Shown piece by piece: positions 1 through 39,859 of a stretch of 39,859 bases of DNA (its first letter is position 1; every line of letters begins with the position of its first letter). The position numbers and the translations under genes were made by a program. The DNA lies in assembly GCA_947588985.1 (NCBI GenBank), contig CANQBG010000013.1:1-39859 (forward strand). The letters run 5' to 3'. The notes beneath the pieces were generated by a model, which was given only the letters and a program-made list of their open reading frames with translations, had not been told where the DNA came from and did not search any database. The stretch is from an uncultured Clostridia bacterium. GTDB lineage: Bacteria > Bacillota > Clostridia > Christensenellales > Borkfalkiaceae.

Positions 1-471
1 GTTGTCGTCGAAGAGATCAAGGAAAAGATCCAAGGCGCGAAGTCCGTCGTGCTCACGCACTACGAACGGCTGACCGTGAAGGAAGTCACCGATCTCCGCA
101 ATCGCTTCAGAGCCGCGGGCTGCGAGTATAAGGTCTATAAAAATACCCTCGTGCGCAAGGCCTTCGACGAGCTCGGAGTGACGCAGTTCGACAGCGACCT
201 GAACGGCGCGACGGCGTTTGTGTTCTGCCCCGACGAGACGAGCGGCTGCTCGATCATCGCCAAGGCTGTGAAGGAGACGCCCGTGCTCGCGGACAAGATC
301 GTCCCGAAGAGCGCCTATGTCGGCGGCGCGTATGTGGACGCGGAAGGCGTGAAGAAGCTCGCGGCGATCCCTTCGAGAGAGGTGCTCGTTGCAAAGATGC
401 TCGGCTGCTTGCAGTCGCCCATCGCAAATCTTGCGTTTGTTTTGAAGGCAATCGCAGACCAAAAATCTTAA
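1..471 (+). CDS. rplJ: 50S ribosomal protein L10 (5' end outside window)
   Basis: Ribosomal stalk base protein; it anchors L7/L12 dimers on the 50S subunit near the GTPase centre. The reading frame is open from base 1, and the first residues (VVVEEIKEKIQ...) are the usual N-terminal part of L10, so only a few codons are missing and the true start lies upstream. The frame ends at TAA 469-471 after 156 codons in the window. The motif KVYKNTLVRKA and the C-terminal helix PIANLAFVLKAIA, which binds L7/L12, are visible. rplL follows after 21 bases, the standard rplJL order. Any autoregulatory L10 leader would be upstream of the window. Identification is secure. Confidence 0.97.
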   Translation, partial: VVVEEIKEKIQGAKSVVLTHYERLTVKEVTDLRNRFRAAGCEYKVYKNTLVRKAFDELGVTQFDSDLNGATAFVFCPDETSGCSIIAKAVKETPVLADKIVPKSAYVGGAYVDAEGVKKLAAIPSREVLVAKMLGCLQSPIANLAFVLKAIADQKS

Positions 472-492
472 TTTATTCGGAGGTAATCAAAA

Positions 493-864
493 ATGGATGT
501 TCAGAAATTTATCGAAGAAGTGAAGGCGATGACGGTTGTCGAGCTCAACGACTTTGTGAAGGCGCTTGAAGAGGAATTCGGCGTCTCCGCGGCGGCGGCT
601 GTGGCTGTCGGCGGCGGTGCGGCTGCGGCGGAAGCGGCTCCGCAGGAAGAAGAAAAGACGGAATTCGACGTCGTCCTCAAGGACTTTGGCGCCAACAAGA
701 TCGGCGTCATCAAGGTCGTCCGCGAACTCACCGGTCTCGGCCTTGCCGATGCGAAGAAGGCCGTGGAGTCCCTCGGCGTCATCAAGGAACAGGTTCCGAA
801 GGCAGACGCGGAAGCCGCTCTTGCCAAGCTCAAGGAAGCCGGCGCGACCGCAGAGCTCAAGTAA
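493..864 (+). CDS. rplL: 50S ribosomal protein L7/L12
   Basis: Stalk protein, normally multicopy on L10, that recruits translational GTPases. The 123-residue length is typical. An N-terminal dimerisation helix (residues about 1-35, [26 protein letters not shown]) is followed by a flexible Ala/Gly-rich hinge (about 36-52) and the globular C-terminal domain with [17 protein letters not shown] and [13 protein letters not shown] strong ribosome site (CGGAGG, 479-484) precedes ATG 493. The gene is co-transcribed with rplJ and ends before the intrinsic terminator at 937-965. Confidence 0.98.
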
Positions 865-936
865 GGACCGCGCCCCTTTGCGGGCCGGATCCGGCGCGGA
901 ATACCGCGCACCCATCCTTCGTCTGAAAATTCAGAC

Positions 937-965
937 AGGGCGACAGAACATGTCGCCCTTTTTTT
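937..965 (+). terminator. Rho-independent terminator of rplJL
   Basis: Nine-base stem AGGGCGACA / TGTCGCCCT around the loop GAACA, followed directly by a run of six T. It lies 72 bases after the rplL stop. The stretch 865-936 between them shows no gene. Confidence 0.9.
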
Positions 966-1018
966 GACGTTTTTCTGCGGAAAATGGTGTATGATGGAAA
1001 AAATCTCCGTTCATACAG

Positions 1019-1048
1019 TTGATTTTTGGGACAAGGGTATGCTATAAT
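1019..1048 (+). promoter_or_regulatory. Promoter of the helicase/MoxR/vWA operon
   Basis: TTGATT (1019-1024) and TATAAT (1043-1048) are 18 bases apart. This is the only good sigma-A-like promoter between the rplL terminator and the helicase start, and gives a leader of about 160 bases. Confidence 0.7.
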
Positions 1049-1049
1049 G

Positions 1050-1097
1050 AAAGCCTCTCGCCTTCGGAAGGGAAATTCTTCCCCTCGGAGGGCTTTT
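1050..1097 (+). promoter_or_regulatory. Leader hairpin, possible attenuator
   Basis: Just after the predicted transcription start, AAAGCC (1050-1055) can pair with GGCTTT (1091-1096), enclosing a second hairpin GGGAA/TTCCC (1070-1083). A short T run (1094-1097) follows. It resembles a weak terminator inside the leader of the helicase operon. The T tract is short, so termination is uncertain. The rest of the gene-free stretch 865-1215 shows nothing else. Confidence 0.35.
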
Positions 1098-1215
1098 GCG
1101 CGGAGGCGCCGCAATTCCCCCCGGCGGCCGTTTGAAGAAGAGATTTCGGGTGTATATAAATATTCGGGACGCCTATCGCGCGACTTGCGTGCGGCGGAAC
1201 CACAAAGGAGGATGC

Positions 1216-4200
1216 ATGCGTAGTATCATCAAAACCTATGTGCGCGGCCTTGTGCCGGCGACGGTGGGAACGCTCGCCATGCAGACGATCTCGCCCTTCT
1301 CCCTGCCCGGGCAGCGGGGGAGGGAGACGTCTGCGGGCGCGGAGAGCAGTTCCGCGCCGTCCGGATGTGTGCTCGGATTCCGCCCCGGCACGTCATTGCC
1401 CCCTACCATGTCCGAGATCCTCAAGTTGCAAGAGGAAAAACGGCGCCGGCAGGAGGAGATTTGGCGCGAGAAAAAGGCGCAGGAGGCGCGCGAGCAGGAG
1501 CGCATCCGCCAGACGGTGGATATGGAGCTTCCCATGGATTGGGAAAACGCCTTCGCAGACGACGCCCGCACGCGGGATGTGCACGCGGACAGCGTCCCCG
1601 ATGCGCTCATCGTGAGCATGAACACGCTCGGCCGGGTGGACATCGAGTTCATCGCGGAGATCGCGGGCGTCACCCTCAAAGACGCCATCCTCGCGCTTAG
1701 GGGGAGCATCTACCAAAATCCCGAGACGTGGGGGGAGTGCTTCTACAAGGGCTGGGAGACCTCCGAGGAATACCTCTCGGGCAACCTCATCCGCAAGCGC
1801 AGGATCGCGGAGACCGCCAACCAGCGCTTTCAGGGGTATTTTTCCGATAATCTCGCCGCCATCGACCGCGCCCTTCCGCCCGCCGTCGCGATGGGGGATA
1901 TCTACGTCTCCCTCGGCTCGCCTTGGGTGCCGCCCGAGATCATCGACGACTTCATCACGCACATTCTGCACCTGCATTATCCCTATCACGGGACAAGGCA
2001 CGACGCGCTCACGGGCAGCTGGGAGATCCCCAATAAGGGCGAATTTCGCCAAAAGATCCGCTCGGACAGCGTCTATGGCACCCAGCGCCTCCCCGCGCTC
2101 GACATCTTGGAGCGCACCCTCAACATGCGCGCCGTCACCGTCACCGATGAGGTGGAGAGCCTGAGGACGGTCAGCGGCGTCAGGCGGGTGCCCAACCGCG
2201 TGGAGACGATGCTCGCCGTGGAGAAACAGCGGGCGCTCATCAAGGAGTTTCAGAGTTGGGTCTGGAAGGATCCCGAGCGGCGGAGAACGCTCGAGAACAT
2301 CTTCGAGGAGCGCTACGGCTGCGTGCGGCGGCGCTTCTACGACGGCTCCTTCCTCGATTTCCCCACCATGGACCCGGCCGTGCAGCTCTTTCCCTATCAG
2401 AAGAATGCCGTAGCCCGCATCATCTTCTCGCCCAACACCCTCCTCGCGCACGACGTGGGGGCGGGCAAGACGTACGTCATGATCGCGGCGGGCATGGAGC
2501 TTCTGCGCATGGGGCTCTCGGAGAAGAATTTCTACGTCGTCCCCAACAACCTCGTCGCGCAGTGGAGGAGCATTTGGCTGCAGATGTATCCCGATGCCGA
2601 CCTCTTCACCGTGGAGCCCAAGGACTTCACCCCCAAGAACAAGAACGCCACACTGCTCCGCATGCAGCGGGAAAAGCACGACGGCGTGATCATCGCATAC
2701 AGCTGTTTCGACCGCATCCCGCTCTCCAAGAACTGCCGCATCGACCAGCTCAAACATCAGATCGCAGATGTCACCGCCCGCATGAAGCAATCGTCGAAGG
2801 CGACGGGCGCGCTCGAACGCCGCAAGCGCGATTTAGAGCGCGATCTCGAGGACCTCAAGGATGAGGACGAGAAGAAGGGCGTCTGCTTCGACTCCATGAA
2901 CGTGAGCCGCCTCTTCGTGGATGAGGCGCACAACTATAAAAACGTCCCCCTCGAGACCAAGGTGACGTCTACGCTCGGCATCGGCGGGGCGGGCTCTAAG
3001 CGCTGCCGCGAAATGTTGGAGAAGGTCCGCTTCGTCCAGCGGCGGAACGGGGGGAAGGGCGTCGTCATGGCGACGGGTACGCCCATCACCAACTCCATCA
3101 CCGACGCCTTCGTGATGCAGCAATACCTGCAGAGCGGCGAACTTGCCATGCTCGAGCTCGAGAGTTTCGATAGCTGGGTGGGGATGTTCGCGGAGCGGGA
3201 GGCGCAGTTTGAGATCGACGTGGATACGAGCAATTTCCGCCTCGCCACCCGCTTCTCGCGCTTCCACAACCTCCCCGAGCTCACCGCCCTCCTCTCCTCC
3301 ATTGCCGACTTCCATCAGGCCGACGGATCGGACGCTCCCGGGCACGACGGGTATTACGACGTTGTGATCCCGCGCACGCTCGAGTTCGCAAAATATCTTG
3401 AAAAGATCTCCAAGCGTGCGGACATGGTACGGGGCGGGAAGGTCGATCGTCAGCTCGACAACATGTTAAAGATCACGACGGACGGCCGCAAAGCCGCCCT
3501 CGACTACCGCCTCGTCGATCCCAAGGGGTGCTTCACATACACCTCGAAGGTGGCAAAGTGCGCCGAAAACGTCTCCAATATCTACTTCCACACGCGGGGG
3601 AACCGGAGCGCGCAGCTCGTATTCTGCGATATCTCCACTCCCAAAGATGGCTTTAATCTCTATGACGAGCTCAAGCGTCTGCTCATCGTCTATGGCGTAC
3701 GGGAGGAGGAGATCGCTTTCATCCACGACGCGACCACAGACGATCAGCGCGAACGGCTCTTCGCCCGGGTGCGGGCGGGGGAGGTGCGCGTGCTCATCGG
3801 CTCCACCTTCAAATTGGGGCTCGGCGTCAACGTGCAGGAGCGGCTCATCGCCCTCCATCACCTCGATGTGCCGTGGCGCCCCTCGGACATGGTCCAGCGC
3901 GAGGGCCGCATCTTGCGGCAGGGGAACACCAATTCCCGCGTCTTTCTCTATCGTTACATCACCGAGGGCAGTTTCGACGCCTATTCGTGGCAGCTCCTCG
4001 AGACCAAGGCCCGCTTCATCTCCGATCTGCTCTCCGGCTCCATGAAGGACCGCAGCGGTACGGATGTGGACGACGTCGTGCTCGACTATGCCGAAGTGAA
4101 GGCGCTCGCCGTGGGCAATCCCCTCATCAAGGAGCGCGTGGAGACGGCCAACGAGCTCACGCGGCTGCATACGCTCAACCGCAAAGCCGCGGAGGCGCGG

Positions 4201-4734
4201 ATGCGTTTGGAGCAAGAGAGGGGTACCATGCCCAAGAGATGCGCCGAGCAACGGGCTGCGATCGAGCATTGCGCGGAGGACGTTTCGTACTACGACGCGT
4301 GGAAACAGGTCCATCTTGCGGACGGCGGCGGGAAGGCGGAGATCGACGAACGCCGCGAGACGCGTGAGCTTCTGCGCCTCGGGTTTGCCGAGGAGCCGAT
4401 GACGCACGAATTCGAGATCTGCTGCTACCGCGGCTTCGTCTTGTCGCGGCCGGCGGGCTTCCCCGAGCGGCCCTACCTCATCGTGCGGCGCGCGGGAACG
4501 TATATCGTGGAACTCGGTGAGGCGGAGGGCGGCTATCTTGCCCGTGTGGACCACTGCCTCGATACCCTCGCACAGCACAAGGCGCGGCTTGAAGAACGGC
4601 TCGAAGAACTCAAGCGGCGCGAGGAGGATATCGCCGCCGAACTTGCACGCGGCGAGGACTATTCGGAGCGCATCGACGCGGTGCGCGAACGGCTTGCCGA
4701 AATCGATAAAAAATTGAAGGTGGACAAGAAATGA
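1216..4734 (+). CDS. Large SNF2/DEAH-type helicase, stand-alone relative of mobile-element helicases
   Basis: 1172-residue superfamily 2 helicase. Start ATG 1216 is chosen because AAAGGAGG (1204-1211) precedes it; the frame is open further upstream without a ribosome site. Walker A GAGKT is at residues 415-419, the DEAH box at 569-572, a motif-V-like segment FKLGLGVNVQ shortly before, and motif VI QREGRILRQG at 894-903. Charged coiled-coil-like segments flank the core (about 69-97, and the last 60 residues). The N-terminal part (LGRVDIEFIAEIAGV, then SEEYLSGN and WVPPE) resembles the region found in helicase/methylase proteins of conjugative elements and phages, but no methyltransferase domain is present. 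Its stop overlaps the next start (ATGA), so it is probably translationally coupled to the MoxR and vWA genes. Substrate and role are unknown. Confidence 0.85.
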   Translation: MRSIIKTYVRGLVPATVGTLAMQTISPFSLPGQRGRETSAGAESSSAPSGCVLGFRPGTSLPPTMSEILKLQEEKRRRQEEIWREKKAQEAREQERIRQTVDMELPMDWENAFADDARTRDVHADSVPDALIVSMNTLGRVDIEFIAEIAGVTLKDAILALRGSIYQNPETWGECFYKGWETSEEYLSGNLIRKRRIAETANQRFQGYFSDNLAAIDRALPPAVAMGDIYVSLGSPWVPPEIIDDFITHILHLHYPYHGTRHDALTGSWEIPNKGEFRQKIRSDSVYGTQRLPALDILERTLNMRAVTVTDEVESLRTVSGVRRVPNRVETMLAVEKQRALIKEFQSWVWKDPERRRTLENIFEERYGCVRRRFYDGSFLDFPTMDPAVQLFPYQKNAVARIIFSPNTLLAHDVGAGKTYVMIAAGMELLRMGLSEKNFYVVPNNLVAQWRSIWLQMYPDADLFTVEPKDFTPKNKNATLLRMQREKHDGVIIAYSCFDRIPLSKNCRIDQLKHQIADVTARMKQSSKATGALERRKRDLERDLEDLKDEDEKKGVCFDSMNVSRLFVDEAHNYKNVPLETKVTSTLGIGGAGSKRCREMLEKVRFVQRRNGGKGVVMATGTPITNSITDAFVMQQYLQSGELAMLELESFDSWVGMFAEREAQFEIDVDTSNFRLATRFSRFHNLPELTALLSSIADFHQADGSDAPGHDGYYDVVIPRTLEFAKYLEKISKRADMVRGGKVDRQLDNMLKITTDGRKAALDYRLVDPKGCFTYTSKVAKCAENVSNIYFHTRGNRSAQLVFCDISTPKDGFNLYDELKRLLIVYGVREEEIAFIHDATTDDQRERLFARVRAGEVRVLIGSTFKLGLGVNVQERLIALHHLDVPWRPSDMVQREGRILRQGNTNSRVFLYRYITEGSFDAYSWQLLETKARFISDLLSGSMKDRSGTDVDDVVLDYAEVKALAVGNPLIKERVETANELTRLHTLNRKAAEARMRLEQERGTMPKRCAEQRAAIEHCAEDVSYYDAWKQVHLADGGGKAEIDERRETRELLRLGFAEEPMTHEFEICCYRGFVLSRPAGFPERPYLIVRRAGTYIVELGEAEGGYLARVDHCLDTLAQHKARLEERLEELKRREEDIAAELARGEDYSERIDAVRERLAEIDKKLKVDKK
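1404..1414 (+). repeat. Dispersed word, exact TACCATGTCCG
   Basis: In the helicase gene, encoding Thr-Met-Ser. The ATG here is not used as a start: no ribosome site. Confidence 0.9.
3419..3429 (-). repeat. Dispersed word, exact TACCATGTCCG
   Basis: In the helicase gene on the opposite strand; the coding strand reads Ala-Asp-Met-Val. Confidence 0.9.
3884..3894 (-). repeat. Dispersed word, variant GACCATGTCCG
   Basis: In the helicase gene, reading Ser-Asp-Met-Val just before motif VI. Protein conservation alone could explain this copy. Confidence 0.6.
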
Positions 4735-5846
4735 GTGAGCCTATGACGTCAAATCTCCCTACCATGTCCGTGGATAAGGTGGTAGAAAGCCTCTCCGCGA
4801 TGTACTGTTCCGCGCTCCGCAACAAGACGGCGAAGCGGCTTCCTTCGGTGATGCTCTGGGGCCCGCCCGGCGTGGGCAAGTCGCAGGCCGTACGCGAGCT
4901 TGCCGAGGAGATCGGCGCGGAGACGGGCAAGCGCACCGTCGTCACCGACGTGCGGCTGCTCCTCTTCAACCCCATCGACCTTCGCGGCATTCCCACGGCC
5001 AACGCCGATAAGACGCTCGCCGTGTGGCTCCGCCCTAAGATCTTCGATATGGATGAGCGCGAAAACGTGTGCAATCTCCTCTTCCTCGATGAGATCTCGG
5101 CGGCGCCGCCCTCCGTGCAGGCCGCGGCCTACCAGATCACGCTCGACCGCGTGGTGGGGGAACACCGCCTGCCCGATAACTGCATCGTCATCGCGGCGGG
5201 CAACCGCGTGACCGATCGGTCCGTCGCCTACCGCATGCCCAAGGCCCTCTCCAACCGCCTTCTGCACATCGAAGTGGAGAGTAACTTCTCGTCGTGGAGG
5301 AGGTGGGCCGTGCGCAGCGGCATTCATGAGAAGGTGCTCGGCTTCCTATCCTTCCGCCAGAACTACCTCTCCTGCTTCGACGCTTCCAACGACGACCTCG
5401 CCTTCGCGACGCCCCGTAGCTGGGAGATGGTGAGCAATCTCCTCCGCGAGCTCGGGGGGAGCGTGGAGGCCAACTACCCGCTCATCGCGGGGCTCGTCGG
5501 TGCGGGCGTGGCCATCGAGATGCGCACGTGGGAGACGGTGTATAGTCAGCTCCCCTCCATCGAGGGCATCTTCCGCGGACGGGGCGGACCCATGCCCAAG
5601 AGCGTAGACGCGCTCTATGCGCTCACCGCCTCCATGACGGCCTATGCGCGGGAGCACCGCAACGATATGAACCTCATCGCCAACTCCATCCGCTATGCGG
5701 AGCACATGCCGCCCGATTTCGCCGTCATCCTCATGAAGGACTACATGTTCCTCGAACGGGGCTACCGCGAGAAACTCATGAAGGTCCCCGAATTCGTGCG
5801 CTGGCTGAATACCAAGGGGAGCTTGCTCAATGGAACAAGGCCTTGA
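4731..5846 (+). CDS. MoxR-type AAA+ ATPase
   Basis: 371-residue AAA+ ATPase. Walker A GPPGVGKS is at residues 44-51, Walker B LLFLDE at 116-121 with D120/E121, and a sensor-like VIAAGNRVTDR segment follows. MoxR ATPases usually act with a vWA-domain partner as chaperone-like remodelling pairs; the next gene supplies such a partner. The ATG overlaps the helicase stop (ATGA, 4731-4734). The next gene starts 17 bases before this one ends, so the three are probably translationally coupled. The N-terminal residues PTMS (10-13) come from an exact copy of the dispersed word TACCATGTCCG. The client is unknown. Confidence 0.88.
   Translation: MSEPMTSNLPTMSVDKVVESLSAMYCSALRNKTAKRLPSVMLWGPPGVGKSQAVRELAEEIGAETGKRTVVTDVRLLLFNPIDLRGIPTANADKTLAVWLRPKIFDMDERENVCNLLFLDEISAAPPSVQAAAYQITLDRVVGEHRLPDNCIVIAAGNRVTDRSVAYRMPKALSNRLLHIEVESNFSSWRRWAVRSGIHEKVLGFLSFRQNYLSCFDASNDDLAFATPRSWEMVSNLLRELGGSVEANYPLIAGLVGAGVAIEMRTWETVYSQLPSIEGIFRGRGGPMPKSVDALYALTASMTAYAREHRNDMNLIANSIRYAEHMPPDFAVILMKDYMFLERGYREKLMKVPEFVRWLNTKGSLLNGTRP
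4760..4770 (+). repeat. Dispersed word, exact TACCATGTCCG
   Basis: Near the start of the MoxR gene, encoding Pro-Thr-Met-Ser. Confidence 0.9.
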
Positions 5847-7098
5847 CGCAAAATATCTCACCCGGCGGCTGCTTCTCTCGCGGCTTCGCATCCTCGAGCG
5901 GCGCGGGTTTTACGGACTGCTCCTGATGCACGTCCGCTTTGCGCTGAACGAATCGCTCGATACGGCGGCGACGGATGGCGACCGCATCCTGTTTTCCCCC
6001 CAATTTTTGCGCACCATCTCCGACCGCGAGCTCGACTTCGTGATGATGCACGAGATCATGCACATCGCCCTCCGCCACTGCGCGCGGCAGGGGGAGCGGG
6101 ATAATTTCCTCTTCAACGTCGCCTGCGACATCGTCGTCAACTCCAATCTGCTCCTCTCCGAGAATATGGACCTCACGAGCATTACGCTCGCGGGCTACGG
6201 CGAATCCATGCACATCGCGCCGGACGGCGAGGAAGGGTATCTCTACACGGCGGAGCAGGTCTATGAGATGCTGTTTGATCGGGCAAAGCAAGATCCCGGC
6301 AAGGGAGCGGGGGGGAGCGGTTCCGGCCGCGGGAAGGCGGGCGGAAAGACGGACGGGCGCGGGGGAAAGAAGAACGACCCTCTGCGTGCGCCGCGCTGGG
6401 ACGACCACTCCCTCTGGGGCGACGGCGAAAACGACGAGCAGACGTGGGCCAAGCGCATCTCCGACGCCGCGGAGGCCATCTCCGTCCGGAAGAGCAACGG
6501 CAGCGTGGACGACGTCCCTCTCGGCGTCGCGCGCTATCTCAAGGAGCTCAAGCGCCCGCGCACCGATTGGCGCACCCTCCTCAACACCTTCATTCAGGAG
6601 GAGGTGGTGGACTACACCTTCGCGCCGCCCGACCGCCGCACGCAGGATTCCCCCTTCTTCCTCCCCGACTTCTGTGAACCCGAGGAGCGGGTGGACGACG
6701 TCCTCTTCATGGTGGATACCTCCGCCTCGATGACGGACGACATGGTGGCGCAGGCCTATTCGGAGATTGCGGGGGCCATCGAACAGTTCCACGGGAGACT
6801 GCGCGGCATGCTCGGCTTCTTCGACGCGGCCGTCTATCCGCCCGTCCCCTTCGAGGAGGTCTCCGACCTCAAGGCCATTCGCCCCAGGGGCGGCGGCGGG
6901 ACGAGCTTCTTCGCCGTGTTCGCCTACTTGGAAAAACTGCCCAAGCCTCCCTCGAGCCTCGTCATCCTCACCGACGGCTATGCGAACTTCCCGCCGCAGT
7001 CCGCTTCGCACGGAGTGCCCGTCATCTGGCTGATCAACAACGAGATCCGCACTCCGCCGTGGGGGCGCGTCGCACGGATCCCGCCGGAACAGTCTTGA
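5830..7098 (+). CDS. vWA-domain protein with N-terminal HExxH metallopeptidase-like domain (DUF2201-like)
   Basis: 422 residues in two parts. The N-terminal zincin-like domain has HEIMH at residues 74-78 followed by NVACDIVVNSNL, fitting the putative metallopeptidase family that precedes vWA in this architecture. A low-complexity Gly/Lys-rich linker (about 155-185) follows. The C-terminal vWA domain has a MIDAS motif DTSAS at 296-300 and LVILTDGYANFP further on. Start ATG 5830 follows AAGGGGAG (5819-5826 region is inside the upstream gene's last codons) and overlaps the MoxR gene by 17 bases. As the adaptor of the MoxR ATPase it may select the client, and HExxH suggests it may also cut it; both are inferences. 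No signal peptide, so the complex is probably cytoplasmic. Confidence 0.85.
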   Translation: MEQGLDAKYLTRRLLLSRLRILERRGFYGLLLMHVRFALNESLDTAATDGDRILFSPQFLRTISDRELDFVMMHEIMHIALRHCARQGERDNFLFNVACDIVVNSNLLLSENMDLTSITLAGYGESMHIAPDGEEGYLYTAEQVYEMLFDRAKQDPGKGAGGSGSGRGKAGGKTDGRGGKKNDPLRAPRWDDHSLWGDGENDEQTWAKRISDAAEAISVRKSNGSVDDVPLGVARYLKELKRPRTDWRTLLNTFIQEEVVDYTFAPPDRRTQDSPFFLPDFCEPEERVDDVLFMVDTSASMTDDMVAQAYSEIAGAIEQFHGRLRGMLGFFDAAVYPPVPFEEVSDLKAIRPRGGGGTSFFAVFAYLEKLPKPPSSLVILTDGYANFPPQSASHGVPVIWLINNEIRTPPWGRVARIPPEQS

Positions 7099-7206
7099 TC
7101 GAAATTTTTCGAAATAAGCGAAAAACGCCATGTTTTCCGCTTATTTTTTATAAAAATCGGTTATTTCGAAATTTATCAAAATAATATTTCGATAGATATC
7201 GAAATA
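7099..7206. promoter_or_regulatory. Cluster of ATTTCGA-type palindromes before the P-ATPase
   Basis: Three inverted repeats share the half-site TTTCGA: 7099-7112 (TCGAAA-TT-TTTCGA), 7163-7172 (ATTTCGAAAT, perfect) and 7185-7206 (TATTTCGATA-GA-TATCGAAATA, perfect 10-base arms). The stretch is far more AT-rich than its surroundings. The two downstream sites lie 55-100 bases before the Ca2+-ATPase start, where an operator would be expected. The regulator is not identifiable. Confidence 0.55.
7112..7150 (+). terminator. Terminator after the vWA gene
   Basis: AAATAAGCG (7112-7120) pairs with CGCTTATTT (7138-7146), extended inside by AAAAC/GTTTT pairing around GCCAT, and followed by T residues. 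It closes the helicase/MoxR/vWA operon. Confidence 0.7.
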
Positions 7207-7260
7207 CGATCTTCGCGCGCGGGCCGCATATTCGGCGCGGGCGTCTCATAGGATAGCCCC

Positions 7261-9861
7261 ATGGAACAATATCAAAAGGACGTGCGGGAAGTACTCTCGG
7301 ATACGGGGAGCGGGGAGGGCGGCCTCACCTCTGCGGAGGCGGAACGCAGGCTCCGCGGGGGAAGAAACGTCCTCCGGGCGGGCAAGAAAAAGAGCAAAGT
7401 CGGCCTCTTCTTTGCACAGTTCAAGGACCTCATGACGCTCATTCTCATCGCCGCGGCGGCGCTCTCGGGCGCGCTGGCCTTCGCGACGCGGGATACGGGC
7501 GAGCTCGTGGATACGGGCATCCTGCTCTTCATCATCCTCCTCAACGCCCTCGTCGGCTTCCTGCAGGAGTACCGCGCCGATTCCGCCTTGGAGAAGCTCA
7601 AAAAGCTCTCGCGCTGCGAGGCCAAGGCGGTGCGCGGCGGCAAGATCGTGAAGGTGGACGCCGAGGAGCTCGTCGTGGGGGACGTCGTCGAACTCGAGGA
7701 GGGGGACCGCGTGCCCGCCGACTGCCGCATCCTCTCCTCCGAGGAGTTGCGCGTCGATGAATCCGCGCTCACGGGGGAATCCAAGCCCGTGCGCAAATAC
7801 GACTGCTTGATCCGCAGGTCTGCGCTGGCCGAGCGCAAAAACACCCTCTTCGCCTCCACCTTCTGCGTGAAGGGGAGCGCGCGGTGCGTCGTCGTGGGGA
7901 CGGGAATGGACACCGAAATGGGGCGCATCGCGGAGCTGCTACAAAAGAGCCCCGAGGGGCGCTCCCCCCTCGATCAAACGATCGCCCGCCTCGGCAAGAT
8001 CATCACGGCCGCCGTGCTCGCCGTGGCCGCCGTCCTCTTTCTCGGGAGCCTGCTTGCGGGGCGGGTCAGCATTCTGAAGGGACTGATGTCGGCCGTCGCG
8101 GTCGCCGTCGCGGCCATTCCCGAGGGCATGGGGGCCGTCGTCACCGTTATCCTCGCCATGGGCGTCCAGCGCATGGCCAAGCGGCGCGCCGTGATGCGCA
8201 AGCTCTCGGCCGTGGAGGCGCTCGGCAGTTGCAGCGTGATCTGCTCGGACAAGACGGGGACGCTCACCCAAAACAAGATGCGCGTGGAGGCCGTGGAGAC
8301 GGAGGCGCGCGAGGAGCTCCTGCGGTGCATCCGCGCCTGTCATTCCGTGAAGGGGACGGCCGGCGGCTACGTGGGCGACCCCACCGAGATCGCGCTTTTG
8401 GAATATGCGGACGCCGCCGCATACCAATTTTCCCCCACCCATGTCGGGGGGACGCCCTTCACATCCGAGCGCCGCATGATGAGTGCGGCCGTTCGCGAGG
8501 GGCAAGAAATCCGCCTCTACTGCAAGGGCGCAGTGGAGACGATCCTTAAAAAATGTACGCGGATTTCCGCATGCGGGCAGGTGCGCGCCATGACCGCGGA
8601 GGACCGCACGCGCGTTTTTCGCTGTGCCGCCCTTCACGCGCAGGCCGCCATGCGCGTACTCGCCTTCGCCGTGGGGGAGGGGACGGAGGAGGGGGACCTT
8701 ATCTATCTCGGCCTCGCGGCCATGCTCGATCCCCCCAAGGCGGGCGCCGCGGAGGCCGTGGAAAAATGTCGGCGGGCGGGCATCAAGACGGTGATGATCA
8801 CGGGGGACAGCCCCGAGACGGCCCTTGCCATCGCGCTTCGCCTCGGCATCGCCGGGGGGCGGGAGGAAGTCGTTACGGGCGAGGAGCTCGACGGCATGGG
8901 AGCGGAGGAATTCGGCCGCCGCGCCGCGCAGTACAGCGTCTATGCCCGCGTCTCGCCCAAGCACAAGTCCGAGATCGTGCGCGCGCTGAAGGCGAGGGGG
9001 GAGGTCGTCGCCATGACGGGGGACGGCGTCAACGACGCCCCCGCGCTCCGTGCCGCCGATATCGGCGTGGCCATGGGGTCGGGAACGGACGTCACCAAGG
9101 ACGCCGCGGACATCGTCATCGCGGACGACGATTTCTCCACCATCGTGCAGGCCGTCGAGGAGGGGCGCAACGTCTTTGGCAGCGTCAAAAAGACCATCTC
9201 CTTCTTCCTCGCCACCAATCTCGCGGAGGTGCTGTGCGTGCTCGTCGTCTCCCTCTTTTTGTGGCGATACGACTTTCTCACCTCCACGCAGCTGCTCTTT
9301 GTCAACCTCATCACCGACACGCTGCCCGTCCTGGCGCTCGGCATGGAGAAGCTCGACGGCGCCATGGACCGCCCGCCCACCCACGACGGCGAGATCTACG
9401 CGCGCGGCGCGCTGATACGCATTGCCGTGTTCGGCGCGATCCAGGCGGCGATCGTCGTGGGCGTTTTTGTTGCGGCGAATCGGCTCTATGGCGGCAAGAC
9501 GGCGCAGACGATGGCCTTCACCACCCTCTCGCTCTTGGAGCTCTTCTATGCCTTCAACGTGCGAAAGGAGGATACCATGTCCGGGATCCGGGACTTCTTT
9601 TCCAATCGGACGCTGCTCGTGACCGTCGCGATCGGGCTGGGGATCTCCGTTTTGCTCGTGGTGACGCCCCTACGCGAACTCTTCGGGCTCGCCTTCCTGA
9701 ATTTCCCGCAGTGGATGGCCGTGATCGGGCTCTCCGCCCTGATCGTTCCGCTCGGAGAACTCTATAAAGCGCTCCTGCGCGCCGTCCGAAAGCGCAAAAA
9801 AAGGCTCCGTCCCGCCGCGAGCCTTGCCTCCTTTGACCGCAAACGGCCATACCATGTCTGA
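7261..9861 (+). CDS. Cation-translocating P-type ATPase, Ca2+ type
   Basis: 866-residue P2-type ATPase that would export Ca2+ (or a similar divalent ion) using ATP. The order is an N-terminal cation-ATPase domain, TM1-2, actuator loop with TGESKPV, TM3-4, phosphorylation site DKTGTLT (Asp330), nucleotide-binding domain, hinge TGDGVNDAP (586-594 region, GDGVND 587-592) and the C-terminal membrane bundle. TM4 reads PEGMGAVV rather than the usual PEGLPAVV, losing the second proline; TM6 NLITDTLPVLALGMEK is of the bacterial type. Start ATG 7261 has only a weak ribosome site (AGGAT). An exact TACCATGTCCG lies in the 3' part and a one-mismatch copy overlaps the stop (9850-9860). Confidence 0.9.
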   Translation: MEQYQKDVREVLSDTGSGEGGLTSAEAERRLRGGRNVLRAGKKKSKVGLFFAQFKDLMTLILIAAAALSGALAFATRDTGELVDTGILLFIILLNALVGFLQEYRADSALEKLKKLSRCEAKAVRGGKIVKVDAEELVVGDVVELEEGDRVPADCRILSSEELRVDESALTGESKPVRKYDCLIRRSALAERKNTLFASTFCVKGSARCVVVGTGMDTEMGRIAELLQKSPEGRSPLDQTIARLGKIITAAVLAVAAVLFLGSLLAGRVSILKGLMSAVAVAVAAIPEGMGAVVTVILAMGVQRMAKRRAVMRKLSAVEALGSCSVICSDKTGTLTQNKMRVEAVETEAREELLRCIRACHSVKGTAGGYVGDPTEIALLEYADAAAYQFSPTHVGGTPFTSERRMMSAAVREGQEIRLYCKGAVETILKKCTRISACGQVRAMTAEDRTRVFRCAALHAQAAMRVLAFAVGEGTEEGDLIYLGLAAMLDPPKAGAAEAVEKCRRAGIKTVMITGDSPETALAIALRLGIAGGREEVVTGEELDGMGAEEFGRRAAQYSVYARVSPKHKSEIVRALKARGEVVAMTGDGVNDAPALRAADIGVAMGSGTDVTKDAADIVIADDDFSTIVQAVEEGRNVFGSVKKTISFFLATNLAEVLCVLVVSLFLWRYDFLTSTQLLFVNLITDTLPVLALGMEKLDGAMDRPPTHDGEIYARGALIRIAVFGAIQAAIVVGVFVAANRLYGGKTAQTMAFTTLSLLELFYAFNVRKEDTMSGIRDFFSNRTLLVTVAIGLGISVLLVVTPLRELFGLAFLNFPQWMAVIGLSALIVPLGELYKALLRAVRKRKKRLRPAASLASFDRKRPYHV
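9573..9583 (+). repeat. Dispersed word, exact TACCATGTCCG
   Basis: In the P-ATPase gene, in a cytoplasmic loop codon run reading Asp-Thr-Met-Ser. Confidence 0.9.
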
Positions 9862-9908
9862 AAGCTCCCTTCACGTCCGCAAAAATTCCGCCGCGGGGCC
9901 GAGAAAGG

Positions 9909-9927
9909 CCCCCTTCCGGGAAGGGGG
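9909..9927. other. GC-rich hairpin between convergent genes
   Basis: CCCCCTT and AAGGGGG form a seven-base stem around CCGGG in the short gap between the convergent P-ATPase and deacetylase genes. It lacks a T tract on either strand, so its role as terminator is doubtful. Confidence 0.3.
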
Positions 9928-9935
9928 CGGGAAAT

Positions 9936-10616
9936 TCAAAATGCGCGGAAGGTGTAATGATTTTCGCGAAAATAGGCAATGATTGCGGGGAGTGCCTCGG
10001 CCGTCGCGGTGTGGTGCGCGGAGTCGTGCAGAAGGAGGACGACTTCATTCTTCCCCTTCGCGGTCTCGATCGTCTTGCGGACAAGCGTCTCCGCGTTTGC
10101 CCCGCGGATCTCCTCGTCGCCGCAGACGGCGTTCCACCACACGATCTCGTACCCCATGTCGGTGAGCAAGGCCTCCTTGGAGGGGTGCCGCCCGCCTCCC
10201 GGGAAGCGGTAGACGTGCGGCGAGACGCCCGTGAGCTGCTCGATCCGCGCTTTGCAGGCGCAGACGTCCTTGCGGAAGGCTTCGTCGGAGGCGTAGATCG
10301 CGCCGTAGCGGTGGGATTCGGAGTGCACGCCGAGCGTGTGCCCCTCGGCCGCGATGCGCTTTACGATCTCTTCGCGCCCGGGGATGCGTTCTCCCACGAG
10401 GAAGAAGGTGGCCTTCACGCCCTCCTTTTGCAGGGTATCGAGGATGTTCCCCGTCACGCGGGTGCTTGGGCCGTCGTCGAAGGTGAGATAGACGGTGCGC
10501 GCCTCCTCGGCAAAGGTGAAGGCGGGGGTGGCCATGTTTCTCCCCGCGAGATGGGCGGCGAAGATGAGAAACAGGGCAAGGCAAAAGATGAATACGGGGA
10601 CCCAGCGTTTTTGCAT
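9936..10616 (-). CDS. Polysaccharide deacetylase (NodB domain), membrane anchored
   Basis: Carbohydrate esterase family 4 enzyme, expected to remove N-acetyl groups from cell-wall glycan outside the membrane. A hydrophobic segment VFIFCLALFLIFAAHLAG near the N-terminus is a signal anchor. NodB motifs are present: TFDDGPS (catalytic base and metal Asp), HSESH (metal histidines), RFPGGG, and LLLHD near the end. The start is uncertain: ATG 10616 gives 226 residues; a TTG at 10643 adds nine; neither has a clear ribosome site. It is convergent with the P-ATPase and divergent from the epimerase. Substrate (peptidoglycan or other) cannot be told. Confidence 0.88.
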   Translation of the reverse strand: MQKRWVPVFIFCLALFLIFAAHLAGRNMATPAFTFAEEARTVYLTFDDGPSTRVTGNILDTLQKEGVKATFFLVGERIPGREEIVKRIAAEGHTLGVHSESHRYGAIYASDEAFRKDVCACKARIEQLTGVSPHVYRFPGGGRHPSKEALLTDMGYEIVWWNAVCGDEEIRGANAETLVRKTIETAKGKNEVVLLLHDSAHHTATAEALPAIIAYFRENHYTFRAF

Positions 10617-10648
10617 ACAGCGAGTTTGCGTAAATTTTCGCAAAAATA

Positions 10649-10677
10649 TTTACTTTTGTCGAATGATGTGGTATAAT
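10649..10677 (+). promoter_or_regulatory. Promoter of the aldose epimerase gene
   Basis: TTTACT (10649-10654) and TATAAT (10672-10677) with 17-base spacing, 23 bases before the galM-like start. Confidence 0.65.
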
Positions 10678-10700
10678 GAAAAAAACAGGGAGGATTACTT

Positions 10701-11732
10701 ATGATCACCACACGCGTTTTCGGGAAAACTGCAAGCGGCAAGACGGTATTGGAATTTACGCTGGCGGACGGCCGCTCGAGCGTCTCCATCCTCAACTACG
10801 GCGGCATCATCCGCCGTCTCTTGGTGCCCGCGAGCGACGGCCGGCTCACCGACGTCGTCCTCGGCTACAACACCGTGAAGGAATACGAGGAGAACGGCGG
10901 TTATCTCGGCGCGCTCATCGGAAGGTTCGGCAACCGCATCGGCGGGGGCAAGCTCACGGTCGACGGGGAGGACTACGCCCTCTACTGCAACGACCGCGGC
11001 AACCATCTCCACGGCGGGAAGGCGGGCTTCAACCGGAAAGTCTGGGCGCACGGCATCGCGGGAAACACCCTCGCGCTCTCCATCATCTCCCCCGACGGCG
11101 ATGAAAATTATCCCGGCACGCTCAAAGTGACCGTCGTCTACACCTTCAAGGATGGCAAGCTCCGCATCCATTACCGCGCGGTCTCCGATAAAAAGACGGC
11201 CGTAAACCTCACCAATCACGCCTACTTCAACCTCGGCGGCGACTCTGCGGGCACGATCTTGGACCACGAACTCACCATCGACGCCGACTGCATCACCCCG
11301 ACCGACGAGAACATGATCCCCACGGGGGACTTCCGCGCCGTCGAGGGAACGCCCTTCGACTTCCGCACCCCCAAGAAGATCGGAAAAGACATCGGGGCGG
11401 ACGACGAGGACCTGAAAAAGGGCAACGGCTACGACCACTGCTACGTCTTGAACGGCGAGGGGCTCAAAAAGTACGCCACGGCCTATTGCGCCAAGACGGG
11501 CATCGAGATGACGTGCTATACCGATATGCCCGCCGTCCAGCTCTACACGGGCAACGGGCTCCATCAGCAGGGCAAATATTCGAAGTATGCGCCCCGCACG
11601 GGCTTCTGCCTCGAGACGCAGGCCATCCCCAACAACGTGAACGTGCCCGCGTATGCCGAAAAGGGCAGCTCCCTCTTGGACGCGGGTGTGCTCTACGACT
11701 TCTGCGCGGAATACGTATTCAATGCGCGTTGA
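10701..11732 (+). CDS. galM: Aldose 1-epimerase (mutarotase)
   Basis: 343 residues, the usual length. It interconverts alpha and beta anomers of galactose or glucose in the cytoplasm, feeding the Leloir pathway. Family motifs are visible in order: NYGGIIRRLLVP, GRFGNRIGGG, NHLHGGKAGFNRKVW, NLTNHAYFNLGG and, near the C-terminus, GFCLETQAIPN, which carries the catalytic glutamate; the His residues are in NHLHGG and NHAYF. AGGGAGG (10687-10693) gives a good start at ATG 10701. It is a single-gene unit ending at the terminator 11755-11785. No other sugar gene is adjacent, so the substrate is open. Confidence 0.93.
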   Translation: MITTRVFGKTASGKTVLEFTLADGRSSVSILNYGGIIRRLLVPASDGRLTDVVLGYNTVKEYEENGGYLGALIGRFGNRIGGGKLTVDGEDYALYCNDRGNHLHGGKAGFNRKVWAHGIAGNTLALSIISPDGDENYPGTLKVTVVYTFKDGKLRIHYRAVSDKKTAVNLTNHAYFNLGGDSAGTILDHELTIDADCITPTDENMIPTGDFRAVEGTPFDFRTPKKIGKDIGADDEDLKKGNGYDHCYVLNGEGLKKYATAYCAKTGIEMTCYTDMPAVQLYTGNGLHQQGKYSKYAPRTGFCLETQAIPNNVNVPAYAEKGSSLLDAGVLYDFCAEYVFNAR

Positions 11733-11754
11733 CGTAATTTTTTGAAAATGAAAG

Positions 11755-11785
11755 CCCCCACTCGCGGACATGGGTGGGGGATTTT
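11755..11785 (+). terminator. Terminator of the epimerase gene, with a dispersed word in its loop
   Basis: CCCCCAC (11755-11761) pairs with GTGGGGG (11774-11780), followed by ATTTT. The 12-base loop and the start of the right arm are made of the dispersed word (CGGACATGGGTG, 11765-11776). Confidence 0.75.
11765..11776 (-). repeat. Dispersed word, variant CACCCATGTCCG
   Basis: Not coding: fills the loop and begins the right arm of the epimerase terminator. Confidence 0.85.
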
Positions 11786-11836
11786 CTGTGATAAGAGAAA
11801 AAATTCTCGGGAATGACCCGAAAAGGAGAGAGAGGA

Positions 11837-13552
11837 ATGTTCCATTCGCGCAGGCGAAAATTTATCGTGCTTTTCGCGCTCGCCGCGGCGATTGTTGCAT
11901 GTTTTGCGCTCTTTGCGTGCGGCGAGAGCGTGCCCGCCGAGGGCGTGGAGAAGGTGACGGAATTTTCTTACGACTTCTCCTACACCATGAAGGCCTACGG
12001 GCGCGTGCGGCTGGGGATCGAGAAGGGGACGGAGGCGGAGAGCGCGCGGGCGGAGATCGCCGCGTCGCTCGAAGGCGACTACGACGCGCTCTGCGACGTG
12101 TTCGGGAGCGGGGCGATCGTCACCCTGTATGTGCTCGACGACGCGCGCGCACATGCCCTGCCGGAGGCGTTTTTCTCGGACGGCAAGCTCTATTGTAAGG
12201 CCTCGGCGCTCGCGGGGGAGGGGTTTCTCACCTACTTTTCCGCGGCATTTTTGGGGAAAACGCAGCCGTGGAAGGCGATCGCGGCGCGGGCGGCGGCCTT
12301 CGGTCCCACGTCCGACGTCTCCGACGGGGAGCTCGGAGACCATCTTTCCGAGGAGCCCCAAACGCTCTCCCTCTTCGCCGCCTACTACTGCGAGGCCTTT
12401 GCCTCCGCGGAGCAGATGCGCTACGCCGTCGCCGCGGCGGAGAAGTTCGGCGCGTTCCTCATGGATCGGCGCGGGTCGCGCGTCCTCTTCCGCACGGAGA
12501 AGGCGGGGGACCGCGAGGATTTTGCCGCGTCGCTCGGCGTGGAAGTAAGTTTTACGGAGGGGGAGCGCGGCCTTTGGGAGGCGGAATGCGGCCAAAGTTC
12601 CGCCTATCCGCTCGTCTTGGAGGGGGGCGATCGGCGGTACTTCCTCGCGCCCATTCCCGAGGCGGACTTTGCGTCGCCCGCGCGCGTCCTCTCCGTCCTC
12701 TCCGACGCCGAGACCGCGACGGAGACGATCATGCGCGCGATCGAAGAGCGGGCGCCCGTCGCCTATCACGACGTGCAGACGCGCAGTCAAAATCTTCTCA
12801 CCTTCTACCTCTCCCCCGAGGAAAGGGCCAAGACGAGCGTTTCGAAGGGTGTGGTGTGTCTCTCCGATCCCGCCGAGCTCGTCCGCGAGACGGCGCGCCT
12901 TCTCACGGGGGCGGACGGGCAGAGCATACCTTGGCTCGAGGAGGGCCTCGCCACCTATTTTGCTGAGTTTGAGACGTACCGCGTCGGCGCGGAGCAGCGG
13001 GAAATTTTCGCGCTGTTTGCGGGCCCCGAGGAGGGGTTCGAAGGGGACGATCTCGCCTTCCTTCGCGCGGTAAAGGCGCGCTGTGCGGAGCAGGGAGAGA
13101 GCTTTGTAGACCTCGTATCCTACCACCATGTCCGCGTTTTGGAGTCGGCGGCGTATGTCACGCTCCGCGAGCCCGCCCTCAAGGAGACGCTCTCCTTCGC
13201 GTGGGCGGCGGCGTCCATCGGGGAGAGATTTTCCCTCACGGAGGCGGAGGGGACCGCGCTCACGCTACCTGAGGCCTATCTCCTTGTGAAGTACGCCGTC
13301 GCGCGGCTGGGAATGGACGACGTGCTCTGCGCCTCGATGGCGGGAAGCCCCGCCAAGCTCGGTGCGACGTATTCCGATCTCCGCGCCGCCCTGCAGAGCG
13401 AGGTGGAGGCGGGCGTCACCACATGGGCGCCCAAACTGCCCGATACCTCCGATCAAGACCTCCGCAACGACCTCGTGCTGTTGGCCTTTGTCGGCGTCGC
13501 CGTCGTGCTCGCCGTGGTCGTCGTGTTGTTCTTTACGCGAAAGCGCAATTGA
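11837..13552 (+). CDS. Lipoprotein resembling a gluzincin (peptidase MA-like) with a lost zinc site
   Basis: 571 residues. N-terminal signal peptide with lipobox LFAC, so the mature protein starts at a lipidated Cys; a C-terminal hydrophobic segment (VLLAFVGVAVVLAVVVVLFF) followed by RKRN gives a second anchor. The central part ends in WLEEGLATYFAEF (366-378), the hallmark of the third-ligand helix in gluzincin metallopeptidases. At the place expected for HExxH the protein reads RETAR (350-354): both histidines are arginine, so zinc binding and proteolysis are probably lost. ATG 11837 follows AAAAGGAGAGAGAGGA. Function may be binding rather than cleavage. The family assignment rests on the motif pattern only. 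Confidence 0.6.
   Translation: MFHSRRRKFIVLFALAAAIVACFALFACGESVPAEGVEKVTEFSYDFSYTMKAYGRVRLGIEKGTEAESARAEIAASLEGDYDALCDVFGSGAIVTLYVLDDARAHALPEAFFSDGKLYCKASALAGEGFLTYFSAAFLGKTQPWKAIAARAAAFGPTSDVSDGELGDHLSEEPQTLSLFAAYYCEAFASAEQMRYAVAAAEKFGAFLMDRRGSRVLFRTEKAGDREDFAASLGVEVSFTEGERGLWEAECGQSSAYPLVLEGGDRRYFLAPIPEADFASPARVLSVLSDAETATETIMRAIEERAPVAYHDVQTRSQNLLTFYLSPEERAKTSVSKGVVCLSDPAELVRETARLLTGADGQSIPWLEEGLATYFAEFETYRVGAEQREIFALFAGPEEGFEGDDLAFLRAVKARCAEQGESFVDLVSYHHVRVLESAAYVTLREPALKETLSFAWAAASIGERFSLTEAEGTALTLPEAYLLVKYAVARLGMDDVLCASMAGSPAKLGATYSDLRAALQSEVEAGVTTWAPKLPDTSDQDLRNDLVLLAFVGVAVVLAVVVVLFFTRKRN
13124..13134 (+). repeat. Dispersed word, variant CACCATGTCCG
   Basis: In the lipoprotein gene but in a different frame from the earlier copies: reads His-His-Val-Arg. 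Confidence 0.8.
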
Positions 13553-13657
13553 TCTTCGCGTGCCGGATCCTTGGGTGGCGATGATTGCCGCAAGGATGAG
13601 GGCATAAAGGCATGTCCTAAGTAGAGGCTCTCGAACATATTCGGAGCGGCTGGGAGG
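13553..13657 (+). other. Spacer between lipoprotein stop and its terminator
   Basis: About 105 bases lie between the stop and the terminator hairpin, longer than usual. I see no gene and no known RNA signature. It holds a partial match to the dispersed word (GGCATGTCCTA, 13609-13619). It could simply be a 3' untranslated region. Confidence 0.3.
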
Positions 13658-13684
13658 GAGCGATCTTCGGATCGCTCTTTTTTT
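13658..13684 (+). terminator. Terminator of the lipoprotein gene
   Basis: Perfect eight-base stem GAGCGATC / GATCGCTC with a TTCG tetraloop and seven T. It works only for the rightward strand; no T run follows on the other strand. Confidence 0.92.
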
Positions 13685-13701
13685 ACGGCGGGGAGGACGA
13701 T

Positions 13702-14583
13702 TTACGGCGTCTCGAGGTTGGAAATTTTTCCGTCGCCGTCGAGGGTGACGCGGACGTAGACGACTTCAAAGACGCGCTCGCCGCGCGGGTAGACGAGCCC
13801 GACCTCCTCGGGCGAATCGGTGAGGACGACGGAGACGAAATTTCCGAGAAATTCCCCGAGGGCGTCGGCCTTTTGGCGGAGCGATGGAGAGAGGAAGGGG
13901 GCGGGGTCGGCGCCGATGAGGACGGATTCGAAGAAGGCGAGTGCAAACGTCGCCGCCGTGGGTTTTTGGGGAGTGCGGATGCGCGATTCCACGAGCTTGC
14001 CCCTTTCATAGGTGCAGACGGCAAAGTGGCGGAGGCTGTCGTGGAAGGGGATCTCCGCGACGACGTGAGGCTCCGTCTCGGACACGGTACCCTCGGAAAG
14101 CGTGAGGATCTCTCCCTCCGGCGAAAGAATACAGAAGCAATCCGGGGCCTTCAGCAGGAAACAGTCGTCCGCGAAAAGGATCTCGGCCGCCTCGAACGCG
14201 TCGGGGAGGTCGATGAGGCGAAAGTCTGCGCCGCGCGAAAAGGAGAGCTGCACGCCGCCCTGCCGGTAGAGGGTGAGGAGGGCGCCGCCGAGCCGTTTTT
14301 GCGCGATGGGGCGGAGGGTGGCGTCCTCGCGCGCAAAGCGGGAGAGATAGATCGCCGTGCCCGCGCGCGTATGGTAGAGGGAGACCCCCTCGGGTGGCGC
14401 GAGCAGGAAGCATTCGCTGAGGAAAAATCGAAGGGGCCGATATCCCGGCGCCACGCATTCCACGAGCAGGTCGTCCGCGGGGGTGAGCTCGAGGGAGCGC
14501 TCGTGGCCGTCGATGAGGCCGAGGGGCAGGCCGCCCACGAAGAGCATACAGGGGAGGGAAGATAAAAAATAAACGCGCATCAT
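13702..14583 (-). CDS. Hypothetical protein with N-terminal hydrophobic segment
   Basis: 293 residues, not recognised. The N-terminus MMRVYFLSSLPCMLFVGGLPLGLIDG could be a signal sequence or just a buried strand. The rest is rich in beta-type segments (GVSLYHTRAGTAIYLSRF, CFCILSPEGEILTLSEGTV), with no catalytic motif I can name. The frame stays open far upstream, across the divergent gene, but ATG 14583 fits the start of real coding character and sits eight bases after a promoter -10 element, with no ribosome site, so the message may be leaderless. It is divergent from the Myb-like gene. Confidence 0.6.
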   Translation of the reverse strand: MMRVYFLSSLPCMLFVGGLPLGLIDGHERSLELTPADDLLVECVAPGYRPLRFFLSECFLLAPPEGVSLYHTRAGTAIYLSRFAREDATLRPIAQKRLGGALLTLYRQGGVQLSFSRGADFRLIDLPDAFEAAEILFADDCFLLKAPDCFCILSPEGEILTLSEGTVSETEPHVVAEIPFHDSLRHFAVCTYERGKLVESRIRTPQKPTAATFALAFFESVLIGADPAPFLSPSLRQKADALGEFLGNFVSVVLTDSPEEVGLVYPRGERVFEVVYVRVTLDGDGKISNLETP

Positions 14584-14590
14584 TATAAGA

Positions 14591-14618
14591 AATGTATAAT
14601 GCGAAAAAATTATGTCAA
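14591..14618 (-). promoter_or_regulatory. Promoter giving a leaderless message for the leftward gene
   Basis: On the minus strand TTGACA (14618-14613) and TACATT (14596-14591) are 16 bases apart; the seven bases 14590-14584 then lead to ATG 14583, so transcription should begin at or next to the start codon. A TATAAT (14595-14600) on the plus strand overlaps this region and may serve the divergent gene, though with a poor -35. Confidence 0.5.
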
Positions 14619-14640
14619 CAATCTCTCCGAGGTGATAACC

Positions 14641-15222
14641 ATGAACAAAATCAACGGCTACACGGAAGAAGAGGCCATCGGCCTCATCGAGTACATCTAC
14701 ACGGGGAAGAATGCGGGCAAGACGCTCTCCTACCTCTTCGAGACGTACGGTAAGGAGCACAGCCGCGCCAAGGGAAGCGTCCGCAATTATTACTACGCCT
14801 TCCTGAAGCGGCAGGACGACGACAGGGTGCGGCGCATCCTCGAGGGCAAGGGGCTCTCGGCGGGGGAGATCAAGCCCTTCACCGAGGAGGAGACGGAGGC
14901 GCTCCTTCAAAAAGTCGTCGAGGGCAGAAAGCGTGGACTCTCCGTGCGGCGGAGCATTTTGGAGGCTTCCGGCGGCGACGAAAAGCTCATGTTGCGCATG
15001 CAAAATAAGTATCGCAACCTCCTCAAAAAACAGCCCGAACGCGTGGAGAAGGCAGCAAACGAGGCAGGCATGTCCGCGGTCAACCCCTTCCTGCAACGTC
15101 GGCTCGAGCGGGAGATCGACGCGCTCTACGCCCGCATCGCGGAGGACCTCAAGCGGGAAAACGCCGCCCTCCGCGCCGAACTGAAGCGGCTTCAGGAGTC
15201 CCAGAAAATCCCAAAGGCGTGA
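14641..15222 (+). CDS. Myb/RsfA-like DNA-binding protein
   Basis: 193 residues. Two similar helical units, about residues 8-55 (YTEEEAIGLIEYIYTGKNAGKTLSYLFETYG) and 77-135 (FTEEETEALLQKVVEGRKRGLSVRRSILEASGG), each begin with a TEEE helix in the manner of Myb/SANT-type or RsfA-like units and are rich in Lys/Arg. A C-terminal coiled coil (LEREIDALYARIAEDLKRENAALRAELKRLQ) suggests dimerisation. The start at ATG 14641 is backed by GAGGTGAT; an upstream ATG (14599) overlaps a -10-like element and lacks a ribosome site. RsfA-like factors act in sporulation, but that role here is only a possibility. Confidence 0.6.
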   Translation: MNKINGYTEEEAIGLIEYIYTGKNAGKTLSYLFETYGKEHSRAKGSVRNYYYAFLKRQDDDRVRRILEGKGLSAGEIKPFTEEETEALLQKVVEGRKRGLSVRRSILEASGGDEKLMLRMQNKYRNLLKKQPERVEKAANEAGMSAVNPFLQRRLEREIDALYARIAEDLKRENAALRAELKRLQESQKIPKA

Positions 15223-15271
15223 ATGAATAAACGGCGCGTTCCGTCACAAGCTATTTCCGACGGAGGACGGT

Positions 15272-15484
15272 ATGGAAAAATTATTTTGTCTCGGCGTTGT
15301 CCTCGGCATGGTCGGAGGCGCGGTCCTCGTGGCCAATAGCTACAAGGCGCGCTCGCTCGTAAAGAAGAGCCAGGCCGAAATCATGCAGAAGGTGGACGAA
15401 ATGATGGATGAGCGGCTCAAGGCCTTTGAAGGCGGCCGCGAAACTTCCGACGGCGAAAAACCCGAGAAAAAGACCAAGAAGTAA
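15272..15484 (+). CDS. Small membrane protein, YtxH-like
   Basis: 70 residues: one N-terminal hydrophobic segment with glycine spacing (CLGVVLGMVGGAVLVA, 6-21) followed by a charged helical tail (KKSQAEIMQKVDEMMDERLKAFEGG) and a Lys-rich end. This is the layout of YtxH/DUF-type single-span proteins. CGGAGGACG precedes ATG 15272. It lies 49 bases after the Myb-like gene, possibly in the same transcript. Function unknown. Confidence 0.7.
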   Translation: MEKLFCLGVVLGMVGGAVLVANSYKARSLVKKSQAEIMQKVDEMMDERLKAFEGGRETSDGEKPEKKTKK

Positions 15485-15493
15485 GAGGAGAGA

Positions 15494-15525
15494 CCGCACG
15501 GCTTCGGCTTTGCGGCCTTTCTTTT
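15494..15525 (+). terminator. Terminator after the small membrane protein gene
   Basis: CCGCACGGC and GCTTTGCGG form a nine-base stem with one mismatch around a TTCG loop, followed by CCTTTCTTTT. Confidence 0.65.
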
Positions 15526-15566
15526 GCCCCGCGCGCGGGGAAGGCGCGAAAACGGGCGAAAAACGT

Positions 15567-15595
15567 TTGCCAAGCTTGGGGAAATATGGTATAAT
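15567..15595 (+). promoter_or_regulatory. Promoter of the ruvX fusion, leaderless arrangement
   Basis: TTGCCA (15567-15572), 17-base spacer, TATAAT (15590-15595). ATG 15603 begins eight bases after the -10 element, where transcription itself should start. Confidence 0.75.
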
Positions 15596-15602
15596 TTGGG
15601 GT

Positions 15603-16388
15603 ATGAAGCAAATCGTCGCGCTTGATATCGGGGATAAGCGGATCGGCATCGCCGTGAGCGATCCCTTTGGCGACTACGCCATGCCGTCGGAGACCTACTT
15701 CCGCACCGGCGACCTCTTTCGGGACGCGGAGGCCGTTCGCGGGATCGCCTTAAAAAAGGGCGCGGAGCTCATCGTCTGCGGCCTGCCCTTAAACGGTTCC
15801 GGCGAGGAGGGCGAACAGGCGCGTAAGACGCGGAAATTCGTCGAAAAATTGCAGGCGGGGCTGGAGATCCCCGTCGTCTTTACCGATGAGCGCTTCACGA
15901 CGCGCTCCGCACGGGGGGATCTTCACACCCTCGGCATCAGCGCGAAGCGCGATAAAAAGCAAAAGGCGGTGGACGCGCTCGCGGCCGCCTACATTCTCGA
16001 AGATTATCTTGCGGAAAGCAAGAAAAGGAGCAAAGATATGAAAGAGGACAGAGAAAAATACGAGGAAGAGGACAACATCGTCGAGCTCGTCGATGACGAG
16101 GGGAATTCCTCCCGCTACGAGCACCTGCTCACCTTCGAATACAAAAAGGAGTGGTATGTGGCGCTCACCCCCGAACGGCCCGCCGAGGAAAACGAGGACG
16201 AGGAGGACGAGGGCGACGAGGTGGCCATCTATCATCTCGTGGGCGGCGAGGACGACGAGCAGCTCGAGACCATCGAGGACGACGCCCTTTTAGACGAAGT
16301 GTTTGCGGAGTTTTGCAGCCTCTACGACGACTTCGAGGACGCCGACGAGGCCTCCGCGCTTGAGCCCGATGAGGACGACGAGACGTAA
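15603..16388 (+). CDS. ruvX: RuvX/YqgF Holliday-junction resolvase-like protein fused to a DUF1292 domain
   Basis: 261 residues. Residues 1-140 are a YqgF/RuvX domain: ALDIGDKRIGIAVSDP (first acidic residue), LIVCGLPLNGSGEEG, TDERFTT, and the final acidic residue in KKQKAVDALAAAYILEDYL. In other bacteria this nuclease acts in 16S rRNA 5' maturation or on recombination junctions. Residues about 146-261 form a DUF1292 (YrzB-like) domain with EEDNIVELVDDEGN, YEHLLTFEYKKEWYVAL and a very acidic tail. In most Firmicutes these are neighbouring separate genes; here no stop separates them. An SD (AAAAGGAG, 16023-16030) and in-frame ATG 16038 (Met146) remain at the junction, so the second domain may also be made alone. 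The gene has no ribosome site and seems to be leaderless. Confidence 0.85.
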   Translation: MKQIVALDIGDKRIGIAVSDPFGDYAMPSETYFRTGDLFRDAEAVRGIALKKGAELIVCGLPLNGSGEEGEQARKTRKFVEKLQAGLEIPVVFTDERFTTRSARGDLHTLGISAKRDKKQKAVDALAAAYILEDYLAESKKRSKDMKEDREKYEEEDNIVELVDDEGNSSRYEHLLTFEYKKEWYVALTPERPAEENEDEEDEGDEVAIYHLVGGEDDEQLETIEDDALLDEVFAEFCSLYDDFEDADEASALEPDEDDET

Positions 16389-16396
16389 AATTTGCG

Positions 16397-16430
16397 CGCC
16401 GCCCCCCGTGGGCGGCGTTCTCTATTTTTT
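16397..16430 (+). terminator. Terminator of the ruvX fusion
   Basis: CGCCGCCC (16397-16404) pairs with GGGCGGCG (16410-16417); TTCTCTATTTTTT follows. Confidence 0.8.
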
Positions 16431-16450
16431 GAAATCCGAAGGCTTGATCT

Positions 16451-16463
16451 CGGACATGGGGTG
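16451..16463 (-). repeat. Dispersed word, variant CACCCCATGTCCG
   Basis: Not coding: directly before the queH ribosome site. Confidence 0.8.
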
Positions 16464-16469
16464 GGGGAA

Positions 16470-17057
16470 ATGAATAAGATCGACTACGACAAGGTGATGC
16501 AAAGCATGCTTTCGGCGCATGCGGGGGAGCGGCTGCTCCTCCACTGCTGCTGTGCGCCCTGTTCCTCCTACTGCCTCGAGACCGTGGCGCCCATCCTCAA
16601 GACGACGGTATTTTTCTATAACCCCAACCTCGATACCGAGGCGGAATATGAAAAGCGCAAGCGCGAACAGATCCGCTTTCTCGGGGAGACCGGCCTTGCC
16701 GATTTTCTCGACTGCGACTATGCGGCGGAGGACTACCTCGCCGCCGTCGCGGGGCTGGAAGGGGAGAAGGAGGGGGGCGCGCGTTGTACGAAGTGCTTCG
16801 CGTTGCGCCTGCGCCGCACGGCCGAGGAGGCCAAGGCCCGCGGCTACGACCTCTTCGCGACGACGCTCACCCTCTCCCCTCTCAAAGACGCGGCCCGCAT
16901 CAATGCCATCGGCCTTGCGCTTTCCGAGGAGCTCGGGATCGGCTACCTTCCCTCCGACTTCAAGAAGCGGGGCGGGTATCTGCGTTCCCTCGAGCTCTCG
17001 CGCGCGCACGAGCTCTACCGTCAGAATTATTGCGGCTGCAAGTTCAGTAAGCGCTGA
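16470..17057 (+). CDS. queH: Epoxyqueuosine reductase QueH
   Basis: 195 residues (DUF208/QueH). It catalyses the last step of queuosine tRNA modification, reducing epoxyqueuosine to queuosine with an iron-sulfur cluster. The N-terminal HCCCAPCSSYC (Cys26, 27, 28, 31, 35), the mid-protein RCTKCFALRL and the C-terminal NYCGCKFS supply the conserved cysteines. Start ATG 16470 is preceded by GGGGGA; the frame is open further up but without coding character. A variant of the dispersed word (16451-16463) lies immediately upstream and abuts the ribosome site. Confidence 0.93.
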   Translation: MNKIDYDKVMQSMLSAHAGERLLLHCCCAPCSSYCLETVAPILKTTVFFYNPNLDTEAEYEKRKREQIRFLGETGLADFLDCDYAAEDYLAAVAGLEGEKEGGARCTKCFALRLRRTAEEAKARGYDLFATTLTLSPLKDAARINAIGLALSEELGIGYLPSDFKKRGGYLRSLELSRAHELYRQNYCGCKFSKR

Positions 17058-17115
17058 GCGGCGGCCGGTTTTCGAACGCTTCCGAAGTTTTTTTCGGACG
17101 GGGCGGGCGTTCGGC

Positions 17116-17144
17116 TTGACTTCTCGGCCCCGAAGTGCTATCAT
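17116..17144 (+). promoter_or_regulatory. Promoter of the Mn2+-riboswitch operon
   Basis: TTGACT (17116-17121), 17-base spacer, TATCAT (17139-17144); the aptamer begins seven bases later. Confidence 0.8.
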
Positions 17145-17150
17145 CAAACT

Positions 17151-17242
17151 ATCGGGGGGGAGTAGTCCCCGCGCTGCGGCAACATACCCCGAACGGCTCC
17201 GTTCGTGTCGCGGCGGTTCTTTTGAATGACAAGACCTCCGAT
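17151..17242 (+). ncRNA. yybP-ykoY (manganese) riboswitch
   Basis: The two conserved loops of the class are present: GGGGAGTAG near 17157-17165 and GCAACATAC near 17179-17187, closed by GACAAGACC (17228-17236). P1 forms between ATCGGGGG (17151) and CCTCCGAT (17235-17242). These riboswitches bind Mn2+ and raise expression of exporters such as MntP, TerC or CaCA-type antiporters. The next gene is a CaCA antiporter, which fits. A short hairpin (CGGCAA/TTGCCG, 17252-17264) lies between the aptamer and the start codon and may be part of the expression platform. Confidence 0.85.
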
Positions 17243-17279
17243 TACTTTTTCCGGCAAGTTGCCGTGGAGGCGGAAGGGT

Positions 17280-18287
17280 ATGCTGTATCTCTGGATCTTT
17301 CTCATCATCGTGGGCTTTGCGCTGCTCGTGAAGGGCGCGGATTGGTTTGTGGACGGCGCGGCGGGCGTGGCGGAAAAATGCAAGCTCTCCGCCCTCGTCA
17401 TCGGGCTCACCGTCGTCGCGTTCGGGACGAGCGCGCCCGAACTCGCCACGTCGCTCACTTCCGCCGTGAAGGCGTATTCCGATCCCACGGCCGTCGATCT
17501 GGCCCTCACCAACGTGATGGGGAGCAACATCACCAACGTCCTGCTCATCCTCGGGCTCTCCGCCCTCATCCGGCCCCTGCCCGTGAAGGATAGCTCGCTG
17601 AAGTGGGATTTCCCCGTCCTGCTCTTCGTCTCCGCCCTCGTCATCGGGCTGGGCGTGTGGAACGGCGCGCTCGAGTGGTGGGACGGGCTCCTGTTGCTTG
17701 CCGTCTTTGCGGGGTATATGGCGGTGCTCGTTGTAAACGCCCGCCGCGAACAGAAGTTGCGCCTTCTGAACGGGGATGAAGAGGCCCCGGCGCCCGCCCC
17801 CGAAGGGAAGGTGGCGCGGTGGTACTTCGAGATGCGCAAGAGGGGCTGGTTTTTGGCCCTTCTCACCGTCCTCGGCCTCGGCATGGTGGTGGGGGGGAGC
17901 ACTCTTCTCGTCAACGGCGCCACGCAGATCGCCCGCATCATGAAGGTGGAGACGGGCCTCGTCGGGCTCACCATCGTCGCCATCGGGACGTCGCTTCCCG
18001 AGCTCGTCACCTCCGTCATCGCCGCGTGGAAAAACGAGACGGATATCGCCGTCGGCAACATCATCGGGAGCAACCTCTTCAACATTTTGCTCATCGCGGG
18101 GGCTTCCTCGCTGGTCCACTCCCTGCCCTTTGCCATGGACCGCCTCGTGGACGCGCTCGTGGCGCTCTGCGCCGTCGCCGTGCTGTATCTCTGCGTTCTC
18201 CTCGGGAAAAAGCGGCTCGGACGGGTGGGCGGCGCCCTCCTACTCGCCCTCTTTGCGGGATACTATGTCTATTTGTTCGTCTTATGA
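17280..18287 (+). CDS. CaCA-family cation antiporter (YrbG-like)
   Basis: 335 residues, about ten membrane segments in two inverted halves. The alpha repeats carry the ion-binding motifs: GTSAPELATSL with GSNITNVLLILG in the first half and GTSLPELVTSV with GNIIGSNLFNILLIAG in the second. A cytoplasmic loop with Arg/Lys and Pro-rich sequence lies between. Start ATG 17280 (after GGAGGCGGAAGGG) is chosen because earlier in-frame starts fall inside the riboswitch. The family exchanges Na+ or H+ for Ca2+; the Mn2+ riboswitch suggests it exports Mn2+ here. Six bases separate it from the ABC exporter genes. Confidence 0.88.
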   Translation: MLYLWIFLIIVGFALLVKGADWFVDGAAGVAEKCKLSALVIGLTVVAFGTSAPELATSLTSAVKAYSDPTAVDLALTNVMGSNITNVLLILGLSALIRPLPVKDSSLKWDFPVLLFVSALVIGLGVWNGALEWWDGLLLLAVFAGYMAVLVVNARREQKLRLLNGDEEAPAPAPEGKVARWYFEMRKRGWFLALLTVLGLGMVVGGSTLLVNGATQIARIMKVETGLVGLTIVAIGTSLPELVTSVIAAWKNETDIAVGNIIGSNLFNILLIAGASSLVHSLPFAMDRLVDALVALCAVAVLYLCVLLGKKRLGRVGGALLLALFAGYYVYLFVL

Positions 18288-18293
18288 GGTCGT

Positions 18294-20012
18294 ATGAAGC
18301 ATCTCTTTCGCGCACTGAAAAAATATCGGAAGGAGGCGATTTTATCGCCTCTTTTTAAGCTGTTCGAGGCGTGTATGGAGCTGCTCGTCCCCCTCGTGGT
18401 CGCGGAGATCGTGGATACGGGGGTCAAGGCGGGGGATAGGATGTTCATCGTCCACGCCGTCTTGCTGCTCGCCCTCTTCGCGGCGCTCGGATTGGGCTTT
18501 GCGCTCACCGCGCAGTTCTTCGCCGCCAAGGCCGCGGTGGGGACTTCTGCGGAGCTCCGCAGCGAGCTCTTCGGCAAGCTCCAATCGCTTTCCTTCCCCC
18601 AGATCGACGACATGGGTACCTCCTCCATGCTCACCCGCATGACGAGCGATATCCAACAGGTGCAAAACGGCGTGAATATGACGCTCCGTATCTTCCTCCG
18701 CTCGCCCATCATCGTGTTCGGGGCGGCGGGCATGGCCTTCTTCGTAGATTGGCGCGCGGGGCTCATCATCCTCGGGCTCATTCCGCTGCTCGCCGCCGTC
18801 GTCTTTGCCGTGATGTTCGCCTGTGCGCCGCGCTACCGTGCGGTGCAGGAAAAGCTCGACGGCGTCTACCTCTCCACGCGCGAAAACCTATCGGGCGCGC
18901 GCGTCATCCGCGCTTTCCGCCGGGAGGAAGAGGAGGGACGCGCCTTTGCGCAAAAGAGCACGTCGCTCGAAAATGAGCAGGTGCGCGTGGGGCGCATCGC
19001 GGCCGTCTCCGGCCCCGTCACCTTCCTGCTCGTCAACCTCGCCGCCGTCCTCCTCATCTTCGTGGGGGCGCACCGCGTCCATTTCGGCGCGCTCGAACAG
19101 GGCGACGTTCTGGCCCTCTATGGGTATCTCTCCATCATCCTCGTCGAGCTCATCAAGCTCGCCAATCTCATCGTCACCATGACCAAAGCCGTCTCGTGCA
19201 CGCGGCGCATCGGGGCCGTTCTCGACATGGAGAGCGAGCCCGCCGTCACGGCGCAAATTTCGGCACAAGACGAAAACGGAGGGGACCATGTCCGCTTCGA
19301 GCACGTCTCTTTCACCTATGAAGGGGGCGGCGCGCCCGCCCTTTCCGACCTCACGTTTTCGGTGCGGAAGGGGGAGACCCTCGGCATCTTGGGCGGCACG
19401 GGCGCGGGAAAGAGCACCCTCGTTCGGCTGCTTCCGCGCTTCTATGAGGCGACGGCGGGGCGCGTCCTTTTGAACGGGCAAGACATCGCCTCTATCCCCT
19501 ATGAGAAGCTCCGCGCGCGCATCGGCTACGTGCCGCAAAAGGCCGTGCTCTTCCGCGGGACCATCGCCTCCAACCTCCGTTGGGGGAAGGCGGACGCGAC
19601 GGACGAGGAGCTTTTGCGGGCCCTCGAAACGGCGCAGGCGCTCGACGTCGCGGAGGCCAAGGGCGGCCTTTCGGGGGAAGTCGCGCAAGACGGGCGCAAC
19701 CTCTCGGGCGGACAGAAGCAGCGGCTCACCATCGCCCGCGCCCTCGTGAAGGACCCCGAGCTCCTCATCCTCGACGACAGCGCTTCCGCCCTCGACTACG
19801 CGACGGACGCCCGCCTCCGGGCTGCGCTCAAGGATGTGGGATGCACCGTCATCCTCGTCTCCCAGCGGGTGGCCTCCGTGATGCACGCCGATAAAATTCT
19901 CGTGCTCGAAGAGGGGCATGTCGCGGACATGGGTACCCACGAGCAGCTCATGCAGGCGTGCGCGCTCTATCGGGAGATCTACGAATCGCAGACGGAGGTG
20001 CGCCATGCGTAA
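18294..20012 (+). CDS. ABC exporter half-transporter with degenerate Walker B
   Basis: 572 residues: six-helix type IV membrane domain (about 1-310) and nucleotide-binding domain. Walker A GGTGAGKST (Lys373), signature LSGGQ (470-474), Walker B LILDD with Asp495 where the catalytic Glu should be. With the next gene, whose Walker B is intact (Glu505) but whose signature is LSAGQ, it forms the pattern of heterodimeric exporters having one degenerate and one active ATP site. It follows the antiporter gene by six bases and overlaps the partner by eight. Substrate unknown (drug, lipid or peptide). Confidence 0.9.
   Translation: MKHLFRALKKYRKEAILSPLFKLFEACMELLVPLVVAEIVDTGVKAGDRMFIVHAVLLLALFAALGLGFALTAQFFAAKAAVGTSAELRSELFGKLQSLSFPQIDDMGTSSMLTRMTSDIQQVQNGVNMTLRIFLRSPIIVFGAAGMAFFVDWRAGLIILGLIPLLAAVVFAVMFACAPRYRAVQEKLDGVYLSTRENLSGARVIRAFRREEEEGRAFAQKSTSLENEQVRVGRIAAVSGPVTFLLVNLAAVLLIFVGAHRVHFGALEQGDVLALYGYLSIILVELIKLANLIVTMTKAVSCTRRIGAVLDMESEPAVTAQISAQDENGGDHVRFEHVSFTYEGGGAPALSDLTFSVRKGETLGILGGTGAGKSTLVRLLPRFYEATAGRVLLNGQDIASIPYEKLRARIGYVPQKAVLFRGTIASNLRWGKADATDEELLRALETAQALDVAEAKGGLSGEVAQDGRNLSGGQKQRLTIARALVKDPELLILDDSASALDYATDARLRAALKDVGCTVILVSQRVASVMHADKILVLEEGHVADMGTHEQLMQACALYREIYESQTEVRHA
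19284..19294 (+). repeat. Dispersed word, variant GACCATGTCCG
   Basis: In the first ABC gene, reading Asp-His-Val-Arg. Confidence 0.8.
19924..19935 (-). repeat. Dispersed word, variant TACCCATGTCCG
   Basis: Near the end of the first ABC gene, coding strand reads Ala-Asp-Met-Gly. Confidence 0.85.
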
Positions 20013-21750
20013 GAAGCAGATCTTCCGCGAGATCTTCCGCGCGCTGAAGCCCTATCGCGTCCTTTTCGCCTTTACGCTGCTCGCCGCCGTCGCCGTGGTG
20101 GCGGGCCAGCTCCTCGCTCCCTTCTTTGCGGGGCGCGCCATCGACTGCCTCGTCGGCAAAGGGGACGTCGATTGGAGCGGCCTTTCCATGGCGCTCCTTG
20201 CCTGCGCGCTCTCCTCCGCGGGTGCGGCGATCTTCCAATGGCCCATGACGCTCGCGAGCAACAAGATCGCCTATGGCGTGCTCTCCGACCTCCGCATCCG
20301 CGCCTTTTCCAAACTCGGCAAGCTCCCGCTCCGCTATATCGACGGCCGCGCCTACGGGGACGTGGCGAGCGTCGTTGTCTCGGACGCCGAACAGTTCTCC
20401 GACGGGCTCATCCTCGGCTTCAATCAGCTCTTCACGGGCGTGCTCACCATCGCGGGCGTGCTCGGCATCATGCTCGCCATCCGCTGGGAGATCGCGCTCG
20501 TCGTATTCTGCATCACCCCCGTCTCCTTCTTCGTGGCGCGCTTCATCTCCAAGAGCACCTACAAGACCTACAAGGCACAGACGGAGGCGCGCAGCGACGA
20601 GGCCGCCTTCGCAGACGAGATGCTCGCCGGGCTCAAGGTGGTGAAGGCCTTCTGCCGCGAGGAGGAAAACGCCGCCATCTTCCGTGAGAAGAACGAAAAA
20701 CTGAAAAAGGCCTCGCTCCGCGCCGTGTTTTTCTCCTCGACGACCAACCCCTCCACGCGCTTCGTCAACGCGCTCGTGTATGCCGCCGTCGCGCTCGTCG
20801 GAGGCTTTCTTGCGATCGCAACCGCGGGCATGGGTGCCCCGTTTACCGTCGGGAGCCTCGGCACCTTCCTCTCTTACGCCAATCAATACACCAAGCCGTT
20901 CAACGAGATTTCCGAGGTGGCGGCGGAATTTCAGAATGCGCTCGCCTGCGCGGGCCGCATCTTTGCGCTCATCGGGGAAGCGGAGGAGCCCTCCGACGAG
21001 GGGAACTTCGTCCTCGGGGAAGCGGCGGGGGAAGTGGAGGCGCGCGGCGTCGCCTTCTCCTATACGCCCGAGCGCGCGCTCATCCGCGATTTCAACCTCC
21101 GCGTCCGAAGGGGCATGCGGGTGGCCATCGTCGGGCCGACGGGCTGCGGCAAGACGACGCTCATCAATCTCCTCATGCGCTTTTACGACGTAGACGAGGG
21201 GGCCGTCTATGTGGACGGACACGACATCCGCACGGTGACGCGGGCCTCCCTCCGCCAAAACTACGGCATGGTTTTGCAGGAGACGTGGCTCAAATGCGCC
21301 ACGGTGCGGGAAAATCTCACGATGGGCCGCCCCGACTGCACCGAGGAAGAGATGGTGGCGGCGGCCAAGGCGGCCAAGGCGCACGGCTTCATCCTGCGGC
21401 TTCCCGCGGGCTACGATACCGTCATCGGGGAGGAGGGCGTGCTCTCGGCCGGGCAAAAACAGCTCCTCTGCATTGCGCGCGTCATGCTGTGTCACCCGCC
21501 CATGCTCATCCTCGACGAGGCGACTTCCAACCTCGATACGCGCACGGAGAAGCTCGTGCAGGAGGCCTTCGTCCGCCTCATGGAGGGCAGGACGTGCTTC
21601 GTCGTCGCCCACAGGCTCTCCACCATCGTGGGGTCCGACCTCATCCTCGTGATGAAGGACGGCAAGATCATCGAACAGGGGACGCACGCCGAACTGCTCG
21701 GGCGGCAGTCCTTCTATTCCGAATTATACGCCGCGCAATTCGCGCAGTAG
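20005..21750 (+). CDS. ABC exporter half-transporter, catalytically complete partner
   Basis: 581 residues. Start ATG 20005 follows GGAGGTG and lies inside the last codons of the upstream gene. Six-helix membrane domain, then Walker A GPTGCGKTT (Lys383), signature LSAGQ (480-484, second Gly replaced by Ala) and Walker B LILDEATSNLD (Glu505). Paired with the upstream protein it would form a heterodimer in which its own Walker B and the partner's perfect LSGGQ build the active site. Likely inner-membrane exporter; substrate not predictable. Confidence 0.92.
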   Translation: MRKKQIFREIFRALKPYRVLFAFTLLAAVAVVAGQLLAPFFAGRAIDCLVGKGDVDWSGLSMALLACALSSAGAAIFQWPMTLASNKIAYGVLSDLRIRAFSKLGKLPLRYIDGRAYGDVASVVVSDAEQFSDGLILGFNQLFTGVLTIAGVLGIMLAIRWEIALVVFCITPVSFFVARFISKSTYKTYKAQTEARSDEAAFADEMLAGLKVVKAFCREEENAAIFREKNEKLKKASLRAVFFSSTTNPSTRFVNALVYAAVALVGGFLAIATAGMGAPFTVGSLGTFLSYANQYTKPFNEISEVAAEFQNALACAGRIFALIGEAEEPSDEGNFVLGEAAGEVEARGVAFSYTPERALIRDFNLRVRRGMRVAIVGPTGCGKTTLINLLMRFYDVDEGAVYVDGHDIRTVTRASLRQNYGMVLQETWLKCATVRENLTMGRPDCTEEEMVAAAKAAKAHGFILRLPAGYDTVIGEEGVLSAGQKQLLCIARVMLCHPPMLILDEATSNLDTRTEKLVQEAFVRLMEGRTCFVVAHRLSTIVGSDLILVMKDGKIIEQGTHAELLGRQSFYSELYAAQFAQ

Positions 21751-21760
21751 GGGAGGAGGA

Positions 21761-23416
21761 ATGAAGCGCAAGGTTTCCATTCTCGATAAATTCAGCACGC
21801 ATGTGCAGATCGTCTGCGTGGGGGCGCTCACGGGGGCGTTTGCGGGCGTCGTCGTCACGCTCTTTCAGATCGTGTTCGAGCTGTGTGAGGAACAGGCTGC
21901 GGAGAGCTACGGGGCCGTCCTTGCCCGTCCCGCCTTTGTCCCGCTCCTCCTTGCCGCCCTCTTTCTCGGCGCCATCGTCATCGGCGGCGTGATGAAGGCC
22001 CTCCCCATCCTGAAGGGGAGTGGCTTCCCCCAGACGGAGGGCGCCACGCAGGGCCTTCTCCGCTTCAAATGGTATCAGGCGCTCACGGGCATGTTCGCCG
22101 CCAGCCTGCTCACCGTGCTCTTGGGCCTCTCGGGAGGAAGCGAGGGCCCCAGCCTCATGATCGGAGGCGCGTGCGGCGACGGGGTGAGTTCCATATTGCG
22201 GCGCAACGCCGTCGTGCGGCGGTATCAGATCACAGGCGGAGCCTGTGCGGGGCTCGCCGTCGCGCTCAACGCCCCCCTCACGGGCATGATCTTCGCCTAT
22301 GAGGAGGCGCACAAACGCTTCACGCCTGAAGTCTTTATCTGTTCCTTTTCGGCCGTCTCCGTCGCCATCGTCGTGAGGAACCTCCTCCGCCCCGCGATGG
22401 GGCTCGCCGTGGGGCCCTTCCTCGGCGGTCTCACCCTCCCCGCAGACGCCGGCCTCGGCTTTTCGCTCTATGCGCTCCTCACCGCCCTCGTCGTCTCCTT
22501 GACGGGCGTCGGCTTCTACTACTTCCTCTTCCTTATCCGGCGCGTCTTTCGGCGGTTCCACCCGTGGAAGGGGTGGGGGAGCTACCTCATTCCTTTCCTC
22601 TTTGCGGGCGTCGCCGGGCTGATCTCCGTCTATGAAACGGGCAGCGGGCTTTCCCTCATCGGGGCCCTCTCCACGGAATCGGGGCATACCGTGTCCGTGT
22701 TTGGCGCTCCGTTTTGGGTCTCCCTGCTCCTCATCCTCGCCCTCAGATTTATTGCGACGGCAGGGAACACCGCCTCCGATCTCCCCTGCTGCTGCTCCGT
22801 GCCCATCATGGCGATGGGGGCGGTGATCGGGCGGATCCTCAGCCTGCTCTTCGTGCGCATGGGGATGCAGGAGACGCTCGTAGACGCCCTCATGGTCGTC
22901 GCGATGGTGACGTTTTTTACGACGGTCGTCCACGCCCCCATGACGGGGATCATCATGACGGTCGAGCTCACATGGAACTTTACCTTTTTGCTTCCCGCCG
23001 TGCTCTCGGTGGCGATGGGGTACGTCGTGGGGGGCATCTTCCACACGGAGCCCCTCTACGAACGCTTGCTCGACGAGATGCTCGAGGAGCGCAAGGGGCG
23101 CACCGAGGAGATCACCGTGCGGCTGCGCGTGCGGGAGGCGGCGGGCAAGGAGATCCGCAACATCCTCTGGCCCTTCTCCGCCCTCGTCACGAAGATCGAG
23201 CGGGAGGGCGCGGAGGTCGTCCCGCATGGCGGCACCGTCTTGGAAGAGGGGGACCGCATCACCGTCGTAGGGCGGCCGGAGGACGCCCGCGAGTATCTCT
23301 CCACGCTCGCGGCGCTCGTCGGAGAGCGCGAACCCGAGGAGGAAGGCGGGCCTTCGGAGCCTTCGGAGGAAGATGGAAACGAGCCGCCGGAGCAAGAAGG
23401 GCCGCAGTCGCCCTGA
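21761..23416 (+). CDS. ClC-family chloride channel/transporter with C-terminal TrkA-C domain
   Basis: 551 residues. ClC signatures: GSGFPQTEG near residue 85, GGSEGPSLMIG (the GxEGP motif with the gating Glu), NAPLTGMIFAYEE, and the third helix motif region GNTASDLPCCCSVPIMAMGAVIG, which departs from the usual GGxFxPxL. The C-terminal 110 residues include a TrkA-C/RCK-C-like unit (EEITVRLRVREAAGKEIRNILWPF...LEEGDRITVVGRPED) and an acidic, Pro-rich end. ATG 21761 follows GGGGAGGAGGA and is 10 bases after the ABC gene, so it is probably the last gene of the riboswitch operon. It may balance charge for cation export (inference). Confidence 0.87.
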   Translation: MKRKVSILDKFSTHVQIVCVGALTGAFAGVVVTLFQIVFELCEEQAAESYGAVLARPAFVPLLLAALFLGAIVIGGVMKALPILKGSGFPQTEGATQGLLRFKWYQALTGMFAASLLTVLLGLSGGSEGPSLMIGGACGDGVSSILRRNAVVRRYQITGGACAGLAVALNAPLTGMIFAYEEAHKRFTPEVFICSFSAVSVAIVVRNLLRPAMGLAVGPFLGGLTLPADAGLGFSLYALLTALVVSLTGVGFYYFLFLIRRVFRRFHPWKGWGSYLIPFLFAGVAGLISVYETGSGLSLIGALSTESGHTVSVFGAPFWVSLLLILALRFIATAGNTASDLPCCCSVPIMAMGAVIGRILSLLFVRMGMQETLVDALMVVAMVTFFTTVVHAPMTGIIMTVELTWNFTFLLPAVLSVAMGYVVGGIFHTEPLYERLLDEMLEERKGRTEEITVRLRVREAAGKEIRNILWPFSALVTKIEREGAEVVPHGGTVLEEGDRITVVGRPEDAREYLSTLAALVGEREPEEEGGPSEPSEEDGNEPPEQEGPQSP

Positions 23417-23473
23417 TTGGGCGCGGGTTTTGGGGAACTTTTTGGGGAAAGCCGCAAAAATCGTGAAAAACGT

Positions 23474-23502
23474 TTGACAACCGCGCCAAGGCGGATTATA
23501 AT
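23474..23502 (+). promoter_or_regulatory. Promoter of pheST leader
   Basis: Consensus TTGACA (23474-23479), 17-base spacer, consensus TATAAT (23497-23502). Confidence 0.9.
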
Positions 23503-23508
23503 AGATTA

Positions 23509-23762
23509 TCATAGCGAAAAGGCTTCGAAGCGGAAGAGACGCAGAGGCCGCTTTCCCACAGAGAGGGCCCCCATGGCTGAGAGGGGCCGGAAGGCGCACT
23601 GCGGTATTCCCCCGCCAGCCGCCCCTCCGAACCGAACTTTAAGAGAGGCCGTTTCCCGCGTAAAGGGAGAAAAGAGGCATACCATGTCCGAAAGCATGGC
23701 GTGCGAAAGCAGGTGGTACCGCGTAGATCACGCCCTGTCGAGGTTTCGGCAGGGCGATTTTT
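23509..23762 (+). ncRNA. T-box riboswitch of pheST
   Basis: Stem I occupies about 23515-23645, with an AGAGAG bulge and a GGCTGAGAG apical segment; a likely specifier is TTT in GAACTTTAAG (23633-23642), a Phe codon. A stem III hairpin TTTCCC/AAGGGA follows (23652-23669). The conserved T-box AGGTGGTACCGCG is at 23711-23723. The terminator CGCCCTG/CAGGGCG with a T run is at 23731-23762. Uncharged tRNA-Phe would stabilise the antiterminator and switch on pheS and pheT. An exact TACCATGTCCG (23680-23690) sits between stem III and the antiterminator. Confidence 0.9.
23680..23690 (+). repeat. Dispersed word, exact TACCATGTCCG
   Basis: Not coding: inside the pheST T-box leader, between stem III and the antiterminator. 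Confidence 0.9.
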
Positions 23763-23773
23763 AAGGAGCGATT

Positions 23774-24793
23774 ATGGAAGAGACCGAGAAAATTGTGGAG
23801 GAAGCACAACAAGAGATCGCCACGGCGCATTCTTCGCGCGCCCTCTATGAGGCCAAGATGAAATATCTCGGCCGCACGGGCAAAGTGACGGCCTTGCTCA
23901 AGGGGATGCGGGAGATCGCGGCAGAGCTGCGCCCCGCCTTCGGGAAAAAGGTCAACGACCTTCGCACGCGTCTCGAGACGCTGTTTGCCTCCATGGAGGA
24001 GAAGATCAAGGCGCGCGAGCTCGAGGAAAAGCTCTCGGGCGAGCAGATCGACGTCACCATGCCGGGGCGCAAACACGCGCGCGGGGCTCTTCACCCCATC
24101 ACGCGCACGCGGCAGGAGCTCATCGAGATCTTCGCGGGCATGGGATTCGAGATCTTCGAAGGGCCCGAGATCGAGAGCGACTACTATAACTTCACCGCCC
24201 TCAACACGCCCGCCGATCACCCCGCCCGCGCCATGCAGGATACCTTCTACATCACCGAGGAATTTCTCCTGCGCACCCAGACGAGCGCGGGGCAGATCCG
24301 CCTCATGGAGAAGAAGAAACCGCCCATCAAGATGCTCTCGCCGGGGCGGGTATTCCGCGCGGACGACGACGCGACGCATTCGCCCATGTTCCATCAGATG
24401 GAGGGGCTCGTCGTCGATCGGCACGTCACCCTGTGCGATCTGCAGGGCATGCTCGATGAATTTGCCCGTACCATGTTCGCGGAGACCTCCAAAACTCGCC
24501 TCCGTCCCTCCTATTTCCCCTTCACGGAGCCCTCGGTGGAGGTGGACGTCTCCTGTGCCGCGTGCGGCGGAAAGGGGTGCTCGCTCTGCAAGGGAACGGG
24601 CTGGATCGAGGTCCTCGGCGCGGGCATGGTCAACAGGCGCGTCTTGGAGAACTGCGGGCTGGATCCCGATGAATACACGGGCTTTGCCTTCGGCATGGGC
24701 ATCGAGCGCATCGCCATGCTCAAATACGGCATCGGGCACATCCGCTCGTTCACCGAAAACGACGTGCGCTTTTTGAAGCAATTTCAGGATTGA
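23774..24793 (+). CDS. pheS: Phenylalanyl-tRNA synthetase alpha subunit
   Basis: 339 residues, typical. Class II catalytic subunit that activates Phe and charges tRNA-Phe in an alpha2beta2 complex. N-terminal coiled coil (1-90), then motif 1 ([15 protein letters not shown]), motif 2 region ([13 protein letters not shown]) and motif 3 ([14 protein letters not shown]). The Cys pairs [17 protein letters not shown] are the usual zinc-ribbon-like insert of many Firmicute PheS proteins. ATG 23774 follows AAGGAG. It is controlled by the T-box and is nine bases from pheT. Confidence 0.97.
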
Positions 24794-24802
24794 GGTGAGA
24801 AG

Positions 24803-27217
24803 ATGAAAGTACCTTTCAGCTGGTTAAAGGAATTTGTGGACATCGGGATCTCCGCCGCGGAGCTCGAGGAGAAGCTCTTCTCGTGCGGCTTCGAAGTGGA
24901 GGAACTCACCTACCTCGGCAAGGACGTGGAAAACGTCGTCACAGGCCGTATCGTAAGGTGTGAGAAGCACCCCGATGCGGACCGGCTCACCGTCTGCACG
25001 GTCGATTGCGGCGAAAGGGGCGAAAAGCAGATCGTCACCGCCGCGACCAACGTGTTCGAGGGGGCCGTCGTCCCCGTGGCGCTCGACGGCGCGACGGTAA
25101 AGCACGAGGGCGGCACGCAGAAGATCAAGACGGGCAAGCTCCGCGGCGTCCTCTCCGAGGGCATGTTCTGCTCGGGCGAGGAGCTCGGCATTGGCGACGA
25201 TTTTTATGAGGGAGCGTCGGTAAACGGCATCCTCATCTTGGACATGGGTACCCCGCTTGGCGTCGATATCCGCCCGATCGTCGGCATCGACGACTACATT
25301 TTCGATATCGCCGTCACGGCCAACCGCCCCGATTGCCAGAGCATTCTCGGCATCGCGTGCGAAGTGGCGGCCGTGCTCAAAGTCCCGCACGACGGGTTTT
25401 TGCCTCCGTGCCCCTATCGGGCCGAACCCACCGATGTGAAGTTCACCGTCGAGGTGAAGGAGCCCGCGCTCTGCCCGCGCTATATCGGAAGCTACGTGAA
25501 GGGCGTCTCGATCGGCGTTTCGCCCCAATGGCTCCGGCGGCGGCTCGCCCTCTGCGGCTTGCGCTCCGTCAATAACATCGTGGATATCACCAACTATGTG
25601 CTCCTCGAGGTGGGGCAACCCATGCACGCCTTCGACAGGCGCTTCCTCCACGGCGATACCGTCGTCGTGCGCCGCGCCGCGGCGGGGGAGAAGATCGTAA
25701 CGCTCGATGAAAAGGAGTTTGCGCTCACGCCCGAAAACCTTCTCATCTGCGACGCGGATCGTCCCGTGGCCCTTGCCGGGGTGATGGGGGGGCTCAACAG
25801 CGAGATCCGCGAGGACACGACGGAGGTATTCTTCGAGGCGGCGAGCTTCGCGCGCGACAGCGTGAGAAAGACCTCCCGCGCCCTCGGCCAGCGCAGCGAT
25901 TCTTCCGCCCGCTTCGAGAAGGGGGTCTATCCCGTCTTCCCGCACTTCGGCATGGAACGCGCCCTCTTCCTCGTCGGGAAATTGGGCTGCGGCACGCCCA
26001 CGGATAAGTGGTATCTCCCGCGCTCCTGCGATTTGGAGGAGCCCCCGAGAAAGACGATCGAGACGGCGTATGCCGCCATCGACGGCCTTCTCGGCATCCA
26101 CGTTCCCAAGGAGGAAGTAAACGGCATTTTAGAGCGGCTCGGATTCCAAATCGAAGATATGGGTGCGGAATTTATCGCCCATGTTCCCCATTGGCGGGAG
26201 GATATCGACGCCTTCCCCGACCTCGTGGAAGAGGTCATCCGCATGTATGGCTACGAGCACATCGTCCCCACCTTCCTCGAGAAGGCGGCGGTGACGCACG
26301 GCGGCCTCACCCCCGCGCAGAAGGCGGAGCTCCGCTTCAAGGAGATCCTTGCGGAGGAGGGCTACTGCGAGGCCGTGGGCTACTCTTTCTCTTCGCCCAA
26401 GGATTTCGATCTCCTCCGCCTTCCCGCAGACGACCCGCTGCGGCAGGCCATCGTCATCAAGAATCCCCTCGGGGAGGACCTCTCCGTGATGCGCACCACG
26501 CTCACGCCCACGATGCTCGAAAACGTCGTCCGCAACGTGCGCCGCGGAAACGAGTCCGGCCGGCTCTTTGAGCTCGCCAACGTATACCATGCCCAAAACC
26601 TTCCCCTCACGGAGCTGCCCGAGGAGCGCAAACACGTCTCCATCGCGCTGTGGGGCGAGGGCGACTTCTTCGACCTCAAGGGGGCCGTGGAAGCGCTCGG
26701 GGAGGCCTTCGGGCTCAAGCTCGCCTTCGTGCGCGGGGAGCGGCCCTTCCTGCACCCGGGCGCGACGGCGTGCCTCATGCTCGGGGAGAAGGAGGCGGGC
26801 TTCTTGGGCGAACTGCACCCCGCCCTCGCGGAGGAGCTCGCGCTCGAATGCAAAGTGTATCTTGCCGAGCTCGACTATGCCCTCCTCGCCAAGAAGTTCA
26901 AAAAGGGCATCGCCTATCACGCCGTCCCCAAGTTCCCCGCCGTGGAGCGCGATCTCGCCGTCGTCGTCGAGGAGAAGGTGACGTGCGCCGAGATGGAGGC
27001 CTGCATCCTCCGCGCCTGTAAGGCGGCCCAAAAGGCGGAGCTCTTCGACGTCTACCGCGACGCCCGCCTCGGAGAGGGCAAGAAGAGCATGGCCTTCCGC
27101 GTCACCTTCGTGCCCGACCCCGCCGCCGAAAAGCCGCTCACGCCTGAGACGGTGGAGGGTTACTTCCGCAAGATCATCGGGAATTTGGAGCACAACCTCG
27201 GCGCGGAGCTCCGTTGA
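24803..27217 (+). CDS. pheT: Phenylalanyl-tRNA synthetase beta subunit
   Basis: 804 residues, full length. Order: tRNA-binding OB fold (about 40-150, VVTGRIVRCEKHPDADRL), B3/B4 editing domain (about 210-390), B5 domain (about 400-470), a synthetase-like core, and the C-terminal anticodon-binding ferredoxin-fold domain (about 710-804, KFPAVERDLAVVV). RBS GAGGTGAGAAG before ATG 24803. A TACCCATGTCC-type copy of the dispersed word lies at 25239-25250, in the OB-fold part. Confidence 0.97.
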   Translation: MKVPFSWLKEFVDIGISAAELEEKLFSCGFEVEELTYLGKDVENVVTGRIVRCEKHPDADRLTVCTVDCGERGEKQIVTAATNVFEGAVVPVALDGATVKHEGGTQKIKTGKLRGVLSEGMFCSGEELGIGDDFYEGASVNGILILDMGTPLGVDIRPIVGIDDYIFDIAVTANRPDCQSILGIACEVAAVLKVPHDGFLPPCPYRAEPTDVKFTVEVKEPALCPRYIGSYVKGVSIGVSPQWLRRRLALCGLRSVNNIVDITNYVLLEVGQPMHAFDRRFLHGDTVVVRRAAAGEKIVTLDEKEFALTPENLLICDADRPVALAGVMGGLNSEIREDTTEVFFEAASFARDSVRKTSRALGQRSDSSARFEKGVYPVFPHFGMERALFLVGKLGCGTPTDKWYLPRSCDLEEPPRKTIETAYAAIDGLLGIHVPKEEVNGILERLGFQIEDMGAEFIAHVPHWREDIDAFPDLVEEVIRMYGYEHIVPTFLEKAAVTHGGLTPAQKAELRFKEILAEEGYCEAVGYSFSSPKDFDLLRLPADDPLRQAIVIKNPLGEDLSVMRTTLTPTMLENVVRNVRRGNESGRLFELANVYHAQNLPLTELPEERKHVSIALWGEGDFFDLKGAVEALGEAFGLKLAFVRGERPFLHPGATACLMLGEKEAGFLGELHPALAEELALECKVYLAELDYALLAKKFKKGIAYHAVPKFPAVERDLAVVVEEKVTCAEMEACILRACKAAQKAELFDVYRDARLGEGKKSMAFRVTFVPDPAAEKPLTPETVEGYFRKIIGNLEHNLGAELR
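25239..25250 (-). repeat. Dispersed word, variant TACCCATGTCCA
   Basis: In pheT; coding strand reads Leu-Asp-Met-Gly. Confidence 0.7.
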
Positions 27218-27300
27218 AGCCGGCCGAAGCGACCTTCCTCTGAGAAGCGACTTCATCACAAATATAGGGAAATGGCCGCGTGCGCGGCCGAGGAGAAATT

Positions 27301-29472
27301 ATGCAACCGATCGCAAAAATTCTTGCCGAAGAACTCGGAAAGCGGGAGGAGCACGTTCAGAACGTCATCGACCTGCTCGACGAGGGCAACACCGTCCCCT
27401 TCATCGCGCGTTACCGCAAGGAAATGCACGGCACGATGGACGACCAGACCATCCGCACCCTTGCGGACAGGCTTCAATATCTTCGCAACCTCGAGGCGAG
27501 AAGGGTGGAGGTGAAGAACTCCATCGAGGGGCAGGGCAAGCTCACCCCCGAACTCGCGCTCTCCATCGACCGCGCCGCAACGCTCGCGGAGGTGGAGGAC
27601 CTCTATCGCCCCTATAAGCAGAAGCGCCGCACCCGGGCCACCGTCGCCAAGGAGAAGGGCCTCGAGCCCCTCGCGGAGCTCCTCTACGCGCAGGATCCCG
27701 CCTGCCCCGTCCCCCTTACGGCGGCGGCGAAGTACGTCGATCCCGAGAAGGGCGTCGAGACTGCGGAACAGGCCCTTGCGGGGGCGAGCGACATTGTCGC
27801 GGAGATGATCTCAGACAACGCCGAGGTGCGCAAACATCTGCGCGCGCTCTTCGTGCAGTGCGCGGACATCGTCTCCTCCGCCGCAAAGAAGGACCCGGAG
27901 GACACCGTCTACCGCAATTACTATGCCTTCCGCTCCCCCGTGTGTCGGGTGCAGGGCCATCAGGTGCTTGCCTTCAACCGCGGCGAGCGCGAGGAAGTCT
28001 TAAAAGTCGGCGTGGATATGAACCGCGAGGCCGCCTTAAACGTCGTCGGAAGATACGTTGTCAAACGGCCCCGCTGCAATTCCACGGAGTTTGTGACGGC
28101 CGCCATGGAGGACGCCTATGACCGCCTCATCTTCCCCTCCGTCGAGCGGGAGGTCCGCGCCATGCTCACCGACTCCGCCAACGAGGGGGCCATCGGGCAG
28201 TTTGCGCTCAACTTAAAGCCCCTCCTCATGCAGCCGCCCGTCAAGGGCTTCGTTACGATGGGATTGGACCCCGGCTACCGCATGGGGTGCAAGGTAGCCG
28301 TCGTAGACGGGACGGGCAAGGTACTCGATACGACGGTCGTCTATCCCACCTACGGCGAGCGCCAGAAGCAGGAATGTATTAAAAAACTCTCCGAGCTCAT
28401 CAAGAAAGATAAGGTGAAACACATCGCCATCGGCAACGGCACGGCGAGCCGCGAAACGGAGCAGATGACGGTGGAACTCATCGCCTCTCTCGGACATGGG
28501 TGCGGCGTTTCTTATATGATCGTGAATGAAGCGGGGGCTTCCGTCTATTCCGCTTCCCCGCTTGCGGCCAAGGAATTCCCCGAATTCGACGTCAATCTCC
28601 GCTCGGCCGTCTCCATCGCAAGAAGGCTGCAAGACCCGCTTGCCGAGCTCGTCAAGATCGATCCCAAGTCCATCGGCGTGGGGCAATACCAGCACGACAT
28701 GCCCGAAAAAAGGCTCTCCGAGGCCCTCGACGGCGTGGTGGAGGACTGCGTCAACGCGGTGGGGGTAGACGTCAACACGGCTTCCGCGCCCCTCCTCGCG
28801 CGGGTGGCCGGCCTCAACGCGGGCGTCGCCAATAATATCGTGAAGTATCGCGAGGAAAACGGCTCCTTCACGGCGCGGCGGCAGATCTTAAAGGTCCCCA
28901 AACTCGGGGAGAAAGCCTTTGAGCAGTGCGCGGGCTTTTTGCGCGTGCCCGAGAGCAAAAACGTGCTCGATAACACCGCCGTCCACCCCGAGAGCTACGC
29001 GGCCGCAGAAAAGCTCTTGGAACTGTGCGGCTACACCGAGGACGACGTGAAGGCGGGCCGTCTCTCCGAGTTGCGCACCCGCATGAAGGCGATCGGGGAA
29101 AAACGGCTTACGGAGGCCTGTAACGCGGGCATGCCTACCCTCAACGACGTCGCGACCGAGCTCATGAAGCCGGGCCGCGACCCGCGCGACGAGCTTCCCG
29201 CCCCCGTCCTCCGCACCGACGTGCTCGAGATCAAGGACTTAAAACCCGGCATGGAGCTCAAGGGGACGGTGCGCAACGTTATCGACTTCGGCGCGTTCGT
29301 GGATATCGGCGTGCACCAAGACGGCCTCGTGCACATCTCCCGCATCTCCGATCGCTTCATCCGTCACCCCTCCGAGGTGCTCTCCGTGGGCGACGTCGTC
29401 ACCGTGTGGGTGCTCGATGTCGATGAAAAGAAGAACCGCATCTCCCTCACGATGAAAAAGCCCAAAAACTGA
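27301..29472 (+). CDS. tex: Tex-family RNA-binding protein (S1 domain)
   Basis: 723 residues, typical for Tex. N-terminal helical Tex region (1-200), YqgF-like RNase H fold (about 325-450, MGLDPGYRMGCKVAVVDGTG), helix-hairpin-helix pair (about 490-560, NTASAPLLARVAGLNAGVANNIV) and a C-terminal S1 domain (about 645-718, GMELKGTVRNVIDFGAFVDIG). Tex binds nucleic acid and affects transcription or RNA quality control. ATG 27301 follows GAGGAG; an earlier in-frame ATG lacks one. A copy of the dispersed word (28491-28502) reads LGHGC here. The terminator 29482-29507 follows. Confidence 0.94.
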   Translation: MQPIAKILAEELGKREEHVQNVIDLLDEGNTVPFIARYRKEMHGTMDDQTIRTLADRLQYLRNLEARRVEVKNSIEGQGKLTPELALSIDRAATLAEVEDLYRPYKQKRRTRATVAKEKGLEPLAELLYAQDPACPVPLTAAAKYVDPEKGVETAEQALAGASDIVAEMISDNAEVRKHLRALFVQCADIVSSAAKKDPEDTVYRNYYAFRSPVCRVQGHQVLAFNRGEREEVLKVGVDMNREAALNVVGRYVVKRPRCNSTEFVTAAMEDAYDRLIFPSVEREVRAMLTDSANEGAIGQFALNLKPLLMQPPVKGFVTMGLDPGYRMGCKVAVVDGTGKVLDTTVVYPTYGERQKQECIKKLSELIKKDKVKHIAIGNGTASRETEQMTVELIASLGHGCGVSYMIVNEAGASVYSASPLAAKEFPEFDVNLRSAVSIARRLQDPLAELVKIDPKSIGVGQYQHDMPEKRLSEALDGVVEDCVNAVGVDVNTASAPLLARVAGLNAGVANNIVKYREENGSFTARRQILKVPKLGEKAFEQCAGFLRVPESKNVLDNTAVHPESYAAAEKLLELCGYTEDDVKAGRLSELRTRMKAIGEKRLTEACNAGMPTLNDVATELMKPGRDPRDELPAPVLRTDVLEIKDLKPGMELKGTVRNVIDFGAFVDIGVHQDGLVHISRISDRFIRHPSEVLSVGDVVTVWVLDVDEKKNRISLTMKKPKN
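28491..28502 (-). repeat. Dispersed word, variant CACCCATGTCCG
   Basis: In tex, in a third reading frame: Leu-Gly-His-Gly. Confidence 0.85.
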
Positions 29473-29481
29473 AAACAGCGA

Positions 29482-29507
29482 AAAGGGACCCCCACGGTCC
29501 CTTTTTT
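29482..29507 (+). terminator. Terminator of tex
   Basis: AAAGGGACC (29482-29490) pairs with GGTCCCTTT (29496-29504) around CCCAC, then more T. Confidence 0.9.
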
Positions 29508-29517
29508 GGTGCGTGAC

Positions 29518-29647
29518 AGCTTCCCCAAAGGTGGAGCCAAGACCCCTCATTCCGACCGAGCCGTAGGCGAGGGAGTGAATCTAAAGATACACTCACTCCG
29601 CTTCGCTCCGTTCGGTATGAGGAGGCCCCCCTCATGCGCGACGCGGG
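29518..29647. repeat. Palindromic repeat, copy 1 of 3
   Basis: 130-base unit beginning AGCTTCCCCAAAGGTGGAG. Inside are two arms of about 38 bases (CCTCATTCCGACCGAGCC... and ...CTCCGTTCGGTATGAGG) that are imperfect reverse complements around GAATCT...AGATAC, so the unit can fold into one long hairpin. It follows the tex terminator directly. Confidence 0.9.
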
Positions 29648-29776
29648 AGCTCCCCCAAAGGTGGAGTCAAGACCCCTCATTCCGACCGAGCCGTAGGCGA
29701 GGGAGTGAATCTAGAGATACACTCACTCCGCTTCGCTCCGTTCGGTATGAGGAGACCTCTTCATCCGCGATGCGGG
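29648..29776. repeat. Palindromic repeat, copy 2 of 3
   Basis: 129-base tandem copy, nearly identical to copy 1 (TCTAGAGATAC for TCTAAAGATAC in the centre; the 20 bases at the right end differ more than the palindrome). No open reading frame of its own and no terminal inverted repeat of insertion-sequence type. Confidence 0.9.
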
Positions 29777-29865
29777 AGCTTCCCCAAAGGTGGAGTTAAG
29801 ACCCCTCATTCCGACCGAGCCGTAGGCGAGGGAGTGAATCTTAAAGATACACTCACTCCGCTTCG
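29777..29865. repeat. Palindromic repeat, copy 3 of 3, truncated
   Basis: Matches the first 88 bases of the unit, then stops after CACTCCGCTTCG and runs into AAAATTTTTCGGGC. One arm is therefore incomplete. The break lies about 40 bases upstream of the promoter at 29907. The whole stretch 29473-29990 holds only the terminator, these repeats and that promoter. Confidence 0.88.
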
Positions 29866-29906
29866 AAAATTTTTCGGGCAAATTGGCGTGCGAAAGAGGT
29901 ACTATC

Positions 29907-29936
29907 TTGACAAACGGGCGCGAAATACGTTATACT
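29907..29936 (+). promoter_or_regulatory. Promoter of the SDR gene
   Basis: TTGACA (29907-29912), 18-base spacer, TATACT (29931-29936). Confidence 0.8.
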
Positions 29937-29990
29937 AACGTTAGGCCTTTGCGAAAAGGGCCGAAATTCCGTACGAAGGAAGGTCGTCTA

Positions 29991-31529
29991 ATGAAGATCG
30001 CCATGACGGGCGTAAGCGGGCAGATGGGGCGGGAAGTCCTCCGCGAGACGCTTGAAATTCCCGAAGCAGAGTGGGTGCGCGTGCTCCTCACTCCCAAAAA
30101 ACGCAACAATAAACTTGCAAAGTCGCTCAAAAAGCGGTATGGCGCGCGGGTGCAGATCGTCCGCGGCGGGATCACGGACCAAGCTGTGTGCGCCGCGCTC
30201 GTGGAGGGGACGGACTACGTCGTCCACATGGCCGGCGTCATTCCTCCCGCCTCCGACGCAAACCCCGCAAGCAGCGAGGCATGTAATAAAAGGGGCGCGA
30301 TGTGCATCATCGACGCGGTGAAGGCGTGCTCGCCCCAGCCCAAATACATCCACATCTCCACGGTCGCGGTCTATGGCAACCGCAACGAGAAGCACCCCTT
30401 CGGCCGGGTGGGCGATCCCCTCCTCGTGAGCGCCTTCGACCGCTACGCGATGGACAAGCTCTATGGTGAGCGGTACTGCCTCGACGCCGACCTCGACAGC
30501 TGGATCATTTTGCGGCAGACGGCGATGCTTCATCCCGACATGTTGAAGAACAACGTCTCCGACGGGCTGATGTTCCACACCACCGCAAATGCCCCCCTCG
30601 AATGGGTGAGCGCGCGCGATAGCGGCTATCTCATCCGCCGCATTTTTGAGCGCGACCTCCGCGGCGAGATCGAGGACTTTTGGAAAAATATCTACAACAT
30701 CGGCGCGGGCAAGAAGGGCATGTGCACGGGGTACGATACCTTCAACGACGGATTTTCCATCATCGGCGGCTCCGCGGAGAAGTTCGTGCGCCCCGATTGG
30801 CTCGCCTTGCGCAACTTCCACGGGCTCTGGTTTTACGACGGAGACGTCCTCGAACAGCTCTTTTCTTACCAGCGCGACGGCGTGAAGGAGTATTGGAAGG
30901 AGATCGCGCGCCATCATAAGATCTACGCGCTCGGGAAGTTCGTCCCCGCGAAGCTCATCGACTTCTTCCTCTTCCGCCGGCTCCTGCGCCATCCCAATTC
31001 CCCCCGCCGCTGGGTGGAGGACGGCGACGAGGCGAAGGTCATCGCGGCGTACGGTTCCCTTCGGGCGGCGCGGGCGCTCTCTTCCGATTGGAAGGACTAT
31101 AAGCTCCTCTCGAAGGGGGATTTCGGGGACTACGACGCCCTCCGCGACAAGGAGAACGCCGTGCTCCTCTCCCACGGGTACGACGAGAGCAAGCCGATCT
31201 CCGCTTGGACGGGGGAGGACCTCGCCTCGGCCGCGCGCTTCCGCGGGGGAGAATGCTGCGGGGAATATGGCGGCGATCCCTATCAAAAGCTCACATGGCG
31301 GTGCCACGACGGCCATGAATTTGCGACCAGCCCCTTCACCGTGCTCCGCGGCGGGCATTGGTGCCCCGTGTGTCAGCAACCCGCGCCGTGGGACTTCGAC
31401 CGCATCGCCAAGTTCAGCCCCTTCGTCGCGCAGGTGTGGTATGATTCCCACGAGAAAGACGAAAACCGCGTCTATGACCTCGAAGATGGGAAGCCCGTCG
31501 TGCGGGCGCTTTCGGAGGACGGGCGATGA
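29991..31529 (+). CDS. NAD(P)-binding SDR/epimerase with C-terminal zinc-finger module
   Basis: 512 residues. The N-terminal half is an extended short-chain dehydrogenase/epimerase: GVSGQMGREV nucleotide-binding loop (residues 6-15), VVHMAGVIPPAS, HISTVAVYGN, and a YAMDK catalytic Tyr/Lys pair. The C-terminal part adds a zinc-finger-like module, Cys438-x3-His442 (RCHDGHEF) and Cys458-x2-Cys461 (HWCPVCQ), resembling treble-clef fingers of the W-C-x-x-GH-x-F type seen in homing-endonuclease-like proteins. ATG 29991 follows AAGGAAGG. Its stop overlaps the next start (ATGA), so both probably act together. Substrate unknown. Confidence 0.8.
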   Translation: MKIAMTGVSGQMGREVLRETLEIPEAEWVRVLLTPKKRNNKLAKSLKKRYGARVQIVRGGITDQAVCAALVEGTDYVVHMAGVIPPASDANPASSEACNKRGAMCIIDAVKACSPQPKYIHISTVAVYGNRNEKHPFGRVGDPLLVSAFDRYAMDKLYGERYCLDADLDSWIILRQTAMLHPDMLKNNVSDGLMFHTTANAPLEWVSARDSGYLIRRIFERDLRGEIEDFWKNIYNIGAGKKGMCTGYDTFNDGFSIIGGSAEKFVRPDWLALRNFHGLWFYDGDVLEQLFSYQRDGVKEYWKEIARHHKIYALGKFVPAKLIDFFLFRRLLRHPNSPRRWVEDGDEAKVIAAYGSLRAARALSSDWKDYKLLSKGDFGDYDALRDKENAVLLSHGYDESKPISAWTGEDLASAARFRGGECCGEYGGDPYQKLTWRCHDGHEFATSPFTVLRGGHWCPVCQQPAPWDFDRIAKFSPFVAQVWYDSHEKDENRVYDLEDGKPVVRALSEDGR

Positions 31530-32368
31530 ACGTCCTCTTCTGCGTGTTTTCGGGCACGGGCAACACGAGAAAAGTTGCCGCGCGTTTTGCCGAGGAACTC
31601 CGCGCGCTCGGGCACACGACGAGCAGCTATGAGATCAAAAAGGGGGCGCCCATGCCCGAGCTCGAGGGCTTCGATCTGCTCATCTTCGGCTATCCCGTCC
31701 ACGCCTTCAACGCCCCTGAGATCGTGACGAAATTCCTCAAAAAATTCCCGAAGGGGAGCCTTCCCTTCTATCTCCTCCGCAGCGAGGGGGAGCCCTCCAA
31801 GCTCAACGACGCGGCGGGCCTTGCGCCGAAGCGCATTTTGCAGAAGAAGGGGTATTCCCTCGCGGGAGAATTTACCGTCGTCATGCCCTACAACATCCTC
31901 TTCCGCCACTCCGACAAGATGGCCGTGCGCATGTGGCAGGCGGCGGAAAAGCGCATCGAGCACGGCGCCCGTCTCGTGGACGCCCTCGGCGGCGAGACGA
32001 AAAAGGTCAACCTCATCCGGCGGGCGGCGGCCTTTTGTCTGCGCATCGAGCACCCCGCCATGCCCGTCCTCGGCAAGACTTTCCATGTAAACGCCAAACA
32101 GTGCGTCGGCTGCGGAAAATGCGCCGCGGGCTGCCCCACGGGCAACATTCGCATGGAGGAGGGGCGGCCCAAGTTCGGCGGCCACTGCGTGGGCTGCATG
32201 GGCTGCGCCTTTTGGTGCCCCGCCGACGCCGTCCGCATCTCCCTGCTCAACCCTTGGCGGGTCAACGGGCCCTACCCCGCGGAGGGCGACCCCGCTTCGG
32301 ACGAGGAGATCTGCCGTTATCTTCGGAAAATGTACACAAATTATTTTCACGAATCGGAGAAGTTATAG
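31526..32368 (+). CDS. EFR1-type flavodoxin/ferredoxin protein
   Basis: 280 residues. N-terminal flavodoxin-like domain with FSGTGNTRKVAARFAEEL phosphate-binding loop; C-terminal pair of 4Fe-4S clusters: CVGCGKCAAGCPTGN and CVGCMGCAFWCPADAV (about residues 193-232). The EFR1 family carries electrons in anaerobes; the partner here is presumably the overlapping SDR protein, which would then be linked to low-potential electron flow (inference). No promoter of its own; the start is coupled through ATGA at 31526-31529. Confidence 0.9.
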   Translation: MNVLFCVFSGTGNTRKVAARFAEELRALGHTTSSYEIKKGAPMPELEGFDLLIFGYPVHAFNAPEIVTKFLKKFPKGSLPFYLLRSEGEPSKLNDAAGLAPKRILQKKGYSLAGEFTVVMPYNILFRHSDKMAVRMWQAAEKRIEHGARLVDALGGETKKVNLIRRAAAFCLRIEHPAMPVLGKTFHVNAKQCVGCGKCAAGCPTGNIRMEEGRPKFGGHCVGCMGCAFWCPADAVRISLLNPWRVNGPYPAEGDPASDEEICRYLRKMYTNYFHESEKL

Positions 32369-32390
32369 GGGCATGCGAGGGGGTGAACTT

Positions 32391-32401
32391 CGGACATGGT
32401 C
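32391..32401 (-). repeat. Dispersed word, variant GACCATGTCCG
   Basis: Not coding: between the EFR1 gene stop and the bidirectional terminator. Confidence 0.8.
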
Positions 32402-32440
32402 CCCATGGTTTCGGTCAAAATCAAGGAGCGAGCGCAAAGA

Positions 32441-32467
32441 AAAAAGGAGCGCGGCGCTCCTTTTTTT
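32441..32467. terminator. Bidirectional terminator between convergent genes
   Basis: GGAGCG (32446-32451) and CGCTCC (32455-32460) around CGG, flanked by an A run on the left and seven T on the right, so it works on both strands. Confidence 0.85.
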
Positions 32468-32479
32468 GCGGAAAAGATT

Positions 32480-33535
32480 TCAGAAGGGGAGGGAGAAGGG
32501 GAGCCCGAGGGTGAGCTTTTCGCGGACGTCGATATCGAGCAGACTTTCGACCTCCACCGAGATGAGCGCGGAGATGCGGGTGTGGACGACGAAGCGATAC
32601 TTGAGGCTCATGGATTCGAAGAGGATGTAGAGCCGCCCGTCCTTTAAGAAGATCTCCTCGCTCATGCAGGGGAGGATCATGTTTGCGCCCATGTCCTCCA
32701 GCACATAGAGGGGGACTTCCGCCCCGCCCACGGAGATCGTCTGCTGCGCCACCTCATCGAGGACGTTTGGATAGATGTGCAGGCGCGAATCGGGAAGGCC
32801 ATAGGAACAGGAGAGGACGATATGTTCCCCGTCGATGGCGATCCCCTGTACTTCATCGCACACGGAGAGCGCTTTGGTGGGCACCATGTCCGAGACGCCC
32901 GCTTCGATTTGGTCGAGCGGGAAGGCATAGACGAGGGCGTGGTTGGTCCCCGCGGAGGTCTCGATGTGGTGGGAGACGTCCGTCTCGTAATTTCCGGGGC
33001 GGTAAAATTCGCCCGCATAGAGCGTGTCGCCATAGAGGTAGCAGTAAGCGTTTTGAATGCCCGTGGAAAAGCTGCCGTCGATCTCCACCGCCGCGCCGGA
33101 GGGGGCGGCGTAGAGCTTTTCGAGGGAGACATAGACGATCTTCTTGCCGCTCGCGATGTAGAGGGTGCTCTCCGAGCAGGTGACGCCGCCGAAGTGCGTC
33201 TTAATGGCCTTGCCGCTTTCGGTGAAGGTGACGAAGCATTCCGTCTTTTTCACATCGCTCACCGCGGGGTCGGCAAAGAGCAGGTAGACGCGCGAGGGCT
33301 CGCCCGAGATGTAGCCGCTCATGGCGTACTGATAGACGCCGCCCGCGGGAAGGGCGCAGACGCCCTGCGGCGAGAGGCCGGTAGAGAGTCCGGGGAGGTG
33401 CTTTTCGCGGCGGGATACGCTGTCGAAATAGGGGTAGGAATAGCCGTACCACCAGAATGTGAGCAGCAGGAAGAGGACGAGGAGCACGGAGGCGACGGCC
33501 GTGAGGGCGGCGATGGTGCGTTTTTTCGATTTCAT
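32480..33535 (-). CDS. Hypothetical membrane-anchored extracellular protein
   Basis: 351 residues, not recognised. Basic N-terminus MKSKKR, one membrane segment (ALTAVASVLLVLFLLLTFWWYGY), then a domain of repeated beta strands (CFVTFTESGKAIKTHFGGVTC, TLYIASGKKIVYVSLEKL, EIDGSFSTG), which may be propeller-like. Expected outside the membrane. Start ATG 33535 is backed by AAAAGGAG and by the promoter 33583-33555; a longer frame exists upstream without these. No catalytic motif seen. A copy of the dispersed word (32882-32892) reads SDMVP. Confidence 0.7.
   Translation of the reverse strand: MKSKKRTIAALTAVASVLLVLFLLLTFWWYGYSYPYFDSVSRREKHLPGLSTGLSPQGVCALPAGGVYQYAMSGYISGEPSRVYLLFADPAVSDVKKTECFVTFTESGKAIKTHFGGVTCSESTLYIASGKKIVYVSLEKLYAAPSGAAVEIDGSFSTGIQNAYCYLYGDTLYAGEFYRPGNYETDVSHHIETSAGTNHALVYAFPLDQIEAGVSDMVPTKALSVCDEVQGIAIDGEHIVLSCSYGLPDSRLHIYPNVLDEVAQQTISVGGAEVPLYVLEDMGANMILPCMSEEIFLKDGRLYILFESMSLKYRFVVHTRISALISVEVESLLDIDVREKLTLGLPFSLPF
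32882..32892 (+). repeat. Dispersed word, variant CACCATGTCCG
   Basis: In the leftward hypothetical gene, whose own strand reads Ser-Asp-Met-Val. Confidence 0.8.
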
Positions 33536-33554
33536 ACGGTCTCCTTTTGGGCTT

Positions 33555-33583
33555 AGTATAGCATAAATCTTGTCCGAAGTCAA
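33555..33583 (-). promoter_or_regulatory. Promoter of the anchored hypothetical protein
   Basis: Minus strand: TTGACT (33583-33578), 17-base spacer, TATACT (33560-33555), with the start codon 20 bases further on. Confidence 0.82.
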
Positions 33584-33676
33584 TGCCGGCGGGCAAAAAA
33601 GGGGGGAGTGCGGCCACAATTTTCCTGCATAACGGGGCGAAAATCTTCACACAATGCCGATGTAGGGAGGAGCACA

Positions 33677-34273
33677 ATGGATTTCACCAAGACGCAGACG
33701 TTTCACAACTTAGCGCGAGGATTCGCGGGAGAGTGTCAGGCGGGCATGCGATACCAACTTACGGCAAAAGCTGCGATGCAGCAGGGATACAAAGTTCTCG
33801 CGGATACCATCCGCACCATCGCCAAGAACGAGACCAACCATGCGAAGGTCTTTTTCGAGGCCATTCTGGAAAACGCGGGGAGCCGGGACGATATTTCTAT
33901 CGACGCGAGCTTCCCCTTCCATGCGGGGACCATCGAGGACAACTTGCGGTTTGCGGCGATCGACGAGCAGGATGAGGCGGAAAATCTCTACCCCATGTTC
34001 GCGAAGATCGCGCGGGAAGAGGGGTTTGGGCAACTTGCCTTAAAATTCGAACAGGTCGCCAAAGTCGAAGAGAACCACAGGATCATCTTCAACTATCTGT
34101 TTGAGGCGTTCAAGGACGGCTCCCTCTACCGGGCGGAGCGGCCGATGCTGTGGATCTGCAGCGAATGCGGGTATATGCACACCTCCAAGGAGGCATGGAA
34201 CATCTGCCCCTTGTGCGGCGCGTCGCAGGGAGAAGTCGAGCTGCACCTTCCCTTCAAAAAGGAGAATTTATGA
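33677..34273 (+). CDS. Rubrerythrin
   Basis: 198 residues. Non-haem iron peroxidase that protects anaerobes by reducing peroxide with electrons through rubredoxin. The ferritin-like domain has Glu19, Glu52-xx-His55 (NETNH), an EQDEAENLY segment and EENHR as diiron ligands. The C-terminal rubredoxin domain has Cys161-xx-Cys164 and Cys177-xx-Cys180. Start ATG 33677 follows GGGAGGAG. I see no clear promoter in the gap 33584-33676. The stop overlaps the start of the tiny next gene. Confidence 0.95.
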   Translation: MDFTKTQTFHNLARGFAGECQAGMRYQLTAKAAMQQGYKVLADTIRTIAKNETNHAKVFFEAILENAGSRDDISIDASFPFHAGTIEDNLRFAAIDEQDEAENLYPMFAKIAREEGFGQLALKFEQVAKVEENHRIIFNYLFEAFKDGSLYRAERPMLWICSECGYMHTSKEAWNICPLCGASQGEVELHLPFKKENL

Positions 34274-34410
34274 AAAAGACGCAAAACAGGACGCAGGATC
34301 AGACGCAAAACAAGGCGCAGAGCAAGACCACGAACGCCGGAGAAAGCACGAAGAGCGTGAAAAACAAGTCTTGCGGCGGCTGCGGCAAAAACGCCAAGGA
34401 TTGCTCTTGA
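34270..34410 (+). CDS. Small Cys-rich C-terminal protein (46 aa)
   Basis: 46 residues, beginning within the rubrerythrin stop (ATGA) with AAAAAGGAG upstream, so probably translationally coupled. The first 34 residues are polar and rich in Gln, Lys and Thr, disorder-prone (MKKTQNRTQDQTQNKAQSK); the end SCGGCGKNAKDCS has three Cys as CxxCx6C, which could bind metal or a thiol partner. Its place suggests a link with peroxide defence. Small unannotated proteins of this shape are easy to miss. Confidence 0.65.
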   Translation: MKKTQNRTQDQTQNKAQSKTTNAGESTKSVKNKSCGGCGKNAKDCS

Positions 34411-34442
34411 TGCGAAAGCGGCCCCTGCAAACGGGGGCAGAC

Positions 34443-34535
34443 ATGCGCTCGAAGGAGGACGTCTTGGGCAGCTACACGGGGATCGATGGGGAGGACCCCG
34501 CCGATCGGCCCGTGCAGGATGCCGATGACCTCTGA
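34443..34535 (+). CDS. Tiny conserved-type ORF (30 aa)
   Basis: 30 residues, MRSKEDVLGSYTGIDGEDP... ending in PVQDADDL. The sequence type (KEDVLGSYTG... PVQDADDL) is one I recall from short ORFs in other Firmicutes, always unassigned. The ribosome site is weak (GGGGGC). It lies 32 bases after the 46-residue gene and just before the terminator 34543, consistent with an operon with rubrerythrin. Confidence 0.5.
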   Translation: MRSKEDVLGSYTGIDGEDPADRPVQDADDL

Positions 34536-34542
34536 ATCGGGG

Positions 34543-34575
34543 GGAACGGAAGGCCTTTCTTCCGTTCCTTTTTTT
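34543..34575 (+). terminator. Terminator of the rubrerythrin unit
   Basis: GGAACGGAAG (34543-34552) pairs with CTTCCGTTCC (34559-34568), then seven T. Confidence 0.93.
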
Positions 34576-34594
34576 GAATTTTCACAAAACGGTG

Positions 34595-34623
34595 TTGTAA
34601 TTCCCAAAAAAGGGTGATATAAT
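34595..34623 (+). promoter_or_regulatory. Promoter of the serine protease gene
   Basis: TTGTAA (34595-34600), 17-base spacer, TATAAT (34618-34623). Confidence 0.72.
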
Positions 34624-34659
34624 AGATAAAAGCAAAGGGCGTATCCAAAGAGGTACTCT

Positions 34660-36018
34660 ATGAAGAAATCATCTCTATTTTTATCCATTGCGATCGTGCT
34701 CGTCATGATCCCGCTGTTTGCGTCGTGCGGGCTCTTGAACCTTTTGCCCGTCGATGACAGCATTCCCTCCGAAGTGGCCGTCTCCCGCGGGGAGGCCGGC
34801 TCGCGCGAGAGCTTTCTCGCGTCGCAGGAGACTCCCACCACGGAGCTCCGCCGCGCCTTCGAGGAGGCCCAAGCGGACGGCTATGCGGGCACCTATTACG
34901 ACTTTTTGGAGGGGCTCGGCCTCACGGACGGCGCCGCACGCCTGCAACAGGCCCTCCGCGCTTCCGTCTCCGTCTTTGCCTACTTCTCCAAGGGGCAGAA
35001 GGTACGCGACTTTTACAGCGCCGGTTCGGGCACGATCTACGACCTCGACGCGGACATGGGTAGGGCGCTTATCGTCACCAACTATCACGTCGTCTATAAC
35101 ACGGGCAGTACGGGGCGGGAGACGATTTCGCACGTCAGCGACGATGTGGAGGTCTATCTCTATGGGGAGACCCATGAGAGCCGGGCCATGAAGGCCACCT
35201 ATGTGGGCGGCGTGATGCAGTATGATGTCGCCGTGCTCTCCGTCACGAGCGACTTTCTGAAGGCGGAGGACGGCGCCGGGTTTGCGACGGAGCTCGTTGC
35301 GGCCGATTCCGACAGCATCTCCGCGGGGGAAACGGTTTATGCCGTGGGCAACGCGGACGGCAAGGGCGTCTCCGTGACGGGCGGCGTCGTCTCCGTTCCC
35401 ATCGAATATGCCCCCATCTACGCGGCCGATGAATCGACGCGCGTAAACATGCCCGAGATCCGCATCGACGTCGCGCTCAATCACGGCAATTCGGGCGGCG
35501 GCCTCTTCACCGCAAACGGGGAATTTATCGGAGTCGTCAACGCGCGAAGCGAGGAGGAGGGCATTTTGGGCTTCGGCTACGCCATCCCCGCCAATTTGGT
35601 GCTCTCGATCGCGCAGAACATCATCGATACCTGTGCCGTCGACCCCACGGTGCACGGCGCGGCCGTGGCCCATCTCGGCGTCACGCCCGGAGTGGCCACC
35701 GAAAACAGCCTGTTCGACGCGGAGACGGGCAAGGTCTATACCGAGGAGAAGGTCATCCTCGAGAGCATTACCTACAGCGGGCTTGCCGACCGCGCCGGGC
35801 TCACGGAGGCGGATACCCTCCTTTCGTTGAAGCTGACCCCCGCGAGCGACGCCTCCCGCACGCGCACGGTGGCCGTGACGGCCCGCCATAAGCTCACGCA
35901 GCTCCTCTTCGAGGTGCGGCTCGGGGATACGCTCGAACTCACCGTCTCCCGCAACGGCAAGATCGAAACGGCGACGATCGAATTCTCCTCCCGGAACTGT
36001 TTCAGGACCATGAACTGA
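34660..36018 (+). CDS. Trypsin-like serine protease lipoprotein with PDZ domain (HtrA-like)
   Basis: 452 residues. Signal peptide with lipobox FASC, so an exported lipoprotein. The trypsin-like domain has the triad His143 (TNYHVV), Asp189 (YDVAVL) and Ser278 (GNSGG). A PDZ-like part follows (about 345-440: VILESITYSGLADRAGLTEADTLL... LFEVRLGDTLELTVSRNGK). The order matches Deg/HtrA surface proteases that deal with misfolded exported proteins. A region between the lipobox and protease (about 45-105) is helical and unassigned. A copy of the dispersed word (35051-35062) reads DADMGR in the protease domain. Confidence 0.9.
   Translation: MKKSSLFLSIAIVLVMIPLFASCGLLNLLPVDDSIPSEVAVSRGEAGSRESFLASQETPTTELRRAFEEAQADGYAGTYYDFLEGLGLTDGAARLQQALRASVSVFAYFSKGQKVRDFYSAGSGTIYDLDADMGRALIVTNYHVVYNTGSTGRETISHVSDDVEVYLYGETHESRAMKATYVGGVMQYDVAVLSVTSDFLKAEDGAGFATELVAADSDSISAGETVYAVGNADGKGVSVTGGVVSVPIEYAPIYAADESTRVNMPEIRIDVALNHGNSGGGLFTANGEFIGVVNARSEEEGILGFGYAIPANLVLSIAQNIIDTCAVDPTVHGAAVAHLGVTPGVATENSLFDAETGKVYTEEKVILESITYSGLADRAGLTEADTLLSLKLTPASDASRTRTVAVTARHKLTQLLFEVRLGDTLELTVSRNGKIETATIEFSSRNCFRTMN
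35051..35062 (-). repeat. Dispersed word, variant TACCCATGTCCG
   Basis: In the serine protease gene; coding strand reads Ala-Asp-Met-Gly. Confidence 0.85.
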
Positions 36019-36040
36019 CCCATCAGACAGAAAATGGGCA

Positions 36041-36051
36041 TACCATGTCCG
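36041..36051 (+). repeat. Dispersed word, exact TACCATGTCCG
   Basis: Not coding: 23 bases after the protease stop, at the edge of the repeat mosaic. Confidence 0.9.
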
Positions 36052-36101
36052 CGTTCTGGATGAAGGAACCCGGGGTGCCCCGCATCAAGGCCGAAGTCCA
36101 A

Positions 36102-36130
36102 CTCCTCATACCGACCCCTCGCGGAGCGAG
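36102..36130. repeat. 29-base direct repeat, copy 1
   Basis: CTCCTCATACCGACCCCTCG continuing to GAGCGAG. Identical to 36267-36295, 165 bases downstream. The neighbouring CACTCCGTGACAGCTCCCCC (36178-36197) belongs to a repeat type widespread in gut Firmicutes and also matches the start of the 29518 unit. Confidence 0.9.
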
Positions 36131-36266
36131 GGAAAGGGGTTTGCAGACGAGCACAATATAAGCGAACCCCCTCAGTCACTCCGTGACAGCTCCCCCAATC
36201 CACCCCGCAAAAATCCTGACAGCTTTTTGCGGGGACCCCGGGGTGGAGCCAAGATTCGCCCCGCCC

Positions 36267-36295
36267 CTCCTCATACCGACCCCTCGCGGAGCGAG
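36267..36295. repeat. 29-base direct repeat, copy 2
   Basis: Perfect copy of 36102-36130. Further on, GGATTCTTCACATTCGTTC followed by AGAATGAC (36382-36408) is another common small palindrome. The stretch 36019-36548 is a mosaic of such elements with no gene that I can support. Confidence 0.88.
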
Positions 36296-36419
36296 CGGGG
36301 AGAGTATCTTTTGGGATTCGGCGGCGGCAATGCCGATGTCGCTACCCGAAGTACAAAGTCCTATTCCATCATCGACCGGGGGGATTCTTCACATTCGTTC
36401 AGAATGACGTCGGTTTCCT

Positions 36420-36440
36420 GCTCGTGCTCCCGTTTCCCGC
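36420..36440. repeat. 21-base direct repeat related to the tRNA-Gly 3' end, copy 1
   Basis: GCTCGTGCTCCCGTTTCCCG plus C; identical to 36521-36541. Its part CTCCCGTTTCCCGC equals the T-arm/acceptor 3' sequence of the adjacent tRNA, but lies on the opposite strand to it. Confidence 0.85.
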
Positions 36441-36520
36441 CCGAGTTTATCGCACGTAGCAGGCCGGAATCCGGCGCGGTCGCGTTATAGGCAGAGCGCT
36501 TTCTTTAATTTTTACGGAAC

Positions 36521-36541
36521 GCTCGTGCTCCCGTTTCCCGC
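36521..36541. repeat. 21-base direct repeat related to the tRNA-Gly 3' end, copy 2
   Basis: Second copy, 101 bases after the first. CTCCCGTTTCCCGCT (36528-36542) is a perfect reverse complement of 36587-36601 inside the tRNA, so together with the terminator it forms a nested inverted repeat spanning 36528-36601. Confidence 0.88.
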
Positions 36542-36548
36542 TAAATCC

Positions 36549-36584
36549 AAAAGCCGCACCGACCACAAGGTCGGTGCGGCTTTT
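36549..36584. terminator. Terminator of tRNA-Gly
   Basis: AAAAGCCGCACCGACC (36549-36564) and GGTCGGTGCGGCTTTT (36569-36584) are perfect reverse complements around ACAA. On the minus strand it immediately follows the encoded CCA of the tRNA. Confidence 0.93.
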
Positions 36585-36658
36585 GGAGCGGGAAACGGGA
36601 GTCGAACCCGCCAGAATCAGCTTGGGAAGCTGACGCCATACCGCTAGGCGATTCCCGC
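36584..36658 (-). tRNA. tRNA-Gly (anticodon CCC)
   Basis: Read on the minus strand: acceptor GCGGGAA/TTCCCGC, D arm, anticodon stem TCAGC/GCTGA with loop TTCCCAA (anticodon CCC), T arm with GGTTCGACTCC, discriminator T and an encoded CCA (36586-36584). It reads GGG codons. Its promoter is at 36705-36677 and its terminator at 36584-36549. Confidence 0.97.
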
Positions 36659-36676
36659 ATCTGTAAGGATATTCCC

Positions 36677-36705
36677 ATTATACTCGAAAAAATCGCGCTT
36701 GTCAA
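36677..36705 (-). promoter_or_regulatory. Promoter of tRNA-Gly
   Basis: Minus strand: consensus TTGACA (36705-36700), 17-base spacer, consensus TATAAT (36682-36677), 19 bases before the mature 5' end. The gap 36706-36844 shows nothing further. Confidence 0.93.
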
Positions 36706-36844
36706 GATAAAATGCCGCCGTTCCGAAAAATATTTTTCTCTCCGCCGTTTTTTGCATTTCCCGCCTTCCGAAAGGGAGGAAGCGCCCTGTGCGGCATGGA
36801 AAATTTCGGGTGGGGGAAATTTGCGCAAAAGTTGCCGCAAACGT

Positions 36845-36873
36845 TTGACTTTTCTTCGCGCATATAGTATGAT
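36845..36873 (+). promoter_or_regulatory. Promoter of mgtE
   Basis: TTGACT (36845-36850), 17-base spacer, TATGAT (36868-36873). The predicted leader is about 160 bases. Confidence 0.75.
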
Positions 36874-36880
36874 AGAGGTA

Positions 36881-37040
36881 AGATCGAACAAGGAGGACAG
36901 TGCGCCGTGAAAGGACGAAGTACGAGCGTAGACCATAATGTGCTGCGGACAAACACGGCGGCTTTTTCCGCTTGATCTGATCGCAGCATATTCTCCGTCT
37001 GCGCTTTTCGGCTTAAATTTTGCCCGCGGAGGATATTGCC
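36881..37040 (+). promoter_or_regulatory. Structured mgtE leader that can hide the ribosome site; not an M-box
   Basis: An outer helix AGAT/ATCT (36881/36975) and CAAG/CTTG (36889/36971) encloses GCCGTG (36904) paired with CACGGC (36954). Downstream, GCATATTCTCCG (36986-36997) pairs over 12 bases, with one wobble and one bulge, with CGGAGGATATTGC (37027-37039), covering the Shine-Dalgarno GGAGG (37028-37032). A competing hairpin CGCAG/CTGCG (36982-36986/36999-37003) followed by CTTTT places the anti-SD strand in its loop. This is the layout of an RNA switch. I do not see the M-box consensus normal for mgtE. Confidence 0.55.
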
Positions 37041-38708
37041 ATGAAAGAAGAACTCAAAGTTTTGCTCGAAGCAAAGGACTACAAGGGAGTTGCCGCGTCG
37101 CTGAAAAAACCCGACGAGGCGGCTCTTTTATTATCCGAACTTGAAAGCGACGACGTCGTTTCCCTATGCCATGTCTTAGACAACGACTTCCTTGCCGACG
37201 TCTTGGTGCTCCTCAGCCCCGCGCTGCAGGAGACCGTCGTCAAGGGCCTTCGGGACGACGAACTCGAAGAAGTCATGGAGGATATCTCGGTAGACGATAC
37301 CGTGGATATCATCGAAGAGATGCCCGAGGAAGTGGCGCGCAGGATCGCGGAGGAGGACGAGATCTTAAAGCTCTTGGAGGAGCGGAAGTTCTCCGTCCTC
37401 AAGCCGCTGCTTTCCTCTATGAACGAGATCGATCTCGCGGAGATCTTCGAGAGCGCGAAGGAGGCCGATCTTCCCGTCCTCTTCCGCATTTTGCCCAAAG
37501 ATCTCGCCGCGGATATGTTCGTCGAGATCGACAGCGACACGCAGGAAAAGCTCCTCAAAAAGCTCAACGACCGCGAGATCAAAGAGGTCATGGACGAACT
37601 CTTCCTCGACGACACCGTGGACCTCATCGAGGAGATGCCCTCAAGCGTCGTCAAGCGGCTCCTCGCCCAGAGCGACAACGAGACGCGGGCCTACATCAAC
37701 GAGCTTCTGAAGTATCCCAAAGACAGCGCGGGAAGCATCATGACCATCGAGTTCGTGCGATTCCTGCCTACCATGTCCGTGAAGGAGGCCTTCGATCGCA
37801 TCCGCGAGACGGCCATCGACAAGGAGACCATCTACACCTGCTATGTCACCGATCTCAAGAATGAGCTCATCGGCCTCGTCACGGCGAAGGACCTCATGCT
37901 CGCCCGCCCCGACGCGCTCATCTCGGAGATCATGGAGGACAACGTCATCTATGCCAACACCCTCGACGACAGGGAGGAGGTCGCCCGCAAGATCTCCGAT
38001 TACGGCTTCCTCGCCCTGCCCGTCGTAGACAGGGAACGCCGCCTCGTCGGCATCGTCACCGTCGACGACGCCATGACCGTCATCGAAGAGGAGACCACCG
38101 AGGACCTCGAGCGCATGGTCGGTATCGTCCCCGCCAACAAGCCCTACCTCAAGACGAGCGTCTTTTCCATTTGGAAGAATCGCGTCCCGTGGCTGCTCAT
38201 TCTCATGGTCTCCGCCACGTTTACGGGCCTCATCATCAACACTTTCGAGGGCCGGCTCAACGCCATCAGCACCGTGCTCTTCGCCTGCGTTCCCATGCTC
38301 ATGGATACGGGCGGGAACTCGGGCTCGCAGGCCTCCGTCACCGTCATCCGCGCCCTCGCCCTCGGGGAACTCACCACGGCCGATACGTGGAAGGTCGCGT
38401 GGAAGGAACTGCGCGCCTCCCTGCTGCTCGCCGTGACCCTCGGCGTCGCCTGTTTTGCGAAGCTCATGCTCATCGATAACCTCATCTTCGGCTATCATGA
38501 TTACACGCCGCTGCTCTGCTCCGTCGTCGCGCTTGCGCTCGCATGCACCATCGTCATCGCCAAGCTCGTCGGCTGCCTCCTTCCGCTCCTCGTGAAGAAG
38601 TGCAAATTAGACCCCGCGGCCGTCGCCTCGCCCTTCATTACGACCATCGTAGACGCCGTCTCGCTCATTCTCTTCTGCGGGTTGGCCATCGCGATCCTCC
38701 CCGCATAA
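37041..38708 (+). CDS. mgtE: Magnesium channel/transporter MgtE
   Basis: 555 residues. Imports Mg2+ (and some Co2+/Mn2+). N-terminal superhelical MgtE_N domain with acidic repeats (about 1-225), two CBS domains (about 235-290 and 297-355) that sense cytosolic Mg2+, a connecting helix, and five membrane helices from about 375. The pore motif PMLMDTGGNSGSQAS begins near residue 418. ATG 37041 has GGAGG eight bases upstream; an earlier in-frame start lies inside the leader. An exact dispersed word (37769-37779) reads PTMS at the first CBS domain. Translation may be controlled by its leader. Confidence 0.95.
   Translation: MKEELKVLLEAKDYKGVAASLKKPDEAALLLSELESDDVVSLCHVLDNDFLADVLVLLSPALQETVVKGLRDDELEEVMEDISVDDTVDIIEEMPEEVARRIAEEDEILKLLEERKFSVLKPLLSSMNEIDLAEIFESAKEADLPVLFRILPKDLAADMFVEIDSDTQEKLLKKLNDREIKEVMDELFLDDTVDLIEEMPSSVVKRLLAQSDNETRAYINELLKYPKDSAGSIMTIEFVRFLPTMSVKEAFDRIRETAIDKETIYTCYVTDLKNELIGLVTAKDLMLARPDALISEIMEDNVIYANTLDDREEVARKISDYGFLALPVVDRERRLVGIVTVDDAMTVIEEETTEDLERMVGIVPANKPYLKTSVFSIWKNRVPWLLILMVSATFTGLIINTFEGRLNAISTVLFACVPMLMDTGGNSGSQASVTVIRALALGELTTADTWKVAWKELRASLLLAVTLGVACFAKLMLIDNLIFGYHDYTPLLCSVVALALACTIVIAKLVGCLLPLLVKKCKLDPAAVASPFITTIVDAVSLILFCGLAIAILPA
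37769..37779 (+). repeat. Dispersed word, exact TACCATGTCCG
   Basis: In mgtE at the first CBS domain, reading Pro-Thr-Met-Ser. Confidence 0.9.
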
Positions 38709-38729
38709 ATCGCCCCATATTCCGATCCG

Positions 38730-38766
38730 CGCGGACGGCCTATCTTCAGCCGTCCGCGTTTTTTTT
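38730..38766 (+). terminator. Terminator of mgtE
   Basis: CGCGGACGGC (38730-38739) pairs with GCCGTCCGCG (38749-38758), followed by eight T. Confidence 0.95.
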
Positions 38767-38794
38767 GGTTCGCAAAAAATTTTTTACAGAACGC

Positions 38795-38823
38795 TTGCCA
38801 AGTCCCCCCGAATGTGATATACT
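38795..38823 (+). promoter_or_regulatory. Promoter of the candidate small RNA
   Basis: TTGCCA (38795-38800), 17-base spacer, TATACT (38818-38823); the RNA fold begins seven bases downstream. Confidence 0.8.
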
Positions 38824-38829
38824 GAGCAT

Positions 38830-38981
38830 GCGACACAAGTGAATAGGAATGTTGTAAATAGGCTATACCGTGGCATTGGCGTATCCTCTTTCCTATTTGC
38901 AACAAAACGGGAAATCATTTGTGTCGCAACAATATGGGATACTCTTTGCGGGCGTTCCATATTGGAGCGTCCTTATTTTTT
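38830..38981 (+). ncRNA. Candidate structured small RNA (about 150 nt) of unknown class
   Basis: Two long nested stems: GCGACACAAGTGA (38830-38842) with TCATTTGTGTCGC (38915-38927), and TGTTGTAAATAGG (38850-38862) with CCTATTTGCAACA (38892-38904), each 13 pairs with one G-T wobble, separated by an A/G-rich internal loop. The apical part (GGCTATACC.../...GGCGTATCC) can pair further. A terminator stem follows, GGGCGTTCCA/TGGAGCGTCC (38950-38972), with TTATTTTTT. It has its own promoter, no ribosome site and no reading frame. A rod with an internal loop and its own terminator recalls 6S-like RNA, but no signature proves that. It could instead be an attenuating leader for the gene at 39050. Confidence 0.6.
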
Positions 38982-38985
38982 ATGG

Positions 38986-39020
38986 CTCCTCATCCCGAGG
39001 GCGTAGCCCGAGTGGATCTA
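38986..39020. repeat. Short palindromic element
   Basis: CTCATCCCGAGGGCGTAGCC followed by CGAGTGGATCT: a small fold-back of the same general type as the elements at 29518 and 36383 (CTCAT..CCGA..GCGTAGC..). It lies between the small-RNA terminator and the ribosome site of the next gene. Confidence 0.5.
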
Positions 39021-39049
39021 TTCTACAAATATATTTGGAGGGTCTCATT

Positions 39050-39859
39050 ATGAAAAAGAAAATTTGGATCATCTTGCTCTCGCTCGCGATGACGGTCTGC
39101 TTCGCCTTGGGCCTCACGGCTTGCGGTGAGACGAACGTGCAGAGCGACGTCTGGACCATCGAGCGCGTCTACGCGCAGGCGCAGGAACTCGGCTTCAAGG
39201 GCTCGCTCGAGGAGCTCATCGCCGAATTTAAGGGCGAAGCGGGCAAAGACGGCGTGGGCGTCAAGAGGATCTACATAGACGAAAACGGCGAGCTCGTCAT
39301 TGAGCTTACCGAGGGTGAGCCCATCAACCTCGGCGTAGTCCGCGGCCAAGACGGAAAGGACGGTTCGGACGGCGTGACGCCTCACATCGGCGAGAACGGC
39401 AATTGGTGGATCGGGGAACAGGATACGAATATCAAGGCTGCGGGTACCGACGGGAAAGACGGCGTCAACGGCCAAGATGGCCAAGACGGAAAGGACGGCA
39501 AGGACGGCGTCAACGGCCAAGATGGCCAAGACGGAAAGGACGGCAAGGACGGCGTGACGCCTCACATCGGCGAGAACGGCAATTGGTGGATCGGGGAACA
39601 GGATACGAATATCAAGGCTACGGGCACCGACGGGAAAGACGGCGTCAACGGCCAAGATGGCAAGGATGGTCAAGACGGCAAGGATGGTCAAGACGGCAAG
39701 GACGGAAAGGACGGCGTGACGCCTCACATCGGCGAGAACGGCAATTGGTGGATCGGGGAACAGGATACGAACATCAAGGCTGCGGGCACCGACGGGAAAG
39801 ACGGCGTCAACGGCCAAGATGGCAAGGATGGTCAAGACGGCAAGGATGGTCAAGACGGC
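39050..39859 (+). CDS. Collagen-like repeat lipoprotein (3' end outside window)
   Basis: 270 codons in the window, no stop. Signal peptide with lipobox LTAC, so a surface lipoprotein. After a short non-repeat domain (about 25-105) come Gly-x-Asp triplets (GKDGQDG, GVNGQDG) alternating with a 25-residue module VTPHIGENGNWWIGEQDTNI, three copies so far (units starting at bases 39371, 39551 and 39713; periods 180 and 162). The copies are nearly identical in DNA, which points to recent duplication or gene conversion. ATG 39050 follows GGAGGG. Such proteins usually form extended surface stalks. A long open frame on the other strand here is a by-product of the repeats. Confidence 0.9.
   Translation, partial: MKKKIWIILLSLAMTVCFALGLTACGETNVQSDVWTIERVYAQAQELGFKGSLEELIAEFKGEAGKDGVGVKRIYIDENGELVIELTEGEPINLGVVRGQDGKDGSDGVTPHIGENGNWWIGEQDTNIKAAGTDGKDGVNGQDGQDGKDGKDGVNGQDGQDGKDGKDGVTPHIGENGNWWIGEQDTNIKATGTDGKDGVNGQDGKDGQDGKDGQDGKDGKDGVTPHIGENGNWWIGEQDTNIKAAGTDGKDGVNGQDGKDGQDGKDGQDG

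Follow-up and report, generated by a model that had tools for sequence, protein, structure and literature searches.

An asymmetric DNA word of a gut Clostridia genus, present in hundreds of copies and nearly absent from one large stretch of apparently core genes

The window considered here, a whole stretch of 39,859 nucleotides from the 1.6 Mb genome (G000) of an uncultured member of the Borkfalkiaceae (contig CANQBG010000013.1), raises the question of why one long, non-palindromic word, TACCATGTCCG, should recur along it. The first-pass annotation likened the word to a DNA uptake sequence.

The word and its extended motif

All seven exact copies of TACCATGTCCG reported from the window are recovered, six on the forward strand and one (at 3419) on the reverse, compared with a mean of 0.00 in 100 dinucleotide shuffles. 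The total of 18 related sites, nine per strand, varies slightly with the pattern used (17 or 18); the core CCATGTCCG gives 17, nine forward and eight reverse. The shorter ATGTCCG is found 20 times where 5.8 copies are expected. The over-representation is genome-wide, and confined neither to the window nor to one protein motif: the genome holds 122 exact copies and none of the reversed control, and across 260 kb lying outside contig C1, the TACCATGTCCG family supplies the top six words at each length from 8 to 11. With a weight matrix, 97 sites are scored over 260 kb sampled outside the same contig. Copies of this long, one-directional signal, which resembles the uptake signals of Haemophilus and Neisseria, number in the hundreds in this gut Clostridia genome. 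Literature searches turned up no report of TACCATGTCCG or of uptake sequences in this bacterial group; Veillonella, screened by others, reportedly gave no clear word (PMC5397411).

In G000, TACCATGTCCG forms the core of an asymmetric motif of about 60 bp, whose conserved positions span -35 to roughly +26, with A/T patches on both sides of the core, roughly every 10 bp or about one helical turn apart. The same flanks appear in a second species, at 74 exact-core sites of G025, none of which was used in building the motif. An inserted, mobile or transposed repeat is rejected, since beyond the core the copies have only scattered positions in common and since they lie in pheT and other conserved genes. 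In the dense part of the genome the spacing is no more regular than random (CV 0.91, P=0.19), and evenly spaced compaction sites are not seen. On one 400 kb contig 76/122 sites fall on one strand (P=0.008), an excess that is not repeated on two other contigs (7/20 and 8/18).

Sites in the window are given below with their strand and weight-matrix score in bits, and those above 16 bits are listed as motif sites. Six exact words qualify, at 1404..1414 (+, 25.0 bits), 4760..4770 (+, 31.9), 9573..9583 (+, 29.0), 23680..23690 upstream of pheS (+, 36.9), 36041..36051 (+, 39.8, intergenic and the best score of the window) and 37769..37779 (+, 27.1). The seventh, at 3419..3429 (-), has weak flanks and is not among them, nor are the CCATGTCCG cores at 3884..3892 (-) and 13126..13134 (+). 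Further core sites lie at 11765..11773 (-, 31.3), within the loop of a hairpin resembling a terminator, at 16451..16459 (-, 25.6), directly before queH, at 19286..19294 (+, 29.7), 19924..19932 (-, 19.6) and 28491..28499 (-, 22.9), at 32391..32399 (-, 32.9, intergenic), and at 32884..32892 (+, 28.0) and 35051..35059 (-, 28.2). Other forms of the core are CCATGTCTG at 9852..9860 (+, 34.1), CCGTGTCCG at 14079..14087 (-, 27.3) and 22689..22697 (+, 30.2), GCATGTCCG at 15068..15076 (+, 24.8), CCATGTTCG at 33993..34001 (+, 19.4), and the C-form at 20825..20833 (-, 29.9) and 31650..31658 (+, 33.2). The weight matrix also places sites at 4226..4234 (+, 21.1), 29126..29134 (-, 25.1) and, weakly, 28697..28705 (+, 16.9), as well as in an ABC transporter gene (18607..18615, -, 25.5; G025 has a similar site) and in pheT (25239..25247, -, 31.6).

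Five copies had been described as non-coding, and their placement holds: the terminator loop at 11765, the position before queH at 16451, that before pheS at 23682, and the spacers at 32391 and 36043. The label of T-box leader given to one of them was not confirmed; at gathering thresholds Rfam lists only a single tRNA in the window. Three terminator-like hairpins were folded, and each carries a word site in its loop. Over 13 sampled stretches of G000, 64 core sites use several frames (by frame, 4/12/8 in sense and 2/20/8 in antisense orientation), with 10/64 outside mechanically picked open reading frames, some of which, such as that covering 23682, are spurious. The view that selection acts on DNA and not on protein is supported: the word is a real signal, maintained at the DNA level.

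Conservation and loss within the genus

Exact copies of TACCATGTCCG range from 0 to 250 per genome across the genus. When five word-rich genomes are compared, 54/81 sites are at conserved positions, which indicates some turnover of sites. In all five comparisons core identity exceeds the alignment average (80-91% vs a background of 74-76%), the smallest gap being that of G092 (79.6% vs 76.3%). In the word-poor near-sister G012 none of seven sites is kept, and core identity falls to 63.5%, vs an alignment average of 75.7%. Among the sites of the window, the exact word upstream of pheS is kept in G034 and G092 and absent from G012 and G009, while the core in pheT is kept in G034, G092 and G009 and changed in G012 and G025.

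A site-poor stretch of apparently core genes

Four word-rich species have almost no sites in a stretch of apparently core genes: counting sites above 17 bits, the density there is 0-0.5 per 10 kb vs 3-4.7 elsewhere (3.00-4.69 in the dense parts). In G000 the density is 0.17 over 0-120 kb of contig C1 and 0.25 over 140-180 kb; in G025 it is 0.17 over 100-219 kb of C2 and 0.00 over 0-40 kb of C4; and it is 0.48 on C6 of G034 and 0.41 over 120-169 kb of C1 in G009. For comparison, eight word-poor genomes have 4 sites above 17 bits in 453 kb. The site-poor stretches of G034 and G009 are collinear with C1 of G000, with 26 and 21 matched proteins respectively. G092, a fifth word-rich species, is depleted in one 20 kb stretch of the orthologous region (3 sites, or 1.5 per 10 kb, vs about 6 per 10 kb in two other stretches). 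Exact words follow the same pattern: C2 of G025, 219 kb long, has 0/82 (P=6e-6), and C1 of G000, 208 kb long and picked after looking, has 5/122 (P=8e-4). The C-form word is likewise rare on these two contigs (0/55 and 1/45).

The exclusion is not absolute. A block of C1 at 133-141 kb retains 4 sites, and 5 more occur in the 172 kb of C1 sampled outside it, two of which are matched by sites in G034 and G092; a simple calculation gives about 12 expected gains for those 172 kb. Misbinning of C1, the word-poor contig, is rejected as the main cause, because its composition matches that of its own genome, because its RNase R has no near-identical match in the other genomes searched (best 71%), and because the collinear regions of G034 and G009 are also site-poor. 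The contigs bearing dnaA have normal site density in 6/6 cases examined among word-rich genomes. A search for dif gave no convincing site, and the GC skew is too weak to place the desert relative to the terminus. We know of no parallel among uptake sequences for so large a stretch of apparently core genes that is nearly free of sites.

Competence and ParB genes

ComEC is present in 57/61 genomes searched and DprA in 28/28; both occur in word-rich and word-poor species and do not separate them. With at most 26 first-look candidates scored per genome, a pilus-type ATPase (PF00437, above 200 bits) was found in 3/11 word-rich vs 7/11 word-poor genomes, and in none of the five word-rich genomes of 98-99% completeness (G009, G030, G034, G087, G089). 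This distribution disfavours uptake by a type IV pilus as the general driver. ParB_N, to which ParB and Noc belong, occurs once per genome in 11 word-rich genomes, and so there is no second, Noc-like copy; a second ParB-type protein was searched for and not found. In the comparable part of the dnaA neighbourhoods no gene limited to word-rich genomes was seen, much of the 60 kb of G025 being without counterpart.

Possible roles of the word

The near-absence of the word from one large stretch, together with the lack of a match with the usual uptake pilus, suggests that the signal may mark the chromosome for a DNA-binding protein. Our preferred reading, put forward tentatively and at less than an even chance, is that the word is the core of the binding site of a chromosome-organising protein that is kept out of one domain, similar in logic to Noc or SlmA and distinct from a second ParB. 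A single sequence-specific protein would contact about 60 bp on one face of the DNA. Its several hundred sites would mark most of the chromosome, including the neighbourhood of dnaA, and would be nearly kept out of one large domain, presumably far from the origin, within which sites would be selected against. The bound protein may organise or anchor the chromosome, or couple it to segregation or division, in the manner of Noc and SlmA, which bind all of the chromosome but the terminus. Such a role is consistent with the asymmetric motif, the desert, the dense dnaA contigs, the presence of fewer sites on C1 than the gains expected, and the lack of any positive tie between the word and the pilus ATPase. 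The random-like spacing, the single copy of ParB_N, the incomplete exclusion, the absence of a convincing dif and the weak GC skew count against it. The sites recognized by Noc in Bacillus and SlmA in E. coli are likewise scattered over most of the chromosome and left out of one region (PMC4331003). Unlike Noc sites, which are palindromic and number about 70 (PMC4331003), those described here are asymmetric and number several hundred.

The anatomy, occurrence on both strands, frames, terminator loops and conserved places of the word would also suit the original proposal, an uptake signal, in a clostridium capable of natural transformation. A receptor on the cell surface would prefer DNA with the motif, and sites would accumulate because such DNA is taken up and recombined (molecular drive), to be lost again when competence is lost. 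The short core, with A/T segments about one helical turn apart, the abundance, and the possible use of two core types by different subclades resemble the Hin and Apl types of Pasteurellaceae USS (PMC1626085), although here the A/T patches flank the core on both sides, the host is a clostridium, and 8/11 word-rich genomes have no strong match to the pilus ATPase. With the DUS of Neisseriaceae the word shares a short core, possible dialects, placement at terminators and conserved places (PMC3630211, PMC2397512); the 54/81 conserved positions compare with 71% of DUS exactly conserved (PMC2397512). It differs from DUS in that the site occupies the loop of the hairpin (three folded) instead of forming an inverted pair, that long flanks matter, and that it has no known receptor. 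The near-universal ComEC and DprA would fit uptake, while the scarcity of PF00437 in word-rich genomes does not, and a conserved desert of apparently core genes, not known from USS or DUS, is unexpected under uptake drive. The strand excess on the 400 kb contig, even if unmatched on the other two, also speaks against it, uptake sequences being reported as free of orientation bias (PMC1939737). On balance the uptake reading is supported in part, and we give it a lower chance than the organising role.

Two further explanations fare worse. If the word had been left behind by a former system, or by a selfish process such as site-specific gene conversion, and were now neutral, its patchy distribution in the genus would be accounted for, but the core exceeds the alignment average in every word-rich comparison, and none of the seven sites compared is kept in G012; this reading is improbable. 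A Chi-like signal, which tells a recombination enzyme of the AddAB/RecBCD type when to stop degrading DNA, is very improbable: Chi sites are asymmetric and over-represented, as is this word with its strand excess on one contig, but they are 5-8 bp long, without flanks, and a helically spaced motif of about 60 bp would not fit short single-strand recognition, as do the patchy loss within the genus and the desert in apparently core genes with a Chi function.

It is conceivable, with a probability approaching even, that this genus uses a new DNA address code of about 60 bp, at several hundred sites per genome, which covers most of the chromosome yet hardly occurs in one large domain, and whose reader is a protein other than a pilus receptor or a second copy of the ParB type. 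This would be a chromosome-domain code that evolved independently of Noc, SlmA and MatP; alternatively, it would be a self-DNA uptake signal that needs no type IV pilus, the first one beyond Neisseriaceae and Pasteurellaceae. A clostridial word with much of the anatomy of an uptake sequence, acquired and lost inside a single genus and with a desert on the scale of the chromosome, would represent a new chromosome-organising code or else a third origin of self-DNA recognition. The hunt for the reading protein is a tractable comparison, since the word is present in G000 and G034 and lacking in their near-sister G012.

Words in other genomes and genera

In 40 kb samples of eight word-poor species, screened for alternative words, TGTCATTTCG ranks high in G007 and CTGAGGGGGT in G037. 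Both are read as local repeats: the former has 12 copies, all in one 20 kb stretch and four of them in tandem, and the latter 7 copies with a common longer context. The top words of G140, mostly from one repetitive stretch, were set aside. In the sister genus g37 a variant core, ACCATGCCCG, is favoured, with 74-97 copies in 4/5 genomes and 2-4 of the reversed control; the A/T flanks are not visible at 19 ACCATGCCCG sites in the g37 samples. Such a variant in another genus is explained by an uptake receptor at least as well as by an organising protein. ACCATGCCCG likewise exceeds its control in G101, G102 and G137 (26, 21 and 21 copies vs 1, 0 and 2), and word counts are raised in genus g35.

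The word and the motif around it

All seven exact copies of TACCATGTCCG listed in the first-pass annotation were found in the window, where 100 dinucleotide shuffles gave a mean of 0.00, while its 18 core-like sites, nine per strand, came to 17 occurrences of the core CCATGTCCG (9 on the plus and 8 on the minus strand). The over-representation is genome-wide: the assembly (G000; 69 contigs totalling 1,595,175 bases, completeness 83.5%) carries 122 exact words against 0 for the reversed control, and the top six words at every length from 8 to 11, ranked under an order-4 Markov model on 260 kb outside contig C1, all belong to the TACCATGTCCG family.

Alignment of 64 core sites revealed that the word is merely the centre of a longer motif, whose conserved positions, counted from CCATGTCCG, extend from −35 to roughly +26. 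Upstream there are a G at −35, A/T at −28 and GAC at −17 to −15, followed nearer the core by an A-rich patch (−12 to −9), a G at −7 and TA(C) directly before it; downstream are [AC]GA after the core, AG at +15/16, a T near +19/20 and an A at +24/25. The C upstream of the core may be single or double, the distance from the A patch to the core being unchanged. The pattern is asymmetric, with conserved patches about every ten bases. Largely the same positions are conserved at 74 exact-core sites of G025, a different species that was left out of motif building. Scored with a weight matrix, the window has 25 sites exceeding 18 bits. At a 17-bit threshold there are 97 in the 260 kb of G000 that lie outside C1 and 122 in 400 kb of G025; for the latter, hits in five sequences resampled from an order-3 Markov model numbered 0, 1, 0, 0 and 0, and the reversed sequence had 0.

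Distribution among relatives

Close relatives by PheT are uncultured Clostridia and Candidatus Gallimonas. Among 80 relatives counted, the 48 genomes of the same genus hold 0–144 exact words, and the 32 from other families 0–3, the level of the reversed control. A broader count over 301 family genomes gave 250 for G092, 159 for G227 and 143 for G089, and many species have none. The C-form of the word occurs 55 times in G000 and 45 times in G025, against 13 and 19 in the word-poor G012 and G037.

In a sister genus (g37), four of the five genomes (G096, G113, G128 and G140) are enriched in ACCATGCCCG, with 97, 74, 77 and 84 copies vs 2–4 in the control, and the fifth, G150, has just 12. We read this as a variant core; the T-form exact word occurs 11, 15, 9 and 18 times in the four rich genomes, and no clear A/T flanks were seen around 19 ACCATGCCCG sites in samples from the genus. 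ACCATGCCCG also exceeds its control in G101, G102 and G137, from other genera. Genus g35 (e.g. G169, G205, G234, G319) has 11–22 copies of TACCATGTCCG with a reversed control of 0, the motif not being resolved in 45 kb of G205. What we read as a local repeat, TGTCATTTCG, occurs 12 times in positions 1–20000 of contig C3 of G007, some of the copies being arrayed in tandem and separated by spacers rich in C.

Conservation and placement of sites

Where G000 sites lie in DNA alignable to another word-rich genome, a counterpart is found at the same place for 12 of 14 in G034, 6 of 12 in G009, 4 of 6 in G092, 25 of 40 in G025 and 7 of 9 in G016, the chance level being 1–3%; in the word-poor G012, 0 of 7 are kept. 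Core identity is 80–91% in word-rich genomes (background 74–76%) but 63.5% in G012 (background 75.7%). Selection or drive thus maintains the sites in word-rich species, and otherwise they are lost. PheT identity to G000 is nearly the same for G034 (84%) and G012 (83%), yet they have 127 words and 1, respectively. The core of the site in pheT is kept in G034, G092 and G009, and altered in G012 and also in the word-rich G025.

The varied context noted in the first-pass annotation holds well beyond the window, with sites on both strands, in several frames, and within and between genes. Relative to mechanically picked ORFs, the 64 core sites of G000 are 24 sense, 30 antisense and 10 outside, and the 122 sites of G025 are 57, 53 and 12. 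Placement in terminators was likewise borne out: some sites occupy the loops of terminator-like hairpins, and folding of three examples gave stabilities beyond those of shuffled sequences (z −2.7, −5.8, −6.9). A very stable one, at 4592–4655 (−) of sampled stretch L130 (−34.9 kcal/mol, z −6.9), includes a site that makes up its loop and contributes to its stem. The distances between sites are close to random (CV 0.91, P=0.19). The longest G025 contig shows a strand excess (76 of 122 sites, P=0.008), which was not reproduced on two others (7/20, 8/18).

A conserved desert

Of the 122 exact words of G000, 5 lie on the 208 kb contig C1, whose first 120 kb have 2 matrix sites. Genes named there by eye (dxs, recN, polA, dnaE, valS, typA, gltX, rnr, dnaG) are apparently core genes. 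Collinear parts of relatives are similarly poor: G034 C6 has 3 sites in 63 kb (26 matched proteins, G000 C1 75–132 kb) and G009 C1 120–169 kb has 2 in 49 kb (21 matched proteins, G000 C1 120–180 kb). Matched parts of G025 have 2 sites in 119 kb (C2) and 0 in 40 kb (C4), with synteny shown just near the C2 end and the C4 start; none of its 82 exact words lies on C2 (all 219 kb). Elsewhere these genomes have 3.0–4.7 sites per 10 kb, and the total for word-poor genomes is 4 over 453 kb. Contigs bearing dnaA have normal density in six of six word-rich genomes; neither a dif search nor skew located the terminus.

The C1 block at 133–141 kb has 4 sites inside this poor region and matches two places on the site-rich contig C1 of G025, as if it had moved in. 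Since the rest of the sampled part has 5 sites in ~172 kb, against about 12 gains expected on a rough estimate from observed position turnover, sites appear still to be excluded. Against a strict desert stand one 20 kb stretch of the region in G092 with 3 sites (1.5 per 10 kb; about 6 in two other stretches) and a site pair at C1 128.5 and 129.0 kb with counterparts in the same genes of G034 and G092.

What might read the sites

The word is thus a real, long, asymmetric DNA signal under maintenance, varying among species and leaving a conserved chromosomal desert. Our tentative preference is for a putative protein that would mark most of the chromosome and leave out one domain. From such a protein a desert is expected, and a pilus is not required; two observations, the site-bearing stretch in G092 and the conserved site pair, lower the standing of this reading slightly. 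ParB_N occurs once in each of 11 word-rich genomes.

The first-pass annotation proposed a DNA uptake sequence. In its anatomy the motif works like a USS, but the machine is absent in most carriers examined and the desert is not predicted; we hold uptake somewhat less likely than the marking protein. ComEC is present in 57 of 61 genus genomes irrespective of word count (the four without it are <80% complete), and DprA in 28 of 28 chosen genomes, the G037 match being weaker. Matches to the pilus-type ATPase (PF00437, >200 bits) occur in 3 of the 11 genomes carrying 40 or more words (G000, G025, G092) against 7 of 11 with 0–1 words and at least 85% completeness (Fisher P=0.2), and not in five word-rich genomes that are 98–99% complete, with at most 26 candidates scored per genome. 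In the word-poor G001, G027 and G035 the match reaches 336–356 bits instead of >430 and may represent a different class of ATPase; that of G036 is split across two contigs. Chi-like, neutral or unlisted causes take the remaining probability.

Other features of the window

Directly 3′ of rplJ-rplL, positions 1096–7098 hold three overlapping, operon-like genes for a large SNF2-like helicase, weakly similar to anti-phage helicases, a MoxR-type AAA ATPase and a DUF2201 metallopeptidase/VWA protein. The helicase has no homologue above the cut-off in 0.92 Mb of G025, and the segment looks like an insertion, although it contains several motif sites. At the window end (39023–39853) is a repetitive open frame of 276 aa with LAVLTILAI-like units; such repeats may explain several of the top 12-mers.
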